NCBI RefSeq assembly: GCF_000455125.1
Contig: NZ_AUWR01000008.1
Location: 124,001-188,000, forward strand
Source of the DNA: Mycobacterium sp. UM_WGJ
Lineage (GTDB): Bacteria; Actinomycetota; Actinomycetes; Mycobacteriales; Mycobacteriaceae
Direction: 5' to 3'
DNA: 64,000 nt
In this document: piece after piece, positions 1 through 64,000 of the stretch
Layout: each line of letters starts with the position of its first letter
How positions within the stretch are numbered: position 1 is the stretch's first letter
Translations under genes and position numbers: made by a program
Notes under the pieces: generated by a model
Told to the model about the DNA's origin: nothing
The model's database searches: none
What the model saw: only the letters and a program-made list of their open reading frames with translations

Positions 1-133
1 CACGGTGAGATGCCCGGAGTGAATGGGCTGGCGCAGTGACTGCGTCGACATCGAGTTACCTCCGCTAGAGCGCTGAAAACTTGCCCGCTGGACATTACCG
101 ACCGCCCCATCGGCCGCTGGGACGAGCCGGGAG

Positions 134-310
134 ATGTCGGTCAACGAACTCGCCGAGCACGTCGGCAAGCCGGCGCCATCGGCGTCACAACACCCGGTGA
201 AACTGCGGATGGCGCGGCTGGTGCGCACCCGCCGCGAGGGCACCACGATTTGCGACAGCATGGAGAGCAGCGCGCCATTGAAAGAAGATGAGCCACCCAT
301 GTCGCACTGA
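134..310 (+). pseudogene. Remnant of an ArsR/SmtB-family (KmtR-like) metal-sensing repressor
   Basis: An open frame of 58 codons begins at ATG 134 and reads MSVNELAEHVGKPAPS, then KLRMARLVRTRREGTTI. This is the winged-helix core (recognition helix and beta wing) of ArsR/SmtB repressors; from memory the closest match is mycobacterial KmtR, which senses nickel and cobalt. Two things show decay. The family's SQHLAKLR reads SQHPVKLR, with proline in the recognition helix. After the wing, the expected FYRLENEHVRQLV stretch becomes ICDSMESSAPLK and the frame soon stops at 310, so the C-terminal dimer and metal-site helix is missing. The N-terminal part upstream of 134 is not recognisable, and a stop lies in frame near position 75. 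It is probably a non-functional relic. Confidence 0.5.
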
Positions 311-337
311 GCGCTCCGCAGAGCTCCGGGCAGCGCT

Positions 338-556
338 TTAGGCCGAGAGCACGATCAGCAGGGCGATGACACCGATCAGCACCAGCAGTGCCGCCCACAG
401 CGTCGCGCGTACGCCGGGCGGCTTGGCGGAGCGGCCAGATGGTGTCAGCTGCGGGCTGGTCGACGGCGACACTCCCCATTGGCCGGTCGGTGCCCGGTCA
501 GGTGGAACGGGCGGCGACGGTGGAGTGGGTTCGTCCGGTGTCGGAGAGGTTGTCAT
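338..556 (-). CDS. Small DUF6480-like membrane protein
   Basis: A 72-residue protein starting MTTSPTPDEPTPPSPP. The first half is rich in Pro, Ser and Thr and should be disordered. The C-terminus holds one hydrophobic segment of about 20 residues (ATLWAALLVLIGVIALLIV) that ends almost at the stop codon, so it is a tail-anchored or single-pass membrane protein. This plan resembles DUF6480, a small actinobacterial family of unknown function; that match is from memory. I chose the ATG at 556 because the frame upstream runs antisense through the tRNA-Val fragment and cannot be natural coding sequence. The gene lies just outside the left end of the proposed island, so it may be the original neighbour of tRNA-Val. 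Confidence 0.55.
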   Translation of the reverse strand: MTTSPTPDEPTPPSPPVPPDRAPTGQWGVSPSTSPQLTPSGRSAKPPGVRATLWAALLVLIGVIALLIVLSA

Positions 557-1156
557 GCTCACCGCATTGACGGTCTGCCGCGGTGTCAAACAACTGGTGG
601 GCGCGGACGGTATCGAACCGCCGACCGCTGGTGTGTAAAACATCCGGAAACCGTGGAATGGCGTCTCACCCCGTCTCATTCGAGCAGGTCAAGCCACTTT
701 CCACGTCCCATAGAGTCTCTGTCATCACCCCCTGTTGCAGCGTGTCGGAGCCCACTGGGAACCCACTGGCTTGGCGGATGTGGGCTCCTGGGGCACTTCG
801 GCCGGACGCGACGTCAGCAAACTCCAGGACGCCAGCAAACCGGCCACCGATTTGTGCATACCCCAACTTGTTCGCGCGGGTGCGGTCGAGCCTGCGTCGG
901 CACGATGACGAGTTCCATACGCACTCCCCCGACACGGAACGCGGCAATCCGTGGTCGACTGCTGTCCCGTTCCGCATGCCTCATTGTGTGGCGCACCACG
1001 GCCCTTATGCCACTGCCCTACCGATTACGTCGGGGGGCCGCCGCGGACATAGATATGGGCGAACGAATCGGGTGGCTTCCGCTGACCGCCGGCAGCAGAC
1101 TGGCCGACGTCTCGGCCGTACATAGGGGTGTCGTCGGCAGGTGATGAGATGAAACG
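557..1156. other. Non-coding stretch containing the left tRNA fragment
   Basis: Apart from the 45-bp tRNA-Val fragment at 597-641 I see no supportable gene. Open frames here run antisense through the tRNA fragment or lack a ribosome binding site and any family motif. In a tRNA-integrating element the integrase gene usually sits next to an attachment site; no tyrosine-recombinase motif (R..HxxR..Y) is visible on either strand. Confidence 0.5.
597..641 (-). repeat. Left 45-bp tRNA-Val 3' fragment (putative att site)
   Basis: These 45 bp are identical to 17738-17782. Read on the minus strand they hold the distal anticodon-stem side, variable loop, T-arm and 3' acceptor strand of tRNA-Val, but the 5' half is absent, so this copy cannot fold as a tRNA. 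A perfect 3'-tRNA duplication at the far side of a gene block is the usual footprint of site-specific integration into a tRNA gene. Confidence 0.75.
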
Positions 1157-1675
1157 GTGAGTCGCCACAAACCGCCTCGGGAAGCCGCGCCGACGGTGGA
1201 GCCCCTGTCGTCGGATGCCACGCACACGGTGGCGTTCTTCAAGCGGCACCGCGACGACGACGCGACGCAGAGCTCGCCCGGTTTGGATGCGCTGTTGGGA
1301 TTCCCCTCGAACGTTCGGGCACGCCTGCTCGCGACCTTGGCCGCCGTGGCGAAGGCGCCGCCGAAGCGGTTTGCCGGAGGTGGGCAATGGGAGGCGTTGC
1401 ACGCAGACATGACCGGCTATTTCGAGGCGCGTGTCACCTCAAAAACGCCGAACGGCAAGTGGCACTACCGGCTGTTCTGCCTTCTCGACTACGACGGAGC
1501 GAGGACAACCTTGCCGTTGCTTACGGTGATCGACGGTGCAGCAAAGCCGTACCGCACGACCCTGTCCGATAAGCGTTACGCCGAGGTGCGGGCGCTGGGA
1601 GACGAGTACCTGCGGCGCAAACCGAGGTCGCTCGCCACCGACGACGACATCCGCGCCGCGAAGGGAGTGAACTAG
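1157..1675 (+). CDS. Putative RelE/HigB-superfamily toxin-like protein
   Basis: A 172-residue protein starting at GTG 1157. The centre (about residues 75-150) has a RelE/HigB-type pattern: a WEALH..M.GYFEAR strand pair, then HYRLFCLLDY, a hydrophobic strand LPLLTVIDG, a basic K/R-rich stretch (KPYRTTLSDKRY) and a C-terminal helix with Arg and Lys. Such proteins are mRNA interferases in characterised type II toxin-antitoxin pairs. It is longer than a usual RelE (about 90-110 residues) because of an N-terminal extension of some 60 residues. It converges on the helix-turn-helix gene at 1672-2010, the two stop codons overlapping by 4 bp, whereas HigBA-type pairs are normally tandem. The function is inferred; the fold match is moderate. 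Confidence 0.5.
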   Translation: MSRHKPPREAAPTVEPLSSDATHTVAFFKRHRDDDATQSSPGLDALLGFPSNVRARLLATLAAVAKAPPKRFAGGGQWEALHADMTGYFEARVTSKTPNGKWHYRLFCLLDYDGARTTLPLLTVIDGAAKPYRTTLSDKRYAEVRALGDEYLRRKPRSLATDDDIRAAKGVN

Positions 1676-2010
1676 GCGCAGGCCCGCATGGGTGCGGTGA
1701 TACGGGTGCGCTCGTCCTCCGACATCGGCGTGAGTGTCACCTTCATGCCTAGCGCTGCTGCGACCTCGGCGATGGTGCTGAGCGTGGGGTTCACCGACTC
1801 CGACGACAGCAGTCGCCGCACGGTGCTCGGGTCAGCGCCGATCGCTCGAGCCAGTGCCGCCTTACTGAGCTTTTCCGTCCCTCGCGCCTCGTCGAGCGCG
1901 TTGATGATCGAATCGATCGCCTCGATCCGGGCCGACTCGGCGGCGTACGCACGGGCGAACTCGGGGTCGTTACCCTCGATCTCAAGCAACGTGCTGAACA
2001 CGTCGTTCAT
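1672..2010 (-). CDS. XRE/Cro-type helix-turn-helix protein, probable antitoxin (HigA-like)
   Basis: A 112-residue protein with a helix-turn-helix in the middle: LSKAALARAIGADPSTVRRL followed by NPTLSTIAEVAAALGMKVTL, which is the XRE pattern of HigA antitoxins and phage repressors. The N-terminal half (about residues 1-50) is an acidic helix that could bind a basic toxin. I chose ATG 2010 because GAGAGG lies 8 nt upstream; a GTG at 2019 would overlap that ribosome binding site. The downstream gene on the opposite strand encodes a RelE/HigB-like protein, so a toxin-antitoxin role is likely. Because the genes converge, the antitoxin would have its own promoter and could not co-regulate the toxin as one operon. 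Confidence 0.6.
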   Translation of the reverse strand: MNDVFSTLLEIEGNDPEFARAYAAESARIEAIDSIINALDEARGTEKLSKAALARAIGADPSTVRRLLSSESVNPTLSTIAEVAAALGMKVTLTPMSEDERTRITAPMRACA

Positions 2011-2323
2011 GGGGATCACCTCTCTTTCGGCCGTGCGACAGACAACCGAAAGCGTAACATAAATGCCACGCTTCGGCCAGGGTGCGGAAGGGTTGAACCG
2101 CCGGTCGGGGTGGTGTCAACCTTCAAGCACGGGCGAAGGCGCGAACAGGACGTCGGCATCCTTCCAGGACTCCTCCGTTTTGTTCTTGGTCAGCCCTGTT
2201 TACGCCGATAATCCCCAGACTAGTCACCGGAGGCAACGGCTACGGACGCCGGAACAACCGCCGAGAACGCCTAACGATGTCGTGCGCCGCGTGGCGGGCA
2301 GAACGATGCGCCGTTTCGGACCG
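2011..2323. other. Intergenic stretch
   Basis: This stretch carries the antitoxin ribosome binding site (near 2019-2026) and presumably its promoter, plus the region downstream of the SDR gene. No other gene is supported; the long plus-strand frame across it is antisense to the SDR. Confidence 0.5.
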
Positions 2324-3163
2324 TTACTTGAGCATGCTGCCGGCGTCGACGGTGACGGGCAAGCCGGTGATGTAGCGGGATTCGTCGGAGGCCAGGAACA
2401 GCACGGCGTTGCTGATGTCGACCGGTTCGACCCAGCCGATGGGCAGGGTGTGCATGAACTGAGCCGCCACTGCGAGATCATCCGGGCCCGGGTTCTCCAG
2501 GTCCGGACGGAACAGTTTCATGGTGCCCTCGTTCATGAACATCGGAGTGTTCACGTTGGTGGGGCAAACCGCGTTGACGCGGATGAAATGCTGGCCGAGT
2601 TCGACGGCGAAGGTGCGCATCAGGCCGATCACGCCGTGCTTGGCGGCGATGTAGTGACCGGTGTTGGGGTAGGGCTTCAGACCGCCGACCGAGCTGGTCA
2701 TGATGATCGATCCGCCGTTTCCACCGGCGATCAGATGTGGCACAGCGGCTTTGACGGTCTTCCAGACGCCGGAGAGGTTGACGCCGATCATGTCGTCCCA
2801 GTCGGATTCGCTGGTCTTGTCCAGCGTTTCGCCGCCGTTGCCGATGCCGGCGTTGGCGACGACGATGTCGAGTCGCCCGAGTTGCTCGACGCCGTTGTCG
2901 AGTGCCGCCTTGAGCGTGTCGTAATCGCGGACGTCGACCTGGGCGGTGACGATCCGGCGGCCGAGGTTCTTGACCAGGTCCACGGTCTGGGCGAGGTCGT
3001 CGGGATTGGACGGCGCGATCTGGCTGTCCGGGGTGATGGGGCCGCAGATGTCGACCGCGATGATGTCGGCGCCTTCCTCGGCCAGCCGGACCGCGTGGCT
3101 CCGCCCCTGCCCTCGGGCGGCGCCGGTGACGAAGGCAACCTTGCCTGCTACGCGTCCACTCAC
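2324..3163 (-). CDS. Mycofactocin-coupled SDR family oxidoreductase
   Basis: A 279-residue short-chain dehydrogenase. The cofactor motif is TGAARGQGRSHAVRLAEEGA, ending in a VDIC strand, then an insert of about 30 residues before DVRD. This signature marks the mycofactocin-coupled SDRs of actinobacteria, which hold NAD(P) tightly and pass electrons to the peptide-derived redox carrier mycofactocin. The catalytic residues are present: NAG at about residue 105, Ser in TSSVGG, and Tyr/Lys in HYIAAKHG. It probably oxidises an alcohol to a ketone or aldehyde. It lies next to a TetR gene transcribed the same way and near a ferredoxin-P450-aldehyde dehydrogenase operon, so an alcohol made by the P450 is a reasonable substrate (inference). 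Two further mycofactocin-type SDRs lie at 14801-16431. Confidence 0.85.
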   Translation of the reverse strand: MSGRVAGKVAFVTGAARGQGRSHAVRLAEEGADIIAVDICGPITPDSQIAPSNPDDLAQTVDLVKNLGRRIVTAQVDVRDYDTLKAALDNGVEQLGRLDIVVANAGIGNGGETLDKTSESDWDDMIGVNLSGVWKTVKAAVPHLIAGGNGGSIIMTSSVGGLKPYPNTGHYIAAKHGVIGLMRTFAVELGQHFIRVNAVCPTNVNTPMFMNEGTMKLFRPDLENPGPDDLAVAAQFMHTLPIGWVEPVDISNAVLFLASDESRYITGLPVTVDAGSMLK

Positions 3164-3230
3164 GGAATACCTCGATTCTCGGATCGCCCGAACGGCAGCT
3201 CGGACGGTGCGTCATTCGTGTCGATCAACT

Positions 3231-3245
3231 TTGTCGATCGATCAG
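3231..3245. promoter_or_regulatory. Possible TetR operator upstream of the SDR gene
   Basis: TTGTCGATCGATCAG lies about 70 bp upstream of the SDR start and contains the self-complementary core CGATCG. The element TCGATCAG recurs in the spacer between the TetR gene and the ferredoxin gene (4003-4010). A shared motif next to both promoters suggests one repressor controls both. Weak evidence. Confidence 0.3.
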
Positions 3246-3312
3246 GAACGATGGCAGGTGATGGGCCAGCTGTCAATAGCGGGAGCCCAATCCGGCTGAG
3301 GCAGAGCTTGGG

Positions 3313-3921
3313 TCAGGTGGCGGGGTTGGCGTGATCGAACTGGTGTTGTGTGAGCAGCTGGAGTTGTCGTTCGACGAACTCGCGCAGTTCGGCGTGCCCC
3401 AGAGTGACGCCGACGGCGTCCTCGTTGCACAGGCTGCGGCCGGTTTGGGCGATGAGCATCGAGATCGCGATGGGTGGATAGAGTTTGGTGTCGATTCCCC
3501 GGGCGCGCAGCGCGACCGCGACGGCGGCAGTCTCGATATCACGGACCCGTTCGGCGTAGGTCTTCAGTTCCGCGCGAATCGCCTTGCGGTGATTGGCCAG
3601 TGCCATGAACTCGGTATTCAGGACTGTCAGCCGGTCATCGGAATTCATCGTCCACAGCGTGAGCAACGGATCGTCGGCGTTGAGCGCATCCCGCATCCGG
3701 GCCAGCGAAACCTCGGCGCCGGAGCGGAGCACTTCGACGAACAGATCGTCCATCGACGGGAAGTAGTAGTAGACCAGGGCCTGCTTGACGCCGGCTTCGG
3801 CGGCGATCCGCCGCGAGGTGGCCGCGGCATAACCCTCATCGAGCATAAGTTTGGCGGTGGCCTCGATCAATCGGGTGCGTGCACCGCCGTCGGTGCTACG
3901 GGCCTTGCGCGGTACCGCCAT
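3313..3921 (-). CDS. TetR/AcrR family transcriptional regulator
   Basis: A 202-residue protein with an N-terminal TetR DNA-binding domain: RTRLIEATAKLMLDEGY, TSRRIAAEAGV (recognition helix region), then ALVYYYFPSMDDLFVEVL. The C-terminal 140 residues form a ligand and dimer domain not assignable to a substrate class. It is divergent from the ferredoxin-P450-ALDH operon (105-bp spacer) and transcribed toward the SDR gene at 2324. It most likely represses both until a substrate or CoA ester binds, as is usual for regulators placed this way. ATG 3921 is the first start and gives a normal TetR N-terminus. Confidence 0.88.
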   Translation of the reverse strand: MAVPRKARSTDGGARTRLIEATAKLMLDEGYAAATSRRIAAEAGVKQALVYYYFPSMDDLFVEVLRSGAEVSLARMRDALNADDPLLTLWTMNSDDRLTVLNTEFMALANHRKAIRAELKTYAERVRDIETAAVAVALRARGIDTKLYPPIAISMLIAQTGRSLCNEDAVGVTLGHAELREFVERQLQLLTQHQFDHANPAT

Positions 3922-3995
3922 TCAGCATTCCCCCGTCGGCTGGTTGCTTGACCGGCAATCCCGCCGGATGGTAGACATGCAGCATTCTAGCAATT

Positions 3996-4010
3996 TGGTC
4001 AGTCGATCAG
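3996..4010. promoter_or_regulatory. Possible TetR operator between divergent genes
   Basis: TGGTCAGTCGATCA is an imperfect inverted repeat (TGGTC against GATCA) only about 17 bp before the ferredoxin start, in the spacer shared with the TetR gene. The position suits auto-repression and control of the P450 operon. The TCGATCAG half also occurs upstream of the SDR gene. Confidence 0.35.
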
Positions 4011-4026
4011 TAGAGGTGGGCGAGCG

Positions 4027-4230
4027 GTGAGCGTTTCCCGGCGCGTGGTCGTCGATCCGCACCTGTGCGAAGGGCACGCGCTGTGCCTCGAGTCAGCCCC
4101 GGAGTTGTTCGATCTGGGCGACGATGACGTCGCGACCTGCGTCCAGCAGCCGTCGGCGGAGCAGTGGGATCTGGTCCACGCGGCCATCGATGCCTGCCCA
4201 CGCGGTGCCATCAGCATCGTCGAGACCTGA
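4027..4230 (+). CDS. Ferredoxin of the [3Fe-4S] P450-partner type
   Basis: A 67-residue acidic ferredoxin. The cluster ligands are visible: CEGHALC at about residues 14-20, with His in the middle place where a [4Fe-4S] protein would have the fourth Cys, then CPRGAI near residue 57. Small ferredoxins of this type pass single electrons from a reductase to a cytochrome P450. The gene is 51 bp upstream of a P450 in the same direction, so the pair is almost certainly one electron-transfer unit. No ferredoxin reductase is encoded nearby; one from elsewhere in the genome must serve. GTG 4027 is the only start that leaves the first Cys region intact. Confidence 0.88.
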   Translation: MSVSRRVVVDPHLCEGHALCLESAPELFDLGDDDVATCVQQPSAEQWDLVHAAIDACPRGAISIVET

Positions 4231-4281
4231 GACTCAGCCCCTCCCTCCCGCCGGTTTCTTCCATGAAAGGACAGCCCGTCC

Positions 4282-5562
4282 ATGACCGACCTCGCCTTCG
4301 TCGACTTCTTCTCCGATCCGGCACTCGCGCAGGATCCCTACGCGTACTTCGATGCCCTGCGTGAGCAGAACCCGGTGTTCCGGGAGCCGCATCAGGGCGT
4401 CGTCGCGGTCACCGGCTACCAGGAGGTGATGGCAGCGTTCAAGGATCATGAGACCTTCTCGGCGGTCAACGCGATCGGTGGGCCGTTCCCGCCGCTGCCG
4501 TTCACCCCCGAGGGTGATGACATCAGCGCACAGATCGAGGCACACCGCCATCTGTTCCCGATCCACGAGCACATGGTCGTCATGGACCCGCCCGCTCATG
4601 AGAAGGCGCGTTCACTGTTGAGCAAGCTACTGACCCCGCGGCGCCTGAAGGAGAACGAGGACTTCATGTGGCAGCTGGTCGATCAGCAGATCGACCAGTT
4701 CATCGACAACGGGAAATGCGAGTTCCTGTCCGAGTACGCCAAACCCTTTGCCACTTCGGCGATCATCGACCTGCTCGGCGTGCCAGAAGAGGATCGCCCC
4801 GAGTTCCTCGCCGCCCTGGGCGCCGAACGCCCGGAAGGCAACCGGGTCGGCGCCCTCGACGGTGAGGCAGTCGGCCTGGATCCCTTGAAGTATCTCGACG
4901 ACCGGTTCGCTGGCTATCTCGCAGCCCGCCGCGCCGAACCGCGCGACGACGTGCTCTCGGGCATGGCGTCCGCGCTCTACCCGGACGGGTCGACCCCGGA
5001 CCTCTCCGAACTCGTCAAGCCCGCGACGTTCCTGTTCGCCGCTGGGCAGGAAACCGTCACCAAACTGCTGTCGGCCTCTGTGCAGGTGCTCGGCGATAAC
5101 CCCGATTATCAGCAGCGGCTGCGCGAAAACCCTGATGGCATACCGACGTTCATCGAGGAAGCGCTGCGGATGCACGCGCCGACGAAGGTCGATTTCCGAC
5201 TGGTCCGGCACACGACCGAACTCGGCGGGGTGCATCTGCCGGCCGGCACCATCGTGATGCTGTGCCTGGGCGCGGCCAACCGCGACCCGCGCAAGTTCGA
5301 GAACCCGCACGAATTCCGGCCCGACCGCAAAAACGTTCGCGAGCACATCGCCTTCGGCCGCGGCATCCACACCTGCGCCGGCGCACCCCTGGCCCGCGTC
5401 GAGGGACAGATCACCGTCCGCCGCCTGCTCGACCGGATGAGCGAGATCCGCATCGACGCGGATTTCCACGGCCCGACCGGTCACCGCAACTACGCCTACG
5501 AACCCACCTTCCTGCTGCGCGGCCTGACCGAACTGCACATCGAGTTCGACCGGGCTCGGTAG
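4282..5562 (+). CDS. Cytochrome P450
   Basis: A 426-residue soluble bacterial P450. The I-helix oxygen-activation region reads [10 protein letters not shown] (about residues 251-260), the K-helix ExxR is EEALR, and the heme-binding loop is [15 protein letters not shown] with the thiolate Cys. The length is normal for class I bacterial P450s. It would hydroxylate a hydrophobic substrate using electrons from the ferredoxin just upstream and O2. The I-helix has Gln before Glu-Thr where many relatives have Gly or Ala and Asp/Glu; the acid-alcohol pair itself is intact. The subfamily and substrate cannot be assigned by eye. The order ferredoxin, P450, aldehyde dehydrogenase suggests oxidation through an alcohol and aldehyde to an acid (inference). 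Confidence 0.93.
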
Positions 5563-5600
5563 CTCAGCCCGACTCTCTCAAGACCGAAAGGTTGTCCTAC

Positions 5601-7052
5601 ATGGCGTTTCAGGCTGTCCTCGACGAGCTCCGTCAGCGGCCCGGCACCGGCGACATGATCCCGATCATCGACCCGGTCAGCGAGGAGCAGATCGGTGAAT
5701 TCACCGATGGCGGCGCGGCGGCGGTCGATGACGCTGTCGCCCGGGCCCGGGCCAGCTTCGAATCCGGTGTGTGGCACCAGAAACCGGGATCGGAACGGGC
5801 GAAGGTGCTCGGACGTATTGCCGACCTGATCGACGAGCACGCCGACGAGCTGGCCGACATCGATTCCCGCAACACCGGCATGCCGCTGATGCAGGCCCGG
5901 GCGATCATGGGAACGAGCGCGGAGATCTTCCGCTACTACGCCGGCTGGTGCACCAAGCTCAACGGCATCGCCCACGATGTGCAGCAGACCGGTGGGATCA
6001 CCGGCGTCGACTCGAACATGCACGGCTACACCCTCAAACAACCGTACGGGGTGGTGGGGCTGATCTTCCCGTGGAACGGACCGGTGTTCAACGCCTGCAC
6101 CAAGCTGGCGCCCGCACTCGCCGCCGGCTGCAGCAGCGTCGTGAAACCCGCCGAGGAAACCCCGCTTTCAGCGATCGTGATCGACAAACTCCTCACCCAG
6201 GCGGGAGTCCCCGACGGCGTGGTGAACCTGGTAACCGGCTACGGACACACCGCCGGCGCCGCGATCAGCGAACACCCCGGCATCGAGAAGGTCGCCTTCA
6301 CCGGCTCCACCGAAGTCGGCAAACGCATCGTGCAGGCCGCCAGCGGCAACCTCAAACGCGTCACACTCGAACTCGGCGGCAAGTCGCCCGTGTTGATCTA
6401 CGACGACGCCGACCTCGACACCGCCATCCTGATGGCCGCGATGGGGATCTTCATCCACTCCGGCCAGGGCTGCATCTGCGGATCGCGAATCTTCGCCCAC
6501 CGCAACGTCTATGAGCGCGTCCTCGAAGGTGTCGCGAACCTGGCCAACACGGTCACGCTGGGCGGTCCGGCCGAGGAGGCGCTGATCGGACCGCTGATCA
6601 GCCAGAAGCAGCTGACCCGCGTGCTGGGGTTCATCGACGAAGGCAAGCGCGACGGCGTCGAGCTGGTGACCGGGGGGCACCGCCTCGATCGCAAGGGCTA
6701 CTTCGTGCATCCGACGGTACTGACCGATGTGGATCCCACGATGCGCCTGTACCAGCAGGAGATCTTCGGGCCCGTCGTCCCGATCCTGCCGTTCGACGAC
6801 GACGACCAAGTCGTCGCTCTGGCGAACGACTCCGACTACGGTCTGGCGGCAACGGTGTGGACCAAGGACGTCGGCCGGGCCCACCGGTTGGCCAAGCGCC
6901 TGGAATCCGGAACAGTTACCGTCAACTGCCAGATGGTGTTCGACCACTCGATGCCCTTCGGCGGCTGGAAACAATCCGGCTGGGGCTACGAATGGGGCCG
7001 CGACGGCGTCGAATCATTCATGAAGAACAAGAGCGTCTACGTTCAGCTCTAA
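5601..7052 (+). CDS. NAD(P)+-dependent aldehyde dehydrogenase
   Basis: A 483-residue aldehyde dehydrogenase. The cofactor loop is FTGSTEVGK, the general-base motif is LELGGKSP, the nucleophilic Cys sits in [11 protein letters not shown], and the C-terminal [11 protein letters not shown] motif is present. It oxidises an aldehyde to a carboxylic acid. I chose ATG 5601 because GAAAGG lies 10 nt upstream; the open frame continues further upstream only as an antisense-like reading of the P450 gene. It is 38 bp downstream of the P450 and on the same strand, so it is probably cotranscribed with ferredoxin and P450. The substrate is unknown. Confidence 0.92.
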
Positions 7053-7137
7053 GTCGAACCGAGTTCCAGGAGTTGGCGCGGGAGCTCCTGCAAGACAGTG
7101 GGATACGGGGTGCCGTTCTTGCTCGGCGCTGCCGTTA

Positions 7138-7161
7138 TTACTCTATATTCGTAGTGAGTAA
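7138..7161. promoter_or_regulatory. Inverted repeat, probable TetR operator for the LLM gene
   Basis: TTACTC and GAGTAA form perfect 6-bp arms around 12 bp, about 40 bp upstream of the LLM-oxidoreductase start. The left part, ACTCTA...GTAG, resembles the palindrome at 10931-10946 in front of the second aldehyde dehydrogenase (13 of 20 positions identical in register). One regulator, most likely the TetR at 10969, may bind both. Confidence 0.45.
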
Positions 7162-7199
7162 CTGCGCACCTGCACTACCGCTGAGGAGAAGATCCCGAC

Positions 7200-8120
7200 A
7201 TGAGACTGCTCTTCAACCTGCCACACATGCTGCGACTCAAGGCCACCATGCAGCCGTGGGAGGCGCAGGTCACCGGCGCAGATCAGACGCGGATGGTCAA
7301 GCACGCCGATGCGCTCGGATACGACATGGTCGCGGTGCCGGAGCATTTCATCATTCCGTCCGAGCATGTCGAACTGTCCGGGCCGCATTACTTCCATTCG
7401 ACGGTCGCACAGGCCTACCTGGCCGGCGCGACCGAGCGGATCCTGTTGAATTCCTGTATCACGGTGCTGCCGTTGCAGAACCCGATCGTCCTGGCCAAGG
7501 CCTTGGCGACGGCGGATTGGCTCAGTAGCGGCCGGATGATGGTCACCTTCGGGGTCGGTTGGCTCGAGCGCGAGTTCGATCTCCTCGGCGTGCCGTTCCG
7601 GGAACGCGGCCGCATCGCCGACGAGTACCTCGCCGCGATCGTCGAGTTGTGGACCGCCGAGTCGCCACAGTTCCAGGGAAAGTACATTTCGTTCGACGAT
7701 GTCGCGTTCGAACCCAAACCCGTTCAAAAGCCGCATCTTCCGATCTGGATCGGCGGCGACGCCGACGCCGCCCTGCAACGCGCCGCGAAGTACGCCACCG
7801 GATGGTGGTCCTTCCTGACCCCGCCGGAGAAGATCGCCGAGCGCGTCGCGTTCATCAAATCGCAGCCGGGCTACAACGGCCGCGACTTCGACGTGGTCCA
7901 CGGACTGGGCACCAACCGGGTCGGCGAGGGACACGCGGTCCAGGATGATCCGCACGCCCGCCCGGGGATGAGCGCCGCGGAGATCGTCGACAAACTCGGC
8001 TGGCTGACCGAACAGGGCGTCACCGTCAGCGCAGTGCCGCTTCCGCCATTGAGCGGCGTGGAGGAATACCTCGATTACAGCCAGTGGCTAATCGAAGAAG
8101 TCAAAACCCAGCTGCCCTAG
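7200..8120 (+). CDS. LLM-class flavin oxidoreductase (probably F420-dependent)
   Basis: A 306-residue luciferase-like TIM-barrel protein. Typical landmarks are an early helix ending ALGYDMVAVPEHF, TERILLNSCITVLPLQNP, the GRMMVTFGVGWLEREF segment, and PIWIGGDADAAL near residue 180. Mycobacterial members of this group usually use coenzyme F420 for hydride transfer to ketones, enones or alcohols. The ribosome binding site GAGGAG lies about 11 nt before ATG 7200. The gene stands alone on the plus strand and converges on the minus-strand operon, with a 4-bp stop overlap against the hypothetical gene at 8117. An inverted repeat at 7138-7161 points to TetR control. FMN rather than F420 cannot be excluded by sequence reading. 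Confidence 0.85.
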   Translation: MRLLFNLPHMLRLKATMQPWEAQVTGADQTRMVKHADALGYDMVAVPEHFIIPSEHVELSGPHYFHSTVAQAYLAGATERILLNSCITVLPLQNPIVLAKALATADWLSSGRMMVTFGVGWLEREFDLLGVPFRERGRIADEYLAAIVELWTAESPQFQGKYISFDDVAFEPKPVQKPHLPIWIGGDADAALQRAAKYATGWWSFLTPPEKIAERVAFIKSQPGYNGRDFDVVHGLGTNRVGEGHAVQDDPHARPGMSAAEIVDKLGWLTEQGVTVSAVPLPPLSGVEEYLDYSQWLIEEVKTQLP

Positions 8121-8584
8121 GGCAACTCGGCGATCACACGGAATGTCTCCACGCCCGGCGCACAGCCGCCGGGGTGAACCAGCTCGGTTGCCCGAGCCTT
8201 GAATGCCATTGCCGCGGCACTCGGGACATGGCGTAGTTCGCTGTCATCTCTTCCCGACGGCAGCGGTGTCCAACAGTCGTCGTCCGGATCGGGGAGCATC
8301 ACAGCGGCTCCCAGGATGCGCAGGGCGCACGGACTCGACCGGTCCGCGGTTTGCACCACAACCTCCCACCCACTGAGCGCACCGTCGCAGATCAAGCCGC
8401 CGGCCGACCACACCGCGTCGGCCACCGTGTCCGCCCGCACCGTCAATACCGGCGGACCTGCCGGCGGCGCCTCCCAACACAACCGGACCAACCTGTCGGC
8501 ACTGCCGCCGGTCGCCAGCACCGCCGGTGCACGGTCAGAACCGAATTCGCCGCAGCGACCTTCGATCCACTCCCGTAGCTGCAT
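8117..8584 (-). CDS. Hypothetical protein, last gene of the SDR/ALDH operon
   Basis: A 155-residue protein beginning MQLREWIEGRCGEFG. I do not recognise the family. It has no signal peptide or membrane segment and reads as a mixed alpha/beta domain, with hydrophobic stretches such as RLVRLCWEAPPAG, VLTVRADTV and PCALRILGAAVML, and a C-terminal FRVIAEL strand. Its start is 13 bp after the stop of the upstream SDR gene, so it is very likely translated from the same transcript as the TetR-controlled aldehyde dehydrogenase and SDR. A small accessory or substrate-binding role is possible, but nothing in the sequence shows it. The ATG at 8584 is preferred because earlier starts lie inside the SDR gene. 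Confidence 0.6.
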   Translation of the reverse strand: MQLREWIEGRCGEFGSDRAPAVLATGGSADRLVRLCWEAPPAGPPVLTVRADTVADAVWSAGGLICDGALSGWEVVVQTADRSSPCALRILGAAVMLPDPDDDCWTPLPSGRDDSELRHVPSAAAMAFKARATELVHPGGCAPGVETFRVIAELP

Positions 8585-8597
8585 CAGCGCCGCTTTC

Positions 8598-9374
8598 CTA
8601 CAGGGCCATCGAGTAGCCGCCGTTGACACAGATCGTCTGCCCGGTGATCCAGGCGCCGTGCTCACTGGCCAATGTGAGCGCCAACTGGGCGACGTCATCG
8701 GGTGATCCCGGGCGGCGAATGGCGTAGTTCGCCAGGATCGCCTTGGCCTGCGGAGAATCGGCGTGCTCGGCCCACAGCGCCTCGGTCAGCGGGGTGCGCA
8801 TGGTGCCCAGCGAGATGTTGTTGGCGGTGACGTTGTAGCGGCCGTTCTCCAGCGCCACCGACCGGGTCAGGCCGGCCGCTCCGGCCTTCGCCGCCCCGTA
8901 CACCGCACCGCCAGGGTCCCCCGTACGGCCGGCATCCGACACGATCGTCAGAATGCGGCCCCACTGGTTGGCAACCATCCCCGGCAGCACCGCACGGGTG
9001 CAATGCAGGACGCCGTACAGGTTCACCCGAAGGAACGCCTCCCAGTCGCCCGGCTCTGTGTCGGCGAACTTCGCCCGGTTCGCGAACCCCTCGGCACCCG
9101 CATTCCCGGCGTTGTTGACCAGGACATCGACCGGGCCCGCCGCGCTGATCGCGGCGGTGACGGCGGCGTAATCGGTGACGTCGAACGGAACCGCCTGCGC
9201 CGCCGCACCACCGGCGCGAATCTCATCGACCACCGCCTGGGCGCGTTCGGCACGCAGATCGTTGACCAGGATTTCGGCTCCCGCGGCGGCGAAGGCGTCC
9301 GCCAAGCCGCGGCCGACGCCCTGACCGGCGCCGGTGACCAGGACCCGGCGACCCGCAAGATCGAGCTCGCTCAT
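8598..9374 (-). CDS. Classical SDR family oxidoreductase
   Basis: A 258-residue short-chain dehydrogenase. The nucleotide motif is TGAGQGVGRG at about residues 15-24, the structural NNAG motif is intact, and the active site has Ser in IVSDAG and Tyr/Lys in YGAAKAG. The C-terminus ends INGGYSMAL-like (VNGGYSMAL), as in classical NAD(P)-dependent SDRs. It lacks the SHAVRLA signature and extra loop of the mycofactocin-coupled group found elsewhere in this island, so it probably uses freely exchangeable NAD(P). It overlaps the upstream aldehyde dehydrogenase by 4 bp (ATGA), which implies translational coupling. Substrate not identifiable; alcohol or 3-hydroxyacyl oxidation is typical. Confidence 0.87.
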   Translation of the reverse strand: MSELDLAGRRVLVTGAGQGVGRGLADAFAAAGAEILVNDLRAERAQAVVDEIRAGGAAAQAVPFDVTDYAAVTAAISAAGPVDVLVNNAGNAGAEGFANRAKFADTEPGDWEAFLRVNLYGVLHCTRAVLPGMVANQWGRILTIVSDAGRTGDPGGAVYGAAKAGAAGLTRSVALENGRYNVTANNISLGTMRTPLTEALWAEHADSPQAKAILANYAIRRPGSPDDVAQLALTLASEHGAWITGQTICVNGGYSMAL

Positions 9375-10855
9375 TCGGGTAGGCCGATGGTTTTGATGTG
9401 CAGGTACTCCTGATAGCCGAGGTCGCCGTTGCGGTAGCCCAGGCCGGACTGACCAGTGCCGCCGAACGGGCTGTCGATGCCGAAGTGACTCTTGGCGTTG
9501 ATGCTCACGTTGCCCGTCCGCATCCGTTGGGCAACGCGCAGCGCCCGATCGACGTCCACGCTCGAAACTTCGCCGGACAGGCCATAAATGGTGTTGTTGG
9601 CGATCGCCACCGCCTCGTCGTCACCCTCGTACGGCGTGACGGTCAGCACCGGCCCGAAGATCTCCTCCTGCGCGATCTGCGAATCCGGATCCACGTCGGC
9701 CAACAACGTCGCCTGCGTGTAATAGCCCACCGGCAGGCTCTCCGGGATGCCGCCACCGGTGACCAGCCGCGCCCCCGACTCGATCCCGCTCTGGATCAAC
9801 CCGAGCACCTTCTGCCGCTGGCCCTCACTGATCTGCGGGCCCTGCATGATCCCCGGCGTCCACGGATCACCGACCGGGAAGTTCTCCATCGACGTCTTCA
9901 GGATCTCCAGACCCTCGTCATAGCGGCTGCGCGGCAACAGAATCCGCGACGGCAGAATGCACGACTGCCCCGACATCACACACGCCATCATGGCCGCCAA
10001 CGGCAACGAACTCGAGAAATCGGCATCGTCGAGCACGATGTGCGCCGACTTGCCACCGAGCTCCAACAGGGTCTTCTTCACCGTCGGCGCACCGGCGGCC
10101 AGGATCGCCCGGCCCGTGGCTGTCGACCCGGTGAAGGTGATCATGTCCACCCGCGGATCCGCGCTCAGCGCCGCACCCACCTCGTTGGCGTTCGAGGTCA
10201 CCACGTTGAACACCCCGGCCGGGATGTCGGTCTCCTCGGCCACGATCCGGCCCAACTCGCTGCCCGACCACGGCGTCAACTGCGCCGGCTTGAGCACCAC
10301 CGTGTTGCCCGCCATCAACGCCGGCACCGTCTCGGCGATGTTCAGGTAGAACGGCACATTCCACGGCGTGATCGCCCCCACCACACCGAGCGGCTCGAAA
10401 TGCGACAACCGCCGCGCCGGCCCCAGCGGCGTGTCATGCAGCCCGGTGTCCACCGTGTAGGCGAAGTCGCGGCCGTACTCGGCCCAGTGCTTGACCTCAT
10501 GGATCGGCGACTCGATCTGCGAACCGGTGACGCTGACCGGACACCCCACCTCGGTGATCAGGATCCGCCGCAACCGCTCGGCGTTGCGCTCCAACGCCGC
10601 ATGCAACTGCATCAAACAGTGAAACCGGAACTCCACATCCATCGACCAGTCGGTGGTGTCGAACGCACGCCGCGCCGCACCCACCGCCCGGGCCATGTCC
10701 TCCACCGAGCCGTCGGCGGCCACACCGGCCACCTCCTCGGTCGCCGGATGCACCACCTCAAACGTCGCACCACCACCGGTGTGCTCCAACACCCCATCGA
10801 TCAACATCCGCTCATCACCGGCCAACACCCCGGTCTCGCTGTGCACAGTCGTCAT
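9371..10855 (-). CDS. Aldehyde dehydrogenase family protein
   Basis: A 494-residue aldehyde dehydrogenase. It has the NAD-binding loop FTGSTATGRA, the LLELGGKSAHIVL base motif, the catalytic Cys in VMSGQSCILPSR and the C-terminal SPFGGTGQSGLG motif. I chose the ATG at 10855 because GGGAAGGA lies about 9 nt upstream; earlier ATGs at 10900 and 10864 either lack a site or sit directly against it. It is the first gene of the operon that continues with an SDR and the hypothetical gene. A perfect palindrome at 10931-10946, between this gene and the same-strand TetR gene, is the likely operator. Confidence 0.92.
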   Translation of the reverse strand: MTTVHSETGVLAGDERMLIDGVLEHTGGGATFEVVHPATEEVAGVAADGSVEDMARAVGAARRAFDTTDWSMDVEFRFHCLMQLHAALERNAERLRRILITEVGCPVSVTGSQIESPIHEVKHWAEYGRDFAYTVDTGLHDTPLGPARRLSHFEPLGVVGAITPWNVPFYLNIAETVPALMAGNTVVLKPAQLTPWSGSELGRIVAEETDIPAGVFNVVTSNANEVGAALSADPRVDMITFTGSTATGRAILAAGAPTVKKTLLELGGKSAHIVLDDADFSSSLPLAAMMACVMSGQSCILPSRILLPRSRYDEGLEILKTSMENFPVGDPWTPGIMQGPQISEGQRQKVLGLIQSGIESGARLVTGGGIPESLPVGYYTQATLLADVDPDSQIAQEEIFGPVLTVTPYEGDDEAVAIANNTIYGLSGEVSSVDVDRALRVAQRMRTGNVSINAKSHFGIDSPFGGTGQSGLGYRNGDLGYQEYLHIKTIGLPE

Positions 10856-10930
10856 CCCTGACATTCCTTCCCGCCTGGCCGGCCCGATGGCCGCGAGCAC
10901 CTCGGCATGCTAGAGGTGACGTGCCTAACA

Positions 10931-10946
10931 CTCTACTTATGTAGAG
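10931..10946. promoter_or_regulatory. Perfect palindrome, probable TetR operator
   Basis: CTCTAC TTAT GTAGAG is a perfect 6-bp inverted repeat with a 4-bp centre, 75 bp upstream of the aldehyde dehydrogenase start and just after the TetR gene. It resembles the inverted repeat in front of the LLM gene (7138-7161). Confidence 0.6.
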
Positions 10947-10968
10947 CGATATGGCAAGGCCGCGGTAG

Positions 10969-11598
10969 TCAGCGTTGGTCAGGACGAGACCGGGGTTGAT
11001 CCCCAACCGCACCGACGCCGGCCACGATGCCCGAGATGATCGCATCCAGCTCTTCGGCTGTGCGCGTCCCGGTTTCACCGCTGGACCGGGTCAGCATCAC
11101 GCCGCTGATGAACATCATCACCGCGTAGGTCTGCTCGTCCACGGCGGCGGCATCTGCGCCGTCAGGCTGGAGTCGCACAACCGCCTCCCGGATCAGTCCG
11201 AAGAATCGGTCGTCGTTGCCCCGCAGTTTCTCCGCGAGCACCGGATCGCGGGCGGCCTCGAGGGCAAGTTCATTGCGGGCTTTGGCCCGGATGCGCCGTA
11301 CCCCGGTGCCCGAGCGCACCACCAGCGTGGCCAGGCCCGACGCGCTCGATCCCGAGTCCTCGGGTATGGCCGTCGCGGCAGCCAAATCCTTCAGATCGAG
11401 GTCGGCGACGCGTTCGGCCACGGCATGCAACAGCGCTGAACGGGTCCGGAAATAGAACGACGCGCTGCCGTCGGGTACGCCCGCTTTCCGATCGACTTTC
11501 AGGTGGCTGACCCCTTTGAGGCCGTCATCGGCCAATAACCGGATCGCCGCATCGCACAACTCACGTCGTCGCTGCTGCGGGTTCGGCTTTCGTCGCAT
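10969..11598 (-). CDS. TetR/AcrR family transcriptional regulator
   Basis: A 209-residue protein. The N-terminus holds a basic leader (MRRKPNPQQRRRELCDAAI) and a TetR-type helix-turn-helix around VSHLKVDRKAGVPDGSASFYF. The remaining helices are a ligand/dimer domain of unknown specificity. It precedes the aldehyde dehydrogenase - SDR - hypothetical operon on the same strand, separated by 113 bp that hold a perfect palindrome. The same kind of motif occurs before the LLM gene at 7200, so it probably controls both units (inference). It is 36 bp downstream of the alpha/beta hydrolase stop and may also receive read-through from that operon. Confidence 0.85.
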   Translation of the reverse strand: MRRKPNPQQRRRELCDAAIRLLADDGLKGVSHLKVDRKAGVPDGSASFYFRTRSALLHAVAERVADLDLKDLAAATAIPEDSGSSASGLATLVVRSGTGVRRIRAKARNELALEAARDPVLAEKLRGNDDRFFGLIREAVVRLQPDGADAAAVDEQTYAVMMFISGVMLTRSSGETGTRTAEELDAIISGIVAGVGAVGDQPRSRPDQR

Positions 11599-11634
11599 GA
11601 GCCCGAGAGTCTAGCCCGAGGGGCGAGGTCCGGA

Positions 11635-12567
11635 CTAGGTATCGCCATCGGGACCGCCGATCTTCAGACGGGTTCGAATCATGGTCATCTGACTGGCGAA
11701 GAACTGGTTGGCAACAAGCGTTTTCGGGGCGACGGCGTCGAAACCGTGGAAACCGCCGGGGACGACTTCGAGGTGACACTCGACTCCGGCCTCGCGTAGG
11801 CGCTCCGCGTAGGCACATGCCTCGTCGTGCAGCACATCCAGGTTGCCGACACCGATCCACGTCGGCGCGAGGCCGCACAGGTCACCGCGCCGGGCCGGCA
11901 CCGCCGTCACGGGGTCAACCCCGCCGAGATAAGCGCGCCACCCCAATGTGCTGCTCGCGGCGTTCCACAGCCTGCGCAGCCCGGCCACGGGGTCCTCCCC
12001 ACTCGCGCAGCGGTCGTCGAGCATGGGATAGATAAGCACCTGGGCGGCCACAGTGATCTCACCCCGGTCACGCGCCCGCAGCGCCACGGCCGCGGCCAGA
12101 CCACCACCCGCGCTCGCACCGGCGACTGCTAGTCGGGAGCCGTCGACGCCGGGTTGCGCGGCCAGCCAGCACAACGCCTCGTAGCAGTCGTCCAGTGCCG
12201 CCGGATACGGGTGTTCTGGGGCCAACCGGTAGTCGACGGCACAGACCGGGATGTCCAGTTCGGTTGCCATCCGGCGGCACAGGGTGTCGTCCATGGCCGC
12301 GTTCCCGAGCACGTAACCGCCGCCGTGGATCCACAGCAGCGCGCCACCGCGATCCTGCCGCCGCTCCGGTGGCCGGTGTACGCGCACACCGATGCCCGAG
12401 GGCAGGACGTGCACGGAGGTTCCGGGCCGGCATTTCGCCCGGCGGGGAAGCCGGCGGAAGACGGTGACCGTCAGCGGCGTGACGAGCGTACGGGGTAGGT
12501 AGCGGGCGTACCGCCGCAACTCGGGGTGGAATTCCCGTGCGGCCAGCCGGTGCCAGATGGTCACCAC
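11635..12567 (-). CDS. Alpha/beta hydrolase of the hormone-sensitive lipase (HSL) family
   Basis: A 310-residue esterase/lipase. It has the HSL oxyanion motif HGGGYVLG, the nucleophile elbow GASAGGG, an Asp in the NLDVLHDE region and the His in GGFHGFD, giving a complete Ser-Asp-His triad. There is no clear signal peptide, so it is probably cytosolic. Mycobacterial relatives (Lip proteins) cleave short- to medium-chain esters. It begins 6 bp after the stop of the aldehyde dehydrogenase at 12574 and ends the SDR-SDR-CMD-ALDH operon, so it may hydrolyse an ester or lactone arising in that pathway (inference). Confidence 0.9.
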   Translation of the reverse strand: MVTIWHRLAAREFHPELRRYARYLPRTLVTPLTVTVFRRLPRRAKCRPGTSVHVLPSGIGVRVHRPPERRQDRGGALLWIHGGGYVLGNAAMDDTLCRRMATELDIPVCAVDYRLAPEHPYPAALDDCYEALCWLAAQPGVDGSRLAVAGASAGGGLAAAVALRARDRGEITVAAQVLIYPMLDDRCASGEDPVAGLRRLWNAASSTLGWRAYLGGVDPVTAVPARRGDLCGLAPTWIGVGNLDVLHDEACAYAERLREAGVECHLEVVPGGFHGFDAVAPKTLVANQFFASQMTMIRTRLKIGGPDGDT

Positions 12568-12573
12568 CTGTAC

Positions 12574-14013
12574 TCAAGCCAGCCCGATCCGAATGTTCTT
12601 GACCTGCTGGAATCCCTGCAACCCTTCCAGGCCGCCGGTGCGTCCGGCGCCGCTGTGCTTGTAACCGCCGTAAGGTCCCTGCGGAGATATTCGGCTGCCC
12701 TGGTTGATCCAGATCGACCCGGCCTGTAGTTGACGCGCGACGGTGTGCGCGCGGGTCAGGTCGCGGGTGTGCACGAAGGCATTCAGACCATATCGAGTGT
12801 CGTTGGCGATCCGCACGGCCTCGGCGTCATCGCTGAACCGGATCAAGGAAACGACGGGGCCGAAGGTCTCGGTCTGCGCCAGTACCGAGCTGTTGTCGAC
12901 ATCGCCGAAGACCGTCGGTTCCAGGTAATAGCCGTGTGCGAGTTCACCTTCGGCGATCCGGTGACCGCCGGTGAGCAATTGTCCGGCGCCGTCTGCTACG
13001 GCACCGTCGACCGCAGCGAGGATACGATCGGCCGCGGCCTTGGAGATGACGGGCCCGAAGGTGGTGGCGGGGTTCAGCGGGTCGCCGACGCGTGCGGCGG
13101 CGATCACGGCGAGGAAGCGCTGGGTGAAGGCGTCGTAGACGCTGCCGTGGACCAGGATGCGACTGGCGCACGCGCAGCTCTGTCCGGACTGCATCAGCGG
13201 GCCCTGGTGCGCGGAATGTACGGCGGCGGTGTCGAGGTCGGCGTCGGCGAAGACGATGTTGGCCGACTTGCCACCGAGTTCGGTGACCACCGGGGTGAGG
13301 TTCTCGGCAGCCGTCCGCAGGACGGTGCGTGCGGTGTGCTCACCGCCGGTGAAGTGGATCTTGCCGATCCCCGGATGACGCACCAGGGCCTCTCCCCCCT
13401 CGGCGGCGGCGGGCACGACATTCACCAGCCCGGGCGGCAGGCCGGCTTCCAGGCACAGTTCCCCGAACCGCAGTGCGGCCAGGGGTGCCAGTTCCGACGG
13501 TTTGAACACCACGGCGTTTCCCGCGGCCAGCGCCGGCGCCACACACGACGCGGCGACGACGAGGGCTCCGTTCCACGGGGCGATGACGCCGACCACCCCG
13601 TACGGTTCGCGTTCGATGAGGTTGAGGTCAGCGCTGCCGCTGACCGGAGTGCTGGTCCCATGGGGTTTGTCGACATAGCCGGCGAAGTGGCGCAGGAACT
13701 GTTCCAGCAGAATCCCGTTGCCGGCGTAGGAGATCGGCACCCCGTAGTCGCGGGTGTTGAGTTCGGCCAGTTCGGCCAGGTGTTCATGCACGACGTCGGC
13801 GAGATGGATCAGCGCGTCGCGGCGATGGTCCACCGACAGTGCCATCCACTGCCGCTGCGCTTCCCCGGCGACGGCGACCGCGCGGTCGATCTCGGCGGCA
13901 CCGGCCAACGCGACCACCGCGTTCGGGACCCCGGTCGCCGGGTAGACGTGCTCATGTACCGATGTCGCGGTGACCCGGTCGTCACCGATGAGCAACCCGA
14001 CGGCGTGCGTCAC
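12574..14013 (-). CDS. Aldehyde dehydrogenase family protein
   Basis: A 479-residue aldehyde dehydrogenase. The motifs are FTGGEHTAR (cofactor loop; Gly replaces the usual Ser-Thr), VTELGGKSANIVF, the catalytic Cys in MQSGQSCACASR, and PYGGYKHSGAG at the C-terminus. I chose GTG 14013 because it overlaps the upstream gene's stop as GTGA, the same coupling seen through this operon; the longer open frame only reads through the upstream gene. The second Cys pair after the catalytic residue (SCACAS) is slightly unusual. It sits between the carboxymuconolactone-decarboxylase-fold protein and the HSL-type hydrolase. The third ALDH of the island; the substrate is unknown. Confidence 0.9.
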   Translation of the reverse strand: MTHAVGLLIGDDRVTATSVHEHVYPATGVPNAVVALAGAAEIDRAVAVAGEAQRQWMALSVDHRRDALIHLADVVHEHLAELAELNTRDYGVPISYAGNGILLEQFLRHFAGYVDKPHGTSTPVSGSADLNLIEREPYGVVGVIAPWNGALVVAASCVAPALAAGNAVVFKPSELAPLAALRFGELCLEAGLPPGLVNVVPAAAEGGEALVRHPGIGKIHFTGGEHTARTVLRTAAENLTPVVTELGGKSANIVFADADLDTAAVHSAHQGPLMQSGQSCACASRILVHGSVYDAFTQRFLAVIAAARVGDPLNPATTFGPVISKAAADRILAAVDGAVADGAGQLLTGGHRIAEGELAHGYYLEPTVFGDVDNSSVLAQTETFGPVVSLIRFSDDAEAVRIANDTRYGLNAFVHTRDLTRAHTVARQLQAGSIWINQGSRISPQGPYGGYKHSGAGRTGGLEGLQGFQQVKNIRIGLA

Positions 14014-14804
14014 GAGGCCGCCTCGTCGGCCCATTCCTGGGTCACGCGCTGCTTCTGCTCGGCGATCACCTGGTTGAGGTGTGAACCTTTCGGCCAGCCG
14101 TAGTGTGCGGCGAAATGCAATGCCAGTTCGTCCATCTCGTCGAAGGACACGTCGCGACTCTTCAGCGCGGCATAGACGTGGCTCAGGATCGGATAGGCGG
14201 CGTCCTGGAAAGCAACGCAGGCGACGGTGATCAGCCGCCGTTCCTTCATGCCGAGGCCGGGCCGCTGCCACATCTCGCCGAACACGAAATTCAGGATGCC
14301 GGCGCCGTGGAACGGGTTGTTCCGCGTCGGCGCGTACTCCAGGCAGTTGACGTCCTTGAACGCCTGTTCACCGCCGGCGATGCGGGCCTCCGGGTCACTG
14401 GGTGTCGTTAGCGGCAACAGCGGTACGGCATCCGGCACCGGTAGTCCACGTTCCCGGTTGACCCGCTCCCACTGTTCGTCGACGACCATGTTGAACCAGG
14501 ACGCTTTCGGCCATCCCGCGTAGACGGCGAAATGCAGCACGGTTTCCTGCATTTCGACGATCGACAGGTCGCCGCTGTTGAGAGCGGCGTACACGTGGTC
14601 GCGCAGGGGTTGATCGGCATCGGCGGCCGCCACACACGGTAGCGTGACAAACCGGCGCTCCCGTCGGGTCAGGCCGGGCCGCTGCCACACTTCGGCGAAC
14701 ACGAAGTCCAGCAGGTTCACGGTGGCCGGCGAGGTGTCTTCGGGGGCCGGCACCGTCATGATGTCGGCAAAGGCCTGGCGGCCCCGCTCCAAACGGTCAG
14801 TCAT
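14010..14804 (-). CDS. Tandem carboxymuconolactone-decarboxylase-fold protein
   Basis: A 264-residue protein with two copies of the CMD/AhpD-like helical fold. Copy one spans about residues 40-115 (WQRPGLTRRERRFVTLPCVAA, then LRDHVYAALNSGD and VLHFAVYAGWPKAS). Copy two spans about 165-245 (WQRPGLGMKERRLITVACVAF, then LSHVYAALKSRD and ALHFAAHYGWPKGS). The copies align closely, so the gene arose by internal duplication. The CxxC pair of AhpD peroxidases is absent and each copy keeps a single Cys, so a lyase, isomerase or hydrolase-like role as in 4-carboxymuconolactone decarboxylase is more likely than a redox one. It overlaps both operon neighbours by 4 bp. Confidence 0.82.
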   Translation of the reverse strand: MTDRLERGRQAFADIMTVPAPEDTSPATVNLLDFVFAEVWQRPGLTRRERRFVTLPCVAAADADQPLRDHVYAALNSGDLSIVEMQETVLHFAVYAGWPKASWFNMVVDEQWERVNRERGLPVPDAVPLLPLTTPSDPEARIAGGEQAFKDVNCLEYAPTRNNPFHGAGILNFVFGEMWQRPGLGMKERRLITVACVAFQDAAYPILSHVYAALKSRDVSFDEMDELALHFAAHYGWPKGSHLNQVIAEQKQRVTQEWADEAAS

Positions 14805-15604
14805 CGAATCGTCACTCCCGCATCGACTTTGAACTCCAGGCCGGTGACATACCGGGCCTCATCGGAGATCAGGAACAGCACCGCATTGCTGATGTCGACG
14901 GCCTCGGCCATCACAATGGGCAATGCGTTCTGGAAGATGGGACCCAGATCGGCCCGGGTCTCGTGCAGCAGGGTGTGCAACGTCGTCGGCTGCATCCCGG
15001 TCGGGACCCCGGTCGGGTGCACGGTGTTCACCCGGATGTTCACCGCAGCAAGCTCATTGGCCAACGCCTTGCTCATCCCGACGACTCCGTGTTTGGACGC
15101 CGTGTACGGCGTGTGCAGCGGTGAACCCTTGACACCGGCCGCCGAACTGATGTTGACCAGGCTGCCGCCGTGTTCCACCAGGTGCGGGATGGCGGCCCGG
15201 CAGGTGTTCCAGCTGCCGATCAGGTTGACGTCGACGACGGTGCGCCACTGCTCGGCGGTGGTGGTGTCCCAGGTGCCGCCGGTCAGCACCCCGGCGTTGG
15301 CCACCGAGGCGTCCAGTCCCCCTAGTTGGGCCACCCCGTCGTCCACCGCCGCGGTCAAGGCCTCCAGGTCGCGCACATCGACGACGTGGGTGACCGCACG
15401 ACGCCCCTGTTCGGTAACCAGCCGGGCAGTCTCGGACAGTTCTTCGGTTGTGGCCAAAGGGTATTCGATGACGGGTAGGGATTCGCAGATGTCCACGAGG
15501 ATCAGGTCGGCGCCCTCTTGGGCCAGCCGCACGGCGTGGCTGCGGCCCATCCCGCGGGCAGCCCCGGTGACAAGGACCTTCTTGCCCTCGACCCGGCCGG
15601 TCAC
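14801..15604 (-). CDS. Mycofactocin-coupled SDR family oxidoreductase
   Basis: A 267-residue SDR with TGAARGMGRSHAVRLAQEGA followed by ILVDIC and the extra loop before DVRDLEAL, the mark of mycofactocin-coupled enzymes. The active site is visible as Ser in NISSAAG and Tyr/Lys in YTASKHG. It is the second gene of the minus-strand operon that starts at 16431, and ATGA overlaps join it to both neighbours. It and the following paralogue are clearly related, and both resemble the SDR at 2324. They likely oxidise successive or stereochemically different alcohols of one substrate, with electrons leaving through mycofactocin (inference). Confidence 0.87.
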   Translation of the reverse strand: MTGRVEGKKVLVTGAARGMGRSHAVRLAQEGADLILVDICESLPVIEYPLATTEELSETARLVTEQGRRAVTHVVDVRDLEALTAAVDDGVAQLGGLDASVANAGVLTGGTWDTTTAEQWRTVVDVNLIGSWNTCRAAIPHLVEHGGSLVNISSAAGVKGSPLHTPYTASKHGVVGMSKALANELAAVNIRVNTVHPTGVPTGMQPTTLHTLLHETRADLGPIFQNALPIVMAEAVDISNAVLFLISDEARYVTGLEFKVDAGVTIR

Positions 15605-16431
15605 AGCTTGTTGCAGAAGCCGGCGTCCACGGGGAACGTGACCCCGGTGACGTACTGGGCGGCGTCGGACACCAGGTAGGCGATCGCGGCGCTGATGTCT
15701 TCCGGTTCCAGCATGCCGACCGGCATCGGATTCTGCAGGTGCGGCCCCCCGTCGGGGTAGGCCTCCAAGAACGCAGTCATCTGCGGGTTGGTGGCCATCA
15801 TGGTGTTGACCGCCGTCGGATGCACGGTGTTCACCCGAATACTATAGGGCGCCAAGGCATTCGCCAGCGTGCGCATCAGCCCGACAATGCCGTGCTTGGA
15901 CGCCGCATACCCCAGGCCGCCGCCCTGTGAACCACCGAAGCCCTTCAACCCGGCAGTCGAACTGGTGAACACGATCGCCCCGCCCCGCTCCCCGGCGATC
16001 AAATGCGGGATCGCCGCCTTGGCGGTATGGAAGGAGCCGACCAGGTTGACGTCGATGACGGCGGTCCACATGTCGAGGTCTTCCTCGATGCTGGTCTCCC
16101 GGAACGCCGTCGGTGCGATCCCGGCATTGGCGCACACGATGTCCAGCCGGCCGAACTGCTCCACGCCAGCATCCACTGCGGACTTCAGCGCGTAGAAGTC
16201 CCGGACATCGGCAACGGTGGCAAGCATCTTTCCGCCCGCCGCCTCGACCAGCGTCACCGTTTCGTCGAGCTCGTCACGCGAGGCCATCGGATAGCCGTTG
16301 GCCGCGATGTCGGCGCAGATGTCGACCCCGATGATGTTCGCACCCTCGCTCGCCAGCCGGACCGCATGGCTGCGGCCCTGCCCGCGCGCCGCGCCCGTGA
16401 TGAAGGCGACTTTTCCGTCCAGTGAACCCAT
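15601..16431 (-). CDS. Mycofactocin-coupled SDR family oxidoreductase, first gene of the operon
   Basis: A 276-residue SDR starting MGSLDGKVAFITGAARGQG, with SHAVRLASEGA and a GVDICAD strand, the mycofactocin-coupled pattern. Ser lies in FTSSTAG and Tyr/Lys in YAASKHG. I prefer ATG 16431 because GAGGAG precedes it, though the spacing is short; ATG 16446 would add five residues but has no visible site. It opens the operon SDR-SDR-CMD-ALDH-hydrolase. Its promoter region is shared with the divergent TetR gene at 16506 and holds two near-identical palindromes, so it is almost certainly TetR-repressed. Confidence 0.87.
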   Translation of the reverse strand: MGSLDGKVAFITGAARGQGRSHAVRLASEGANIIGVDICADIAANGYPMASRDELDETVTLVEAAGGKMLATVADVRDFYALKSAVDAGVEQFGRLDIVCANAGIAPTAFRETSIEEDLDMWTAVIDVNLVGSFHTAKAAIPHLIAGERGGAIVFTSSTAGLKGFGGSQGGGLGYAASKHGIVGLMRTLANALAPYSIRVNTVHPTAVNTMMATNPQMTAFLEAYPDGGPHLQNPMPVGMLEPEDISAAIAYLVSDAAQYVTGVTFPVDAGFCNKL

Positions 16432-16452
16432 TGCTCCTCGCTTCATTGCCCA

Positions 16453-16488
16453 GTAACCAAGTTACAGGCGGTACTGTAACCACGTTAC
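16453..16488. promoter_or_regulatory. Twin palindromic operators GTAAC-N3-GTTAC
   Basis: GTAACCAAGTTAC (16453-16465) and GTAACCACGTTAC (16476-16488) are perfect 5-bp inverted repeats with 3-bp centres, spaced 23 bp centre to centre. They lie between the divergent SDR operon and TetR gene and end just before the TetR ribosome binding site. This is a textbook place for auto-repression plus control of the operon, probably by two cooperating TetR dimers. Confidence 0.75.
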
Positions 16489-16505
16489 ACACAGGAGGGC
16501 AAGGG

Positions 16506-17096
16506 ATGAGCGAAGCCGTAGCGACAGAACTCGAGGGCGACCGGCTGCTCGACGTCGTCGTCGGCATCCTCGAAACCGAGGGCTACGACGCCGTTCAGCT
16601 CCGCGAGGTCGCCCGGCGGGCGAAGACGTCCCTGGCGACCATCTACAAGCGCTACCCCACCCGCGACGACCTGATCCTCGGCGCGCTCGAGTATTGGACA
16701 CAGCAGAACCGCTACGCCGATCTGCCCACCGCCGCTCCCGGTGCGTCGCTCTACGAATCCTTGATGCAGTTGTTCCGCGCCATCTTCGAACCCTGGGAAC
16801 GCCACCCGGCGATGCTCGCGGCCTACTACCGAGTGCGGTCATCTCCCAACGGACAGAAGCTCTTTCGGTTCGGCCTCGACGTGGTAGCGCCGGCCGGCCG
16901 GGAGATCTTCGACGGCGTCGACGCCGACTTCGTCGAAGACTTCACCGACGTCATCTCCAGCGTCATCTACGGACTCCTCGGGCGGTATGCAACCGGGGAG
17001 ATCGCGGTCACCGACATCCTGCCCATCCTCGACCGCACGGTCTACTGGCTGACCCGCGGATGCGAGTCGTCCGAGAACACCCGAACGGCGACCTGA
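16506..17096 (+). CDS. TetR/AcrR family transcriptional regulator
   Basis: A 196-residue protein. The DNA-binding domain covers about residues 10-60: LLDVVVGILETEGYDAVQLR, EVARRAKTSLATIYKRYPTRDDLI. The rest is a helical ligand domain. ATG 16506 follows AGGAGGGCAAGGG, a strong ribosome binding site; earlier in-frame starts would run through the operator pair. It is divergent from the SDR-SDR-CMD-ALDH-hydrolase operon and is its likely repressor, with the GTAAC palindromes as binding sites. The inducer is unknown. Confidence 0.9.
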   Translation: MSEAVATELEGDRLLDVVVGILETEGYDAVQLREVARRAKTSLATIYKRYPTRDDLILGALEYWTQQNRYADLPTAAPGASLYESLMQLFRAIFEPWERHPAMLAAYYRVRSSPNGQKLFRFGLDVVAPAGREIFDGVDADFVEDFTDVISSVIYGLLGRYATGEIAVTDILPILDRTVYWLTRGCESSENTRTAT

Positions 17097-17737
17097 CCCG
17101 AATTAGGGTCAGTCCCCGGCGACCCGCAACCTCCTCAACTCGGGGCGAGGTGCACTACTCGGATGAAACGCACACTGGCATCACGCCAAGACCAACCATT
17201 GCGCTCAGCGAGCAACACGGTGACCTGATGGATTCGTTGTGTCGCACCCGTGGACGACATTCGACAAATGGCGGTTCCTGCCCATCGTCGACAATGATTA
17301 CCGAGTTCTGGACGTCGCAGTCACGATGTTTTCGGGGTCACTCGCAGACCCCAACGGGAGACCCGCACAGCTAACACTCGCCTCCTGCCGCCAGGCAGAC
17401 ATGCGCGCAATTGCTCTCGGACATTCTCGGGATACTGCGCCTCCAGATCCAGCGCCCGAACTCGACCCAGAGCTGCGGAAATCAAGCCGTTGACCTGCAA
17501 TGACTTTGGCGGCCGGAGAGGATCCCCGAACCCCCGAGCGCTGGTGTAGAGGTCTAGCGCCAACCAGAAACGGCGCCTCGAGAAGAGGCATCCGTGCAGG
17601 TCAGCGTCCAAGCGCCGTCTCCCAGCGTCTCAACCGTTTCACCTGTAGCAGCACGGCGGGGCCCACGCGGGGGACACAGGGGCGCAAAGGCGCTTGTTCA
17701 GCAAACTCCCAAAGGGCCTTGAAGTGCAGTTATACCT
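17097..17737. other. 641-bp stretch without a recognisable gene, next to the right att site
   Basis: No open frame here combines a start, a ribosome binding site and a family motif. Frames of 80-100 codons exist on both strands but look like chance frames of GC-rich DNA. The stretch lies between the last island gene and tRNA-Val, where an integrase or its remnant might be expected. I see no recombinase motif. Confidence 0.5.
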
Positions 17738-17782
17738 GTGGGCGCGGACGGTATCGAACCGCCGACCGCTGGTGTGTAAAAC
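17738..17782 (-). repeat. Right 45-bp repeat within tRNA-Val (putative att site)
   Basis: Identical to 597-641. Here the 45 bp are the 3' part of the complete tRNA-Val gene plus one base beyond it. Identity ends inside the anticodon stem: the right copy goes on into intact tRNA sequence while the left copy diverges. Confidence 0.75.
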
Positions 17783-17810
17783 CAGAGCTCTACCACTGAG
17801 CTACGCGCCC
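17739..17810 (-). tRNA. tRNA-Val (anticodon UAC)
   Basis: On the minus strand the sequence folds as a full cloverleaf. The acceptor stem pairs GGGCGCG with CGCGCCC, with A as discriminator. The D-arm is GCTC...GAGC, the anticodon arm is CTGGT-TTTACAC-ACCAG with anticodon TAC, and the T-arm is GGCGG-TTCGATA-CCGTC. CCA is not encoded. It reads GTA (and probably other GTN) valine codons. The 3' end faces the proposed island and its last 44 bases are duplicated at 597-641. Confidence 0.97.
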
Positions 17811-17856
17811 CTGCCCCGGGCAGGTTACCCGGACCGGTACCCCAGGCCCAAAACGA

Positions 17857-18318
17857 TCAGGACTTGAGCGCGCCCAGGGCGTCGAGCCAGAGCTGCTGGT
17901 CGCGCGCCTCGCCGGGCTGCTTCATCTCGGCGAACCGGATGACCCCGGACTTGTCGATGACGAACGTGCCGCGGTTGGGAAAGCCGGTGTCGGAGTTGAA
18001 CACCCCGTAGGCCTCGCTGACGGCGCCATGTGGCCAGAAATCCGAGAGCACCGGGAACAGGAACCCACTCTCGGTCGCCCAGATCTTGTGGGTGGGCGGC
18101 GGGCCGACCGAGATCGCCAGCGCCACGCTGTCGTCATTGACGTAGCTGGGCAGATGGTCGCGCAGCTGATCCAGTTCGCCCTGGCAGATGCCGGTGAAGG
18201 CCAGCGGGAAGAACACCACCAGAACGTTCTTGTCGCCCCGGAAGCTGCTCAGCGTCACCTGCTGCTGGTTCTGGTCCTTGAGGGTGAAGTCAGGGGCCTG
18301 CGCGCCGACTTCCAGCAT
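17857..18318 (-). CDS. ahpE: One-cysteine peroxiredoxin AhpE
   Basis: A 153-residue peroxiredoxin, the length of M. tuberculosis AhpE and nearly collinear with it as I recall. The active-site stretch is FFPLAFTGICQGELD, with peroxidatic Cys at about residue 45 and the PLAFT loop that positions it. No resolving Cys is present, so it is the 1-Cys type, reduced by mycothiol/mycoredoxin. It removes peroxides, including fatty-acid hydroperoxides and peroxynitrite, in the cytosol. The ATG at 18318 shares one base with the stop of the DUF3052 gene (TGATG), giving translational coupling. It precedes tRNA-Val on the same strand. Confidence 0.95.
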   Translation of the reverse strand: MLEVGAQAPDFTLKDQNQQQVTLSSFRGDKNVLVVFFPLAFTGICQGELDQLRDHLPSYVNDDSVALAISVGPPPTHKIWATESGFLFPVLSDFWPHGAVSEAYGVFNSDTGFPNRGTFVIDKSGVIRFAEMKQPGEARDQQLWLDALGALKS

Positions 18319-18740
18319 CAACGCTTCCCCGCGCGGGACTTGGGCTGCACCAGGCGACTGGCGCTCCAGTCCCCCAGGTTGACCGACGACGTCGGCATCA
18401 GGCCGGCGGTCGGCGCAGCTTCGGCGATCTCGGCGGGCTGCACGTGGCCGGAACGACCGGTCTTGGGCGTCAACACCCAGATCACCCCGTCGTCGGCCAA
18501 GGCGGTGATCGCATCCATCAGGGTGTCCACCAGATCACCATCGCCGTCACGCCACCAGAGCAGCACGACATCGACCACCTCATCGGTGTCCTCGTCGAGA
18601 AGTTCGCTGCCGGCGGCCTCTTCAACGTCGACACGGATGTCGTCGTCGGCGTCCTCGTCCCAGCCGAACTCCTGGATCAACTGCTTGCTCTCGATGCCCA
18701 GTTTGCGGGCGAAGCTCGGGGCGTTATCCGCCGCGACCAC
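18318..18740 (-). CDS. DUF3052 family protein
   Basis: A 140-residue acidic protein. The N-terminal half is rich in Asp and Glu (WDEDADDDIRVDVEEA) and the middle reads VVLLWWRDGDGDLVDTLMDA, followed by DGVIWVLTPKTG. This matches DUF3052, a conserved actinobacterial family without known function; the M. tuberculosis equivalent is Rv2239c. No signal peptide or membrane span. GTG 18740 has AAGGAGG 7 nt upstream. The one-base overlap with ahpE suggests a shared role in redox or envelope metabolism, which is only inference from gene order. Confidence 0.9.
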   Translation of the reverse strand: MVAADNAPSFARKLGIESKQLIQEFGWDEDADDDIRVDVEEAAGSELLDEDTDEVVDVVLLWWRDGDGDLVDTLMDAITALADDGVIWVLTPKTGRSGHVQPAEIAEAAPTAGLMPTSSVNLGDWSASRLVQPKSRAGKR

Positions 18741-18826
18741 CGTGTGACCTCCTTCGATCGTCAGCGCTATGTGTGATGTGAATCATCGTTGCACAGCTCG
18801 CTGTGCTTGACAGTGCGAGCGGGGGC

Positions 18827-19414
18827 TCAGAACGCCTTGCACAGCTGCATTCCCTTGTCCCGGGCCCGGTTGAGCTCGTCCTTGCGCGCGTTGTACACCG
18901 ACACCGGCGCCTTGGATGAAATCGCGGTCGCCACACCGCGGGCGGCCTGCGCGTAGGTGTTGAACGCGTCGGTCATCTCCTGCGACAACTTCTCGTTGAT
19001 CGCGGCGGCGACCTCGTCGGCGCTGTGGTTGAGTGCCTCCACCGCCGGCCCGGCGGTGCCGGAGATATCGCCACCGTTGTTGAACGCCTCGACGTACTTG
19101 TTCACCACGTCGACGGCGTCGCTGCTGCTGGAGGCGAATCGGCCGCACGCGCCGCGGACCGCCTGGGTGGTCATCGACTGCTGGCGCTGGGTCTCACGAA
19201 TGCTGGAGGTGGCCTCCGAGGCCGACACCGACGCCGACACCGAGGAGCGGTAGGCCGGGGCTTCGGAGGTGTCGGCTTGCGGGTTGCCGCCGATGATGCT
19301 GGTACAGCCGACGACACCCATCGCCAATGCCGCCACCACACCGGCCACCGACGCGCCTACCCGAGCGTGTCGCCGCGTCTGGGCGCGCGAGGCAGTCAGC
19401 CGTCGGGTCAGCAC
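18827..19414 (-). CDS. Putative secreted lipoprotein (Rv2240c-like position)
   Basis: A 195-residue protein with an N-terminal export signal: a positive leader (MLTRRLTASRAQTRRHAR), a hydrophobic core (VAGVVAALAMGVVG) and then Cys in GVVGC, a loose lipobox. After it comes a Ser/Ala-rich linker with repeated SVSAS, then a helical domain of about 110 residues holding two further Cys (GACGRF and the C-terminal QLCKAF) that could form a disulfide outside the cytoplasm. No enzymatic motif is seen. It is divergent from aceE. In M. tuberculosis the gene at this place, Rv2240c, is of unknown function. Confidence 0.75.
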   Translation of the reverse strand: MLTRRLTASRAQTRRHARVGASVAGVVAALAMGVVGCTSIIGGNPQADTSEAPAYRSSVSASVSASEATSSIRETQRQQSMTTQAVRGACGRFASSSSDAVDVVNKYVEAFNNGGDISGTAGPAVEALNHSADEVAAAINEKLSQEMTDAFNTYAQAARGVATAISSKAPVSVYNARKDELNRARDKGMQLCKAF

Positions 19415-19520
19415 AACTTCAGACGTTACCGCGTACCTGCCACCAGGCCGAGATCAGCCCACCCCGCGGCACTCGCCCACCGGCGGGCGGGTGTCCGGTG
19501 AGGCACGATAGAAAAGACGA

Positions 19521-19540
19521 GACCGACGAATCGATCGGTC
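19521..19540. promoter_or_regulatory. Inverted repeat in the aceE upstream region
   Basis: GACCGA and TCGGTC form perfect 6-bp arms around 8 bp, 62 bp upstream of the aceE start, in the spacer between the divergent lipoprotein gene and aceE. It could be an operator or a leader hairpin. No known regulator is assigned. Confidence 0.35.
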
Positions 19541-19601
19541 GGTGTCATCCTGGCCACAAGCCGGGAGGCACATCTTGCCCTCCGAACCAAGGAGCAATGC
19601 G

Positions 19602-22391
19602 TTGACCACTGAGGCCGTAGATCAGGATCTGGCCAAAAAGCCAAGCAGCACAACCGAATGCGATCGGGTCCGGGTGATCCGCGAGGGGGTGGCGTCCTAC
19701 CTCCCCGACATCGACTCCGACGAGACCTCCGAGTGGCTGGAGTCCTTCGACGAACTGCTGGCCCGGTCCGGCCCGGCCCGCGCCCGCTACCTGATGTTGC
19801 GATTGCTCGAACGCGCCGGCGAGCAGCGGGTGGCGATCCCCGCACTGACCTCCACCGACTACGTCAACACCATCCCGACCGAACTGGAGCCCTGGTTCCC
19901 CGGCGACGAGGAAACCGAGCGCCGCTACCGCAGCTGGATTCGCTGGAACGCGGCGGTGATGGTGCACCGCGCGCAGCGCCCCGGAGTGGGCGTCGGCGGG
20001 CACATCTCGACCTACGCGTCGTCGTCGACGCTGTATGAGGTCGGCTTCAACCACTTCTTCCGCGGCAAGGACCACCCCGGTGGTGGCGACCAGGTGTTCA
20101 TCCAGGGCCACGCCTCCCCCGGCATCTATGCGCGCGCCTTCCTGGAGGGCCGGCTGAGCCCCCACGATCTCGACGGTTTCCGCCAGGAGCACAGCCATCC
20201 GGGCGGCGGCCTGCCCTCCTACCCGCATCCGCGGCTGATGCCGGACTTCTGGGAGTTCCCCACGGTGTCGATGGGCCTGGGCCCGATGAACGCGATCTAC
20301 CAGGCCCGGTTCAACCACTACCTGCATGACCGCGGCATCAAGGACACCTCCGATCAGCACGTGTGGTGCTTCTTGGGCGACGGTGAGATGGACGAGCCGG
20401 AGAGCCGCGGGCTACTGCACGTCGGCGCGCTGGAGGGCCTGGACAACCTGACGTTCGTGGTCAACTGCAACCTGCAGCGCCTGGACGGCCCGGTGCGCGG
20501 CAACGGCAAGATCATCCAGGAGCTGGAATCGTTCTTCCGGGGCGCGGGCTGGAACGTCATCAAGGTGGTGTGGGGCCGCGAGTGGGATGCCCTGCTGCAC
20601 GCCGACCGCGACGGTGCCCTGGTGAACCTGATGAACGTCACCCCCGACGGCGACTACCAGACCTACAAGGCCAATGACGGCGGCTACGTGCGGGAGCACT
20701 TCTTCGGCCGCGACCCGCGCACCAAGGCGCTGGTACAGAACCTGTCCGATCAGGACATCTGGCACCTCAAGCGCGGCGGGCACGACTACCGCAAGGTCCA
20801 CGCCGCCTACCGCGCAGCCGTCGAACACAAGGGCCAGCCCACCGTCATCCTGGCCAAGACCATCAAGGGCTACAGCCTGGGCAGCTACTTCGCCGGCCGT
20901 AACGCCACCCACCAGATGAAGAAGTTCCGGCTGCAGGACCTCAAGGACTTCCGCGACGAGATGCGGATTCCGATCCCGGACTCCGAACTCGAGGAGAACC
21001 CCTACCTGCCGCCGTACTACCACCCCGGCGAGAACGCCCCCGAGATCCGTTACCTGCTGGATCGGCGCCGCGCCCTGGGCGGCTTCGTGCCGCACCGTCG
21101 CACCCAGGCCAAAGCGTTGCAGCTGCCGGGCTCGGAGGTCTACGCGGCGGTCAAGAAGGGTTCGGGCAACCAGGAGGTCGCCACCACCATGGCGACCGTG
21201 CGGGTGTTCAAAGAGTTGTTGCGGGACAAGCAGTTAGGCCCGCGTCTGGTGCCGATCATCCCCGACGAGGCCCGCACGTTCGGGATGGATTCGTGGTTCC
21301 CGTCGTTGAAGATCTACAACCGCAACGGCCAGCTCTACACCTCGGTGGATGCCGACCTGATGCTGGCCTACAAGGAAAGCGAAGTCGGCCAGATCCTGCA
21401 CGAGGGCATCAACGAGGCCGGTTCGACCGCCTCGTTCACCGCGGTCGGGACGTCGTACGCCACCCACGACGAGCCGATGGTGCCGATCTACATCTTCTAT
21501 TCGATGTTCGGCTTCCAGCGCACCGGCGACGGCCTGTGGGCGGCTGCCGATCAGATGGCACGAGGTTTCGTGCTGGGGGCCACCGCGGGACGCACCACGC
21601 TGACCGGCGAGGGGCTGCAACACGCCGACGGCCACTCACTGCTGTTGGCGTCCACCAACCCGGCGGTGGTCTCCTACGATCCCGCGTTCGCCTACGAGGT
21701 CGCCCACATCATCGAAAGCGGCCTGCACCGCATGTACGGCCCGGACCCGGAGAACGTGTACTTCTACGTCACGCTCTACAACGAGCCCTACGTGCAGCCG
21801 GCCGAACCCGACGGTTTCGATCCGGAAGGGCTGCTGCGCGGCATCTACCGTTTCCGCAAGGCCGCCGAACCGCGGTCGAACACCGCGCAGATCCTGGCCT
21901 CGGGGGTGGCGGTGCCCGAGGCGTTGCGGGCCGCCGACCTGTTGGCCGCCGACTGGGATGTGGCCGCCGACGTGTGGTCGGTGACCAGCTGGGGTGAGCT
22001 CAACCGAGACGGTGTAACCATCGAACGCGAGCGGCTGCGGCACCCGGACCGCCCGGCCGCGGTGCCATATGTGACCCAGGCACTGGCAGACGCCACCGGC
22101 CCGGTCGTCGCGGTGTCGGACTGGATGCGTGCGGTACCCGAGCAGATCCGGCCGTGGGTGCCCGGCAATTACGTCACCCTGGGCACCGACGGGTTCGGGT
22201 TCTCCGATACCCGGCCGGCCGCGCGGCGCTACTTCAACACCGACGCCGAGTCGGTGGTGGTGGCGGTGCTGGCGGCGCTGGGCCGCGACGGGGCCATCGA
22301 CGCATCCGTTGCGGTGAGCGCGGCGACGCAGTACCAGATCGACGACGTGTTGGCCGCCCCGGAGCAGACGTCGGATTCCGGGGTGGCCTAG
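19602..22391 (+). CDS. aceE: Pyruvate dehydrogenase E1 component (homodimeric type)
   Basis: A 929-residue ThDP enzyme that decarboxylates pyruvate and passes acetyl to lipoamide of the E2 protein, feeding acetyl-CoA to the TCA cycle and fatty-acid synthesis. It is the large single-chain E1 type. Landmarks are [15 protein letters not shown], the ThDP/Mg motif [12 protein letters not shown]...NCNLQ and, in the second half, [14 protein letters not shown] and GLQHADGHS. The chosen start is TTG 19602, with AAGGAG 7 nt upstream, because the frame before it has no site; the ATG at 19597 is out of frame and meets a stop at once. The unusual TTG may limit translation. The mycolic-acid gene cluster follows downstream. 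Confidence 0.96.
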
Positions 22392-22410
22392 AGAGGCTTG
22401 AGCCTCGGTG

Positions 22411-22478
22411 ACCGCCGGGTTGTCAGTTGTGGCCAGAAAATGGGCGTAGCTTTTAGGGATGACTGACAACCCGGCGGT
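22411..22478 (+). promoter_or_regulatory. 17-bp perfect inverted repeat enclosing the mabR start
   Basis: ACCGCCGGGTTGTCAGT (22411-22427) is exactly complementary to 22462-22478, with 34 nt between. The right arm is codons 2-7 of mabR, and the ribosome binding region and ATG 22459 lie in the loop. In mRNA this would be a very stable GC-rich hairpin over the start of the gene; in DNA it could be a widely spaced operator, for instance for MabR itself. The left arm is only about 20 bp after the aceE stop, so it could also slow read-through. Confidence 0.65.
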
Positions 22479-23775
22479 TCCGGTCCTACCGCGCTCCACC
22501 CTGGACCAGCTCAGCGCCGTCCCGGACGCCATCCTGCGCCGACTGAAGAACTACTCGGGCCGCCTGGCCACCCAGGCTGATGCCGTGATGGGCGAGCGGT
22601 TGCCGTTCTTCGCCGACTTGGAGGCCTCCCAGCGAGCCAGCGTCCAATTGGTGGTGCAGACCGCCGTGGTCAACTTCGCCGAGTGGATGCGCGACCCGCA
22701 CGGCAATGTCAGCCACACCGCGCAGGCGTTCGCACTGGTGCCGCAGGATCTGACCCGCCACATCGCGCTGCGCCACACCGTGGACATGGTGCGGGTCACC
22801 ATGGAGTTCTTCGAGGAGGTCGTGCCACTGCTGGCCCGCTCCGAGGAGCAGGTGACCGCGCTGACGGTGGGCATCCTCAAGTACAGCCGGGATCTGGCGT
22901 TCACCGCGGCCTCCGCCTACGCCGACGCCGCGGAGGCCCGGGGCACCTGGGACTCCCGGATGGAGGCCAGCGTGGTGGACGCCGTGGTTCGCGGGGACAC
23001 CGGCCCGGAGTTGTTGAGCCGGGCGGCCGCGCTGAACTGGGATACCACCGCCCCGGCCACCGTCGTGGTGGGCACCGCTCCGCCGGGTCCGGATGCTCTC
23101 GCCGGACAGAAAGCCAGCCAAGACGTCCGCGACGTCGCCGAGCGTCACGGCCGGGCGGCGCTGACCGACGTGCACGGCACCTGGCTGGTGGCCATCGTGT
23201 CGGGTCCGCTGACGCCCACCCAGAAGTTCCTCGCCGACCTGCTCGGTGCCTTCTCCGACGGTCCGGTGGTGATCGGACCGACGGCGCCGATGTTGACCGC
23301 CGCCTATCACAGTGCCAGCGAGGCGATCTCGGGGATGAACGCCGTCGTGGGCTGGACCGGGGCACCGCGACCGGTGCTGGCTCGCGAGCTGCTTCCGGAG
23401 CGGGCGCTGATCGGCGACGCGTCGGCGATCGCGGCCCTGCACACCGATGTGATGCGGCCGCTTGCCGAGGCCGGGCCCACGCTCACCGAGACGCTGGACG
23501 CCTATCTGGACTGTGGTGGCGCGATCGAGGCCTGCGCCCGCAAGTTGTTCGTTCATCCAAATACCGTCCGTTACCGGCTCAAGCGGATCGCCGACTTCAC
23601 CGGACGCGATCCGGCCGTGCCGCGCGACGCCTATGTCCTGCGGGTTGCCGCCACGGTCGGGCGGCTGGCCAACCAAGCGCAGCACGCCAGTTTCAGCAGT
23701 GCAGACGTCACCTACGCGGCCCCGCCGCTGTCGTCCGGCCGTCCCGATGAACCTCAGGTCAGCCCGGATGGGTGA
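22459..23775 (+). CDS. mabR: PucR-type transcriptional regulator MabR of the FAS-II operon
   Basis: A 438-residue regulator. The C-terminal helix-turn-helix (PucR/CdaR type) lies at about residues 345-395: LDCGGAIEACARKLFVHPNT, then VRYRLKRIADFTGRD. The middle is a GGDEF-like regulatory domain and the N-terminal 150 residues are helical (VVPLLARSEEQVTALTVGIL). The gene order upstream of fabD identifies it with M. tuberculosis Rv2242, named MabR, a regulator of mycolic-acid synthesis reported to respond to long-chain acyl-CoA and to bind upstream of fabD. It lies 67 bp after aceE and its start is inside a large inverted repeat, so its own translation or transcription may be tightly limited. 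Confidence 0.92.
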   Translation: MTDNPAVPVLPRSTLDQLSAVPDAILRRLKNYSGRLATQADAVMGERLPFFADLEASQRASVQLVVQTAVVNFAEWMRDPHGNVSHTAQAFALVPQDLTRHIALRHTVDMVRVTMEFFEEVVPLLARSEEQVTALTVGILKYSRDLAFTAASAYADAAEARGTWDSRMEASVVDAVVRGDTGPELLSRAAALNWDTTAPATVVVGTAPPGPDALAGQKASQDVRDVAERHGRAALTDVHGTWLVAIVSGPLTPTQKFLADLLGAFSDGPVVIGPTAPMLTAAYHSASEAISGMNAVVGWTGAPRPVLARELLPERALIGDASAIAALHTDVMRPLAEAGPTLTETLDAYLDCGGAIEACARKLFVHPNTVRYRLKRIADFTGRDPAVPRDAYVLRVAATVGRLANQAQHASFSSADVTYAAPPLSSGRPDEPQVSPDG

Positions 23776-23867
23776 GCCGCCGGCGGTAGTCCGGACACCT
23801 ACAGGCGCACACCCACGGCGGACATTTGTCGCAGTTCGGTATCGAACACGTCGCATCGAACGGCAGG

Positions 23868-23886
23868 TTTGTAGGGTCTCCACAAA
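23868..23886. promoter_or_regulatory. Candidate MabR binding site upstream of fabD
   Basis: TTTGT and ACAAA are perfect inverted arms separated by 9 bp, 68 bp before fabD, in the 178-bp spacer after mabR. From memory, MabR recognises an inverted TTTTGT/ACAAAA-type motif here; the exact published spacing was not checked. The sequence ACAATGTTC also occurs twice downstream in the spacer. Confidence 0.45.
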
Positions 23887-23953
23887 AACATAAGACAATG
23901 TTCATAATCTAGGACATCCTGCAAATCGCGCTTCACAATGTTCTCTTAAAGAC

Positions 23954-24886
23954 GTGATTGCGTTGCTCGCTCCCGGACAGGGATCTCAGACCCCCGGCAT
24001 GCTCGCGCCGTGGCTGGAGTCGGCCGGCGCCGATGCCGCCCGCGAGCGGTTGGCCGCCTGGTCGGAGATCGCCGGCTTGGACCTGGTCGCACTGGGCACC
24101 ACCGCGACCGCCGAGGAGATCACCGACACCGCGGTCACCCAGCCGCTGGTGGTGGCGGCGACCCTGCTGGCCTACGCCGAGTTGGTCGAACGACGCAACG
24201 GCCCGGTGAGTGGCAGCGACGTGATCGTGGCCGGCCACTCCGTCGGTGAGATCGCCGCCTACGCGATCGCCGGCGTCATCTCCCCCGACGACGCCGTCAT
24301 GCTGGCCGCCACCCGCGGCCGCGAGATGGCAAAGGCCTGCGCACTCGAGCCGACCGGCATGGCGGCGGTGCTCGGCGGCGACGAGGCCGAGGTCCTGACC
24401 CGCCTCGAGCAGCTCGACCTGACCCCGGCCAACCGCAACGCCGTCGGCCAGATCGTGGCGGCCGGCCCGCTGCCCGCGCTGGACAAGCTCGCCGAAGACC
24501 CGCCCGCCAAGGCCCGGGTCCGCAAGCTGGCCACCGCGGGGGCATTCCACACCCAGTACATGGCACCGGCGCTGGAGGCCTATACCGCCGCCGTCGAGCA
24601 GGTCAGCGCCGCCGGGGTTTCCGAGCCCAGCGCTATCCTGTTGTCCAACCGCGACGGGCAGCCGGTGACGTCGGCCGCGGAGGCGTTGGAGCACCTGGTG
24701 GCGCAGCTGACCCGGCCGGTGCGCTGGGACCTGTGCACCGAGACGCTCCGCGCCCGCGAGGTCACCGCGATCGTGGAGTTTCCGCCCGCCGGCACGCTGG
24801 CCGGCATCGCGAAACGCGAACTTCGGGGGACCCCGACGCACGCCGTCAAGTCCCCCGCAGATCTGGACGGACTGCCCGCGTTCTAG
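23954..24886 (+). CDS. fabD: Malonyl-CoA:ACP transacylase
   Basis: A 310-residue acyltransferase that moves malonyl from CoA to AcpM, supplying extender units to the FAS-II mycolic-acid elongation system in the cytosol. It starts with LLAPGQGSQTPGML, has the nucleophile in the GHSVGE motif (about residues 96-101), and the catalytic His in TAGAFHTQYM. The length matches FabD proteins (about 300). GTG 23954 is the first start after the promoter region. It is the first gene of the operon fabD-acpM-kasA-kasB-accD6 and lies directly downstream of its regulator mabR. Confidence 0.96.
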   Translation: MIALLAPGQGSQTPGMLAPWLESAGADAARERLAAWSEIAGLDLVALGTTATAEEITDTAVTQPLVVAATLLAYAELVERRNGPVSGSDVIVAGHSVGEIAAYAIAGVISPDDAVMLAATRGREMAKACALEPTGMAAVLGGDEAEVLTRLEQLDLTPANRNAVGQIVAAGPLPALDKLAEDPPAKARVRKLATAGAFHTQYMAPALEAYTAAVEQVSAAGVSEPSAILLSNRDGQPVTSAAEALEHLVAQLTRPVRWDLCTETLRAREVTAIVEFPPAGTLAGIAKRELRGTPTHAVKSPADLDGLPAF

Positions 24887-24967
24887 AGTCCGCTTCCAAC
24901 CCTGCACAACCAGATACGCAGTAATCACGCCGCACACCCCGTGCGGATCCAACCGAAGGGAAACACA

Positions 24968-25267
24968 GTGCCTGCTAGTCAGGAAGAAATCATCGCCGGT
25001 CTCGCCGAGATCATCGAAGAGGTGACCGGTATCGAGCCGAGCGAGGTCACCGTCGAGAAGTCCTTCGTCGACGACCTGGACATTGACTCGCTGTCGATGG
25101 TGGAGATCGCGGTTCAGACCGAAGACAAGTACGGCGTGAAGATCCCGGACGAGGACCTCGCCGGCCTGCGCACCGTCGGTGACGTGGTGGGCTACATCCA
25201 GAAGCTCGAGGCCGAGAACCCCGAGGCCGCCGCCGCGCTGCGCGAGAAGTTCGGTTCCGAGAGCTAA
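24968..25267 (+). CDS. acpM: Meromycolate acyl carrier protein
   Basis: A 99-residue acyl carrier protein. The 4'-phosphopantetheine attachment Ser is in [10 protein letters not shown] at about residue 41. It carries growing long-chain acyl groups between KasA, KasB and the other FAS-II enzymes. GTG 24968 gives the usual [10 protein letters not shown]-terminus. The C-terminal tail after [12 protein letters not shown] is short (ends REKFGSES); M. tuberculosis AcpM, as I recall, has 115 residues with a longer charged tail. It starts 81 bp after fabD and ends 2 bp before kasA. Confidence 0.96.
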
Positions 25268-25269
25268 TC

Positions 25270-26523
25270 GTGTCCTCTCAGCCTTCTACGGCCAACGGCG
25301 GTTACCCGAATGTCGTGGTAACCGCCGTTGAGGCCACCACTTCAATCGGCGCGGACATCGAGAGCACGTGGAAGGGCCTGCTCGCCGGCGAGAGCGGCAT
25401 TCATGTGCTTGAGGACGATTTCGTCTCCAAGTGGGATCTGCCGGTCAAGATCGGCGGACACCTCAAGGACCCGGTCGACGACCACATGGGCCGGCTGGAC
25501 CTGCGACGGATGTCCTATGTCCAGCGGATGGCCAAGCTGCTCGCCGGGCGGTTGTGGGAGAACGCCGGATCGCCAGAGGTCGACCCGGACCGTTTCACCG
25601 TCGTCGTCGGCACCGGACTCGGTGGCGGCGAGAAGATCGTCGAGACCTATGACCTGATGAACGAGGGCGGCCCTCGCAAAGTGTCGCCGCTGGCCGTTCA
25701 GATGATCATGCCCAACGGTGCGGCCGCAGTGGTCGGTCTGCAGCTCGGCGCTCGCGCCGGGGTCATCACCCCGGTGTCGGCCTGTTCGTCGGGCTCGGAG
25801 GCGATTGCGCACGCGTGGCGTCAGATCGTCATGGGCGACGCGGACTTCGCGGTCTGCGGTGGTGTCGAAGGCGGCATCGAGGCGCTGCCGATCGCCACCT
25901 TCTCGATGATGCGCGCGATGTCGACCCGCAACGACGACCCCGAGGGTGCGTCGCGGCCGTTCGACAAGGACCGGGACGGCTTCGTCTTCGGTGAAGCCGG
26001 CGCGCTGATGATCATCGAGACCGAAGAGCACGCCAAGGCACGCGGCGCCAAGCCGCTGGCCCGGTTGATGGGCGCCGGTATCACCTCCGACGCCTTCCAC
26101 ATGGTGGCTCCCGGACCCGATGGCAAGCGGGCGGGCCGTGCGATGACGCGGTCGCTGGAGTTGGCGGGTCTGTCCGCCAAGGACGTCGACCACATCAACG
26201 CGCACGGAACGGCGACTCCGATCGGTGACACCGCCGAGGCGAACGCGATCCGGGAAGCCGGTTGCCAGCACGCCGCGGTCTACGCACCCAAGTCGGCGCT
26301 GGGCCACTCCATTGGGGCGGTCGGTGCGCTGGAGTCGGTGTTGACGGTGCTCTCGCTGCGTGACGGGGTCATCCCGCCGACGCTGAACTACGAGACGCCG
26401 GACCCCGAGATCGATCTGGACATCGTGGCGGGCGAGCCTCGTTACGGCGACTACAAGTACGCCATCAACAATTCATTCGGGTTTGGTGGGCACAACGTCG
26501 CGCTCGCCTTCGGGCGGTACTGA
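25270..26523 (+). CDS. kasA: Beta-ketoacyl-ACP synthase KasA
   Basis: A 417-residue condensing enzyme that extends acyl-AcpM with malonyl-AcpM in meromycolate synthesis, the early elongation step. The Cys-His-His active site is complete: Cys in [11 protein letters not shown] (about residue 171), His in [12 protein letters not shown], and His in SALGHSIGA. It ends with the usual [10 protein letters not shown]. KasA is the target of thiolactomycin. GTG 25270 is 2 bp after the acpM stop, so the two are translationally linked. Confidence 0.96.
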
Positions 26524-26555
26524 CACCGGATCAGAGAGGGAAGTTCGCAACAGCC

Positions 26556-27824
26556 ATGTCAACGCTGGCAACGGGAAAGGGTCTCCCCAACGTCGTCGTC
26601 ACCGGCTACGCCATGACGACGGCACTGGCCGCGGACGGGGAGAACACCTGGAAGAAGCTGCTCGACGGCCAGAGCGGCATACGCAAGCTCACCGACTCAT
26701 TCGTCGAGGAGTATGACCTGCCGGTTCGCATCGGCGGGCACCTCGTCGAAGCCCCGGAGTCATTCGACGAGGGGCTGAGCCGCACCGAGCTGCGTCGGCT
26801 TTCCTACCTGCAGAAGATGGCTTTGGTGCTGAGCCGGCGTGCCTGGGAGCACGCCGGCTCACCCGAAGTGGACACGCGGCGCCTGATGGTGTCGGTCGGT
26901 ACCGGGATGGGCTCTTCCGAGGAGCTCGTCTGGGCCTATGACGGTATGCGCGAACGCGGCCTGAAGGCGGTCTCGCCGTTGGTCGTGCAGAAGTACATGC
27001 CCAACGGAGCGGCCGCTGCGGTCGGGCTGGACCGTCAGGCGAAGGCCGGGGTGATCACCCCGATCTCGGCCTGCGCGTCCGGCTCCGAGGGCATCGCCCA
27101 CGCGTGGCAACAGATCGTGCTCGGCGAGGCCGACATGGCGATCTGCGGCGGTGTGGAGACCCGGATCGAAGCAGTGCCGATCGCGGGGTTCGCCCAGATG
27201 CGCATCGTGCTGTCCACCACCAATGACGACCCGGAGGGCGCCTGCCGCCCGTTCGACCGCGACCGCAACGGGTTCGTGTTCGGCGAGGGCGGCGCACTGA
27301 TGGTGATCGAGACCGAGGAGCACGCCAAGGCGCGCGGGGCCAACATCCTCGCCCGGATCATGGGTGCCTCGATCACCTCGGACGGCTACCACATCGTCGC
27401 GCCAGACCCCGACGGCCAGAGCGCGGGTCGGGCGATGACACGGGCGATCCAGGCCGCCGGCCTGACACCCGGCGACATCACCCACGTCAATGCGCACGCC
27501 ACCGGAACCACGGTGGGTGACGTGGCAGAAGGCCACGCGATCAACCTCGCTTTGGGCCCGCACGGCGGCAACGCCGCGGTGTACGCACCCAAGGCGGCGC
27601 TCGGCCACTCCGTCGGCGCGGTCGGTGCGGTCGAGTCAATCCTGACGGTGATGGCCCTGCGTGAACAGGTCATCCCGCCGACCCGGAACATGGAGAACCT
27701 CGACCCCGAGATCGACCTGGATGTGGTCGCGGGCGAACCGCGCCCGGGCAATTACGAGTACGCGATCAACAACTCATTCGGGTTCGGCGGGCACAACGTC
27801 GCACTCGTCTTCGGCCGGTATTAG
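26556..27824 (+). CDS. kasB: Beta-ketoacyl-ACP synthase KasB
   Basis: A 422-residue paralogue of KasA, about two-thirds alike by eye. The active site residues are Cys in [11 protein letters not shown], His in [12 protein letters not shown] and His in AALGHSVGA. KasB extends meromycolates to full length; its loss in mycobacteria shortens mycolates and removes acid-fastness. It follows kasA by 32 bp with an AGAGAGGGAAG ribosome binding site region. The close KasA/KasB similarity shows a tandem duplication typical of mycobacteria. Confidence 0.96.
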
Positions 27825-27871
27825 AAAGCCGCCGGAGCGAGACCCGCGATCAAAAATCAAGGAGAGGCGCG

Positions 27872-29293
27872 ATGACGACTATGGCTCCCGAAACGGTGGG
27901 CGAATCGCTCGACCCGCGCGATCCCCTGCTGCGTCTGTCGACGTTCTTCGACGACGGCACCGTGGAATTGCTGCACGAGCGTGACCGCTCCGGCGTGCTG
28001 GCCGCGGGCGGCACCGTCAACGGAGTGCGCACCATCGCGTTCTGCACTGACGGCACCGTCATGGGCGGTGCGATGGGCATCGAGGGCTGCGACCACATCG
28101 TCAACGCATACGACACCGCGATCGCCGAGCAGAGCCCGATCGTGGGACTGTGGCACTCCGGCGGTGCCCGGCTGGCCGAGGGCGTCCGAGCCCTGCACGC
28201 GGTCGGACGCGTCTTCGAGGCCATGATCCGGGCGTCCGGATTCGTCCCGCAGATCTCGGTGGTAGTCGGTTTCGCCGCCGGCGGCGCCGCCTACGGCCCG
28301 GCCCTGACCGACGTCATCGTGATGGCACCGGAGGGCCGGGTGTTCGTCACCGGCCCCGACGTGGTGCGCAGCGTCACCGGTGAGGACGTGGACATGGCCG
28401 CGCTGGGCGGCCCCGACACCCACCACAAGAAGTCCGGCGTGTGCCACATCGTCGCCGACGACGAGCTCGACGCCTACGAGCGGGGCCGCCGCCTGGTCGG
28501 GTTGTTCTGCCAGCAGGGCCATTTCGATCGCAATAAGGCCGAGGCGGGCGAGATCGACCTGCACGCGCTGCTGCCGGAGTCGGCGCGACGCGCCTACGAC
28601 GTGCACCCCCTGGTGAACGGGCTGCTCGACTCGGACGCTCCGTTCGATGAGTTCCAGGCCAAGTGGGCGCCGTCCATGGTCGTCGGACTGGGTCGGCTGT
28701 CCGGTCGCACCGTCGGCGTGCTGGCCAACAACCCGCTGCGGCTGGGCGGCTGCCTGAACTCCGAGAGCGCCGAGAAGGCGGCACGTTTCGTGCGGTTGTG
28801 CGACGCGTTCGGGATTCCGCTGATCGTGATCGTCGACGTGCCGGGCTACCTGCCGGGTGTCGGCCAGGAATGGGGTGGCGTGGTGCGCCGCGGTGCCAAG
28901 TTGCTGCACGCGTTCGGTGAGGCCACCGTCCCCCGCGTCACGCTGGTGACCCGCAAGACCTACGGCGGGGCTTACATTGCGATGAATTCGCGGTCGTTGG
29001 GCGCTACCAAGGTGTTCGCCTGGCCGGACGCCGAGGTCGCGGTGATGGGCGCCAAGGCCGCGGTCGGCATCCTGCACAAGAAGAAGCTGGCCGCAGCGCC
29101 CGACCACGAGCGCGAGGCGCTGCACGAGGAGCTGGCCGCCGAGCACGAGCGGATCGCCGGTGGAGTGGACAGCGCCATCGACATCGGTGTGGTCGACGAG
29201 AAGATCGACCCCTCACACACCCGCGGCAAGATCACCCAGGCACTGGCCGAAGCGCCCGCCCGCCGCGGCCGGCACAAGAACATCCCGCTCTAG
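27872..29293 (+). CDS. accD6: Acyl-CoA carboxylase beta subunit AccD6
   Basis: A 473-residue carboxyltransferase subunit of the biotin-dependent acetyl-CoA/propionyl-CoA carboxylase, which makes malonyl-CoA for both FAS systems. The two crotonase-like lobes are visible: the N-lobe with WHSGGARLAEGVRAL and GGAAYGPALTDV, and the C-lobe with VDVPGYLPGVGQEW and TYGGAYIAMNSR. It needs the AccA3 biotin subunit encoded elsewhere. AAGGAGAGGCGCG precedes ATG 27872. It ends the FAS-II operon, and its stop overlaps the stop of the convergent glpD by 4 bp. Confidence 0.95.
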   Translation: MTTMAPETVGESLDPRDPLLRLSTFFDDGTVELLHERDRSGVLAAGGTVNGVRTIAFCTDGTVMGGAMGIEGCDHIVNAYDTAIAEQSPIVGLWHSGGARLAEGVRALHAVGRVFEAMIRASGFVPQISVVVGFAAGGAAYGPALTDVIVMAPEGRVFVTGPDVVRSVTGEDVDMAALGGPDTHHKKSGVCHIVADDELDAYERGRRLVGLFCQQGHFDRNKAEAGEIDLHALLPESARRAYDVHPLVNGLLDSDAPFDEFQAKWAPSMVVGLGRLSGRTVGVLANNPLRLGGCLNSESAEKAARFVRLCDAFGIPLIVIVDVPGYLPGVGQEWGGVVRRGAKLLHAFGEATVPRVTLVTRKTYGGAYIAMNSRSLGATKVFAWPDAEVAVMGAKAAVGILHKKKLAAAPDHEREALHEELAAEHERIAGGVDSAIDIGVVDEKIDPSHTRGKITQALAEAPARRGRHKNIPL

Positions 29294-30822
29294 TCGCTCA
29301 CGAATTCCCGGGCGACGTCGAGCACCCGATCGCGGTCTTCGGCCACCAGCCCGATCCGGGTCCGTCGATCCACGATGTCCTCGACGGTCAGCGCACCCTC
29401 GTGGCTGACGGCGTAGTCGAACTCGGCACGGATCACGTCGATGCCCTCGGCCACCGGCTCTGCGGGCCGCTCGCAGGTGGCGACTGCCAACACGTTGGCC
29501 GCCTCCCCGCCATAGCGCCGAACCAACGACTCGGGTAGATCTGCCGTCAGCGCAACCTCCGATCCCGGGTTGCCGGGCGCACCGATCAACGGCATGTCCC
29601 GGGTACGGCATGGCGTGGCCGGCAGTGCCCGCAGGCGCACGGCTCGGTCCAGCACGTCTTCGGCCATATGCCGGTACTCGGTCAGTTTGCCCCCGATCAC
29701 GCTGAAGACACCGGCCTGCGATTCGACGACAGCGTGATTACGTGAGACGTCGGCGGTGCGGCCTGATCCGGTATCGATGAGCGGTCGCAGCCCGGCGTAG
29801 GCGCCGCGGACGTCGGCCGTGCTCAAGGCGGTGCCCAGCGCGGTATTGACGGTGTCCAACAGGAACGAGATCTCCGCCGACGTGGGTTGCGGCACATCGG
29901 GAATCGGCCCGGGCGCCTCTTCGTCGGTGAGGCCCAGATACACCCGGTCGAGCTGCTCGGGCATAGCGAACACGAACCGGTTGAGCTCGCCAGGAATCGG
30001 CACGGTCAGCGCAGCGGTCGGATTGCCGAAGGCGGCCGCGTCGAACACCAGGTGCGTTCCGCGGCTCGGCCGCAGCCGCAGTGCCGCATCGATGTCGGCG
30101 GCCCAGACGCCCGTCGCGTTGATCACCGCCCGGGCGGTGACGTCGAAGGACTCACCCGAGACCTGATCGGTCAGCCGAACCGTGTCGCCGGTGGCGTGCG
30201 ATGCGGCCACGTAGGTCAGGATCGTCGCGCCGTGCTGGGCCGCGGTGCGGGCGACCGCCGTGACCAGCCGGGCGTCGTCGATCAATTGCCCGTCGTAGGC
30301 CAGCAGGCCGCCGTCGAGGCCGTCGCGGCGCACGGTGGGCGCCAGCGCCACGGCATGCTCGGCCGAGACCCGTCGCGAGCGGGGCAACACCGTCGCCGGT
30401 GTGCCCGCCAACCGGCGCAGCGCATCCCCGGCGAGAAATCCGGTGCGCACCAGGGCCCGATCCCGTCGCGGCATCGACCCCAGTAGCGGGACTAGTTGCG
30501 GCATCGCCCGCACCAGGTGCGGCGCGTTGCGGGTCATCAGGATTCCGCGTTCGATCGCGCTGCGCCGCGCGATGCCCACATTGCCGGTCGCCAGGTAGCG
30601 CAGTCCGCCGTGAACCAGTTTGGAGCTCCACCGGCTGGTGCCGAACGCCAGGTCTTGCTTGTCCACGCACACCACCCGTAGCCCGCGGGTGGCCGCGTCC
30701 AGGGCAATGCCGGCGCCGGTGATACCCGCGCCGATCACGACGATGTCAACCGGTGCGCCGTCGGCCAGCGCGGTCAGTTCGGCAGTGCGGCGGGCGGAGT
30801 TGAGCGCGGCGTTATCGGGCAT
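29290..30822 (-). CDS. glpD: FAD-dependent glycerol-3-phosphate dehydrogenase
   Basis: A 510-residue flavoprotein. The N-terminal FAD motif is VVIGAGITGAGIALDAATRG, followed by SSKLVHGGLRYL, and near the C-terminus the FSVIGGKLTEYR motif, all typical of GlpD. It oxidises glycerol-3-phosphate to dihydroxyacetone phosphate at the membrane and feeds electrons to quinone. ATG 30822 shares one base with the TetR stop upstream (TGATG), so the pair is coupled. It matches the position of M. tuberculosis glpD1. The gene I recall between accD6 and glpD1 there (Rv2248) is absent here. Confidence 0.93.
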   Translation of the reverse strand: MPDNAALNSARRTAELTALADGAPVDIVVIGAGITGAGIALDAATRGLRVVCVDKQDLAFGTSRWSSKLVHGGLRYLATGNVGIARRSAIERGILMTRNAPHLVRAMPQLVPLLGSMPRRDRALVRTGFLAGDALRRLAGTPATVLPRSRRVSAEHAVALAPTVRRDGLDGGLLAYDGQLIDDARLVTAVARTAAQHGATILTYVAASHATGDTVRLTDQVSGESFDVTARAVINATGVWAADIDAALRLRPSRGTHLVFDAAAFGNPTAALTVPIPGELNRFVFAMPEQLDRVYLGLTDEEAPGPIPDVPQPTSAEISFLLDTVNTALGTALSTADVRGAYAGLRPLIDTGSGRTADVSRNHAVVESQAGVFSVIGGKLTEYRHMAEDVLDRAVRLRALPATPCRTRDMPLIGAPGNPGSEVALTADLPESLVRRYGGEAANVLAVATCERPAEPVAEGIDVIRAEFDYAVSHEGALTVEDIVDRRTRIGLVAEDRDRVLDVAREFVSD

Positions 30823-31400
30823 CAGGAGAGATACCTGTTCAGTGTGTAGGCCAGTTCGGCGGAGAGCGCGTCCTCGTCGAGGATCGGCGCGACGACTTGC
30901 GCGGACTGGATCGCCGATTGGGTGATCAGCAGACACATCGCGGCAAGTTCACGCGGGTCGCCGGCTCGCACGCTGCCGGCGGCCTGGGCGCCGCCGAGTT
31001 CGCCGGCCACCAGGTCGATCAGCCGCCGCTGGCTGGCCCCCATCCGCTGGGCGATGTAGACCATCGCCAGATCCGGTGCGTGGTGCAGCACCCGCATCAC
31101 CACCTCGTCATGGCGCAGCCGCGCCGCAACCGCGACGATGCGCTTCACCAGCGCCTCACGCCCGGTTCCCGGTTGCTCGAGCTCGGTCCACGCCGCGGTG
31201 ATCCGTGCGGTCAGCAGCGCCGCGATCACCGAGCGGCTGTCCGACCACCGCCGGTACACCGTTGGGCGACTCACCCCGGCACGCCGCGCAATGGCCGCCA
31301 GGGTCACCCGCTCCATGCCCAATGCGAGCAGGCAGCTCGCGGCGGCATCGAGGATGCGCTCCCCGACCTCCACCTGCTCGTCATTACTAGTTGACAGCAT
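30822..31400 (-). CDS. TetR family regulator upstream of glpD
   Basis: A 192-residue TetR protein (position of Rv2250c). The DNA-binding domain is at about residues 12-58: GERILDAAASCLLALGMERV, then LAAIARRAGVSRPTVYRRW. The rest is a helical ligand domain. It is divergent from the FAD oxidase at 31418 with only 17 bp between start codons, and couples downstream to glpD. A palindrome at 31394-31412 covers its start codon, so it probably represses itself, glpD and the oxidase operon together. The ligand may be a glycerolipid intermediate (inference). Confidence 0.9.
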   Translation of the reverse strand: MLSTSNDEQVEVGERILDAAASCLLALGMERVTLAAIARRAGVSRPTVYRRWSDSRSVIAALLTARITAAWTELEQPGTGREALVKRIVAVAARLRHDEVVMRVLHHAPDLAMVYIAQRMGASQRRLIDLVAGELGGAQAAGSVRAGDPRELAAMCLLITQSAIQSAQVVAPILDEDALSAELAYTLNRYLS

Positions 31401-31412
31401 ATGTAATACTGT
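31394..31412. promoter_or_regulatory. Palindromic operator between divergent TetR and FAD oxidase genes
   Basis: ACAGCAT-ATGTA-ATACTGT is a 19-bp inverted repeat with 6 of 7 arm positions matching. It covers the TetR start codon and reaches to 6 bp before the ATG of the oxidase gene. Because the intergenic gap is only 17 bp, at least one transcript must be leaderless or start inside the palindrome. Confidence 0.55.
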
Positions 31413-31417
31413 AACGC

Positions 31418-33037
31418 ATGACGCAGGCCGATACCCAGGATGCCCTGACCCCGCCGATGAAGTGGAACGCCTGGGGGGATCCGGCAGCGGCCAAGCCTTT
31501 GAGCGACGGCATCCGTCAACTGCTCAAGGCCGCCCTGGGGGTGGACGGCACGAGCTCCCCGGAGCGCGATCCGAACCAGGTGTCGCTCACGCCGTCGGCA
31601 TTGACCGAAGCTGACCACGCCGCGTTGGCGGCGATCGTCGGCGCTGGCTTCTGCCGCACCGATCACACCGCACGACTACTGCACGCCGGAGGCAAGTCCA
31701 CCCTGGATCTGCTGCGGCGCAATAGTTCCGCCACCCAGGATGCGCCCGACGCGGTGCTGTTGCCCGGCAGCGACGACGAAGTCGCGGCGGTGTTGAGCTA
31801 CTGCAGCCAGCACGCCATCGCGGTGGTTCCGTTCGGCGGCGGCACCAGTGTCGTCGGCGGGCTCGACCCGATCCGCGGCGACTTCTCCGCCGTGCTGTGC
31901 CTGGATCTGCGCCGGTTCGATCACCTACTCAACCTCGACGAGGTCTCCGGGGAAGCGGAATTCGGCGCCGGAGTGACCGGGCCCGACGCCGAGCGGTTGC
32001 TCGGCGAGCGCGGCTTCTCGTTGGGCCATTTTCCGCAGAGCTTTCAGTTCGCCACCCTGGGCGGCTACGCCGCCACCCGCTCCTCGGGTCAGGACTCGGC
32101 CGGCTACGGCCGATTCGACGACATGGTGCGCGGCCTGCGGATGATCACCCCGGCCGGCGTGCTGGACCTGGGCCGCGCCCCCGCCTCGGCCGCCGGGCCG
32201 GACCTGCGCCAGCTCCTGCTGGGGTCGGAGGGCGTGTTCGGTGTCATCACCCGGGTGCGGGTGCGGGTGCATCCGGCGCCGGCAACCACCCGCTATGAGG
32301 CGTGGTCGTTCCCCGACTTCGCCACCGGCGCAGCGGCACTGCGCGCGGTCACCCAGACCGGCACCGGACCGACCGTGATCCGGCTGTCCGACGAAGCCGA
32401 GACGGGCGTGAACCTGGCCACCACCGAGCAGATCGGCGAGCAACAGATCACCGGTGGCTGCCTGGCGATCACCCTGTTCGAAGGGACGGCCGAGCACACC
32501 GAGAGCCGGCATGCCGAGACCCGGGCGGTACTGGCCGCGCACGGCGGCACGTCACTGGGCGAAGAGCCGGCGCGGGCTTGGGAACACGGCCGATTCTCCG
32601 CGCCCTACCTGCGAGATTCGCTGCTGGCCGCCGGCGCGCTGTGCGAAACGCTGGAGACCGCCACCGACTGGGCGCGCGTGCCCACCCTCAAGACAGCGGT
32701 CACCGAAGCACTGACCACCGCACTGGGCGACAGCGGGACACCCGCCCTGGTGTTGTGCCACATCTCGCACGTCTACCCGACCGGCGCATCGCTGTACTTC
32801 ACCGTGGTGGCGGGTCAGCGCGGCAATCCGATCGAACAGTGGCAGGCGGCGAAAGTCGCTGCGGGCGACGCGATCATGCGGGCAGGCGGAACCATCACCC
32901 ACCACCACGCCGTCGGCGCCGATCATCGGCCGTGGATGGGCGAAGAGGTGGGAGAACTGGGCGTGCAGGTGCTGCGAGCGGTCAAAGCCACGCTGGACCC
33001 GGCCGGAATCCTCAACCCCGGCAAACTGATTCCATGA
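31418..33037 (+). CDS. FAD-binding oxidase, alkyl-DHAP synthase-like
   Basis: A 539-residue flavoprotein of the VAO/PCMH family. The FAD pyrophosphate loop is VPFGGGTSVVGGL at about residues 139-151; a C-terminal GILNPGKL motif is also typical. The N-terminal MKWNAWGDP and overall length resemble alkyldihydroxyacetonephosphate synthases, as annotated for Rv2251. Together with the next gene (a diacylglycerol kinase) and glpD it suggests a glycerolipid role. The ATG is the likely leaderless start, since no ribosome binding site fits in the 17-bp spacer. Whether it makes ether lipids in mycobacteria is unknown to me. Confidence 0.88.
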   Translation: MTQADTQDALTPPMKWNAWGDPAAAKPLSDGIRQLLKAALGVDGTSSPERDPNQVSLTPSALTEADHAALAAIVGAGFCRTDHTARLLHAGGKSTLDLLRRNSSATQDAPDAVLLPGSDDEVAAVLSYCSQHAIAVVPFGGGTSVVGGLDPIRGDFSAVLCLDLRRFDHLLNLDEVSGEAEFGAGVTGPDAERLLGERGFSLGHFPQSFQFATLGGYAATRSSGQDSAGYGRFDDMVRGLRMITPAGVLDLGRAPASAAGPDLRQLLLGSEGVFGVITRVRVRVHPAPATTRYEAWSFPDFATGAAALRAVTQTGTGPTVIRLSDEAETGVNLATTEQIGEQQITGGCLAITLFEGTAEHTESRHAETRAVLAAHGGTSLGEEPARAWEHGRFSAPYLRDSLLAAGALCETLETATDWARVPTLKTAVTEALTTALGDSGTPALVLCHISHVYPTGASLYFTVVAGQRGNPIEQWQAAKVAAGDAIMRAGGTITHHHAVGADHRPWMGEEVGELGVQVLRAVKATLDPAGILNPGKLIP

Positions 33038-33942
33038 CGTCGCGCCAGATCAGCCGGATCACGCTGCTGACCAACCCGGCGGCCGGGCACGGCAACGCCC
33101 GGCATGCCGCCGAGCGGGCGCTGGCGCGGTTCCAGCAGCGCGGCATCAACGTCAACCACATCGTCGGCTCAGATGCTCACCACGCACGGCAGCTCCTTGA
33201 TGAAGCCCTGGCCGCCGGAACGGACGCCGTGGTGGTGGCCGGCGGCGACGGCGTCATCTCGCTGGCATTGCAGTCATTGGCGCTCGGTGAGGTGCCGCTG
33301 GGGATCATTCCGGCCGGCACCGGCAACGACCACGCCCGCGAATACGGTTTGCCCACCGGCGATCCGGAGGCGGCCGCCGACGTCGTCGCCGAAGGACAGA
33401 CCGAGACGATCGATCTGGGACGCATCGTCGAAGACGGCGGCGCGGTGTCCTGGTTCGGCACCGTGATGGCCGCCGGATTCGATTCGCTGGTGAGCGACCG
33501 CGTCAACCGGATGCGCTGGCCGCACGGCCGGATGCGCTACAACCTCGCCATGGTCGCGGAGATGTCCAAGCTGCGACTGCTGCCGTTCCGGCTGACCTTC
33601 GATGACGGTGCGCCGCTGGACATCGAGCTGACGCTGGCGGCGTTCGGCAACACCCGCAGCTACGGCGGCGGCATGTTGATCTGTCCGGGCGCCGATCATG
33701 GCGACGGCTTGCTGGACGTCACAATGGTGCACTCGGGGTCGCGGACCAAGCTGATTCGCCTGTTCCCCACCGTGTTCAAAGGCACCCATGTGCTGCTCGA
33801 CGAGGTGAGCACGCGGCGGGCGAAGTCGATCCGGGTGGAGTGCCCGGGGATCAACGCCTACGCCGATGGCGACTACGTGGCCCCGCTGCCGGTGACGGTG
33901 TCGGCGGTGCCCGGTGCACTGCAGATACTGCGTGCGCCCTGA
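33034..33942 (+). CDS. Diacylglycerol kinase family lipid kinase
   Basis: A 302-residue lipid kinase of the DgkB/YegS type (position of Rv2252). The nucleotide-binding region has NPAAGHGNA at the start, GGDGVISLAL around residue 70, and PAGTGNDHA near residue 93. The C-terminal beta-sandwich contains SYGGGMLICPGADHGDG. It phosphorylates diacylglycerol or a related lipid to phosphatidic acid at the membrane. ATG 33034 overlaps the stop of the FAD oxidase as ATGA, so both are one operon. Rv2252 is reported to act in phosphatidylinositol mannoside formation, from memory. Confidence 0.92.
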   Translation: MTSRQISRITLLTNPAAGHGNARHAAERALARFQQRGINVNHIVGSDAHHARQLLDEALAAGTDAVVVAGGDGVISLALQSLALGEVPLGIIPAGTGNDHAREYGLPTGDPEAAADVVAEGQTETIDLGRIVEDGGAVSWFGTVMAAGFDSLVSDRVNRMRWPHGRMRYNLAMVAEMSKLRLLPFRLTFDDGAPLDIELTLAAFGNTRSYGGGMLICPGADHGDGLLDVTMVHSGSRTKLIRLFPTVFKGTHVLLDEVSTRRAKSIRVECPGINAYADGDYVAPLPVTVSAVPGALQILRAP

Positions 33943-33948
33943 TCGCTC

Positions 33949-34857
33949 TCACGAGATCAGCGAACTCCACAGGTCGCCGAGCTGACCGACCACCTCGTCA
34001 ACCCAGGTGGTGAAGTCGGCAGCCGCCGGGGCGGCCGTGTCCAGCCATGGGAAAGCCGGGATGTAGGTGCCGCCGGGCAGGAACGGATTCAGCATCACCG
34101 ACCACGACGTCGCGAAGTCGATCAGCACCTGGAAGATGTTCGGCATCGGCACCAGCGGGTGCTCCGATGGGTCGGCAGTCAAACTGGCCCAGAGATCCGC
34201 CCACGGTTTGCCGAGATCCAAGGTGAACGTCGTGCCGGCCCACGGGTAGACGTCCGAGCCGTCCGAACCGATAGTCGTACCGGGGAAACCCAACGCACCC
34301 TCGACCGCACCGTGCGGGTCGGTGATGGTCGGGCCCTCTGTCGGGAAGGTGTAGCCGTTCAGGAGTTCCGAGATCGGCACCCGCCCGTAGCCCTGCAACA
34401 GCGCCAGCCAACCTTCGAGGCTGCAGAACATGGTGTCGCACGCAGTGTGGCTCGGTATTTGGGCCTGCAGAAAGCCGATCAACTGCTCACCCAACGGCTT
34501 CGAGAACGCCGGAATCGGGATCAGCATGTCGACCACTGCCTGGATTCGCTGCGGGTCGCCGAGGTCGATGCCCCAGATGTTCGTCGCGCTCGGGACGAAC
34601 CACGGGCCGCTGAAGAACTGCGCGTAGGCGAATGCGTCGATGGCCTTCAGGGCGTTGGCCGGGATGTTGATGATGGCGTAGAGCAGGTTCAGCGGCACGT
34701 TGGCCAGGTCTCCGTCAGCGGTCAACTGCACGGCGACACCTGACGTGGCGACACCTGGCGTGGTGATGATCTCGGGTGCGGCCGAGCTGGCGGTGATCAA
34801 CCCGGCGGCCACCAACGGCACATTGGCGATCGCGACCGAGCGCGTCAGGGCCGACAT
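33949..34857 (-). CDS. Secreted mycobacterial protein of unknown function
   Basis: A 302-residue protein with an N-terminal signal-like segment (MSALTRSVAIANVPLVAAG, then LITASSAAPEI). The mature part has repeated aromatic and Asn/Pro-rich stretches: VPLNLLYAIINIPANALKAI, FFSGPWFVPSATNIWGID, two close Cys (HTACDTMFCS) that may form a disulfide, and a late region VMLNPFLPGGTYIPAFPWL. I recognise it as a family common in non-tuberculous mycobacteria and annotated as hypothetical, sometimes near PE/PPE proteins, but without known function. AAGGAGAGATC precedes ATG 34857. It takes the place where M. tuberculosis has the unrelated Rv2253-Rv2255 region. Confidence 0.75.
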   Translation of the reverse strand: MSALTRSVAIANVPLVAAGLITASSAAPEIITTPGVATSGVAVQLTADGDLANVPLNLLYAIINIPANALKAIDAFAYAQFFSGPWFVPSATNIWGIDLGDPQRIQAVVDMLIPIPAFSKPLGEQLIGFLQAQIPSHTACDTMFCSLEGWLALLQGYGRVPISELLNGYTFPTEGPTITDPHGAVEGALGFPGTTIGSDGSDVYPWAGTTFTLDLGKPWADLWASLTADPSEHPLVPMPNIFQVLIDFATSWSVMLNPFLPGGTYIPAFPWLDTAAPAAADFTTWVDEVVGQLGDLWSSLIS

Positions 34858-34938
34858 GATCTCTCCTTGACACCGAGAAACAGCGCGCGCCGAATACGCC
34901 TCGATGGAACAGCGCAGGCGCTGAGCACAGGCCGAGCC

Positions 34939-34989
34939 AACAGGAACAACGGGAGACAACAGGAACAACGCGCGGCTACAGGAGCAACG
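34939..34989. repeat. Three 13-bp repeats at 19-bp spacing
   Basis: AACAGGAACAACG occurs at 34939-34951 and 34958-34970, and a close copy TACAGGAGCAACG at 34977-34989. The regular 19-bp period, 82-132 bp upstream of the secreted protein gene, could be a regulatory array or simple slippage. Confidence 0.7.
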
Positions 34990-35045
34990 CGCGAGCGAGT
35001 CTACCCTAAGAAAAAACTATCGGCGAGTTGAGCGAATCCTGTGAG

Positions 35046-35567
35046 CTACCCCACACCACGGCTGAGCCAAGACACCTCTGCGCCGTCGCCACCGTCACGG
35101 TAGGCCTCCAGGGCCTCATCCCAAGCGGTGCCCAGCACCGTCTCGAGCTCCGCGGCCAGCGCGTCCGCCCCGGCGGCCATCAGCGTGCGCAGGCGGTTCT
35201 CCCCGACCATCACGTCACCGTTGGCACTCATCGTCCCGCTCCACAGGCCGAGCTGCGGCGTGTGGCTGAACCGCTGGCCGTCGACTCCGGCGCTGGGGTC
35301 CTCGGTGACTTCAAAGCGCAACACCGACCAGGAGCGTAGCGCGCTGGCCAGTTGGGCGCCGGTCCCCACCGGACCGACCCAGTTGACCACGGCTCGCAGC
35401 TGTCCCGGCATGGCCGGTTGCGGCGTCCAGTTGAGCTTGGCCTGGCCGTTGCGGGCACCCAAAGCCGAGGTCAGTGCCCACTCGACATGCGGGCACACCG
35501 CCGCGGGCGAGGCATGGATGTACACCACGCCGCTGGTCACGTCGGCGAATTGATTCGTCGCGCGCAT
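35046..35567 (-). CDS. DUF3145 family protein
   Basis: A 173-residue protein beginning MRATNQFADVTSGVVYIHAS. It matches DUF3145, a highly conserved actinobacterial family of unknown function (Rv2256c in M. tuberculosis). Recognisable parts are CPHVEWALTSALG, AVVNWVGPVGTGAQLASAL and LGTAWDEALEAYRDGGD. No signal peptide or membrane span. ATG 35567 has AAGGAG 6 nt upstream. The N-terminal part looks like a small alpha/beta domain able to bind a short ligand or RNA, but nothing proves it. Confidence 0.9.
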   Translation of the reverse strand: MRATNQFADVTSGVVYIHASPAAVCPHVEWALTSALGARNGQAKLNWTPQPAMPGQLRAVVNWVGPVGTGAQLASALRSWSVLRFEVTEDPSAGVDGQRFSHTPQLGLWSGTMSANGDVMVGENRLRTLMAAGADALAAELETVLGTAWDEALEAYRDGGDGAEVSWLSRGVG

Positions 35568-35702
35568 CAGTTGCTCCTTCGGATCCACGAGGGACGTCTT
35601 CCCCAACGACCTGGTGGGACCGAGCTTGAGCAATGTTGCTGCAGAAACGGGAGTGTATTCAGTGTTGTATGCGTCTATTGTGCCTTGTGTGACGCCTGTT
35701 GG

Positions 35703-36536
35703 CTAGTCCCGGCTGGCCGCGGCTACCACGGCGTCGGACAGCGCCGGCCATCGGCCGGTGACCCAGTCCCCGAAGTCGCGGTCGGTGAGCACCACCAGCG
35801 CCCGCTTGATGGCCGGATCAGCCCAGATCAGCGTGCCTGACTGGCCGAAATGGCCGAAGGTCCGCGCCGAGTTGCCGGCCCCGGTCCAGTGCGGTGTTTT
35901 GCCGTCCCGGATCTCAAAGCCCAGCCCCCAGTCGTTCGGTCGCTGCGGCCCATAGCCGGGCAACACCCCGTCCAGGCCGGGAAACTGCACGCGGGTGGCC
36001 TCGGCGTGGAGCTGCGGCGACACCGTGACCGGCGTCAGCAGGTCGCCGGCGAAGGCGGCCAGGTCCGCGACGGTGGAGGTACCGCCGAATCCAGCCGCCG
36101 GCGCTCCCCCCGTCAGCCGGCTGGCCGTCATGCCCAGTGGCTCGAACACCGCCTCGGCCAGGTAGCGGCCGAATTCGATCCCGGACGCCTGCTGCACGGC
36201 TTCGGCCAGCACCGCGAAGCCGTGGTTGGAGTACACCCGCCGCGTGCCGGGTTTGGCCAGCACCCGATCAGAGTCCGCCGAGAGCCCGGAGGCGTGCGCC
36301 AGCAGATGCCGCACCGTGGCGCCCGGCGGCCCGGCCGGGGTGTCGAGTTCGACGGCCCCCTCCTCCACCGCGACCTGCACCGCCCGCGCCACCAGGGGCT
36401 TGGTCACCGACGCGAGGTAGAACGGCCGCGCGGTATCGCCATGGGTGGCCAACACCCCGTGCGGGCCGATCACGGCGGCGGCCGCGTGACCGACCGGCCA
36501 GTCGTCGAGGGCGGCGAGAGCGTCTGCGGCGGACAT
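35703..36536 (-). CDS. Serine hydrolase of the beta-lactamase (class C/PBP) fold
   Basis: A 277-residue protein (position of Rv2257c). The SxxK nucleophile motif is SVTK at about residues 43-46, the YxN motif is YSNHG near 101-105, and an HFGQSG stretch late in the chain takes the place of the KTG motif. No signal peptide is visible, so it is probably cytosolic and acts as an esterase or peptidase rather than a beta-lactamase. It is shorter than typical class C enzymes (about 360). ATG 36536 is the only start at the family N-terminus. Confidence 0.88.
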   Translation of the reverse strand: MSAADALAALDDWPVGHAAAAVIGPHGVLATHGDTARPFYLASVTKPLVARAVQVAVEEGAVELDTPAGPPGATVRHLLAHASGLSADSDRVLAKPGTRRVYSNHGFAVLAEAVQQASGIEFGRYLAEAVFEPLGMTASRLTGGAPAAGFGGTSTVADLAAFAGDLLTPVTVSPQLHAEATRVQFPGLDGVLPGYGPQRPNDWGLGFEIRDGKTPHWTGAGNSARTFGHFGQSGTLIWADPAIKRALVVLTDRDFGDWVTGRWPALSDAVVAAASRD

Positions 36537-36622
36537 CGCTGGTCAGCCTAAGCGGGGACTGCGAGCGCGGCGAAGCCGGGCGAGGGGGGCACCTCCCGCT
36601 CCCAGCGGCCAGGTCACCGCCA

Positions 36623-37705
36623 TCAGCCACCGGGGCCGTCGAACCCGGTCGCCGCACGGACCGCCTTGCGGTGGGTGGTCGCGCTGCACCCGAACCAACG
36701 CCGGCAGGACCGGCTGAGCACGCTCTGCTCGGCGTAGCCGAGTTCGCGGGTCAGGTGCGCCAGGCTGATGTCGGTGTCGCGCAGATAGCGATGGGCGGCA
36801 TCGCGGCGGACGCCGTCGACCAGTGCCGCAAACGTAGTCTCCTCGGCGGCCAGCCGCCGATGCAGCGTCTTGGGGTGCAGACCCAGCTGGCCGGCGATCA
36901 GCTCCAGGCTCACGGCGCCGGTGGGCAACAGCTGCAGCGCCATCGCGCGGACCGAGCCCGCGATGCCCGGCGACTCTGCGGTGATGCCGCTGAGATAGCG
37001 CACCATCGCCTCATGCGCTTGGTCGTCCCGGTGCAGGGGGCGGTCCAGATCGACGGTACGGATGGTGAAACCGGCGACCGGCTGCGCGAAATAGGGGCGG
37101 CAGCCGAAGTAGGCCACATAGTCGCGTACCGGGGTGAGCGCTTCGTGCGGTAGGTGCACGGACAGCGGCGCATACGGAGCGTCGAACATCATCCGCATGA
37201 TCCCCAGCGACACTCCCAGCGACAGCTCGGTGGTCTGCGGATGCGGCGGGGAGCGCTCGATGAGGACCTCGAACGCATAGAACGATTCGCCTGGTGCCTG
37301 CGGCGGTCCCGGCTTCCCCTCCCCTACGTCGAGCCTCGCTGAACCGCCGGCCCGGGCGCCCGGCATGATGCGCGCCGCGATCGCCGGGCTGTAGGCGGAC
37401 AAGAACCGCTCCACGATCGAGAAGCCGCCGCCGACGGTGGCCGCGGTGCGTGCGGCCACACCCAGCGGCCCGAAGATGCCGATGTCTTGACGGAGGGCCA
37501 GCCGGCGTCCGAAATCCGGGCAGACGGTCGCGTTCGCTGCGCCCTCGATGGCCAGGATCAACGCGCGGTACGGCACGAATACGTCGTGGGCTCCGACCGA
37601 GCCGTCCGGTATCCCGGCTGCTCGCAGCAGTGCCACGGGATCACCGCCGAGCTCGGTGACCAGCTCCGGGTATCCGGACAGTGCGGTGCCGCGCACCACC
37701 GACAT
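36623..37705 (-). CDS. AraC family regulator with an arabinose-binding-like N-terminal domain
   Basis: About 360 residues from ATG 37705. The N-terminal 190 residues match the domain seen in OruR/ArgR-like AraC proteins (VTELGGDPVALLRAAGIPDG, DFGRRLALRQDIGIFGPLG). The C-terminal two-helix-turn-helix domain contains GQLGLHPKTLHRRLAAE and LGYAEQSVLSR. The start is uncertain: ATG 37765 would add 20 residues, and neither has a clear ribosome binding site; leaderless translation from 37705 is possible. It is divergent from the D-aminoacylase gene, and a pair of direct repeats at 37704-37741 in between is the likely operator. I recall neither gene at this place in M. tuberculosis. Confidence 0.82.
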   Translation of the reverse strand: MSVVRGTALSGYPELVTELGGDPVALLRAAGIPDGSVGAHDVFVPYRALILAIEGAANATVCPDFGRRLALRQDIGIFGPLGVAARTAATVGGGFSIVERFLSAYSPAIAARIMPGARAGGSARLDVGEGKPGPPQAPGESFYAFEVLIERSPPHPQTTELSLGVSLGIMRMMFDAPYAPLSVHLPHEALTPVRDYVAYFGCRPYFAQPVAGFTIRTVDLDRPLHRDDQAHEAMVRYLSGITAESPGIAGSVRAMALQLLPTGAVSLELIAGQLGLHPKTLHRRLAAEETTFAALVDGVRRDAAHRYLRDTDISLAHLTRELGYAEQSVLSRSCRRWFGCSATTHRKAVRAATGFDGPGG

Positions 37706-37741
37706 GTCCGCAAATATCAAAGAAATGTCCGCAGATGTCAA
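37704..37741. promoter_or_regulatory. Direct repeats, probable AraC-type operator
   Basis: ATGTCCGCAAATATCAA (37704-37720) and ATGTCCGCAGATGTCAA (37725-37741) match at 15 of 17 positions and are offset by 21 bp, two DNA turns. AraC proteins bind such direct repeats on one face. The first copy begins at the likely start codon of the regulator gene, and the pair sits 57 bp before the D-aminoacylase. Confidence 0.6.
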
Positions 37742-37797
37742 GACTTCGCCCGCCCTGCGAGACATGCTGGAACGGCATTCGGCGGAAAGGAATACCC

Positions 37798-39603
37798 GTG
37801 AGCTTTGACACCGTGATCCGTGGCGGTCGGTGGTTCGACGGCACCGGGGCGCCGTCGGCGATCCGCAATATCGGCATCCGCGACGGACACGTCGCCGCCA
37901 TCTCGGCCGAACCACTCGACGAGTCGGGCTGCGACCAGGTGATCGACGCGGCCGGCAAATGGGTGACGCCCGGACTGCTCGACATCCACACGCACTACGA
38001 CGTCGAGATACTGCTTGCCCCCGCGCTGTCGGAGTCGGTGCGGCACGGCGTGACCACGGTGCTGGTGGGCTCGTGCTCGCTGTCCACCATCCACGTCGAC
38101 GGCCAGGACGCCGGCGACCTGTTCGGCCGGGTCGAGGCCATCCCGCGCCAGTACGTGGTCGACACCATCGATGCGCACAAGACCTGGTCGAGTTGTGCGG
38201 ACTACATCGCCAGCCTGGAGAAGCTGCCGCTCGGCCCCAATGTGACGGCGCTTATCGGACATTCCGACATGCGCGCCGCGACCATGGGATTGGACCGCGC
38301 CACCCGCTCCGATGAGCGGCCCACCGCGGCCGAGCAGGCCCGCATGGAACAGATGTTGGACGAGGCACTGCAGGCAGGATTCGTCGGAATGTCCTCCCAA
38401 CAGCTGCTTTTCGACAAGATGGACGGCGAGGTCTGCCGCTCGCGGACGTTGCCGTCGACGTACGCCAAGCCCAAGGAGTTGCGCCGGCTCAAGTCCAAGC
38501 TGCGCCGCAGCGGACGAATCCTGCAGGCGGGTCCGGACGTCAAGAACCCGTTCGATGTGGTGTCACAGCTGGCCCAGGCCCTGGGAATATTCCGGCGGCC
38601 GCTCAAAACCACTCTGCTGGCCGCCGCCGACGTCAAGAGCAACCGCCTGGCGATCCCGACCATCATCAAAACATCACGCCTGCTCAATAAGTTGGGCGCC
38701 AACTTCCGCTGGCAGCATCTGCCGGTGCCGTTCGAGGTGTACGCCGACGGCATCGATCTGGTGATCTTCGAAGAGTTCGGCTCGGGCGCCGAGGCACTGC
38801 ATCTGCGCGAGTCACTCGAGCGGGACAAGTTGATGCGGGACGAGGCTTACCGGCGACGCTTCCGCAAGGACTACGAGAACAAGTATGGACCGCGGGTGTG
38901 GCACCGCGACTTCTTCGATGCCGAGATCGTCGCCTGCCCGGACGCCTCGGTGATCGGAAAGTCCTTCGGGCAGGTCGGAATTGAGCGCGGCGGAGTGCAC
39001 CCCGTCGATGCCTTCCTCGACCTCGTCCTCGAACACGGCACGGCCCTGCGCTGGCACACCACGATCTCCAACGACCGACCCGAGGTGCTCAAAACACTCG
39101 CCGCCGAACCCGGCATCCAGATGGGTTTCTCGGACGCGGGCGCGCACCTGCGCAATATGGCGTTCTACAACATGGGCCTGCGGTTGCTGCGCCACGTCCT
39201 CGACGCCCAGCAGGCCGGTCAGTCGTTCTTGTCCGTCGAGCAGGCGGTGCACCGGCTGACCGGTGAACTCGCCGACTGGTACCGGGTCGACGCCGGTCAC
39301 CTGCGCGTCGGTGACCGCGCCGATGTGGTGGTCATCGACCCCGCGCACCTCGACGACACCCTGGACGCCTACGCCGAGGAATCCTTCGAGCCCTACGGCG
39401 GGATGTCCCGGATGGTCAATCGCAACGACAAAGCCGTCAGCGCCGTGTTCATCTCCGGCCGGGCAGTGGTCCTCGACGGTCAGCCCACCAGCGTGCTCGG
39501 CACGCAACGCACCGGAAGCTTTCTGCGGGCCGACACCCGCACCCCGGCCGCGGGCGTGCCGGCCGCGCAAGCCAGCGCACCGGACGCCACACCGGCAACA
39601 TAG
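37798..39603 (+). CDS. Amidohydrolase, N-acyl-D-amino-acid deacylase-like
   Basis: A 601-residue metal-dependent amidohydrolase. The metal motif is DIHTHYDVE at about residues 62-70; further hallmarks are WHTTISNDRPEVL and MGFSDAGAHLRNM, with the late catalytic Asp. A final ADVVVIDPAHLDDTLDAY closes the barrel and small beta-domain. This is the D-aminoacylase/N-acyl-D-aspartate deacylase group; its members remove acyl groups from D-amino acids, but some have other amide or lactam substrates. GTG 37798 follows GAAAGG. It is probably induced through the divergent AraC regulator, and is followed after 9 bp by mscR. Confidence 0.85.
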   Translation: MSFDTVIRGGRWFDGTGAPSAIRNIGIRDGHVAAISAEPLDESGCDQVIDAAGKWVTPGLLDIHTHYDVEILLAPALSESVRHGVTTVLVGSCSLSTIHVDGQDAGDLFGRVEAIPRQYVVDTIDAHKTWSSCADYIASLEKLPLGPNVTALIGHSDMRAATMGLDRATRSDERPTAAEQARMEQMLDEALQAGFVGMSSQQLLFDKMDGEVCRSRTLPSTYAKPKELRRLKSKLRRSGRILQAGPDVKNPFDVVSQLAQALGIFRRPLKTTLLAAADVKSNRLAIPTIIKTSRLLNKLGANFRWQHLPVPFEVYADGIDLVIFEEFGSGAEALHLRESLERDKLMRDEAYRRRFRKDYENKYGPRVWHRDFFDAEIVACPDASVIGKSFGQVGIERGGVHPVDAFLDLVLEHGTALRWHTTISNDRPEVLKTLAAEPGIQMGFSDAGAHLRNMAFYNMGLRLLRHVLDAQQAGQSFLSVEQAVHRLTGELADWYRVDAGHLRVGDRADVVVIDPAHLDDTLDAYAEESFEPYGGMSRMVNRNDKAVSAVFISGRAVVLDGQPTSVLGTQRTGSFLRADTRTPAAGVPAAQASAPDATPAT

Positions 39604-39612
39604 GGTGGCCCC

Positions 39613-40698
39613 ATGAGTCAGACAGTGCGCGGTGTGATCTCCCGCGAAAAGGGCAAGCCGGTCGAGGTGACCGACATCGTCATCCCCGACCCCGGTGCCA
39701 ACGACGTCGTCGTCGCCATCACCGCCTGCGGGGTGTGCCACACCGACCTGACCTACCGCGACGGCGGCATCAACGACAGCTACCCGTTCCTGCTGGGCCA
39801 CGAGGCCTCCGGCACGGTCGAGTCGGTGGGCTCGGCGGTCACCGCGGTGGCGCCCGGTGATTTCGTGATCCTGAACTGGCGCGCGGTGTGCGGACAGTGC
39901 CGCGCCTGCAAGCGCGGTCGCCCGCACCTATGCTTCGACACCTTCAACGCCTCGGTTCCCATGACGCTGACCGACGGCACCGAGCTCACCCCGGCGCTGG
40001 GCATCGGGGCGTTCGCCGACAAGACCCTGGTGCACGAAGGTCAGTGCACCAAGGTAGATCCCAGCGCTGACCCCGCGGTGGCCGGCCTGCTGGGCTGCGG
40101 CGTGATGGCCGGTCTGGGTGCGGCGATCAACACCGGTGGCGTCACCCGTGATGACACCGTCGCGGTGATCGGGTGCGGCGGTGTGGGCGACGCCGCGATC
40201 GCCGGGGCAGCCCTGGTGGGGGCCCGGCGCATCATCGCGGTCGACACCGACAACACCAAGCTGAACTGGGCGCGTGAATTCGGCGCCACCCACACCATCA
40301 ATGCCCGCGAGCTCGACCCGGTGGAGACCATCCAGGATCTCACCGACGGCTTCGGCGCCGATGTGGTGATCGACGCCGTCGGGCGCCCGGAGACCTGGAA
40401 GCAGGCGTTCTACGCGCGCGACTTGGCCGGAACCGTAGTGCTGGTGGGGGTTCCGACCCCGGAGATGCAGCTGGAGATGCCACTGATCGACTTCTTCTCC
40501 CGCGGCGGTTCGCTGAAGTCTTCCTGGTACGGCGACTGCCTGCCCGAGCGCGACTTCCCCACCCTGATCAGCCTCTACCTGCAGGGCCGGCTTCCGCTGG
40601 ACAAGTTCGTCTCCGAACGCATCGGGCTCAACGATGTGGAGAAGGCGTTCGGGCGGATGCACGGCGGCGAGGTGCTGCGGTCGGTCGTGGTGCTATGA
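39613..40698 (+). CDS. mscR: S-nitrosomycothiol reductase / mycothiol-dependent formaldehyde dehydrogenase
   Basis: A 361-residue zinc alcohol dehydrogenase-type protein. Catalytic zinc ligands are in CGVCHTD and LGHEASG; the structural zinc Cys are in [15 protein letters not shown]; the NAD loop is [14 protein letters not shown]. It is close to M. tuberculosis Rv2259 (MscR), which reduces S-nitrosomycothiol and oxidises S-hydroxymethyl-mycothiol, protecting against nitric oxide and formaldehyde. It overlaps the next gene as ATGA, the same pairing as Rv2259-Rv2260. Only 9 bp separate it from the D-aminoacylase, so it may also be read from that promoter. Confidence 0.93.
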
Positions 40699-41327
40699 CC
40701 GCAGCCAGTCCGATTCAGCGGGTCATCACCCACGGCACATTCGAACTCGACGGCGGCAGTTGGGAAGTCGACAACAACATCTGGATCGTCGGTGACGATT
40801 CCGATGTGGTGGTCTTCGACGCAGCTCACGACGCCGCCCCGATCGTCGAAGCCGTCGGCGGGCGCAACGTGGTGGCGGTGGTGTGCACGCACGGCCACAA
40901 CGACCACATCACGGTGGCACCGGAGCTGGGTCGAGCGCTCGACGCGCCGGTGCTGCTGCACCCCGGCGACGACATGCTGTGGCAGATGACGCACCCGGAC
41001 AGCGACTTTCGGGCGGTTGCCGACGGCGACACGCTCACTGTCGGGGGCTTGGAATTGCGGGCGCTGCACACCCCCGGCCACTCACCGGGCTCGGTGTGCT
41101 GGCATGTACCGGACCTGGGCGCGGTGTTCAGCGGTGACACCTTGTTCTGCGGCGGCCCGGGGGCGACCGGCCGATCGTTCTCGGACTTCCCGACGATCTT
41201 GGCGTCGATCTCCGAGCGGCTCGGCGCACTGCCGGCCGACACGGTGGTCTACACCGGGCACGGCGACAGCACGCGTATCGGTGACGAACTGGTCCATTAC
41301 GACGAGTGGGTGGCGCGCGGCCACTGA
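40695..41327 (+). CDS. Metallo-beta-lactamase fold hydrolase (Rv2260-like)
   Basis: A 210-residue protein with the metal motif THGHNDH (about residues 66-72), then [12 protein letters not shown] and [14 protein letters not shown], and [13 protein letters not shown], all hallmarks of glyoxalase-II-type hydrolases. It is translationally coupled to mscR by an ATGA overlap. The natural role would be hydrolysis of an S-acyl-mycothiol such as S-formylmycothiol, the product of MscR, giving formate and free mycothiol. That role is inferred from gene pairing. Confidence 0.9.
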
Positions 41328-41379
41328 CGATGCGCCGCGAGGAACGAGCGGCGAAGAGGAAGGGCCCATCCAGCCCGGC

Positions 41380-41413
41380 CACTGAGCGCCACTAAGCGCC
41401 ACCGAGCTCAGTG
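41380..41413. terminator. Possible bidirectional terminator between convergent genes
   Basis: CACTGAGC (41380-41387) and GCTCAGTG (41406-41413) are perfect 8-bp inverted arms. They lie between the metallo-beta-lactamase-fold gene and the convergent SHOCT gene and overlap the latter's stop. There is no T-run, as is common in mycobacteria, so termination is only suggested. Confidence 0.4.
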
Positions 41414-42124
41414 CCCGCGCAGGATTCGCCGCTTCTCTTCGGCGAACTCCTGCTCGGTCAGCGCTCCCGAATCACGCAGCGCCGTTATCGTTTTGAGCTG
41501 CGCGATCCGGATCCCCTCGCCCTCCGGAACGAACCGACCGTGGCTGACGTCTGCTCCCGTGTCGGTCGTCTCCACCGACGGGCTTCGACGGGGCGCCGCC
41601 CACAGCCGGCCTGCGATCAGATTCACCAGCCCCAGGACGAAGATCACCGGAAACACCCACAGCAGCGCCGAGTGGCCGGCAGGTTTTCCGAAGGCCAGCC
41701 GCGGAGCGATGTAGGCGCCGACCTGCCCATCGGTGACGATCTGGTAGTCACCGGCCTCGGCCACGTTTATCCGCCACAACCGGCGCCGGCTGTCGTTGTT
41801 GACCGTGGTGGTCATCCCGATGCTTTCCTCGAACTCCGGATCGGGCACCCCATCCGGTGGTGTCACCGTCACGCTGATCGGTGGGACCGGCAGTCCGCCG
41901 CCAGTGGGACTTGAGATGACCCGGGTGTGAAGATTGACCGTCACCTCGCCCGCCGGCAGATGCACCCTGCCCGAGCCCGGGATCGGCACTTCGCCATAGG
42001 CGTCGTAGCGGTCCAGCACAAAGACGTTGAGAATCAGCGCGACCACGAAGCCGATCACCCCAATGGTCATCAGGCCGGCTGTCACCACGAGCGGAATGCG
42101 CCCGATCGCCCGTTGTGCGCCCAC
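41408..42124 (-). CDS. Membrane protein with a C-terminal SHOCT domain
   Basis: A 238-residue protein. Transmembrane segment one is at about residues 12-36 (LVVTAGLMTIGVIGFVVALI), and segment two at about 148-172 (ALLWVFPVIFVLGLVNLIAG). The about 110 residues between them should lie outside and contain beta strands. The C-terminus is a SHOCT domain (IAQLKTITALRDSGALTEQE, then FAEEKRRILRG), a short oligomerisation helix pair that often ends bacterial membrane proteins. The function is unknown. It is divergent from the SABATH-type methyltransferase, with an 84-bp spacer. Confidence 0.85.
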   Translation of the reverse strand: MGAQRAIGRIPLVVTAGLMTIGVIGFVVALILNVFVLDRYDAYGEVPIPGSGRVHLPAGEVTVNLHTRVISSPTGGGLPVPPISVTVTPPDGVPDPEFEESIGMTTTVNNDSRRRLWRINVAEAGDYQIVTDGQVGAYIAPRLAFGKPAGHSALLWVFPVIFVLGLVNLIAGRLWAAPRRSPSVETTDTGADVSHGRFVPEGEGIRIAQLKTITALRDSGALTEQEFAEEKRRILRGH

Positions 42125-42208
42125 TTACGGAAGTGTGCCACGGATTGCCGATGCCGCTACGGTCAGTGGTGGATATCGATGACGGTTTCGCCGGGGTCGG
42201 AGGTGGCC

Positions 42209-43285
42209 ATGCCAGAGTCGAGTATCGTCGTCCGCCCCGAGCCCGGCGGCGCTCCCTCGAGTCGCTTGCAGGCGGCCGGGCTGGCCCATGCGACCGGTGT
42301 TTTCGCACAGCTCGCGGCGACGGTTCCGCTGCCCGCCGCCCCGCGGCCGATCGTCGTCGCCGACTACGGGGCCGCCACCGGTTACAACTCACTGCTTCCG
42401 ATCGGGGCCGCCATCGCCGCGTTCCGACGGCGAACCCGGACCGACCATGCCGTGTTGGTGGTCCATACCGACCTGCCGGACAACGACTTCACGGCGCTGT
42501 TCACGACGCTGGCTGACGATCCCGACAGCTATGTCCGCAGGGACACCGCCAGCTTCCCCTCGGCGGTAGGACGCTCGTTCTACAGCCAGATTCTGCCCTC
42601 GCAGAGCGTCAATCTGGGCTGGACGTCCTGGTCGACCATGTGGCTGCGCCGGACCGCCGCGGAGCTGCCCGAGTTCTCCGATCACGTCCATGTCGCGCAC
42701 ACTGACGACGACGACGCGCGGCGCGCCTACGCCCGCCAGGCCTCCCAGGATTGGCATGACTTCGTGGCGTTCCGCGGCCGGGAGTTGAGTCCGGGCGGCA
42801 AGCTGCTGGTGTTGACCGCCGCCGTGGACGCTGCCGGCCGATCGGGCTACCAGCCGCTGCTCGATGCGATCGTCGCGGTCCTGGACGAGCAGGTGCACGA
42901 CGGCACACTGACGCGGGATGAAGTGGCCCGCATGTCGATTCCGGTGCTCGGCCGCACTGAGAAGGAACTTCGTGCGCCGTTCGCCCCTGCCGGGCGGTTC
43001 GAGTCGCTGACGATCGAGCGGCTGGAGGTGTTCGACGCCGAGGACCGGTTCTGGGACCGATACCTGCTGGATGGCGACGCGGCTGCGCTCGGCACCCACT
43101 GGGCCGCCTTCGTCAGCGCCGCCGTCTTCCCCACGCTGGCCTCTGCCTTGGCCGGCGGCCCCGACGATCCGCGCGCAGCCGACTTCGTGCGTCACTTGGA
43201 AGCCGGCGTCGCCGCCCGGCTCGCGAGCCACCCCGAGCAGGTGCAGATCCCGCTGGCATTGATCGTTCTTGCCAGGCAGCGCTAA
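42209..43285 (+). CDS. SAM-dependent carboxyl methyltransferase, SABATH family
   Basis: A 358-residue methyltransferase. The hallmarks of the SABATH family (PF03492, the plant salicylate/jasmonate carboxyl methyltransferases) are clear: the SAM motif VVADYGAATGYNSL at about residues 49-62, HTDLPDNDFTALF, SFYSQILPSQSVNLGWTSWS, and GGKLLVLTA. It should transfer a methyl group from SAM to the carboxylate of a small acid. ATG 42209 follows GGAGG with 6-nt spacing. Its stop overlaps that of the convergent Hsp70-like gene by 4 bp. Bacterial members are rare and mostly uncharacterised, and the substrate is unknown. Confidence 0.88.
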   Translation: MPESSIVVRPEPGGAPSSRLQAAGLAHATGVFAQLAATVPLPAAPRPIVVADYGAATGYNSLLPIGAAIAAFRRRTRTDHAVLVVHTDLPDNDFTALFTTLADDPDSYVRRDTASFPSAVGRSFYSQILPSQSVNLGWTSWSTMWLRRTAAELPEFSDHVHVAHTDDDDARRAYARQASQDWHDFVAFRGRELSPGGKLLVLTAAVDAAGRSGYQPLLDAIVAVLDEQVHDGTLTRDEVARMSIPVLGRTEKELRAPFAPAGRFESLTIERLEVFDAEDRFWDRYLLDGDAAALGTHWAAFVSAAVFPTLASALAGGPDDPRAADFVRHLEAGVAARLASHPEQVQIPLALIVLARQR

Positions 43286-44811
43286 GGGCTGACGGGGATC
43301 TCGGCGGTTTCCGACGGCGAGCTCTCGGGAATCTCGGGCACGGTCGGCGGTATCGGTTCGGGGCTGGGAGCGAACGCCGGGGGCGGCTCGAAGGTCGCTG
43401 GCGGTGAGGTTGTCGTCGTCGACGACGAGACCGTCGTCAGCTCGCTGGTGCCCGGTCCGGTGTCGGCGGCACGCCGCAGCACCAAAACGGCAACCGTACC
43501 CAGCAACATCGCGACCAGCGCAGCCAAGAGCACCACCGGGACCGGCCTTCGATACCACTCCACGCCACGCCCGGCACCGATCACTTCGGGTTCCGGCGCG
43601 GCGAGCTGCGGCGGCGCGGCGGGTGCCGGGCTCGCCGGCGGCGGCGGAGTCACCAACGGTTGCAACCCCGCCTCAGGGACGCTGTCGGGCACCGGTGGTG
43701 GAGCATGCTCCGGTGGCGGCACCGACTCCGGGAACGGCGGCGGCGCCACGGTCGGCGGCGCCTTCTTCGGAACGGCCACCACATTGCCGGCAACGCTCAG
43801 CGCGGCCCCGATCGCCGCCGTCAGCTGTGGTCGCGGCGAGCTGATTACGGCGACCCCGAAGCGTTGCGACAGACCGGTCGTGACCGACGGCATGTTCGCT
43901 CCGCCGCCGACGGAGACGATCGCCGACAGCGCATCGGGACCGATTTCGTTGTCGGCCAAGGTGTTCTGCAGGACGGTGAAAAAGCCCTCGAGCGGCTGGC
44001 GCAGCGCCTCGTCGAGTTCGATACGGGTCAGCCATACGCCGCCGTGGAACCCCGCGAGTTCGGCCACCGTCTCAGATGACAGTTGCTCCTTGGCGTCACG
44101 GCACTGGCTGCGCAGCCGGGTCAGCGACCCCACCGTCGGAGGCCCGTCGCCGTTGCCACCCAGATCGGCCACCACGTGATCCAGCAACGCCTGGTCGATC
44201 ACGTCGCCGGAGAAGACGGTGCTGCGCCGGGTGGCACTGATCGGTTCGAAACCGCGCTCCGCGTCGACGAGGGTGACGTTGGTTCCGCTCCCCCCGAAGT
44301 CGCACACCGCGATGATCCCGTGCTCGGGCAGGCCCGGATTCGCTTGCAGCGCAGTCAAAGCAGCCGTCGCGTCGGAGACCAGCGACACCGGATGCTGCGC
44401 CCATTCCGAAACCCGTGCCAGCGCGGTGCGCAGCGCCCCGACGGCGTCGCGTGACCAATGCGCGGGGTAGGTGACCGCTACCGCGGGCGGGATGGGACGT
44501 CCCTCGGTCACCGCATACGCCAAGGCGTGCAATCCATCTGCGAGCAGTTGCTCGGCACGGTGGGTCGATCCGTCGCTCGCCACCACGGGCCCGCCGCCGC
44601 CGACGCGATCCACGAAATCGGTCACTACGAGTCCACGGTCGTGCAGTTCGGAACTCACTGCGGAGTTCTCCGACGGCATGCCGATCTGGGAGGGCCGATC
44701 CCGGAACAGCGTCAGCACGGGCCGACGGGTGATCGCGCGATCGGCGGTAACCGCCGCTAATGTGGTCGCCCCGACGGACATCCCCAACGCGGGGCCTGTC
44801 TCTTGCGCCAT
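43282..44811 (-). CDS. Hsp70-like ATPase with a membrane anchor and Pro-rich segments (Rv2264c-like)
   Basis: A 509-residue protein. Residues 1-345 are an actin/Hsp70-type ATPase domain: GMSVGATTLAAV (phosphate 1), AVCDFGGSGTNVTLV (phosphate 2) and IVSVGGGANMPSV (adenosine motif). There is no substrate-binding domain of DnaK. Residues 350-420 are Pro-rich, one membrane segment follows at about 425-447 (VPVVLLAALVAMLLGTVAVL), and the last 60 residues are a Ser/Thr/Pro-rich tail likely outside the membrane. M. tuberculosis Rv2264c has this plan from memory. A cytosolic ATPase tied to the envelope suggests sensing or secretion support; the actual role is unknown. Confidence 0.85.
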   Translation of the reverse strand: MAQETGPALGMSVGATTLAAVTADRAITRRPVLTLFRDRPSQIGMPSENSAVSSELHDRGLVVTDFVDRVGGGGPVVASDGSTHRAEQLLADGLHALAYAVTEGRPIPPAVAVTYPAHWSRDAVGALRTALARVSEWAQHPVSLVSDATAALTALQANPGLPEHGIIAVCDFGGSGTNVTLVDAERGFEPISATRRSTVFSGDVIDQALLDHVVADLGGNGDGPPTVGSLTRLRSQCRDAKEQLSSETVAELAGFHGGVWLTRIELDEALRQPLEGFFTVLQNTLADNEIGPDALSAIVSVGGGANMPSVTTGLSQRFGVAVISSPRPQLTAAIGAALSVAGNVVAVPKKAPPTVAPPPFPESVPPPEHAPPPVPDSVPEAGLQPLVTPPPPASPAPAAPPQLAAPEPEVIGAGRGVEWYRRPVPVVLLAALVAMLLGTVAVLVLRRAADTGPGTSELTTVSSSTTTTSPPATFEPPPAFAPSPEPIPPTVPEIPESSPSETAEIPVSP

Positions 44812-45418
44812 GCTGTCCCATCCACGGTGTCATCCGGCGGTCAGAGCGCACCGGTCCGCGCAATTTTATCGATGAATGTTCGATATATCCGGTATTGCAG
44901 CGCTGTTGGTGCGCCGGAGAAGTCGCGCCGAGCGCTGCTGCCGACATTCGGCATCTGGTCGTATGCGAGCGCTGGGCCACCGCCCCTTGGCGTTGCCCGG
45001 TGCCGCGGCGCCGGCGCTTCCGCGAGCGTGGCCGGGGCGTTGCCGGGGGGTGCCGCGGTGGGCAGCCCCTACCGAGCGTTCGGCGCCGGGCCGGGCCGCC
45101 GGACTGCTCACGGGTTGGCTCTGCGACGTGTCCGTCGGCGCGCTGATCGCGTCGATGCTGGGGATTCACTACTCGCACTCCCTGTCGAGGGTGGCTTCAA
45201 AGTTTGCTCGGGAGGCATTGCCGGCGGTCATCTCGCTGACACCCGACGGTCACAAGCCGGTAACCGGAAGCCGCTTCTGAACCTATCTCAGTTGCGACTC
45301 AGATCCTGGATACGAGCTACTCAGCATGGTCCACGAGGTTCGGTCAGCTACCACCGAATATGTTCACTGCCTGGGGTGTCTGCTGCACACGGGGCGCTTC
45401 GTATGCCACCATGTACCG
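44812..45418. other. 607-bp intergenic stretch before the cutinase genes
   Basis: No convincing gene is found between the divergent Hsp70-like gene and the first cutinase. A frame with GLLTGWLCDVSVGAL near 45110 faintly recalls the N-terminus of CobD-like membrane proteins but breaks at once. The stretch presumably holds the promoters for both flanking genes. Confidence 0.45.
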
Positions 45419-46093
45419 GTGAACCCACGACGGATCCTTCGCTCCCTCGGTGTTGTTCTGGCCCTGACTTGGCTGCTGCACAGCACCGTCGCCACCCCTC
45501 CCCCCGCCTTCGCGGATCCCTGTCCCGATGTCCAAGTTTTGTTTGCTAGAGGCACTGGCGAGGAAGTCGGCCTCGGTGAGACCGGGCAAGCATTTGTCAA
45601 CTCACTACGGAACCGGCTGCCCGAGCGGCCCGTCGACGTCTACGCCATCGACTACCCGGCCACCAACGACTGGCCGACCGGCATTCAGGGCATCCGTGAC
45701 GCCACCGCGCACATCGAGGCCACCGCGGCGAATTGCCCCAAGACCAAGATGGTGCTCGGCGGCTTCTCGCAGGGCGCCGCAGTGATGGGTTTCTCGACCG
45801 CTAGCGTCATCCCGGACGGGGTGGAAGGGGTCGACATACCACGGCCGATGCCCCCGGAAGTGGCTGACCACGTCGCCGCTGTGGTGCTCTTCGGCACGCC
45901 GAACGAGCGGGCGATGAATTTCCTCGGCCAACCGCCCCTGGTCATCGGCCCGGCATACACCGCCAAGACCATCCAGCTGTGTGCGCCCGAGGACCCGGTC
46001 TGCTCCGAGGGACTGAACTTCTCAGCGCACGCTCCCGGCGCCTACGATGGCATCGCGGACGAGGGCGCGGCGTACGCGGCAAACCGGCTTTAA
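45419..46093 (+). CDS. Cutinase family esterase, secreted
   Basis: A 224-residue cutinase-like protein. GTG 45419 gives a signal peptide (VNPRRILRSLGVVLALTWLL, then processing near AFA-DPC). The mature part begins CPDVQVLFARGTGE, has the nucleophile in GGFSQGAAV, the Asp in CAPEDPVC and a His in FSAHAPGAYDG, with conserved Cys for disulfides. Mycobacterial cutinase-like proteins (Culps) cleave esters and lipids at the cell surface or outside. It is followed after 92 bp by a second cutinase, a tandem duplication. Confidence 0.92.
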   Translation: MNPRRILRSLGVVLALTWLLHSTVATPPPAFADPCPDVQVLFARGTGEEVGLGETGQAFVNSLRNRLPERPVDVYAIDYPATNDWPTGIQGIRDATAHIEATAANCPKTKMVLGGFSQGAAVMGFSTASVIPDGVEGVDIPRPMPPEVADHVAAVVLFGTPNERAMNFLGQPPLVIGPAYTAKTIQLCAPEDPVCSEGLNFSAHAPGAYDGIADEGAAYAANRL

Positions 46094-46185
46094 CCTCCGT
46101 TTTCGCTCCACGCGGCCGACTTTGCGGTTTGCTGATCGGCGACCCGCAGGCCAGTGGCACCAGCGAGACATGTCAGCATTTGAGG

Positions 46186-46845
46186 ATGACTTTGCGTAAC
46201 ACTGTTCGCACCTTCGCTGCCGCGGTGACGCTCACCGGAGCCTTGGTGGCCGCGCCGGCCGGCCTTCCCCTCGCAACCGCAGAGCCTTGCCCGGACGCCG
46301 AAGTGGTGTTCGCCCGCGGCTCCGGTCAGCCCGTCGGGCTCGGTGACGTCGGTGACGCTTTCGTCGGCTCGTTGCAGGAGCAACTGGCGGGCGTCAACCT
46401 CAACGTCTACCCGGTCGAGTACCCGGCGAGCACCGACTACCGCAACAGCGCGGTGCTCGGCGAGAGTGACGCCACCGCCCACATTCAGGCGACGGTCGCC
46501 AACTGCCCCAAGACCAAGCTCGTGCTCGGCGGATACTCCCAGGGCGCCAGCGTCATCGCAATGTCCAGTAATGCCCTGCCGGCGCCGGTCGCCAACCACG
46601 TGGTCGCGGTGGCCCTGTTCGGCCCGCCGTCGAGCCCGTACTCCACCTCGTTGTGGGGCGGTCCCCTGCCGGTCCTCGCCTCGTCCTACCGCCCGAAAAC
46701 CATCGACTTCTGCCTGACGGGCGACATCTACTGCGAAGACAGCGGCAGCGTCGTCCCGCACCTGATGTACGTGCAGGACGGCAAGACCGTGGAGGCCGCG
46801 ACATTCGTGGCGAGCCGGCTCACGGCCGGCCAGAGCGTCAACTAG
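46186..46845 (+). CDS. Cutinase family esterase, secreted
   Basis: A 219-residue cutinase. The signal peptide is MTLRNTVRTFAAAVTLTGAL followed by VAAPAGLPLATAEP, with cleavage near ATA. The mature enzyme begins CPDAEVVFARGSGQ, has the nucleophile Ser in GGYSQGASV (the classical form of the motif), Asp in FCLTGDIYCEDSG and His in VVPHLMYV. It is paralogous to the gene just upstream and lacks that gene's 10-residue insert after the nucleophile. ATG 46186 is preceded by TTTGAGG. Both are likely exported and act on envelope or host lipid esters. Confidence 0.93.
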   Translation: MTLRNTVRTFAAAVTLTGALVAAPAGLPLATAEPCPDAEVVFARGSGQPVGLGDVGDAFVGSLQEQLAGVNLNVYPVEYPASTDYRNSAVLGESDATAHIQATVANCPKTKLVLGGYSQGASVIAMSSNALPAPVANHVVAVALFGPPSSPYSTSLWGGPLPVLASSYRPKTIDFCLTGDIYCEDSGSVVPHLMYVQDGKTVEAATFVASRLTAGQSVN

Positions 46846-46900
46846 AACCGCTCGGCCGGACCGGCACCGGCCGGCACGGGTTCAAGGCGGCGTCGTTCGG

Positions 46901-48460
46901 TCAGAACAGGGTCGGGATGCGCGCATCGATCAGATGCGGCCCCGGTTCTGCGACGGCGCGGCGGAACTGTTCGGCGAGTTCCTCGCAGGTGGTGGCCACC
47001 GTGGCCGGCACCCCGAAGCCCTCGGCGATCTTCGCGAAGTCCATGTTCGGCCGCGACAGGTCGAGCAGATCGTTAGCTTTCGGGCCGCCTCCCTCAGCGC
47101 CCACCCGGGCTAGCTCCAGGCGCAGGATCGCATACGAGCTGTTGTTGATCAGCACCGTGGTGACGTTCAGGTTCTCGCGGGCCATCGTCCACAGCGCGGA
47201 GATGGTGTAGGCCGCACTGCCGTCGGCCTGCAGCGCGATCACCGGCCGGTCCGGTGCGGCCACGGCCGCACCCAGCGCGACCGGCAGCCCCTGCCCGATC
47301 GCCCCGCCGGTGAGCGTGAGCACGTCGTGGCGTGGTGACCCGGCGGTGGCCGCGGGCAGCATCAGGCCCGAGGTGTTGGACTCGTCGGAGATGATCGCGT
47401 TGTCGGGCAGCAGCGCGCCGATCACCTGCACCCAGTTCTGCGGGGTCAGCTGACCGCTCGGCAGGTCGGGAACGGCCGCGGGCGCGGGCCGCGGCTGCAC
47501 CCCGGCAGCCACCGCTTCGGCCAACTGTTCCAGCGCGGCCACCACGTCGGTCTCGAGGCCGGCCAGGTTGTGCACGACGCAGCCCTCGGGAACCAGGTCG
47601 CTGGCCTTGCCGGGATAGGCGAAGAACGACACCGGAGCCCGGGTGCCGGCCACCACCAGGTGCTTGATGCCGTCGAGTTGGAACGCGGCCTGCTCGGCCA
47701 GGTAACCAAGCCGGTCGATCGCCGGGACCCCTGCCCCGCGGACGAGCCGGGCCGGGAAGGTCTCGACCAGAGCACGCGCCCCGGTTGCGGCGACGATCCG
47801 ATCGGTGGCCTCCAATGCGCGCACATCGGCGACAGCGGGCCCGCCGATCAGGATCGCCACCGGCTCGCCGCTGCCCAGCACCGCGGCGACGTCGGAGACG
47901 GCCTGTGCGTCGGGGGCGGCCGCGGGAACCGGTTCGACCGGTCCGGCCGCCTGCGCCCCGTCTTCCCAGGAGATGTCGGCGGGCAGAATCAGGTTGGCCA
48001 CCTGCGCCGGGCTGGCCATCGACTCTGCGACCGCTTCGGCGGCATCGCGCCCGAGGTCGTCACCGGAGTTGGTGCGGCGCACCCAGCCGTGAGTCCAGTC
48101 GGTCAGGGGCTCGATGTCGGATTCCAGCGGTGCGTCGTACTTCTTGTGGTAGGTGGCGTGGTCCCCGATGACGTTGACCACCGGCACGTGCGCGCGGCGG
48201 GCGTTGTGCAGGTTGGCCAGGCCATTACCCAGGCCGGGCCCCAGGTGCAGCAGGGTGGCGGCCGGCTTTGCGGCCACCCGGGCGTACCCGTCAGCGGCTC
48301 CGGTCACCACACCTTCGAACAGGCACAGCACCCCGCGCATCTGCGGCACCGAGTCCAGGGCGGCCACGAAATGCATCTCCGAGGTACCGGGGTTGGCGAA
48401 GCAGACCTGCACTCCGCTGTCGACCAGGGTGGCGATCAGGGCCTGTGCTCCGTTAGTCAT
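46901..48460 (-). CDS. IlvX-like thiamine-diphosphate enzyme (acetolactate synthase family)
   Basis: A 519-residue ThDP enzyme. The N-terminal domain has FANPGTSEMHFVAAL and the cofactor-activating Glu in LFEGVVTGAADGYA (about residue 49). The C-terminal domain carries the ThDP motif as QADGSAAYTIS...INNSSY, where the usual GDG reads ADG. From memory, the nearest mycobacterial family is IlvX (Rv3509c), with a similar variation. It probably acts on a 2-oxo acid as decarboxylase or ligase, not as true valine-pathway synthase. ATG 48460 follows GAAAGG. The FAD oxidoreductase gene upstream, 55 bp away, could make the 2-oxo acid. Confidence 0.85.
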   Translation of the reverse strand: MTNGAQALIATLVDSGVQVCFANPGTSEMHFVAALDSVPQMRGVLCLFEGVVTGAADGYARVAAKPAATLLHLGPGLGNGLANLHNARRAHVPVVNVIGDHATYHKKYDAPLESDIEPLTDWTHGWVRRTNSGDDLGRDAAEAVAESMASPAQVANLILPADISWEDGAQAAGPVEPVPAAAPDAQAVSDVAAVLGSGEPVAILIGGPAVADVRALEATDRIVAATGARALVETFPARLVRGAGVPAIDRLGYLAEQAAFQLDGIKHLVVAGTRAPVSFFAYPGKASDLVPEGCVVHNLAGLETDVVAALEQLAEAVAAGVQPRPAPAAVPDLPSGQLTPQNWVQVIGALLPDNAIISDESNTSGLMLPAATAGSPRHDVLTLTGGAIGQGLPVALGAAVAAPDRPVIALQADGSAAYTISALWTMARENLNVTTVLINNSSYAILRLELARVGAEGGGPKANDLLDLSRPNMDFAKIAEGFGVPATVATTCEELAEQFRRAVAEPGPHLIDARIPTLF

Positions 48461-48515
48461 GTGGTTGCCTTTCTTCATGGGCACCGAAGTACGCGGGATG
48501 GGCGCGATCTTCCGC

Positions 48516-49907
48516 CTATAGAAGCACGCCCGGATTGAGGATCCCGGCGGGGTCGAAGGCCTCCTTGATCCGGCGCATCAGCGCAATCTTTGTCGGGTCC
48601 TCCAGCTCCAGGAAATGCTGCGTCTTGACGCGTCCCAGACCGTGCTCACCGGAGATGGCACCGCCGAGGTCCATCGCGGCCGCGAAGATGTCGTGCAGCA
48701 GCCGGTGGCGGACCTCGTCGTCTGCGCAGAACACCGCCAGGTGGACGTTGCCGTCACCGGCATGCCCGCAGCCGACCACACCGGCCCCGGCCGCCTGGGC
48801 GAATCCCTGTGCCTTGGTGAGGAACTGGTGCATCTCGGCCCGCGGGACCACCACGTCGATGACGTCGTGGGCACCGGCGGCCTTGGCCGTCCAGAACGCC
48901 TTCTCGCGGGCCTCGATCAGGGCATGCGCTGAATTGCCCTCCAGCACATAGACATCCTCGGCGCCGAGCGTGGCGAGCAGTTCGCCCAGCATGGCCACGT
49001 CGTCGTCGAGGCGCTCACGGTCTCGGTTCTCCACCCCCACCACCAGGTAGGCCTCGGCGCTCTCACGCACCGCGTCGGGGATCCCCAGGTTCAGGTTCTG
49101 CGAGTAGCTGATCGCCGCCAGGGTGAGCTTGTCGACGTATTCGAGGATCACCGGGTCCACTCCGCTGCGCACCACCGCGGGAACGGCGCGCATCACCGCG
49201 GGCAGATCGCGGAACGGCGCCAACAATGTGGCGGAGTGCCCGAGCCGAGGGTAGAGCCGCACGGTGACCTCGGTAGCCAGCGCGCAGGTGCCCTCCGAGC
49301 CGACGATCAGCTGAGTCAGGTCATAACCGGTGGACAGCTTCGTGATTCGCCCACCGGTGCGGATCAGCTCGCCGGTCGGCAACGCGGCCTGCAGGCCGAG
49401 CACATTATGCCGCGTCACCCCGTATTTGACCGCGCGCATACCGCCGGCGTTGGTACCTACGTTGCCTCCAACGCTGGCGGACAGCTCCCCGGGGAAGACG
49501 GTGTACATCAGCCCCGCCTCTGCCGTGGCGGTGTCGAGGTCGGCCAACGTGACGCCGGGTTGCACCACCGCAACCTGATTGTCGGTGTCGATCTCCAGGA
49601 TCGCGTTCATCTGCTCGAAGGAGATCAGCAGTCCGTCGGGGCACGGCCGCGCGCCGGCCGACATGCCGGTGCCCGAACCGCGGGCGGTCACCGGAACTTT
49701 CGCCTCGGTTGCCGCGGCGAGCAACGCCGCAACCTGCTCGGCGGTCTGCGGGCGGGCGACGTAGCTCGGTGTCACCGGTGCTCCGACCAGCGCCTCGTCG
49801 TGGGCGTAGTCGGGGGCGATCTGCTCGCCGGTCAGCAGTGCGCCGGCCCCGACGATGTCGGCGAACTTGCGCGCGGCCGCAAGGGATGAGCTGTCTACCG
49901 TGGCCAT
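48516..49907 (-). CDS. FAD-linked oxidase, D-lactate dehydrogenase/glycolate oxidase-like (GlcD family)
   Basis: A 463-residue flavoprotein of the VAO/PCMH fold. The FAD loop is TARGSGTGMSAGA at about residues 75-87, then SVGGNVGTNAGGMRAVKYG and, at the C-terminus, GCGHAGDGNVHLAVF and SGEHGLGRVK, then the closing DPAGILNPGVLL. These are the GlcD/Dld motifs. It oxidises a 2-hydroxy acid to a 2-oxo acid, giving electrons to quinone or another carrier. It precedes the ThDP enzyme by 55 bp in one direction, so the 2-oxo acid may be passed on (inference). Only 6 bp separate it from tex upstream, which may be cotranscribed. Confidence 0.9.
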   Translation of the reverse strand: MATVDSSSLAAARKFADIVGAGALLTGEQIAPDYAHDEALVGAPVTPSYVARPQTAEQVAALLAAATEAKVPVTARGSGTGMSAGARPCPDGLLISFEQMNAILEIDTDNQVAVVQPGVTLADLDTATAEAGLMYTVFPGELSASVGGNVGTNAGGMRAVKYGVTRHNVLGLQAALPTGELIRTGGRITKLSTGYDLTQLIVGSEGTCALATEVTVRLYPRLGHSATLLAPFRDLPAVMRAVPAVVRSGVDPVILEYVDKLTLAAISYSQNLNLGIPDAVRESAEAYLVVGVENRDRERLDDDVAMLGELLATLGAEDVYVLEGNSAHALIEAREKAFWTAKAAGAHDVIDVVVPRAEMHQFLTKAQGFAQAAGAGVVGCGHAGDGNVHLAVFCADDEVRHRLLHDIFAAAMDLGGAISGEHGLGRVKTQHFLELEDPTKIALMRRIKEAFDPAGILNPGVLL

Positions 49908-49913
49908 CCGTCC

Positions 49914-52274
<2,361 letters not shown>

Positions 52275-52481
52275 GCCGACGGACCCTACCGAACGCCGCT
52301 GACAGTTCCTGGGTGCGGCACGGCGCGACTTTTCACTGCGCGAAGGGCGGCTACGATGCCGTCCACGTCGGCCTCGGCCGAACATCGGTACCGACAGGAT
52401 TACAACCGGTGAAGCACTCGACGGCCGGCTCTATCCACAGTTGCCCGATTCATCCACAGACAACAATTTGACCTCCGATAT

Positions 52482-52497
52482 TCGAACATCTGTTCGA
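52482..52497. promoter_or_regulatory. Mycobacterial SOS box (LexA operator)
   Basis: TCGAAC-ATCT-GTTCGA is an exact match to the mycobacterial LexA consensus TCGAAC(N4)GTTCGA. It ends 12 bp before the ATG of the DUF222/HNH gene, a typical operator place, so this gene should be induced by DNA damage. Confidence 0.88.
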
Positions 52498-52509
52498 TAC
52501 ATTGGAGAC

Positions 52510-53904
52510 ATGTCCGATCAGGTCCTTCCTCCCGCCGCAGCCGCCCGTGCGGCCATCCGCGCGGACCTGGCTCTGATCGACGACGCCCAGGCCCGGCTCC
52601 GTGGCGCTGACACCGACCTGGTCGGCAATGCGTTTCGCGTGGAAGTCGCCGAACACCTCGAAACTCAGCACCGCGTCAATCGCGGCTTGTCCTACCGCAT
52701 CTTCGGCGAGATCGCCGACCCCGCCGACGGCGCCGAGGACCCCCGACTGCCCGCTGACACCAAGATCACGGACCTGCTGTGGTCGCGCCTGCGTATCACC
52801 CGGGCCGAGGTCCGACGCCGATTCCGCGTCGCCGCCCGGATCCGGCCGCGGCGCAACCTGACCGGACCGCCGGCCCCGCCGGAGCTTGCCGAAGTCGCCG
52901 CCGCTGTCGAGGACGGCCGTATCGGTGACGACCACATCAAGGCGGTCACCAAGGCCCTCGACGAACTGCCCGCGAAGGTCGCACCGGCCGATCGCGCGGC
53001 CGCCGAACGCACCCTGGTGCGCCACGCCTCCGAGCAGGACGCCGCCTTCGTGACCGCGATAGGGCACGCGATCGCCGATCACCTCAATCCCGACGGCAAC
53101 TTCACCGACGAAGACCGGGCACGGCGGCGCAATCTCGTCCTGGGCCGCCAAGGCCCCGACGGGATGAGCTCACTGTCCGGCTGTATCGACCCCGAAACCC
53201 GCGCCTACCTCGAGGCAGTCACCGCCGCGGTTCGCCCCGGCCACCGCCAGCCCGAGGGCGCTCAAGAACGCGATACCCGCTCGTCGGGGCAACGCGACCA
53301 CGACGCACTGAAGCTGGCCCTGCGCCATGGCATCGAGTCCGGTGCGATGGGCACTCACCGCGGTGTACCGGTGACGGTCATCGTCACCACCAAACTCGCC
53401 GACCTCGACCAGGCGGCCCGCGCCATGGCCAACCCGGAGATCCCGATGCCGGGACCTGCCCGCACCGGTGGCGGCAGCCGCCTACCGATGCGTGATCTGA
53501 TCCGCATGGCAGCCAACTCGATTCACTACCTGGCGGTCTTCGACAACCACTCCGAGCGGCCGCTGTATCTGGGCCGCAGTAAACGGATCGCCACCCTGGA
53601 TCACCGGATCATCTGCCACGCCCGCGACCGCGGTTGCACCAGACCGAACTGTCCGGAGCCCGGCTACCACTGCGAGGTTCACCATTCGACCGACTGGGCA
53701 CGCGGCGGGCGCACCAACGCCGACGAGCTCTACTTCGCCTGCGGCGGCGACCACGGCGGTGCCACCCGTGGCGATCTAGAGACCGTGGTCACCGAGCAAG
53801 GTCGACTGGCCTGGACCGACGGCACCAGCCCACCACGCATCAACCACCTGCATCACCCGGAGGAACTGCTCGACGACGATCTCGACGACGGCCCAGATCC
53901 ATAG
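52510..53904 (+). CDS. DUF222 and HNH endonuclease-domain protein (13E12-repeat-like)
   Basis: A 464-residue protein. The N-terminal 300 residues are the helical DUF222 domain (ITRAEVRRRFRVAARIRPRR, then DHIKAVTKALDELPAKV). The C-terminal HNH motif is visible around residues 380-430: RGCTRPNCPEPGYHCEVHH, DWARGGRTNADELYF. The family includes the 13E12 repeat proteins of M. tuberculosis, several of which have LexA boxes. The SOS box 12 bp upstream supports DNA-damage control here. GGAGAC precedes ATG 52510. It may be a nuclease in damage response or a domesticated mobile-element nuclease; its target is unknown. Confidence 0.92.
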   Translation: MSDQVLPPAAAARAAIRADLALIDDAQARLRGADTDLVGNAFRVEVAEHLETQHRVNRGLSYRIFGEIADPADGAEDPRLPADTKITDLLWSRLRITRAEVRRRFRVAARIRPRRNLTGPPAPPELAEVAAAVEDGRIGDDHIKAVTKALDELPAKVAPADRAAAERTLVRHASEQDAAFVTAIGHAIADHLNPDGNFTDEDRARRRNLVLGRQGPDGMSSLSGCIDPETRAYLEAVTAAVRPGHRQPEGAQERDTRSSGQRDHDALKLALRHGIESGAMGTHRGVPVTVIVTTKLADLDQAARAMANPEIPMPGPARTGGGSRLPMRDLIRMAANSIHYLAVFDNHSERPLYLGRSKRIATLDHRIICHARDRGCTRPNCPEPGYHCEVHHSTDWARGGRTNADELYFACGGDHGGATRGDLETVVTEQGRLAWTDGTSPPRINHLHHPEELLDDDLDDGPDP

Positions 53905-53949
53905 CCGCGACCTCAGGTATCGCGGCCCGAACCGCGAGAAGATGGCACC

Positions 53950-54660
53950 GTGACGACCTACGCCGAGATCCGTAACAACGCACCGCTGTGGCCGGGCGTG
54001 ATGGACCGCTCGCTGCTGGGCAACCGGCAGGCGCAAGCCGCGTTGTATCTGGCCGACATGGCCAAGCGGGGCAAGTGGAGCACGGTGATCCGGGAACTCG
54101 ACCGCGGTGATCACGTGGTCGATACCAAGTCGTGGCGGCCCGGCGGCAAGACCTGGTTGACGGTGCTGCATCAGGCCGGCTGGCATGGCGCGTCTCCCGA
54201 CGTGGCGACCTGGCTGATCGAGCAGGGTGCGCTGCGCTCGCAACCGGATGCCGCCGGTCGGACCGCCTATGACCTGGCCGTCGAGCACCAACGGTCGGCC
54301 GAACTGCTGGAGGTGCTCAAGCCTCCCCCGGCCGCCCTCGACCACGACCGGATCGCCGCGCTCAACACCCAGCTCACCACCGTGCTCGACGACCTGATCC
54401 AACACCTGTTTCGCGGCGGCGACCTGCGCCAGATGCTCCGCTATCCCCCGGTCGAGGTGCTGCACGAGCTGCCCGGAAAGCAACTGTGGTTCCCGGTGCC
54501 CTACCTGTGGGGCGGGTTTCGGATCGGTCTGCACGATAACGACATCGAAGTGATCGGCGGTTATCGAGAACTCGACCCGGTCGGCGATGTGCACGTCGCG
54601 ACGGTCGGCTACCTCATCACACCCGAGGGGCCGTCGCAGGTTTACGAAGGCTACGAGTGA
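53950..54660 (+). CDS. Ankyrin-repeat-like hypothetical protein
   Basis: A 236-residue protein. Residues 45-125 look like two ankyrin repeats: KTWLTVLHQAGWHGASPDVA, TWLIEQGALRSQPDAAGRTA, YDLAVEHQRSAELLEVLKPP. The remaining half has GKQLWFPVPYLWGGFRIGLH and VIGGYRELDPVGD, beta-rich and unassigned. Ankyrin modules bind other proteins, so it may regulate or inhibit a partner. There is no signal peptide. It follows the SOS-controlled HNH gene by 45 bp on the same strand and could be read with it. Its stop overlaps the convergent acyl-CoA synthetase gene by 10 bp. Confidence 0.75.
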   Translation: MTTYAEIRNNAPLWPGVMDRSLLGNRQAQAALYLADMAKRGKWSTVIRELDRGDHVVDTKSWRPGGKTWLTVLHQAGWHGASPDVATWLIEQGALRSQPDAAGRTAYDLAVEHQRSAELLEVLKPPPAALDHDRIAALNTQLTTVLDDLIQHLFRGGDLRQMLRYPPVEVLHELPGKQLWFPVPYLWGGFRIGLHDNDIEVIGGYRELDPVGDVHVATVGYLITPEGPSQVYEGYE

Positions 54661-56222
54661 CCGCTGATCTCGCGCAACTGTCCCTTGGCGATCTTGCCGC
54701 CGGATGAGCGCGGCAACTCGTCGATGACGACAAGGCGTTCCGGCAACAGCTCTTTGGACACCCCGAGCGCCAGCAGGTGTTCGACAAGCTCGGCCAATTC
54801 CAAGGTGCCGGCGCCCGCGCGCGCCACCTCCGCGAGTTCGGCGTAGACGCACACCTTCTCGCCGAACACCTCGTCGCGCATCGGCACCGCGGCGGCCACC
54901 GCGATCGCCGGATGGGTCATCACCGCGTCTTCGACCTGGGCGGCGCTGATGTTCTTGCCGCCGCGCAGAATGAAATCCGACGTCCGGCCGGTGACGCTGA
55001 GATAGCCGTCGGCGTCGATCTCGCAGATGTCGCCCATCCGCATCCAGCCGTCGGCGGTGAACAGCTTGTCGTGATCAACTCCGTTGAGATAGCCGAGGCT
55101 GGTGGCCGGGCCACGGCAGGCGGGCTGCCCCCGGCCGGTGTCGGTCACGTCGGTGTTGCCGTCCTCGCCGCCGAACAACCGGACCGCCATCTCGGGCACG
55201 ATGCGCCCACCGGTGCGCAACCGCCGCTGCAACGTGTCGTCGAGCGTGGTGGCGCTGAGCACGCCGGTCTCATTGGATCCGTAGAACTGCAGGATTTTCG
55301 CGCCGGTCAGCTCCTCGAACTCCGCGGCCGGCCGGTAGGGCAACGCCTCGCCGCCGGTGAACACCACCCGCAACGAGCTCAAGTCGAACTCGCGGCTGGC
55401 CGGATCCGCCATCATCATGGTCAATTGAGTGCTGACACAGCACAATACGGTGACCCGATGACGAGCTATCGCGGCACAGGTCGCGGCTGCGGTGAAGCGG
55501 TCCAACAGGATTGCCGTGGCGCCGAGGTGGATCGGAGTGGTGTGGCTGGTCCAGAGCCCGAAGCCGAACGGCGTGGGAATGACGGGCAGGAAGACGTCGT
55601 CGTGACTCAACCGCCCGTTGGCGACGGCCAGCTGGTGAAAGTAGTGCCAACGGTTCTGGGTGTGCACCACACACTTGGGCAGCCCGGTGGTACCGGAGGT
55701 GGAGTTGATCAAGAAGACGTCATCGGCGCCGAGTTGCGGACCCGGTACGCCGATTTCGGCGGCAGCCTGCAGCTCATCGATGCTCAGCGTCGCGATCTCG
55801 AGTCCTGCCGCGGCGGCGTGCCGCTGCTCATCGGTGATCAGTAGCCGGGCCTGCGAAGCGGCCAGAATCGCAGCCACCTCACGAGTTCCGGCCCGGGCAC
55901 CGATACCGACCACGATCGCCCCGCAGCGCTCGATCGCCACGAACAGCACATGGATGGCCACGGCATCGCGATGCCATACCGCGATCCGGTCTCCGGTGCG
56001 CACTCCGGCTCCGGCCAGCCGCGCCGCCAATGCGTCTGCCGCGGTGTCGAATTCCTGCCACGTCAAGCCCGCGCCGAGATAGTCCAGATAAGCGTCCCGG
56101 GCAGGGAATCGTCGGGCGTTGCGGCGCACCGCATCCGACAGCGTGGTCTGCGACCACCAGCCGACGGCGTGATACCGGGCGGCCTCGACGGCGGTGTAAG
56201 CCGGTGTATCCCAGTGAGGCAC
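54651..56222 (-). CDS. AMP-forming acyl-CoA synthetase / ligase
   Basis: A 523-residue adenylate-forming enzyme. The AMP motif STSGTTGLPK is at about residues 172-181, then GWMRMGDICEIDADGYLSV, the hinge GRTSDFILRGGKNIS, and the catalytic Lys near the end in RSSGGKIAKGQLREI. It activates a carboxylic acid with ATP and joins it to CoA. The substrate class is not visible; the sequence recalls benzoate/cyclohexane-carboxylate-type ligases as well as medium-chain acyl ligases. It is 17 bp downstream of the SDR gene on the same strand, so the two form an operon. Confidence 0.9.
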   Translation of the reverse strand: MPHWDTPAYTAVEAARYHAVGWWSQTTLSDAVRRNARRFPARDAYLDYLGAGLTWQEFDTAADALAARLAGAGVRTGDRIAVWHRDAVAIHVLFVAIERCGAIVVGIGARAGTREVAAILAASQARLLITDEQRHAAAAGLEIATLSIDELQAAAEIGVPGPQLGADDVFLINSTSGTTGLPKCVVHTQNRWHYFHQLAVANGRLSHDDVFLPVIPTPFGFGLWTSHTTPIHLGATAILLDRFTAAATCAAIARHRVTVLCCVSTQLTMMMADPASREFDLSSLRVVFTGGEALPYRPAAEFEELTGAKILQFYGSNETGVLSATTLDDTLQRRLRTGGRIVPEMAVRLFGGEDGNTDVTDTGRGQPACRGPATSLGYLNGVDHDKLFTADGWMRMGDICEIDADGYLSVTGRTSDFILRGGKNISAAQVEDAVMTHPAIAVAAAVPMRDEVFGEKVCVYAELAEVARAGAGTLELAELVEHLLALGVSKELLPERLVVIDELPRSSGGKIAKGQLREISGHS

Positions 56223-56239
56223 GGGCCGCCTCCGATCAG

Positions 56240-57076
56240 TCAGTAGATGTAGTCTTCGCCGCTCGCTCGCACGGTGATGTCACTGATACTGATGCCCCAG
56301 GGCTGGTCGATGACGTGCACCACCGCCTCGGCGAGGTCTTCGGGGGTGATCAGCCAGTACTTCACCGAGTCGATGTCGGTCTGCTCAGGCTCCAAGGTGC
56401 CCTCGGCGAACGCGGTGACCGACCGCATGTAGCTCTCACCGCGTGATCCCACGATGCCCATGATCGCGGAGCCGTTGACCACGCCGCTGCCGAGATTGGT
56501 GCCCAGCACACCGGTCGGCTTGACCGTGGTCACCTTGATCTTCCCCTTCGCCTCGCTGCGCAGCGAGTCCGACAGGACGGCGACCGCGGCCTTGGTCGCG
56601 CTGTAGACCCCCGAGCCGGCCACACCGGCGTTGCCGTAGATCGACGAGATGTTGACGACGTGGCCGCGGCCTTGGGCGATCATCTGGTCGTAGACGGCCG
56701 AAATGCCGTTCACCACGCCCTTGATGTTGATGTCGATCGCCCGGTGCCAGTGCTGCCAGGCCTTGTCGTGATCGGCGAAATAGGCCAGCGGCATCACGCC
56801 GGCATTGTTGACGATCACGTCCACCGCGCCGAAGGTCTGCACCGCGTGCTGCACGGCGGCCTTCATCTGCTCGATGTCGGTGACGTCGGCGACCTGATGG
56901 GTGCCCGACAGGCCGGCCGCGCGAATCCCGTCGAAGACGGCCGCAAGGTTCTCGGCGCCGATGTCGACGCCGACCACGTGGGCTCCGGCGGCGGCGCACT
57001 TCTCGGCGATCAGTTTGCCGAATCCACCGCCGGCACCGGTGATGACGACGACTTTATCCTTCAGGTGCTGCGACAT
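56240..57076 (-). CDS. SDR family oxidoreductase
   Basis: A 278-residue classical SDR. The cofactor motif is VVITGAGGGFGKLIAEKCAA at about residues 9-28, NNAG is intact, Ser lies in NISSIYG, and Tyr/Lys in YSATKAA. The C-terminal helix region is extended by about 25 residues with LITPEDLAEAVVHVIDQPWG. It reads like the 3-oxoacyl/alcohol dehydrogenases of lipid metabolism, but it lacks the mycofactocin signature. It is the first gene of a pair with the acyl-CoA synthetase and is divergent from the glycoside hydrolase gene. Confidence 0.87.
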   Translation of the reverse strand: MSQHLKDKVVVITGAGGGFGKLIAEKCAAAGAHVVGVDIGAENLAAVFDGIRAAGLSGTHQVADVTDIEQMKAAVQHAVQTFGAVDVIVNNAGVMPLAYFADHDKAWQHWHRAIDINIKGVVNGISAVYDQMIAQGRGHVVNISSIYGNAGVAGSGVYSATKAAVAVLSDSLRSEAKGKIKVTTVKPTGVLGTNLGSGVVNGSAIMGIVGSRGESYMRSVTAFAEGTLEPEQTDIDSVKYWLITPEDLAEAVVHVIDQPWGISISDITVRASGEDYIY

Positions 57077-57188
57077 AGTCGGCCAGTTTAGGTGGCCGCT
57101 GTCGCCCCGGGTGTCACCGCCCGATTTGCTCGGCGACAGGCCGGGCGTTCGAACGCCCGCCGACGGGATTGGAAGCTATGGTCACTTC

Positions 57189-58301
57189 GTGAAGCGTCGA
57201 ACGGCACTGGGGCTCCCCCTTCTGCTGGCGGCGGGTCCCACTTTGAGCCGGCTCCCGCTCGCCGGCGCGGACCCCGGCCGGTGGTCGATCGACCGGGTTA
57301 ATCGCTGGTATCAGGCGCAGGGTTGGCCGGTCGGCTCCAACTACATCACCTCCACCGCGGTCAATCAGCTCGAGATGTTTCAGCCGGGCACCTTCGATCT
57401 GCGGCGGATCGACTCCGAGTTGGGCTGGGCCCGATCGGCGGGGTTCAACACGGTGCGGGTGTTCCTGCACGACCAGCTGTGGGCCGCCGATCAGCGGGGC
57501 TTCCAGTACCGTCTGGGCCAGTTCGTGGCGGTCGCGGCCCGCCACCGCATCAAGCCGATGTTCGTGCTGTTCGATTCCTGCTGGGACCCGCACCCCAAGG
57601 CTGGGCCACAGTTGGCCCCGCGAGTCGGCATCCACAATTCGCGATGGGTGCAAAGCCCCGGTGCCGACCGACTGGGTGACCGCAACTACTACCGCACCCT
57701 GCGGGACTACGTCACCGGCGTGATGACCCAGTTCCGGTACGACGAACGGATCCTGGCCTGGGACCTGTGGAACGAGCCGGACAACATGGCCCGCGAATAC
57801 AGCGCCGTCGAACGGTCGGACAAGCTGGATTACATCAGCGACCTGCTGCCGCAGGTGTTCAGTTGGGCCCGGTCCGTCGATGCGCGTCAGCCGCTGACCA
57901 GTGGGATCTGGGAGGGCTCGCGTCAGGGCAGCACGATCGTCAACACCCAACTGGGCAGCTCCGACGTCATCACGTTCCACTCCTACGACAAGCCGGCCAC
58001 ATTCAGTGACCGCATCGCCGAATTGGCGCCCCTGGGCCGGCCGATAATGTGCACCGAGTATCTGGCTCGTACCCGCGGCAACACCATCGACGGGATTCTG
58101 CCGATCATGAAGCGCCACAATGTGGGCGCCTACAACTGGGGCTTCGTCGCCGGGCGAACCCAGACCTACCTGCCGTGGGACTCCTGGGACAATCCCTACA
58201 CCGCCGAGCCGCAGGTCTGGTTCCACGATCTGGTGCAACCAACCGGGCGCGCATACCGGAATCTGGAGATCCTGACGATCAGCAACCTCACCGGCCGCTG
58301 A
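57189..58301 (+). CDS. Secreted glycoside hydrolase, GH5-like (cellulase family)
   Basis: A 370-residue protein. The N-terminus MKRRTALGLPLLLAAGPTL is a signal peptide with twin Arg, so Tat or Sec export is likely; cleavage is near AGA-DPG. The mature domain is a TIM barrel: the acid/base Glu is in LAWDLWNEPDN (about residue 197), the nucleophile Glu in MCTEYLART (about 289), and aromatic SCWDP and YNWGFVAGR line the cleft. This is the clan GH-A, GH5-type pattern for beta-1,4-glucan or mannan cleavage. The true substrate is unknown, and a cell-wall glycan or host polysaccharide are both possible. GTG 57189. Confidence 0.85.
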   Translation: MKRRTALGLPLLLAAGPTLSRLPLAGADPGRWSIDRVNRWYQAQGWPVGSNYITSTAVNQLEMFQPGTFDLRRIDSELGWARSAGFNTVRVFLHDQLWAADQRGFQYRLGQFVAVAARHRIKPMFVLFDSCWDPHPKAGPQLAPRVGIHNSRWVQSPGADRLGDRNYYRTLRDYVTGVMTQFRYDERILAWDLWNEPDNMAREYSAVERSDKLDYISDLLPQVFSWARSVDARQPLTSGIWEGSRQGSTIVNTQLGSSDVITFHSYDKPATFSDRIAELAPLGRPIMCTEYLARTRGNTIDGILPIMKRHNVGAYNWGFVAGRTQTYLPWDSWDNPYTAEPQVWFHDLVQPTGRAYRNLEILTISNLTGR

Positions 58302-58417
58302 CCGGCAACGTACCCGGCACGCCACCAGGGAATCGGGCGATGTTGGCGCTACCGGCTGATAGCGGCGCGGTTCAGTGATGAAATCATGGGCGGCAATGTC
58401 GTGGTGAGGAGTCGGTG

Positions 58418-60214
58418 ATGAGCGAGACCGCGTCGGGTCCGCGGGCTGGGTCACGGGTGGGGCGTTATCTTCTCAAACAACTGCTGGGACGCGGCACCAC
58501 CGGTTCGGTCTACGAGGCGGTCGACACACACAAGGACCGCACCGCCGCGCTCAAACTGCTGGCGCCGGCGTTGGGCGGGAATCCGGCGTTCCGCGAGTGG
58601 CTGCAGCGCGAGGTGCTGGTCGTCGGTCGGGTGCAGGAACCGCACGTGGTGCCGGTTCGCGACTACGGCGAACTCGACGGCCAGGTGTTCATCGATATGC
58701 CGCTGGTGGCCGGTGACGACCTGGCCGCGGTGCTGAAGCGCAACGGGGTGCTGCCTCCCTCACGTGCGGTGAACGTGGTGTGGCAGGCGGCCTCGGCCCT
58801 GGATGCCGCGCACAGCGCCGGGGTCATCCACCGCGGCATCAAGCCGCGCAACATCCTGCTGACCAGTGATGATTTCGTCTATCTGGTGGATTTCGGATTG
58901 GCCGGCGCCCCCGGTGCCGAGGCGGCCGATGCCGAGAACGCCGGTGCCCGCTGGAAGTACGCGGCGCCGGAGCTGTTCTCCGGCAGTGATTTCGGGCCGG
59001 CCGTCGACGTCTATGCGCTGGCATGTGTGCTCTACCAGTGCTTGACGGGTTCTCCGCCGTACCGCGCCGACAGCCTCAAGATGCTGGCCAACGCGCATCA
59101 GAACAAACCGATTCCGCGGCCCAGCCTTGCCGGCGCCACCATCCCGGCCGGCTTGGACGAGGTCGTCGCCAAAGGCATGGCCAAGGACCCGCAGGAGCGT
59201 TATGCCAGCGCCGCGGAGCTGGCGACCGCGGCCTATCAGGCGCTCAGCGCGCCCGACCAGCACCGGACGCTGCAGATCTATGAGACCAGCCAGCAGTCCA
59301 CCCCGCCGCTGATCGAACCGTCACAGCCGAGCGCGCCGCCGGTGGCGGCGACCGAGGTGGCGGCGACCGAGGTGGCGGCGGCCGAGGTGGCGGCGGCCAC
59401 CCCGCCGGTGCCCCCCGCTGCGGCGGCCGAGGATCCCCCGGCCCCGGTGCGCGAGGTGCCGGCGGTACCCGAGGTGCCGTCGACCACGCCGCCGGTCCCG
59501 CCCGCCCCGATTCCCGAACCTGTGACCGCGGGCCGTCCCGCCGGGCAGCCCGGCCTGCCGCGCGTCTCGACGGCCGCCGACGACTGGTTCAGTTCGTCAC
59601 GACGACTGCGCCTGTACCCCGAGCCCGCCAAACGCAGGCTGCTGCTGCGGATCGGGGCGGCGCTGATCGTGGTCGTCGGGTTGATCGCCTGGATGACGAA
59701 CCGATCGGGTTCTGACGAACTGGCCGCCGACGCCGACACCTCGCAAACCGCCGCGGGAGCGAGTCAGCCCACGACGACGGTGTCCTCGGCCGAGGCGCAG
59801 GCTCGCCTGCTCAAGCTGCTGCCGTCGGGCTATCCCCAGGATGCCTGTACGGCATCCGCGCCGTCGGGCGGGGCCATCGCCGAGGTGACGTGTGGCCGCA
59901 ACACCGACCCCGGCGGTCCGCCGGCTGCGACCTACACCTTGTTCTCCGACGCCACTGCGCTGCGCCAGAGCTTCGACAACACCGTGCAGGCCACCACCGT
60001 CGTCAACTGCCCGGGCCGGATCCAGTCGCCGGGCGCCTGGCATCGCACCGCCACACCGGACAAGACCGCCGGAACACTGCTGTGTGGCATGCGGCAGGGG
60101 TCTCCCGTGCTGGTCTGGACCAATGACACCAACCTGGTGATCGGCTCACTGCGGACTGAGCGAAACACGCCCACCCTGGAGCAGTTCTACACCTGGTGGA
60201 GTTCGCACTCCTGA
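58418..60214 (+). CDS. Membrane Ser/Thr kinase-like protein lacking the catalytic-loop Asp
   Basis: A 598-residue Hanks-type kinase protein. Residues 15-285 form the kinase domain: Gly loop LGRGTTGSVYEA, ATP Lys46 in AALKLL, Glu65, Asn145, DFG at 158-160 and YAAPELF. The catalytic loop reads IHRGIKPRN instead of HRDxKxxN, so the catalytic Asp at 140 is Gly (codon GGC at 58835-58837). Residues 290-400 are a Pro/Ala-rich linker with a 15-bp tandem repeat. One membrane segment lies at about 408-430, then an outer domain of about 165 residues with four Cys. ATG 58418 follows AGGAG. It may be a signalling pseudokinase, or the change could be a single-base error. Confidence 0.88.
   Translation: MSETASGPRAGSRVGRYLLKQLLGRGTTGSVYEAVDTHKDRTAALKLLAPALGGNPAFREWLQREVLVVGRVQEPHVVPVRDYGELDGQVFIDMPLVAGDDLAAVLKRNGVLPPSRAVNVVWQAASALDAAHSAGVIHRGIKPRNILLTSDDFVYLVDFGLAGAPGAEAADAENAGARWKYAAPELFSGSDFGPAVDVYALACVLYQCLTGSPPYRADSLKMLANAHQNKPIPRPSLAGATIPAGLDEVVAKGMAKDPQERYASAAELATAAYQALSAPDQHRTLQIYETSQQSTPPLIEPSQPSAPPVAATEVAATEVAAAEVAAATPPVPPAAAAEDPPAPVREVPAVPEVPSTTPPVPPAPIPEPVTAGRPAGQPGLPRVSTAADDWFSSSRRLRLYPEPAKRRLLLRIGAALIVVVGLIAWMTNRSGSDELAADADTSQTAAGASQPTTTVSSAEAQARLLKLLPSGYPQDACTASAPSGGAIAEVTCGRNTDPGGPPAATYTLFSDATALRQSFDNTVQATTVVNCPGRIQSPGAWHRTATPDKTAGTLLCGMRQGSPVLVWTNDTNLVIGSLRTERNTPTLEQFYTWWSSHS
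59341..59400 (+). repeat. Four tandem 15-bp repeats in the kinase linker
   Basis: Four copies of a 15-bp unit (GGTGGCGGCGACCGA; copies 3 and 4 differ by one and three bases) encode the repeats VAATE, VAATE, VAAAE and VAAAT in the linker before the membrane segment. Length variation between strains is likely. Confidence 0.85.
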
Positions 60215-60381
60215 CCGTCGATCCTGCAGAGGCCAATAAACGCGGCTGTCAAATCCGTTAGGATTTTCGACTTGGAGTCACTGCATCACCCGGCGGTTCA
60301 GCGAGGCTCGACGAAGGAGAGGCGAAGCGCCAACCGCCGCAGGAAGCCCGAGATCCAGTCGAACCGAGGAGTCAGCCAATA

Positions 60382-61428
60382 ATGAAGTTCTTCACTACTG
60401 CCGTGGCAGCCGCAGGCGCGTTGGCCGCAGCCGGAGCCGTGACCGCCGCAACCGCCAGTGCGGACGGCGACGCCGCCCCCTCGACCCACCCGATCGGCAC
60501 CCAGGGCACCGTGGAGAACGGCGGTGTCATCCAGGGCTGGACCGTCAGTGACCTGCGGCCCAGCTCCGACGCCATCCCCTACCAGCCGCGCGGCACCCTG
60601 TGGGAGGCCACCGCCACCGACGTGGCCATCCAGGGCAACGTCACCCCGGTGATCGCCAACCTCGGCGCGCGCTCAGCGAGCGGTCAGACCTACCCCGCGT
60701 TGTTCGGGGTGGCCACCGCGCAGGGCGTGAACCCGGCCAACCTGACGCAAGGCCAGAAGACCACCGGCAAGGTCTACTTCGACGTCACCGGCGACGCGCC
60801 CAACAGCGCGGTCTACCAGGGTGCCGGCCAAGACCTGCTGGTCTGGACCCCCGCCGCGCCGACCACACCGGCCGGCGGTTCGTCGGGCCCGGCGGCCACC
60901 GGTTCACAGCGGGCCTCCGGTCCGGCGGCCACCGGAACCAAGCCCGGCGCCGAGGGCGCCGCGGCCGCTACCGAGACCACGCCGGCTGCCGCCGGTAGCC
61001 AGGGAACCCCGCTGCCCGCGAGCAGCCAGGGCACCCCACTGCCGGCCGAGGCCGGCGGCACTTCCGCCGCGGCCAGCGACTCGGAGGTTCCGGCCGCCAC
61101 GGGCACCTCGGGGTCACAGACCCAGGCCGGCGCGGGCAGCGCGGAAGCGGCGGCTCCCGCCAGCGGCCCGGCGCCGTCCTCGCAACAGACCCCGGGTACG
61201 CCGGCCCAGTCCGAGGCGTCGGCTGCCGCCGGCAGCTCGGGTACGCCGCTCCCCGCGGAGGCGCCCGGCGCGTCGACGACGGAAGCGACCGGCACGGCTG
61301 GTACCGCGGGTACCGGTTCGGAAGGCACCACGTCGGCCGGCGCCGGAAACCAGGGCACGCCGATTCCGGCCGCCACCGCCGGTACTCCGGCAGCCAACGG
61401 CGCGAACGGCTCGACCACGTCGAACTGA
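60382..61428 (+). CDS. MPT63-like (DUF1942) secreted protein with a long repetitive tail
   Basis: A 348-residue protein with signal peptide MKFFTTAVAAAGALAAAGAV, cleaved near ASA-DGD. Residues 35-150 are an MPT63/DUF1942 immunoglobulin-like domain: HPIGTQGTV, GWTVSDLRPSSDAIPY, LWEATATDVAIQGNVTPVI, TGKVYFDVTGDAP. The remaining about 190 residues are Ala/Gly/Thr/Pro-rich, with GTPLPA repeated three times (once as GTPIPA). MPT63 is a secreted antigen of unknown function; the tail is far longer than in MPT63, which ends after the domain. A strong hairpin follows the gene, and a paralogue lies 144 bp downstream. Confidence 0.88.
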   Translation: MKFFTTAVAAAGALAAAGAVTAATASADGDAAPSTHPIGTQGTVENGGVIQGWTVSDLRPSSDAIPYQPRGTLWEATATDVAIQGNVTPVIANLGARSASGQTYPALFGVATAQGVNPANLTQGQKTTGKVYFDVTGDAPNSAVYQGAGQDLLVWTPAAPTTPAGGSSGPAATGSQRASGPAATGTKPGAEGAAAATETTPAAAGSQGTPLPASSQGTPLPAEAGGTSAAASDSEVPAATGTSGSQTQAGAGSAEAAAPASGPAPSSQQTPGTPAQSEASAAAGSSGTPLPAEAPGASTTEATGTAGTAGTGSEGTTSAGAGNQGTPIPAATAGTPAANGANGSTTSN

Positions 61429-61443
61429 CCGAAGTTCATCGCC

Positions 61444-61482
61444 AGTGCGGCCCGGCCTCGCTACCGCGAGCCGGGCCGCACT
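61444..61482 (+). terminator. Strong hairpin terminator between the two MPT63-like genes
   Basis: AGTGCGGCCCGGC (61444-61456) pairs perfectly with 61470-61482, and an inner TCGC/GCGA stem continues it after one bulged base. No T-run follows, as usual in mycobacterial hairpin terminators. It starts 16 bp after the first gene's stop. Confidence 0.75.
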
Positions 61483-61572
61483 CGTTCCTGGGTAGCCTGG
61501 TCCCCAGCCCGTTACGATGCAGTACTTGAGTACCAATTTGTCGGCATGCAGCCGATTTGAGGAGACAGTCCC

Positions 61573-62235
61573 ATGAAGTCCATCTCGACCGCCCTGGCCG
61601 CGGGAGCACTGGCCGCCGCGGGCGCCCTCAGCATCGGGATCGCCGGCGCGGACCCTGACCCGGCGCCCGCCCCTGTCACCCACCCGATCGGCACCCAGGG
61701 CACCGTTCCCGAAGGCCCCGGGGTGCATGGCTGGACGATCACCGATCTGCGCCCCAGCTCGGACGCTATCCCCTACCAGCCCCGCGGCGCCCTGTGGGAG
61801 GCCACCGCCACCGACGAGGCGATCCAGGGCACCGTTTTCCCGATCGTCGCCAACCTCAGCGCCCGTTCGGCCAGCGGCCAGAACTACCAGGCTTTGTTCA
61901 CCGTGCCCACCGCGCAGGGCATCGCTCCGGCCGCCCTGACTCAAGGCCAAAAGACCAGCGGCAAGGTCTATTTCGACGTCACCGGCGACGCCCCGAACAC
62001 CCTGGTGTACCAAACCGGCGGCGCGGACCTGATTCGCTGGGTGACCCCGGCTCCGCAGGCACCGGCGCCCGCCGGCGGCGCTCAACTCCCGGCGAGCGGT
62101 GGCAGCAACCGGGCCCCCGCTGCACCGGCTCGCCCCCCGGCGTCGCGGCCCGCGCAACCCGCACCGTCGGCTCCGCCGTCCGGCAGCTCGGGGACTCCGC
62201 TGCCCGAGGGCAGTTCCGGCACACCACTGCCCTGA
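61573..62235 (+). CDS. MPT63-like (DUF1942) secreted protein with GTPLP tail
   Basis: A 220-residue paralogue of the protein at 60382. The signal peptide is MKSISTALAAGALAAAGALS with cleavage near AGA-DPD. The DUF1942 domain has HPIGTQGTV, GWTITDLRPSSDAIPY, LWEATATDEAIQGTVFPIV and TSGKVYFDVTGDAP. The tail is Pro/Ala-rich and the last 16 residues end SSGTPLPEGSSGTPLP, repeating the motif of the neighbour. GAGGAGA precedes ATG 61573. The pair arose by duplication; both should be secreted and anchored or free in the envelope. Confidence 0.88.
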   Translation: MKSISTALAAGALAAAGALSIGIAGADPDPAPAPVTHPIGTQGTVPEGPGVHGWTITDLRPSSDAIPYQPRGALWEATATDEAIQGTVFPIVANLSARSASGQNYQALFTVPTAQGIAPAALTQGQKTSGKVYFDVTGDAPNTLVYQTGGADLIRWVTPAPQAPAPAGGAQLPASGGSNRAPAAPARPPASRPAQPAPSAPPSGSSGTPLPEGSSGTPLP

Positions 62236-62247
62236 TTCAGCGGCTGC

Positions 62248-63420
62248 TCACAGCCCGAACTGGTCGTCGATCAGCCCGAGCCAGATCTGGGCCGCGTCAA
62301 TGGCGACCTTCTCGCTGATGAACGCGTGCTGGGTCCCGGTGTAGATGTCTCGGAATGCTCGCTCGAGGCGGCTGCCTTCGCGGATCGCCGTGGTTCCGGC
62401 CGCCAGATGTGCCCACTCGGCGCAGCTTCTGGCGGTATCGGTGGCGTAGACGGCTGCCACCCGCATGTCGGCCCGCAGTAGTGGCGTCAGGTCTTCGCCT
62501 GCCGCGACGGCGGTTTCGGCTGTGGTGAAGGCCTCGAGCACCAGTAAGCGAGCGGCCCGCCACGCGGCGACGTGGTGTGCCAGATCCTTCTGAAACGTAG
62601 GACGGCTGGCCAACGCCGCCATGTCGCTCATCCGGTACTTGGTGGCTGCCAGCTCGGTCACGTCGTCGAGCATGCTTTTGGCCACACCGAGCGCCCAGGA
62701 TGCGTGGCCCGCGGCGGTCACCGGCATCAGGCCCATCCGAGCTGCCGGCGAGGCTCCTCGAAGGGGGGAACGGCAGAACAGTGGAAAGGTCCGGCTCCCT
62801 GGTACGAACACGTCCTGGGCGCTGTAGTCGTAGGAGCCGGTTCCCTTGAGCCCCTGGACATGCCAGCCGTCGTTGAAGGAGATCTGCGCACGTGGGAGCA
62901 CCGCGACCTGCATGTCGGGTATTCCGTCGCTGACCCAGCGCATCTCGCCGTCGTCCATCGGGAGGAAGCCGGCCGCCACATATTGGGAGTGGCCGATACC
63001 CGAGCCGAAGCTCCACGATCCGCTCAACCGGTAGCCGCCGTCGACGGCAACGCCCTGGCCGTTGGGGAAGTATTGGCCGCCCAGTGTGACGTGATTGTCG
63101 TGGGAAGTGAACACCTCAGCGAAACCGTCGTCGGGCAGGTACGCGGCCGCCGCGAACGACGAGGGCATGTTGGCGATACCAACCCAGCCGAATGAGCCGT
63201 CCTGCCATGCCATTTCGATCCAGGTCTCGATCATCTCGGCGAACGACGGCTCGGCGCCGCCGGCGGCGGCGGGATTGAACGCCGACATCAAGCCGGTGCG
63301 CCACATCTCGTCGACGATGGGATCGGTCAGCGTGCGACGCTGCTCGGATGCGACGGCCTCGGCCGCCACCAGCTCGCGCATGCCGCGCGCCAGCGCGGCA
63401 AGGCCGCCGGGCTTGCTCAC
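62248..63420 (-). CDS. Acyl-CoA dehydrogenase-like flavoprotein / monooxygenase
   Basis: A 390-residue protein of the acyl-CoA dehydrogenase fold, Acyl-CoA_dh_2 type. Landmarks are IETWIEMAWQDGSFGWVGI, FPNGQGVAVDGGYRLSGSWS, GSYDYSAQDVFVP and the C-terminal YTGTQHAFISEK. The group includes flavin-dependent monooxygenases such as HsaA as well as dehydrogenases; the catalytic Glu of beta-oxidation enzymes is not obvious, so a hydroxylase role is quite possible. GTG 63420 overlaps the upstream stop as GTGA, so it is translated with the DapB-like gene. Confidence 0.82.
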   Translation of the reverse strand: MSKPGGLAALARGMRELVAAEAVASEQRRTLTDPIVDEMWRTGLMSAFNPAAAGGAEPSFAEMIETWIEMAWQDGSFGWVGIANMPSSFAAAAYLPDDGFAEVFTSHDNHVTLGGQYFPNGQGVAVDGGYRLSGSWSFGSGIGHSQYVAAGFLPMDDGEMRWVSDGIPDMQVAVLPRAQISFNDGWHVQGLKGTGSYDYSAQDVFVPGSRTFPLFCRSPLRGASPAARMGLMPVTAAGHASWALGVAKSMLDDVTELAATKYRMSDMAALASRPTFQKDLAHHVAAWRAARLLVLEAFTTAETAVAAGEDLTPLLRADMRVAAVYATDTARSCAEWAHLAAGTTAIREGSRLERAFRDIYTGTQHAFISEKVAIDAAQIWLGLIDDQFGL

Positions 63421-64000
63421 CTGCGAAATCTCCCGGCGAATCCGCGCAGCGGCAGGTCCGCACTGGTCAGCAGGCCCGGCGGCGCCGCCACCACCGACTT
63501 GATCGCGTTGAGGGCGGGCAATCCGGTCACGGTCATGCCGATCGAGGCGAAGTTGTCCGGGTTGGAAAGGTCCACACCGGGTTTGGGAAAGATCATGTGC
63601 TTGTTGTAGACGCACGGATCGCCGGTGACCCGGGTGATGTAGCAGCCCTTGATGTTCCAGTTCGGCTCGGTGAACGGCGTCATCTGCCACTCCAGGTGCG
63701 TCTCCACCCGCGGCACGCCGTTGACCATGCCCTGGTACTTGATGTAGTTGCCGCCCAAGGAGCCCTTGGGCAGGGTGTACCAGCCCAGGTCGACGTCCCT
63801 TGTGCAGGCGCCCAATTCGTAGCTGAACGTGACCTCGTCGAGAGTCAGGTCGAAGCAGTCCGCCATCATCAACACACTGTCGGCGAACACCCGGGTGAAC
63901 TTCTCCAGCTTGGCCGGGATCTCCGGATCATCCACCGGCTGGCCGTAGCCCACCTCGATCCAGGTGTCCTTGGAATGGTGGCAGGACACGTCCACCGACT
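63417..64000 (-). CDS. DapB-like (dihydrodipicolinate reductase N-domain) protein, partial
   Basis: The C-terminal about 194 residues of a gene whose start is outside the window; the frame is open to position 64000. The visible part reads SCHHSKDTWIEVGYG, FADSVLMMADCFDLTLDEV, YTLPKGSLGGNYIKYQGM and LPALNAIKSVVAAPPGLL. This matches the mycobacterial dihydrodipicolinate-reductase-like proteins (about 350 residues), which share the NAD(P) fold of DapB but are not the lysine enzyme; they are often near steroid or aliphatic degradation genes. It is coupled to the acyl-CoA dehydrogenase-like gene by a GTGA overlap. Confidence 0.75.
   Translation of the reverse strand, partial: SVDVSCHHSKDTWIEVGYGQPVDDPEIPAKLEKFTRVFADSVLMMADCFDLTLDEVTFSYELGACTRDVDLGWYTLPKGSLGGNYIKYQGMVNGVPRVETHLEWQMTPFTEPNWNIKGCYITRVTGDPCVYNKHMIFPKPGVDLSNPDNFASIGMTVTGLPALNAIKSVVAAPPGLLTSADLPLRGFAGRFRR

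What the first reader, a model, noticed from the sequence alone, without database searches (positions are those of the whole stretch)
597..17782. 17-kb island bounded by a 45-bp tRNA-Val duplication, with no integrase
The 45-bp repeats are identical. The right copy is inside an intact tRNA-Val, the left copy is a 3' fragment, and the DNA between holds accessory oxidative modules while the flank to the right is conserved core. The geometry is that of tRNA-site integration. No integrase is visible, so the island may be immobilised or moved in trans. The DUF6480-like gene at 338 would be the original neighbour of the tRNA.
Basis: partly seen in the sequence, partly recalled or inferred. Interest (0 to 1): 0.72.

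Follow-up and report, generated by a model that had tools for sequence, protein, structure and literature searches.

The report
Integrase-less composite island at tRNA-Val
A 17-kb block of oxidation genes sits at a tRNA gene that relatives also use as a docking site for mobile DNA; the block was most likely put there by site-specific recombination, has no integration enzyme of its own, and carries what looks like the scar of a second insertion.

Summary
In detail: 597-641 and 17738-17782 are identical over 45 bp, and the right copy is the 3' part of an intact tRNA-Val(TAC). The predicted empty site exists: in relative G022 the gene at 338-556 runs directly into tRNA-Val and ahpE; in G110 that gene is also joined to tRNA-Val. 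The tRNA is a hotspot: at least 22 of 118 genus genomes carry a second core copy, and the 20 best hits of one tyrosine-integrase family all lie within 5 kb of a core copy. The window's draft genome has no member of that family at E <= 1e-60.

New here: arm sequences flank the cores at fixed offsets. Matrices trained on other genomes only rank att2 and att1 first and second as proximal arms in the window, and att3 second as distal arm. They support a third, eroded core (att2, 17509-17553). The island is best read as element A (642-17508) plus a 184-bp remnant of element B. The outer cores are identical and the inner one eroded, so the composite probably arrived as one unit. It works like a cis-mobilizable element (CIME). 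Cargo: P450, aldehyde dehydrogenases, mycofactocin-type SDRs. New member of a known kind; movement was not tested.

The parts
338..556 (-). small 72-aa protein, original neighbour of the tRNA
   Evidence: joined directly to tRNA-Val in G022 and G110; no Pfam family
595..641 (-). att3: displaced 3' end of tRNA-Val with encoded CCA (595-597) and the 45-bp core 597-641
   Evidence: exact repeat; left flank as in the empty site of G022
642..697 (.). distal attachment arm of element A; AGCAGGTCA at 683-691, +42 from the core
   Evidence: rank 2 of 63,850 anchors with a matrix from 14 distal arms of other genomes; 80% identity with G107 over 594-694, core included
1157..1675 (+). 172-aa protein, no Pfam family
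   Evidence: similar DNA in G073, G112, G189
1672..2019 (-). Cro/C1-type HTH protein
   Evidence: PF13443
2324..3163 (-). mycofactocin-coupled SDR oxidoreductase
   Evidence: TIGR03971 390 bits, cut-off 300
3313..3921 (-). TetR-family regulator
   Evidence: PF00440
4282..5562 (+). cytochrome P450
   Evidence: PF00067
5601..7052 (+). aldehyde dehydrogenase
   Evidence: PF00171; start chosen
7200..8120 (+). F420-dependent LLM-class oxidoreductase
   Evidence: TIGR03619 204 bits, cut-off 167
8598..9374 (-). SDR oxidoreductase
   Evidence: PF13561
9371..10900 (-). aldehyde dehydrogenase
   Evidence: PF00171
10969..11598 (-). TetR-family regulator
   Evidence: PF00440, PF17940
11635..12567 (-). alpha/beta hydrolase
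   Evidence: PF07859
12574..14004 (-). aldehyde dehydrogenase (the frame is open further upstream)
   Evidence: PF00171
14010..14804 (-). carboxymuconolactone decarboxylase-like protein
   Evidence: PF02627
14801..15604 (-). mycofactocin-coupled SDR
   Evidence: TIGR03971 341 bits
15601..16446 (-). mycofactocin-coupled SDR
   Evidence: TIGR03971 367 bits
16422..17096 (+). TetR-family regulator
   Evidence: PF00440, PF17925
17487..17508 (.). proximal attachment arm of element A; TGACCTGCA at 17491-17499, -18 from the att2 core
   Evidence: rank 1 of 63,850 anchors with a matrix (-22 to -6) from 15 proximal arms of other genomes
17509..17553 (-). att2: eroded copy of the tRNA-Val 3' core inside the island
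   Evidence: local scores 32-54 against five att-plus-flank references, 0 of 500 shuffles as high for any; alignment; place
17554..17737 (.). 184-bp remnant of element B: distal arm (TGCAGGTCA at 17595-17603, +42) and proximal arm (TGAAGTGCA at 17720-17728, -18 from att1)
   Evidence: att1 proximal arm rank 2 and att2 distal arm rank 1006 of 63,850; local alignment to distal arms, 0 of 200 shuffles as high, to proximal arms 7 of 200
17738..17810 (-). tRNA-Val(TAC), intact; att1 core 17738-17782
   Evidence: ARAGORN; repeat
17857..18321 (-). ahpE-like peroxiredoxin, conserved flank

Best explanation
A tyrosine integrase inserted a 17.1-kb DNA circle into the 3' end of tRNA-Val(TAC), completing the tRNA with the circle's own 45-bp tRNA fragment and pushing the old 3' end (att3, with CCA) to the far side. 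SHOWN by sequence: the empty site in relatives, the exact core pair, arm sequences of the right polarity at both ends, a family of integrases beside this tRNA in other genomes, and no such integrase found in this draft genome. SHOWN: a third, eroded core (att2) with a clear proximal arm on its cargo side and a weaker distal arm on its tRNA side. INFERRED: the island is element A (catabolic cargo) plus the deletion remnant of a second element B stacked next to it; the pair moved as one unit through the outer sites, because att2 is eroded while att1 and att3 are identical. INFERRED: it could now leave only if an incoming element supplied the integrase, so it works like a cis-mobilizable element.
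For: Empty sites: G022, one 302-bp match of 340-641 directly beside tRNA-Val and the ahpE DNA; G110, gene joined to tRNA-Val. Arms: matrices from 15 proximal and 14 distal arms of other genomes give att2 rank 1 and att1 rank 2 of 63,850 anchors for proximal and att3 rank 2 for distal; where no arm is expected the ranks are poor (att3 proximal 15,096; att1 distal 59,713). Hotspot: at least 22 of 118 genomes with a second core copy, by my count of the rows. Integrase: the 20 best of 64 listed matches of profile A1 in 198 genomes lie within 4.6 kb of a core copy, and all 20 genomes have two or more copies. Own genome: none. att2. Stacking and integrase decay are seen in G123: three cores, one whole and one interrupted integrase.
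Against: The distal arm at att2 is only moderately placed (rank 1006, 1.6%). The att2 anchor was set by eye from the flank; the two neighbouring anchors score poorly. By local alignment the A distal arm is weak (9 of 200 shuffles as high) and a control stretch at 301-480 does as well (10 of 200). Four of 20 second copies in integrase-bearing genomes lie on other contigs. Conversion of att3 by the tRNA, or fast erosion of att2, could mimic composite transfer. An integrase could have been present at insertion and lost later. The own genome is a draft. No movement was observed.
Confidence: 0.75

Rival explanations
1. A single element with its own integrase inserted; the integrase was deleted afterwards and att2 is only the relic of an imperfect or re-used att site. 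No composite, no help in trans.
For: Occupants without the integrase are common: of the 22 genomes with a second core copy, 8 show no family member near the tRNA. One deletion explains the missing gene.
Against: att2's proximal arm ranks first in the whole window, and arm-like sequences follow on its other side, as in the stack of G123. att2 is eroded while the outer pair is exact.
Confidence: 0.17
2. The island is ancestral at this place, and G022 and G110 lost it by recombination between the repeats.
For: Clean excision between identical repeats would leave the same empty site.
Against: The P450-ALDH block is not beside tRNA-Val in any of the seven other genomes that hold it nearly whole; G093 and G097 hold other, shorter DNA between the same neighbours; the outer repeats do not differ in 45 bp although the flank differs from G022 by about 11%.
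Confidence: 0.05
3. A plain tRNA duplication or homologous recombination made the repeat, without an integrase.
For: No integrase is present.
Against: The left copy is only the 3' part with CCA, the geometry of 3'-end integration; arm sequences of the right polarity at fixed offsets; an integrase family tied to the same site elsewhere.
Confidence: 0.03

Closest known systems
Cis-mobilizable elements (CIMEs) and accretion (definition in passages of PMC5704250; Pavlovic 2004 and Bellanger 2011 seen only as its references)
   Same: No integration or transfer genes, both att sites kept, tandem with a second element at the tRNA side.
   Different: Descent from an ICE or IME is not shown; two integrase-bearing occupants sampled here (G034, G069) carry phage-type genes.
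Streptomyces TR1/TR2 toxicogenic region (passages of PMC8369830)
   Same: Actinobacterial; a CIME separated from its driver by an internal att site.
   Different: Other integration site (aviX1), and the driver there is a whole ICE; here B is a 184-bp remnant.
Dehalococcoides ssrA islands (abstract and section 10 of PMC3146451)
   Same: Catabolic cargo at one RNA gene; 15 of 31 islands without an integration module, which the authors suggest may be CIMEs.
   Different: tmRNA, not tRNA-Val; other cargo and hosts.
PhiRv2 (passages of PMC3861185) and mycobacterial PICI candidates (passages of PMC10654092)
   Same: Small integrase-bearing elements at tRNA genes of mycobacteria; PhiRv2 lies in a valine tRNA gene (valU); PICIs carry helicase and terminase genes as G034 does.
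   Different: valU belongs to a Gly-Cys-Val tRNA transcript, a different place from tRNA-Val beside ahpE; the window island has no phage gene in the ORFs scanned. PMC10654092 has no 'ahpE' in its text and none of the 12 places with the letters 'val' names a valine tRNA; its figures are not held.

Membership tests
Genomic island at a tRNA gene | flanking direct repeat including the tRNA 3' end, with an empty site in relatives | tested here: met
CIME | no integration genes | tested here: met
CIME | no transfer genes | tested here: met
   Pfam (E <= 0.01) shows none in the 20 ORFs scanned, two of them near or in the flanks; smaller ORFs were not scanned
CIME | attL and attR kept | tested here: met
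   by sequence only: cores exact, arms placed; the att1 proximal arm has 7 of 9 motif letters
CIME | mobilised together with a related element after accretion | not testable with these tools
   a remnant of element B suggests past accretion; needs an experiment
CIME | descends from an ICE or IME | tested here: inconclusive
   no conjugation gene left; two site mates carry phage-type genes
PICI / phage satellite | integrase plus replication or packaging genes | tested here: not met
   none in the 20 ORFs scanned (Pfam; PHROGs was not run on the window)

The most novel reading that the evidence does not exclude
In this genus the tRNA-Val(TAC)/ahpE junction is a shared dock where the integrases of phage-satellite-like elements move bystander metabolic clusters that are stacked beside them; the island is a catabolic cargo that arrived as a composite with such a helper and kept only att arms of it.
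Probability: 0.3. Interest if true: 0.62.

Novelty: new member of a known kind. Interest (0 to 1): 0.45.

Why it matters
It ties an accessory oxidation cluster to one recombination site and integrase family, offers a way in which an integrase-less island could still travel, and gives arm matrices with which other silent islands at this tRNA can be recognised and their stacking history read.

Tried and rejected
Integrase remnant inside the island: tblastn with four integrases against the window (best E 0.16) and a sensitive profile search (best E 0.49) gave nothing. Copies of the att core in mobile-element collections: no phage record, and two Streptomyces plasmids at 89% over 45 bp. Near homologues of the integrase: 1366 phage records, each best place under 60% identity, the 15 listed under 40%; 70 plasmid records, the 15 listed under 34%; so no known phage of this site was identified. 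The left junction as an exact 22-mer in genome contigs: 0 matches (records near the own genome may be left out there). Composition as island marker: not useful. Local alignment of arms: clear for the A proximal arm and for B against distal arms (0 of 200 shuffles each), weak for the A distal arm (9 of 200) and B against proximal arms (7 of 200); one control of three pairs of tests reached 10 of 200. The 9-mer motif was first seen by eye on sequences that included the window; trains on other genomes only. In one search I left three single-core loci (G097, G022, G016) out of the count of 15. Literature: the lists showed me no paper on islands at tRNA-Val(TAC)/ahpE in mycobacteria; open-access library, listings and passages only.
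Full report
What was checked. The two 45-bp copies at 597-641 and 17738-17782 are identical; a 36-bp part of the core occurs only there in the window's genome at up to 2 mismatches. The right copy is the 3' part of tRNA-Val(TAC), 17738-17810, minus strand. The left copy begins with TGG at 595-597, the complement of an encoded CCA, as in the empty site of G022; the tRNA copy has CTG there, so its gene now ends in CAG. So the left copy is the displaced original 3' end, and the tRNA was completed by the incoming DNA.

Empty site. A search of 118 genus members with 300-641 matched the 45-bp core in nearly all; beyond the core, three genomes besides the window's matched about 300 of the 342 bases (G093, G022, G110) and G097 matched 116 bases of the gene. 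In G022 the stretch 340-641 is one piece that runs straight into tRNA-Val and on to the ahpE DNA. In G110 (69% identity) the gene is also joined to a tRNA-Val; I did not look further there. In G093 and G097 the gene lies 2.9 and 2.7 kb from the tRNA with other DNA between.

Hotspot and integrase. By my count of the rows printed, at least 22 of 118 genomes (own included) have a second core copy; in some the second copy is on another contig, so not all are proven to be the same locus. A profile of nine integrases from such loci (A1) gave 64 listed matches in 54 of 198 genomes at E <= 1e-60, none in the own genome. I compared 36 of those 54 genomes with core places. The 20 best matches lie 0.1-4.6 kb from a core copy, and each of the 20 genomes has two or more copies, in G182, G067, G114 and G061 with the second on another contig. 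Of the next 11 matches, 2 lie within 7 kb of a core (G081, G092), 4 are far away on the same contig and 5 are on other contigs and cannot be placed. Of the 22 genomes with a second copy, 14 have a family member near the tRNA (in G107 in two pieces) and 8 do not: G000, G018, G024, G083, G089, G093, G115, G132. For G024, G089, G093, G115 and G132 the fetched loci also gave no tblastn match; for G018 and G083 this rests, whose list of genomes without match is cut after 20, so that G083 is inferred from the equal sample. In G089 a PF00589 match with two stop codons lies near the tRNA. Thus a duplicated site without the integrase is not rare.

Arms and the third att site. Cores at this tRNA are flanked by short arm sequences. 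TGACCTGCA, or at least 7 of its 9 letters, stands at -17 or -18 in 10 of 15 proximal arms from other genomes; TGCAGGTCA, or at least 7 of 9, stands at +42 or +50 to +52 in 9 of 14 distal arms. Matrices trained on those 15 and 14 arms, none from the window, and scored at every position of the window give: proximal arm, att2 rank 1 and att1 rank 2 of 63,850; distal arm, att3 rank 2. Places where no arm should be score poorly: att3 on the chromosome side rank 15,096, att1 on the tRNA-body side rank 59,713. The att2 distal arm is moderate, rank 1006. Shifting the att2 anchor by one base either way destroys the scores. att2 (17509-17553) was found as a degenerate copy of core plus flank: local score 54 with the G002 reference against at most 24 in 500 letter shuffles and at most 26 in other tiles of the window; the other four references gave 53, 47, 36 and 32, in each case above all 500 shuffles. 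Against the own core it has about 10 substitutions and 5 gap positions, with 3 end letters unaligned. The exact 9-mer TGCAGGTCA occurs twice in the 64 kb, either strand, both times beside att2; 6 of 100 shuffles of the window had two or more, so the count alone is not strong and the places are what matters.

Reading of the anatomy. From left to right: chromosome, att3, element A with distal arm at 642-697, cargo and proximal arm ending at 17508, att2, a 184-bp remnant B with distal-like and proximal-like arm sequences, att1 in the tRNA, ahpE. G123 shows the same kind of stack with three cores, one whole integrase and one interrupted. Because att2 is eroded while att1 and att3 agree in all 45 positions, and the flank differs from G022 by about 11%, the erosion of att2 is most simply older than the insertion in this lineage; the composite would then have moved as one unit through its outer sites. 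This step is inference; conversion of att3 is not excluded.

Cargo. Three mycofactocin-coupled SDRs over the curated cut-off, a P450, three aldehyde dehydrogenases, an F420-type oxidoreductase over its cut-off, another SDR, an alpha/beta hydrolase, a carboxymuconolactone decarboxylase-like protein and three TetR regulators. The P450-ALDH pair is nearly full length in seven other genomes of 198, none with it beside tRNA-Val as far as contigs allow; in G016 the SDR, TetR and a second ALDH stand in the same order. The substrate is not known. Composition is ordinary, which fits a donor from the same genus.

Comparison with the known. PMC5704250 (passages) defines a CIME as an element that lost integration and transfer genes but kept attL and attR, describes accretion at the att site in the target gene, and says that transfer of whole composites cannot be excluded. 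The window matches the sequence criteria. Descent from an ICE or IME is open: of the site mates, G034 and G069 have Xis-like and helicase genes and G034 a terminase large subunit (6 of 20 and 4 of 11 listed ORFs scanned against PHROGs), like the mycobacterial PICI candidates in PMC10654092 (passages). PhiRv2 is an integrase-bearing element in another valine tRNA gene, valU (passages of PMC3861185). I therefore say that it works like a CIME and do not file it firmly as one.

Noticed in passing
window 17736-17738: The tRNA-Val gene now lacks an encoded CCA (it reads CAG after the discriminator base), while the displaced copy at 595-597 has it; the tRNA then depends on CCA addition.
   Followed up: partly
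window 1157-2019: A convergent pair of a 172-aa protein without Pfam family and a Cro/C1-type HTH protein; similar DNA (77-85%) occurs in G073, G112 and G189. Possibly a toxin-antitoxin-like or regulatory pair (inference).
   Followed up: partly
L050 (G123) 1740-13072: Three att cores in a row; the integrase of the second element is interrupted by about 2.3 kb that holds other ORFs, transposase-like by recall only.
   Followed up: partly
L043 (G034) 1077-16912: A 16-kb tRNA-Val element with integrase, Xis-like HTH, helicase/primase, DNA invertase and terminase large subunit: satellite-like (6 of 20 listed ORFs scanned).
   Followed up: partly
G149, G164 and G211: Two core copies 80, 115 and 121 kb apart with the integrase near one of them: very large elements or stacks at the same site.
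   Followed up: no
L045 (G002): The second core copy lies 13 kb away on the opposite strand, suggesting an inversion after insertion.
   Followed up: no
window 50844-50928: ARAGORN calls a tRNA-Arg(TCG) of 85 bases, long for a tRNA-Arg.
   Followed up: no
L038 (G093) 2545-5432: A 2.9-kb insert between tRNA-Val and the 338-556 homologue with a core pair and no family integrase, in a near relative: an independent occupant without integrase.
   Followed up: partly
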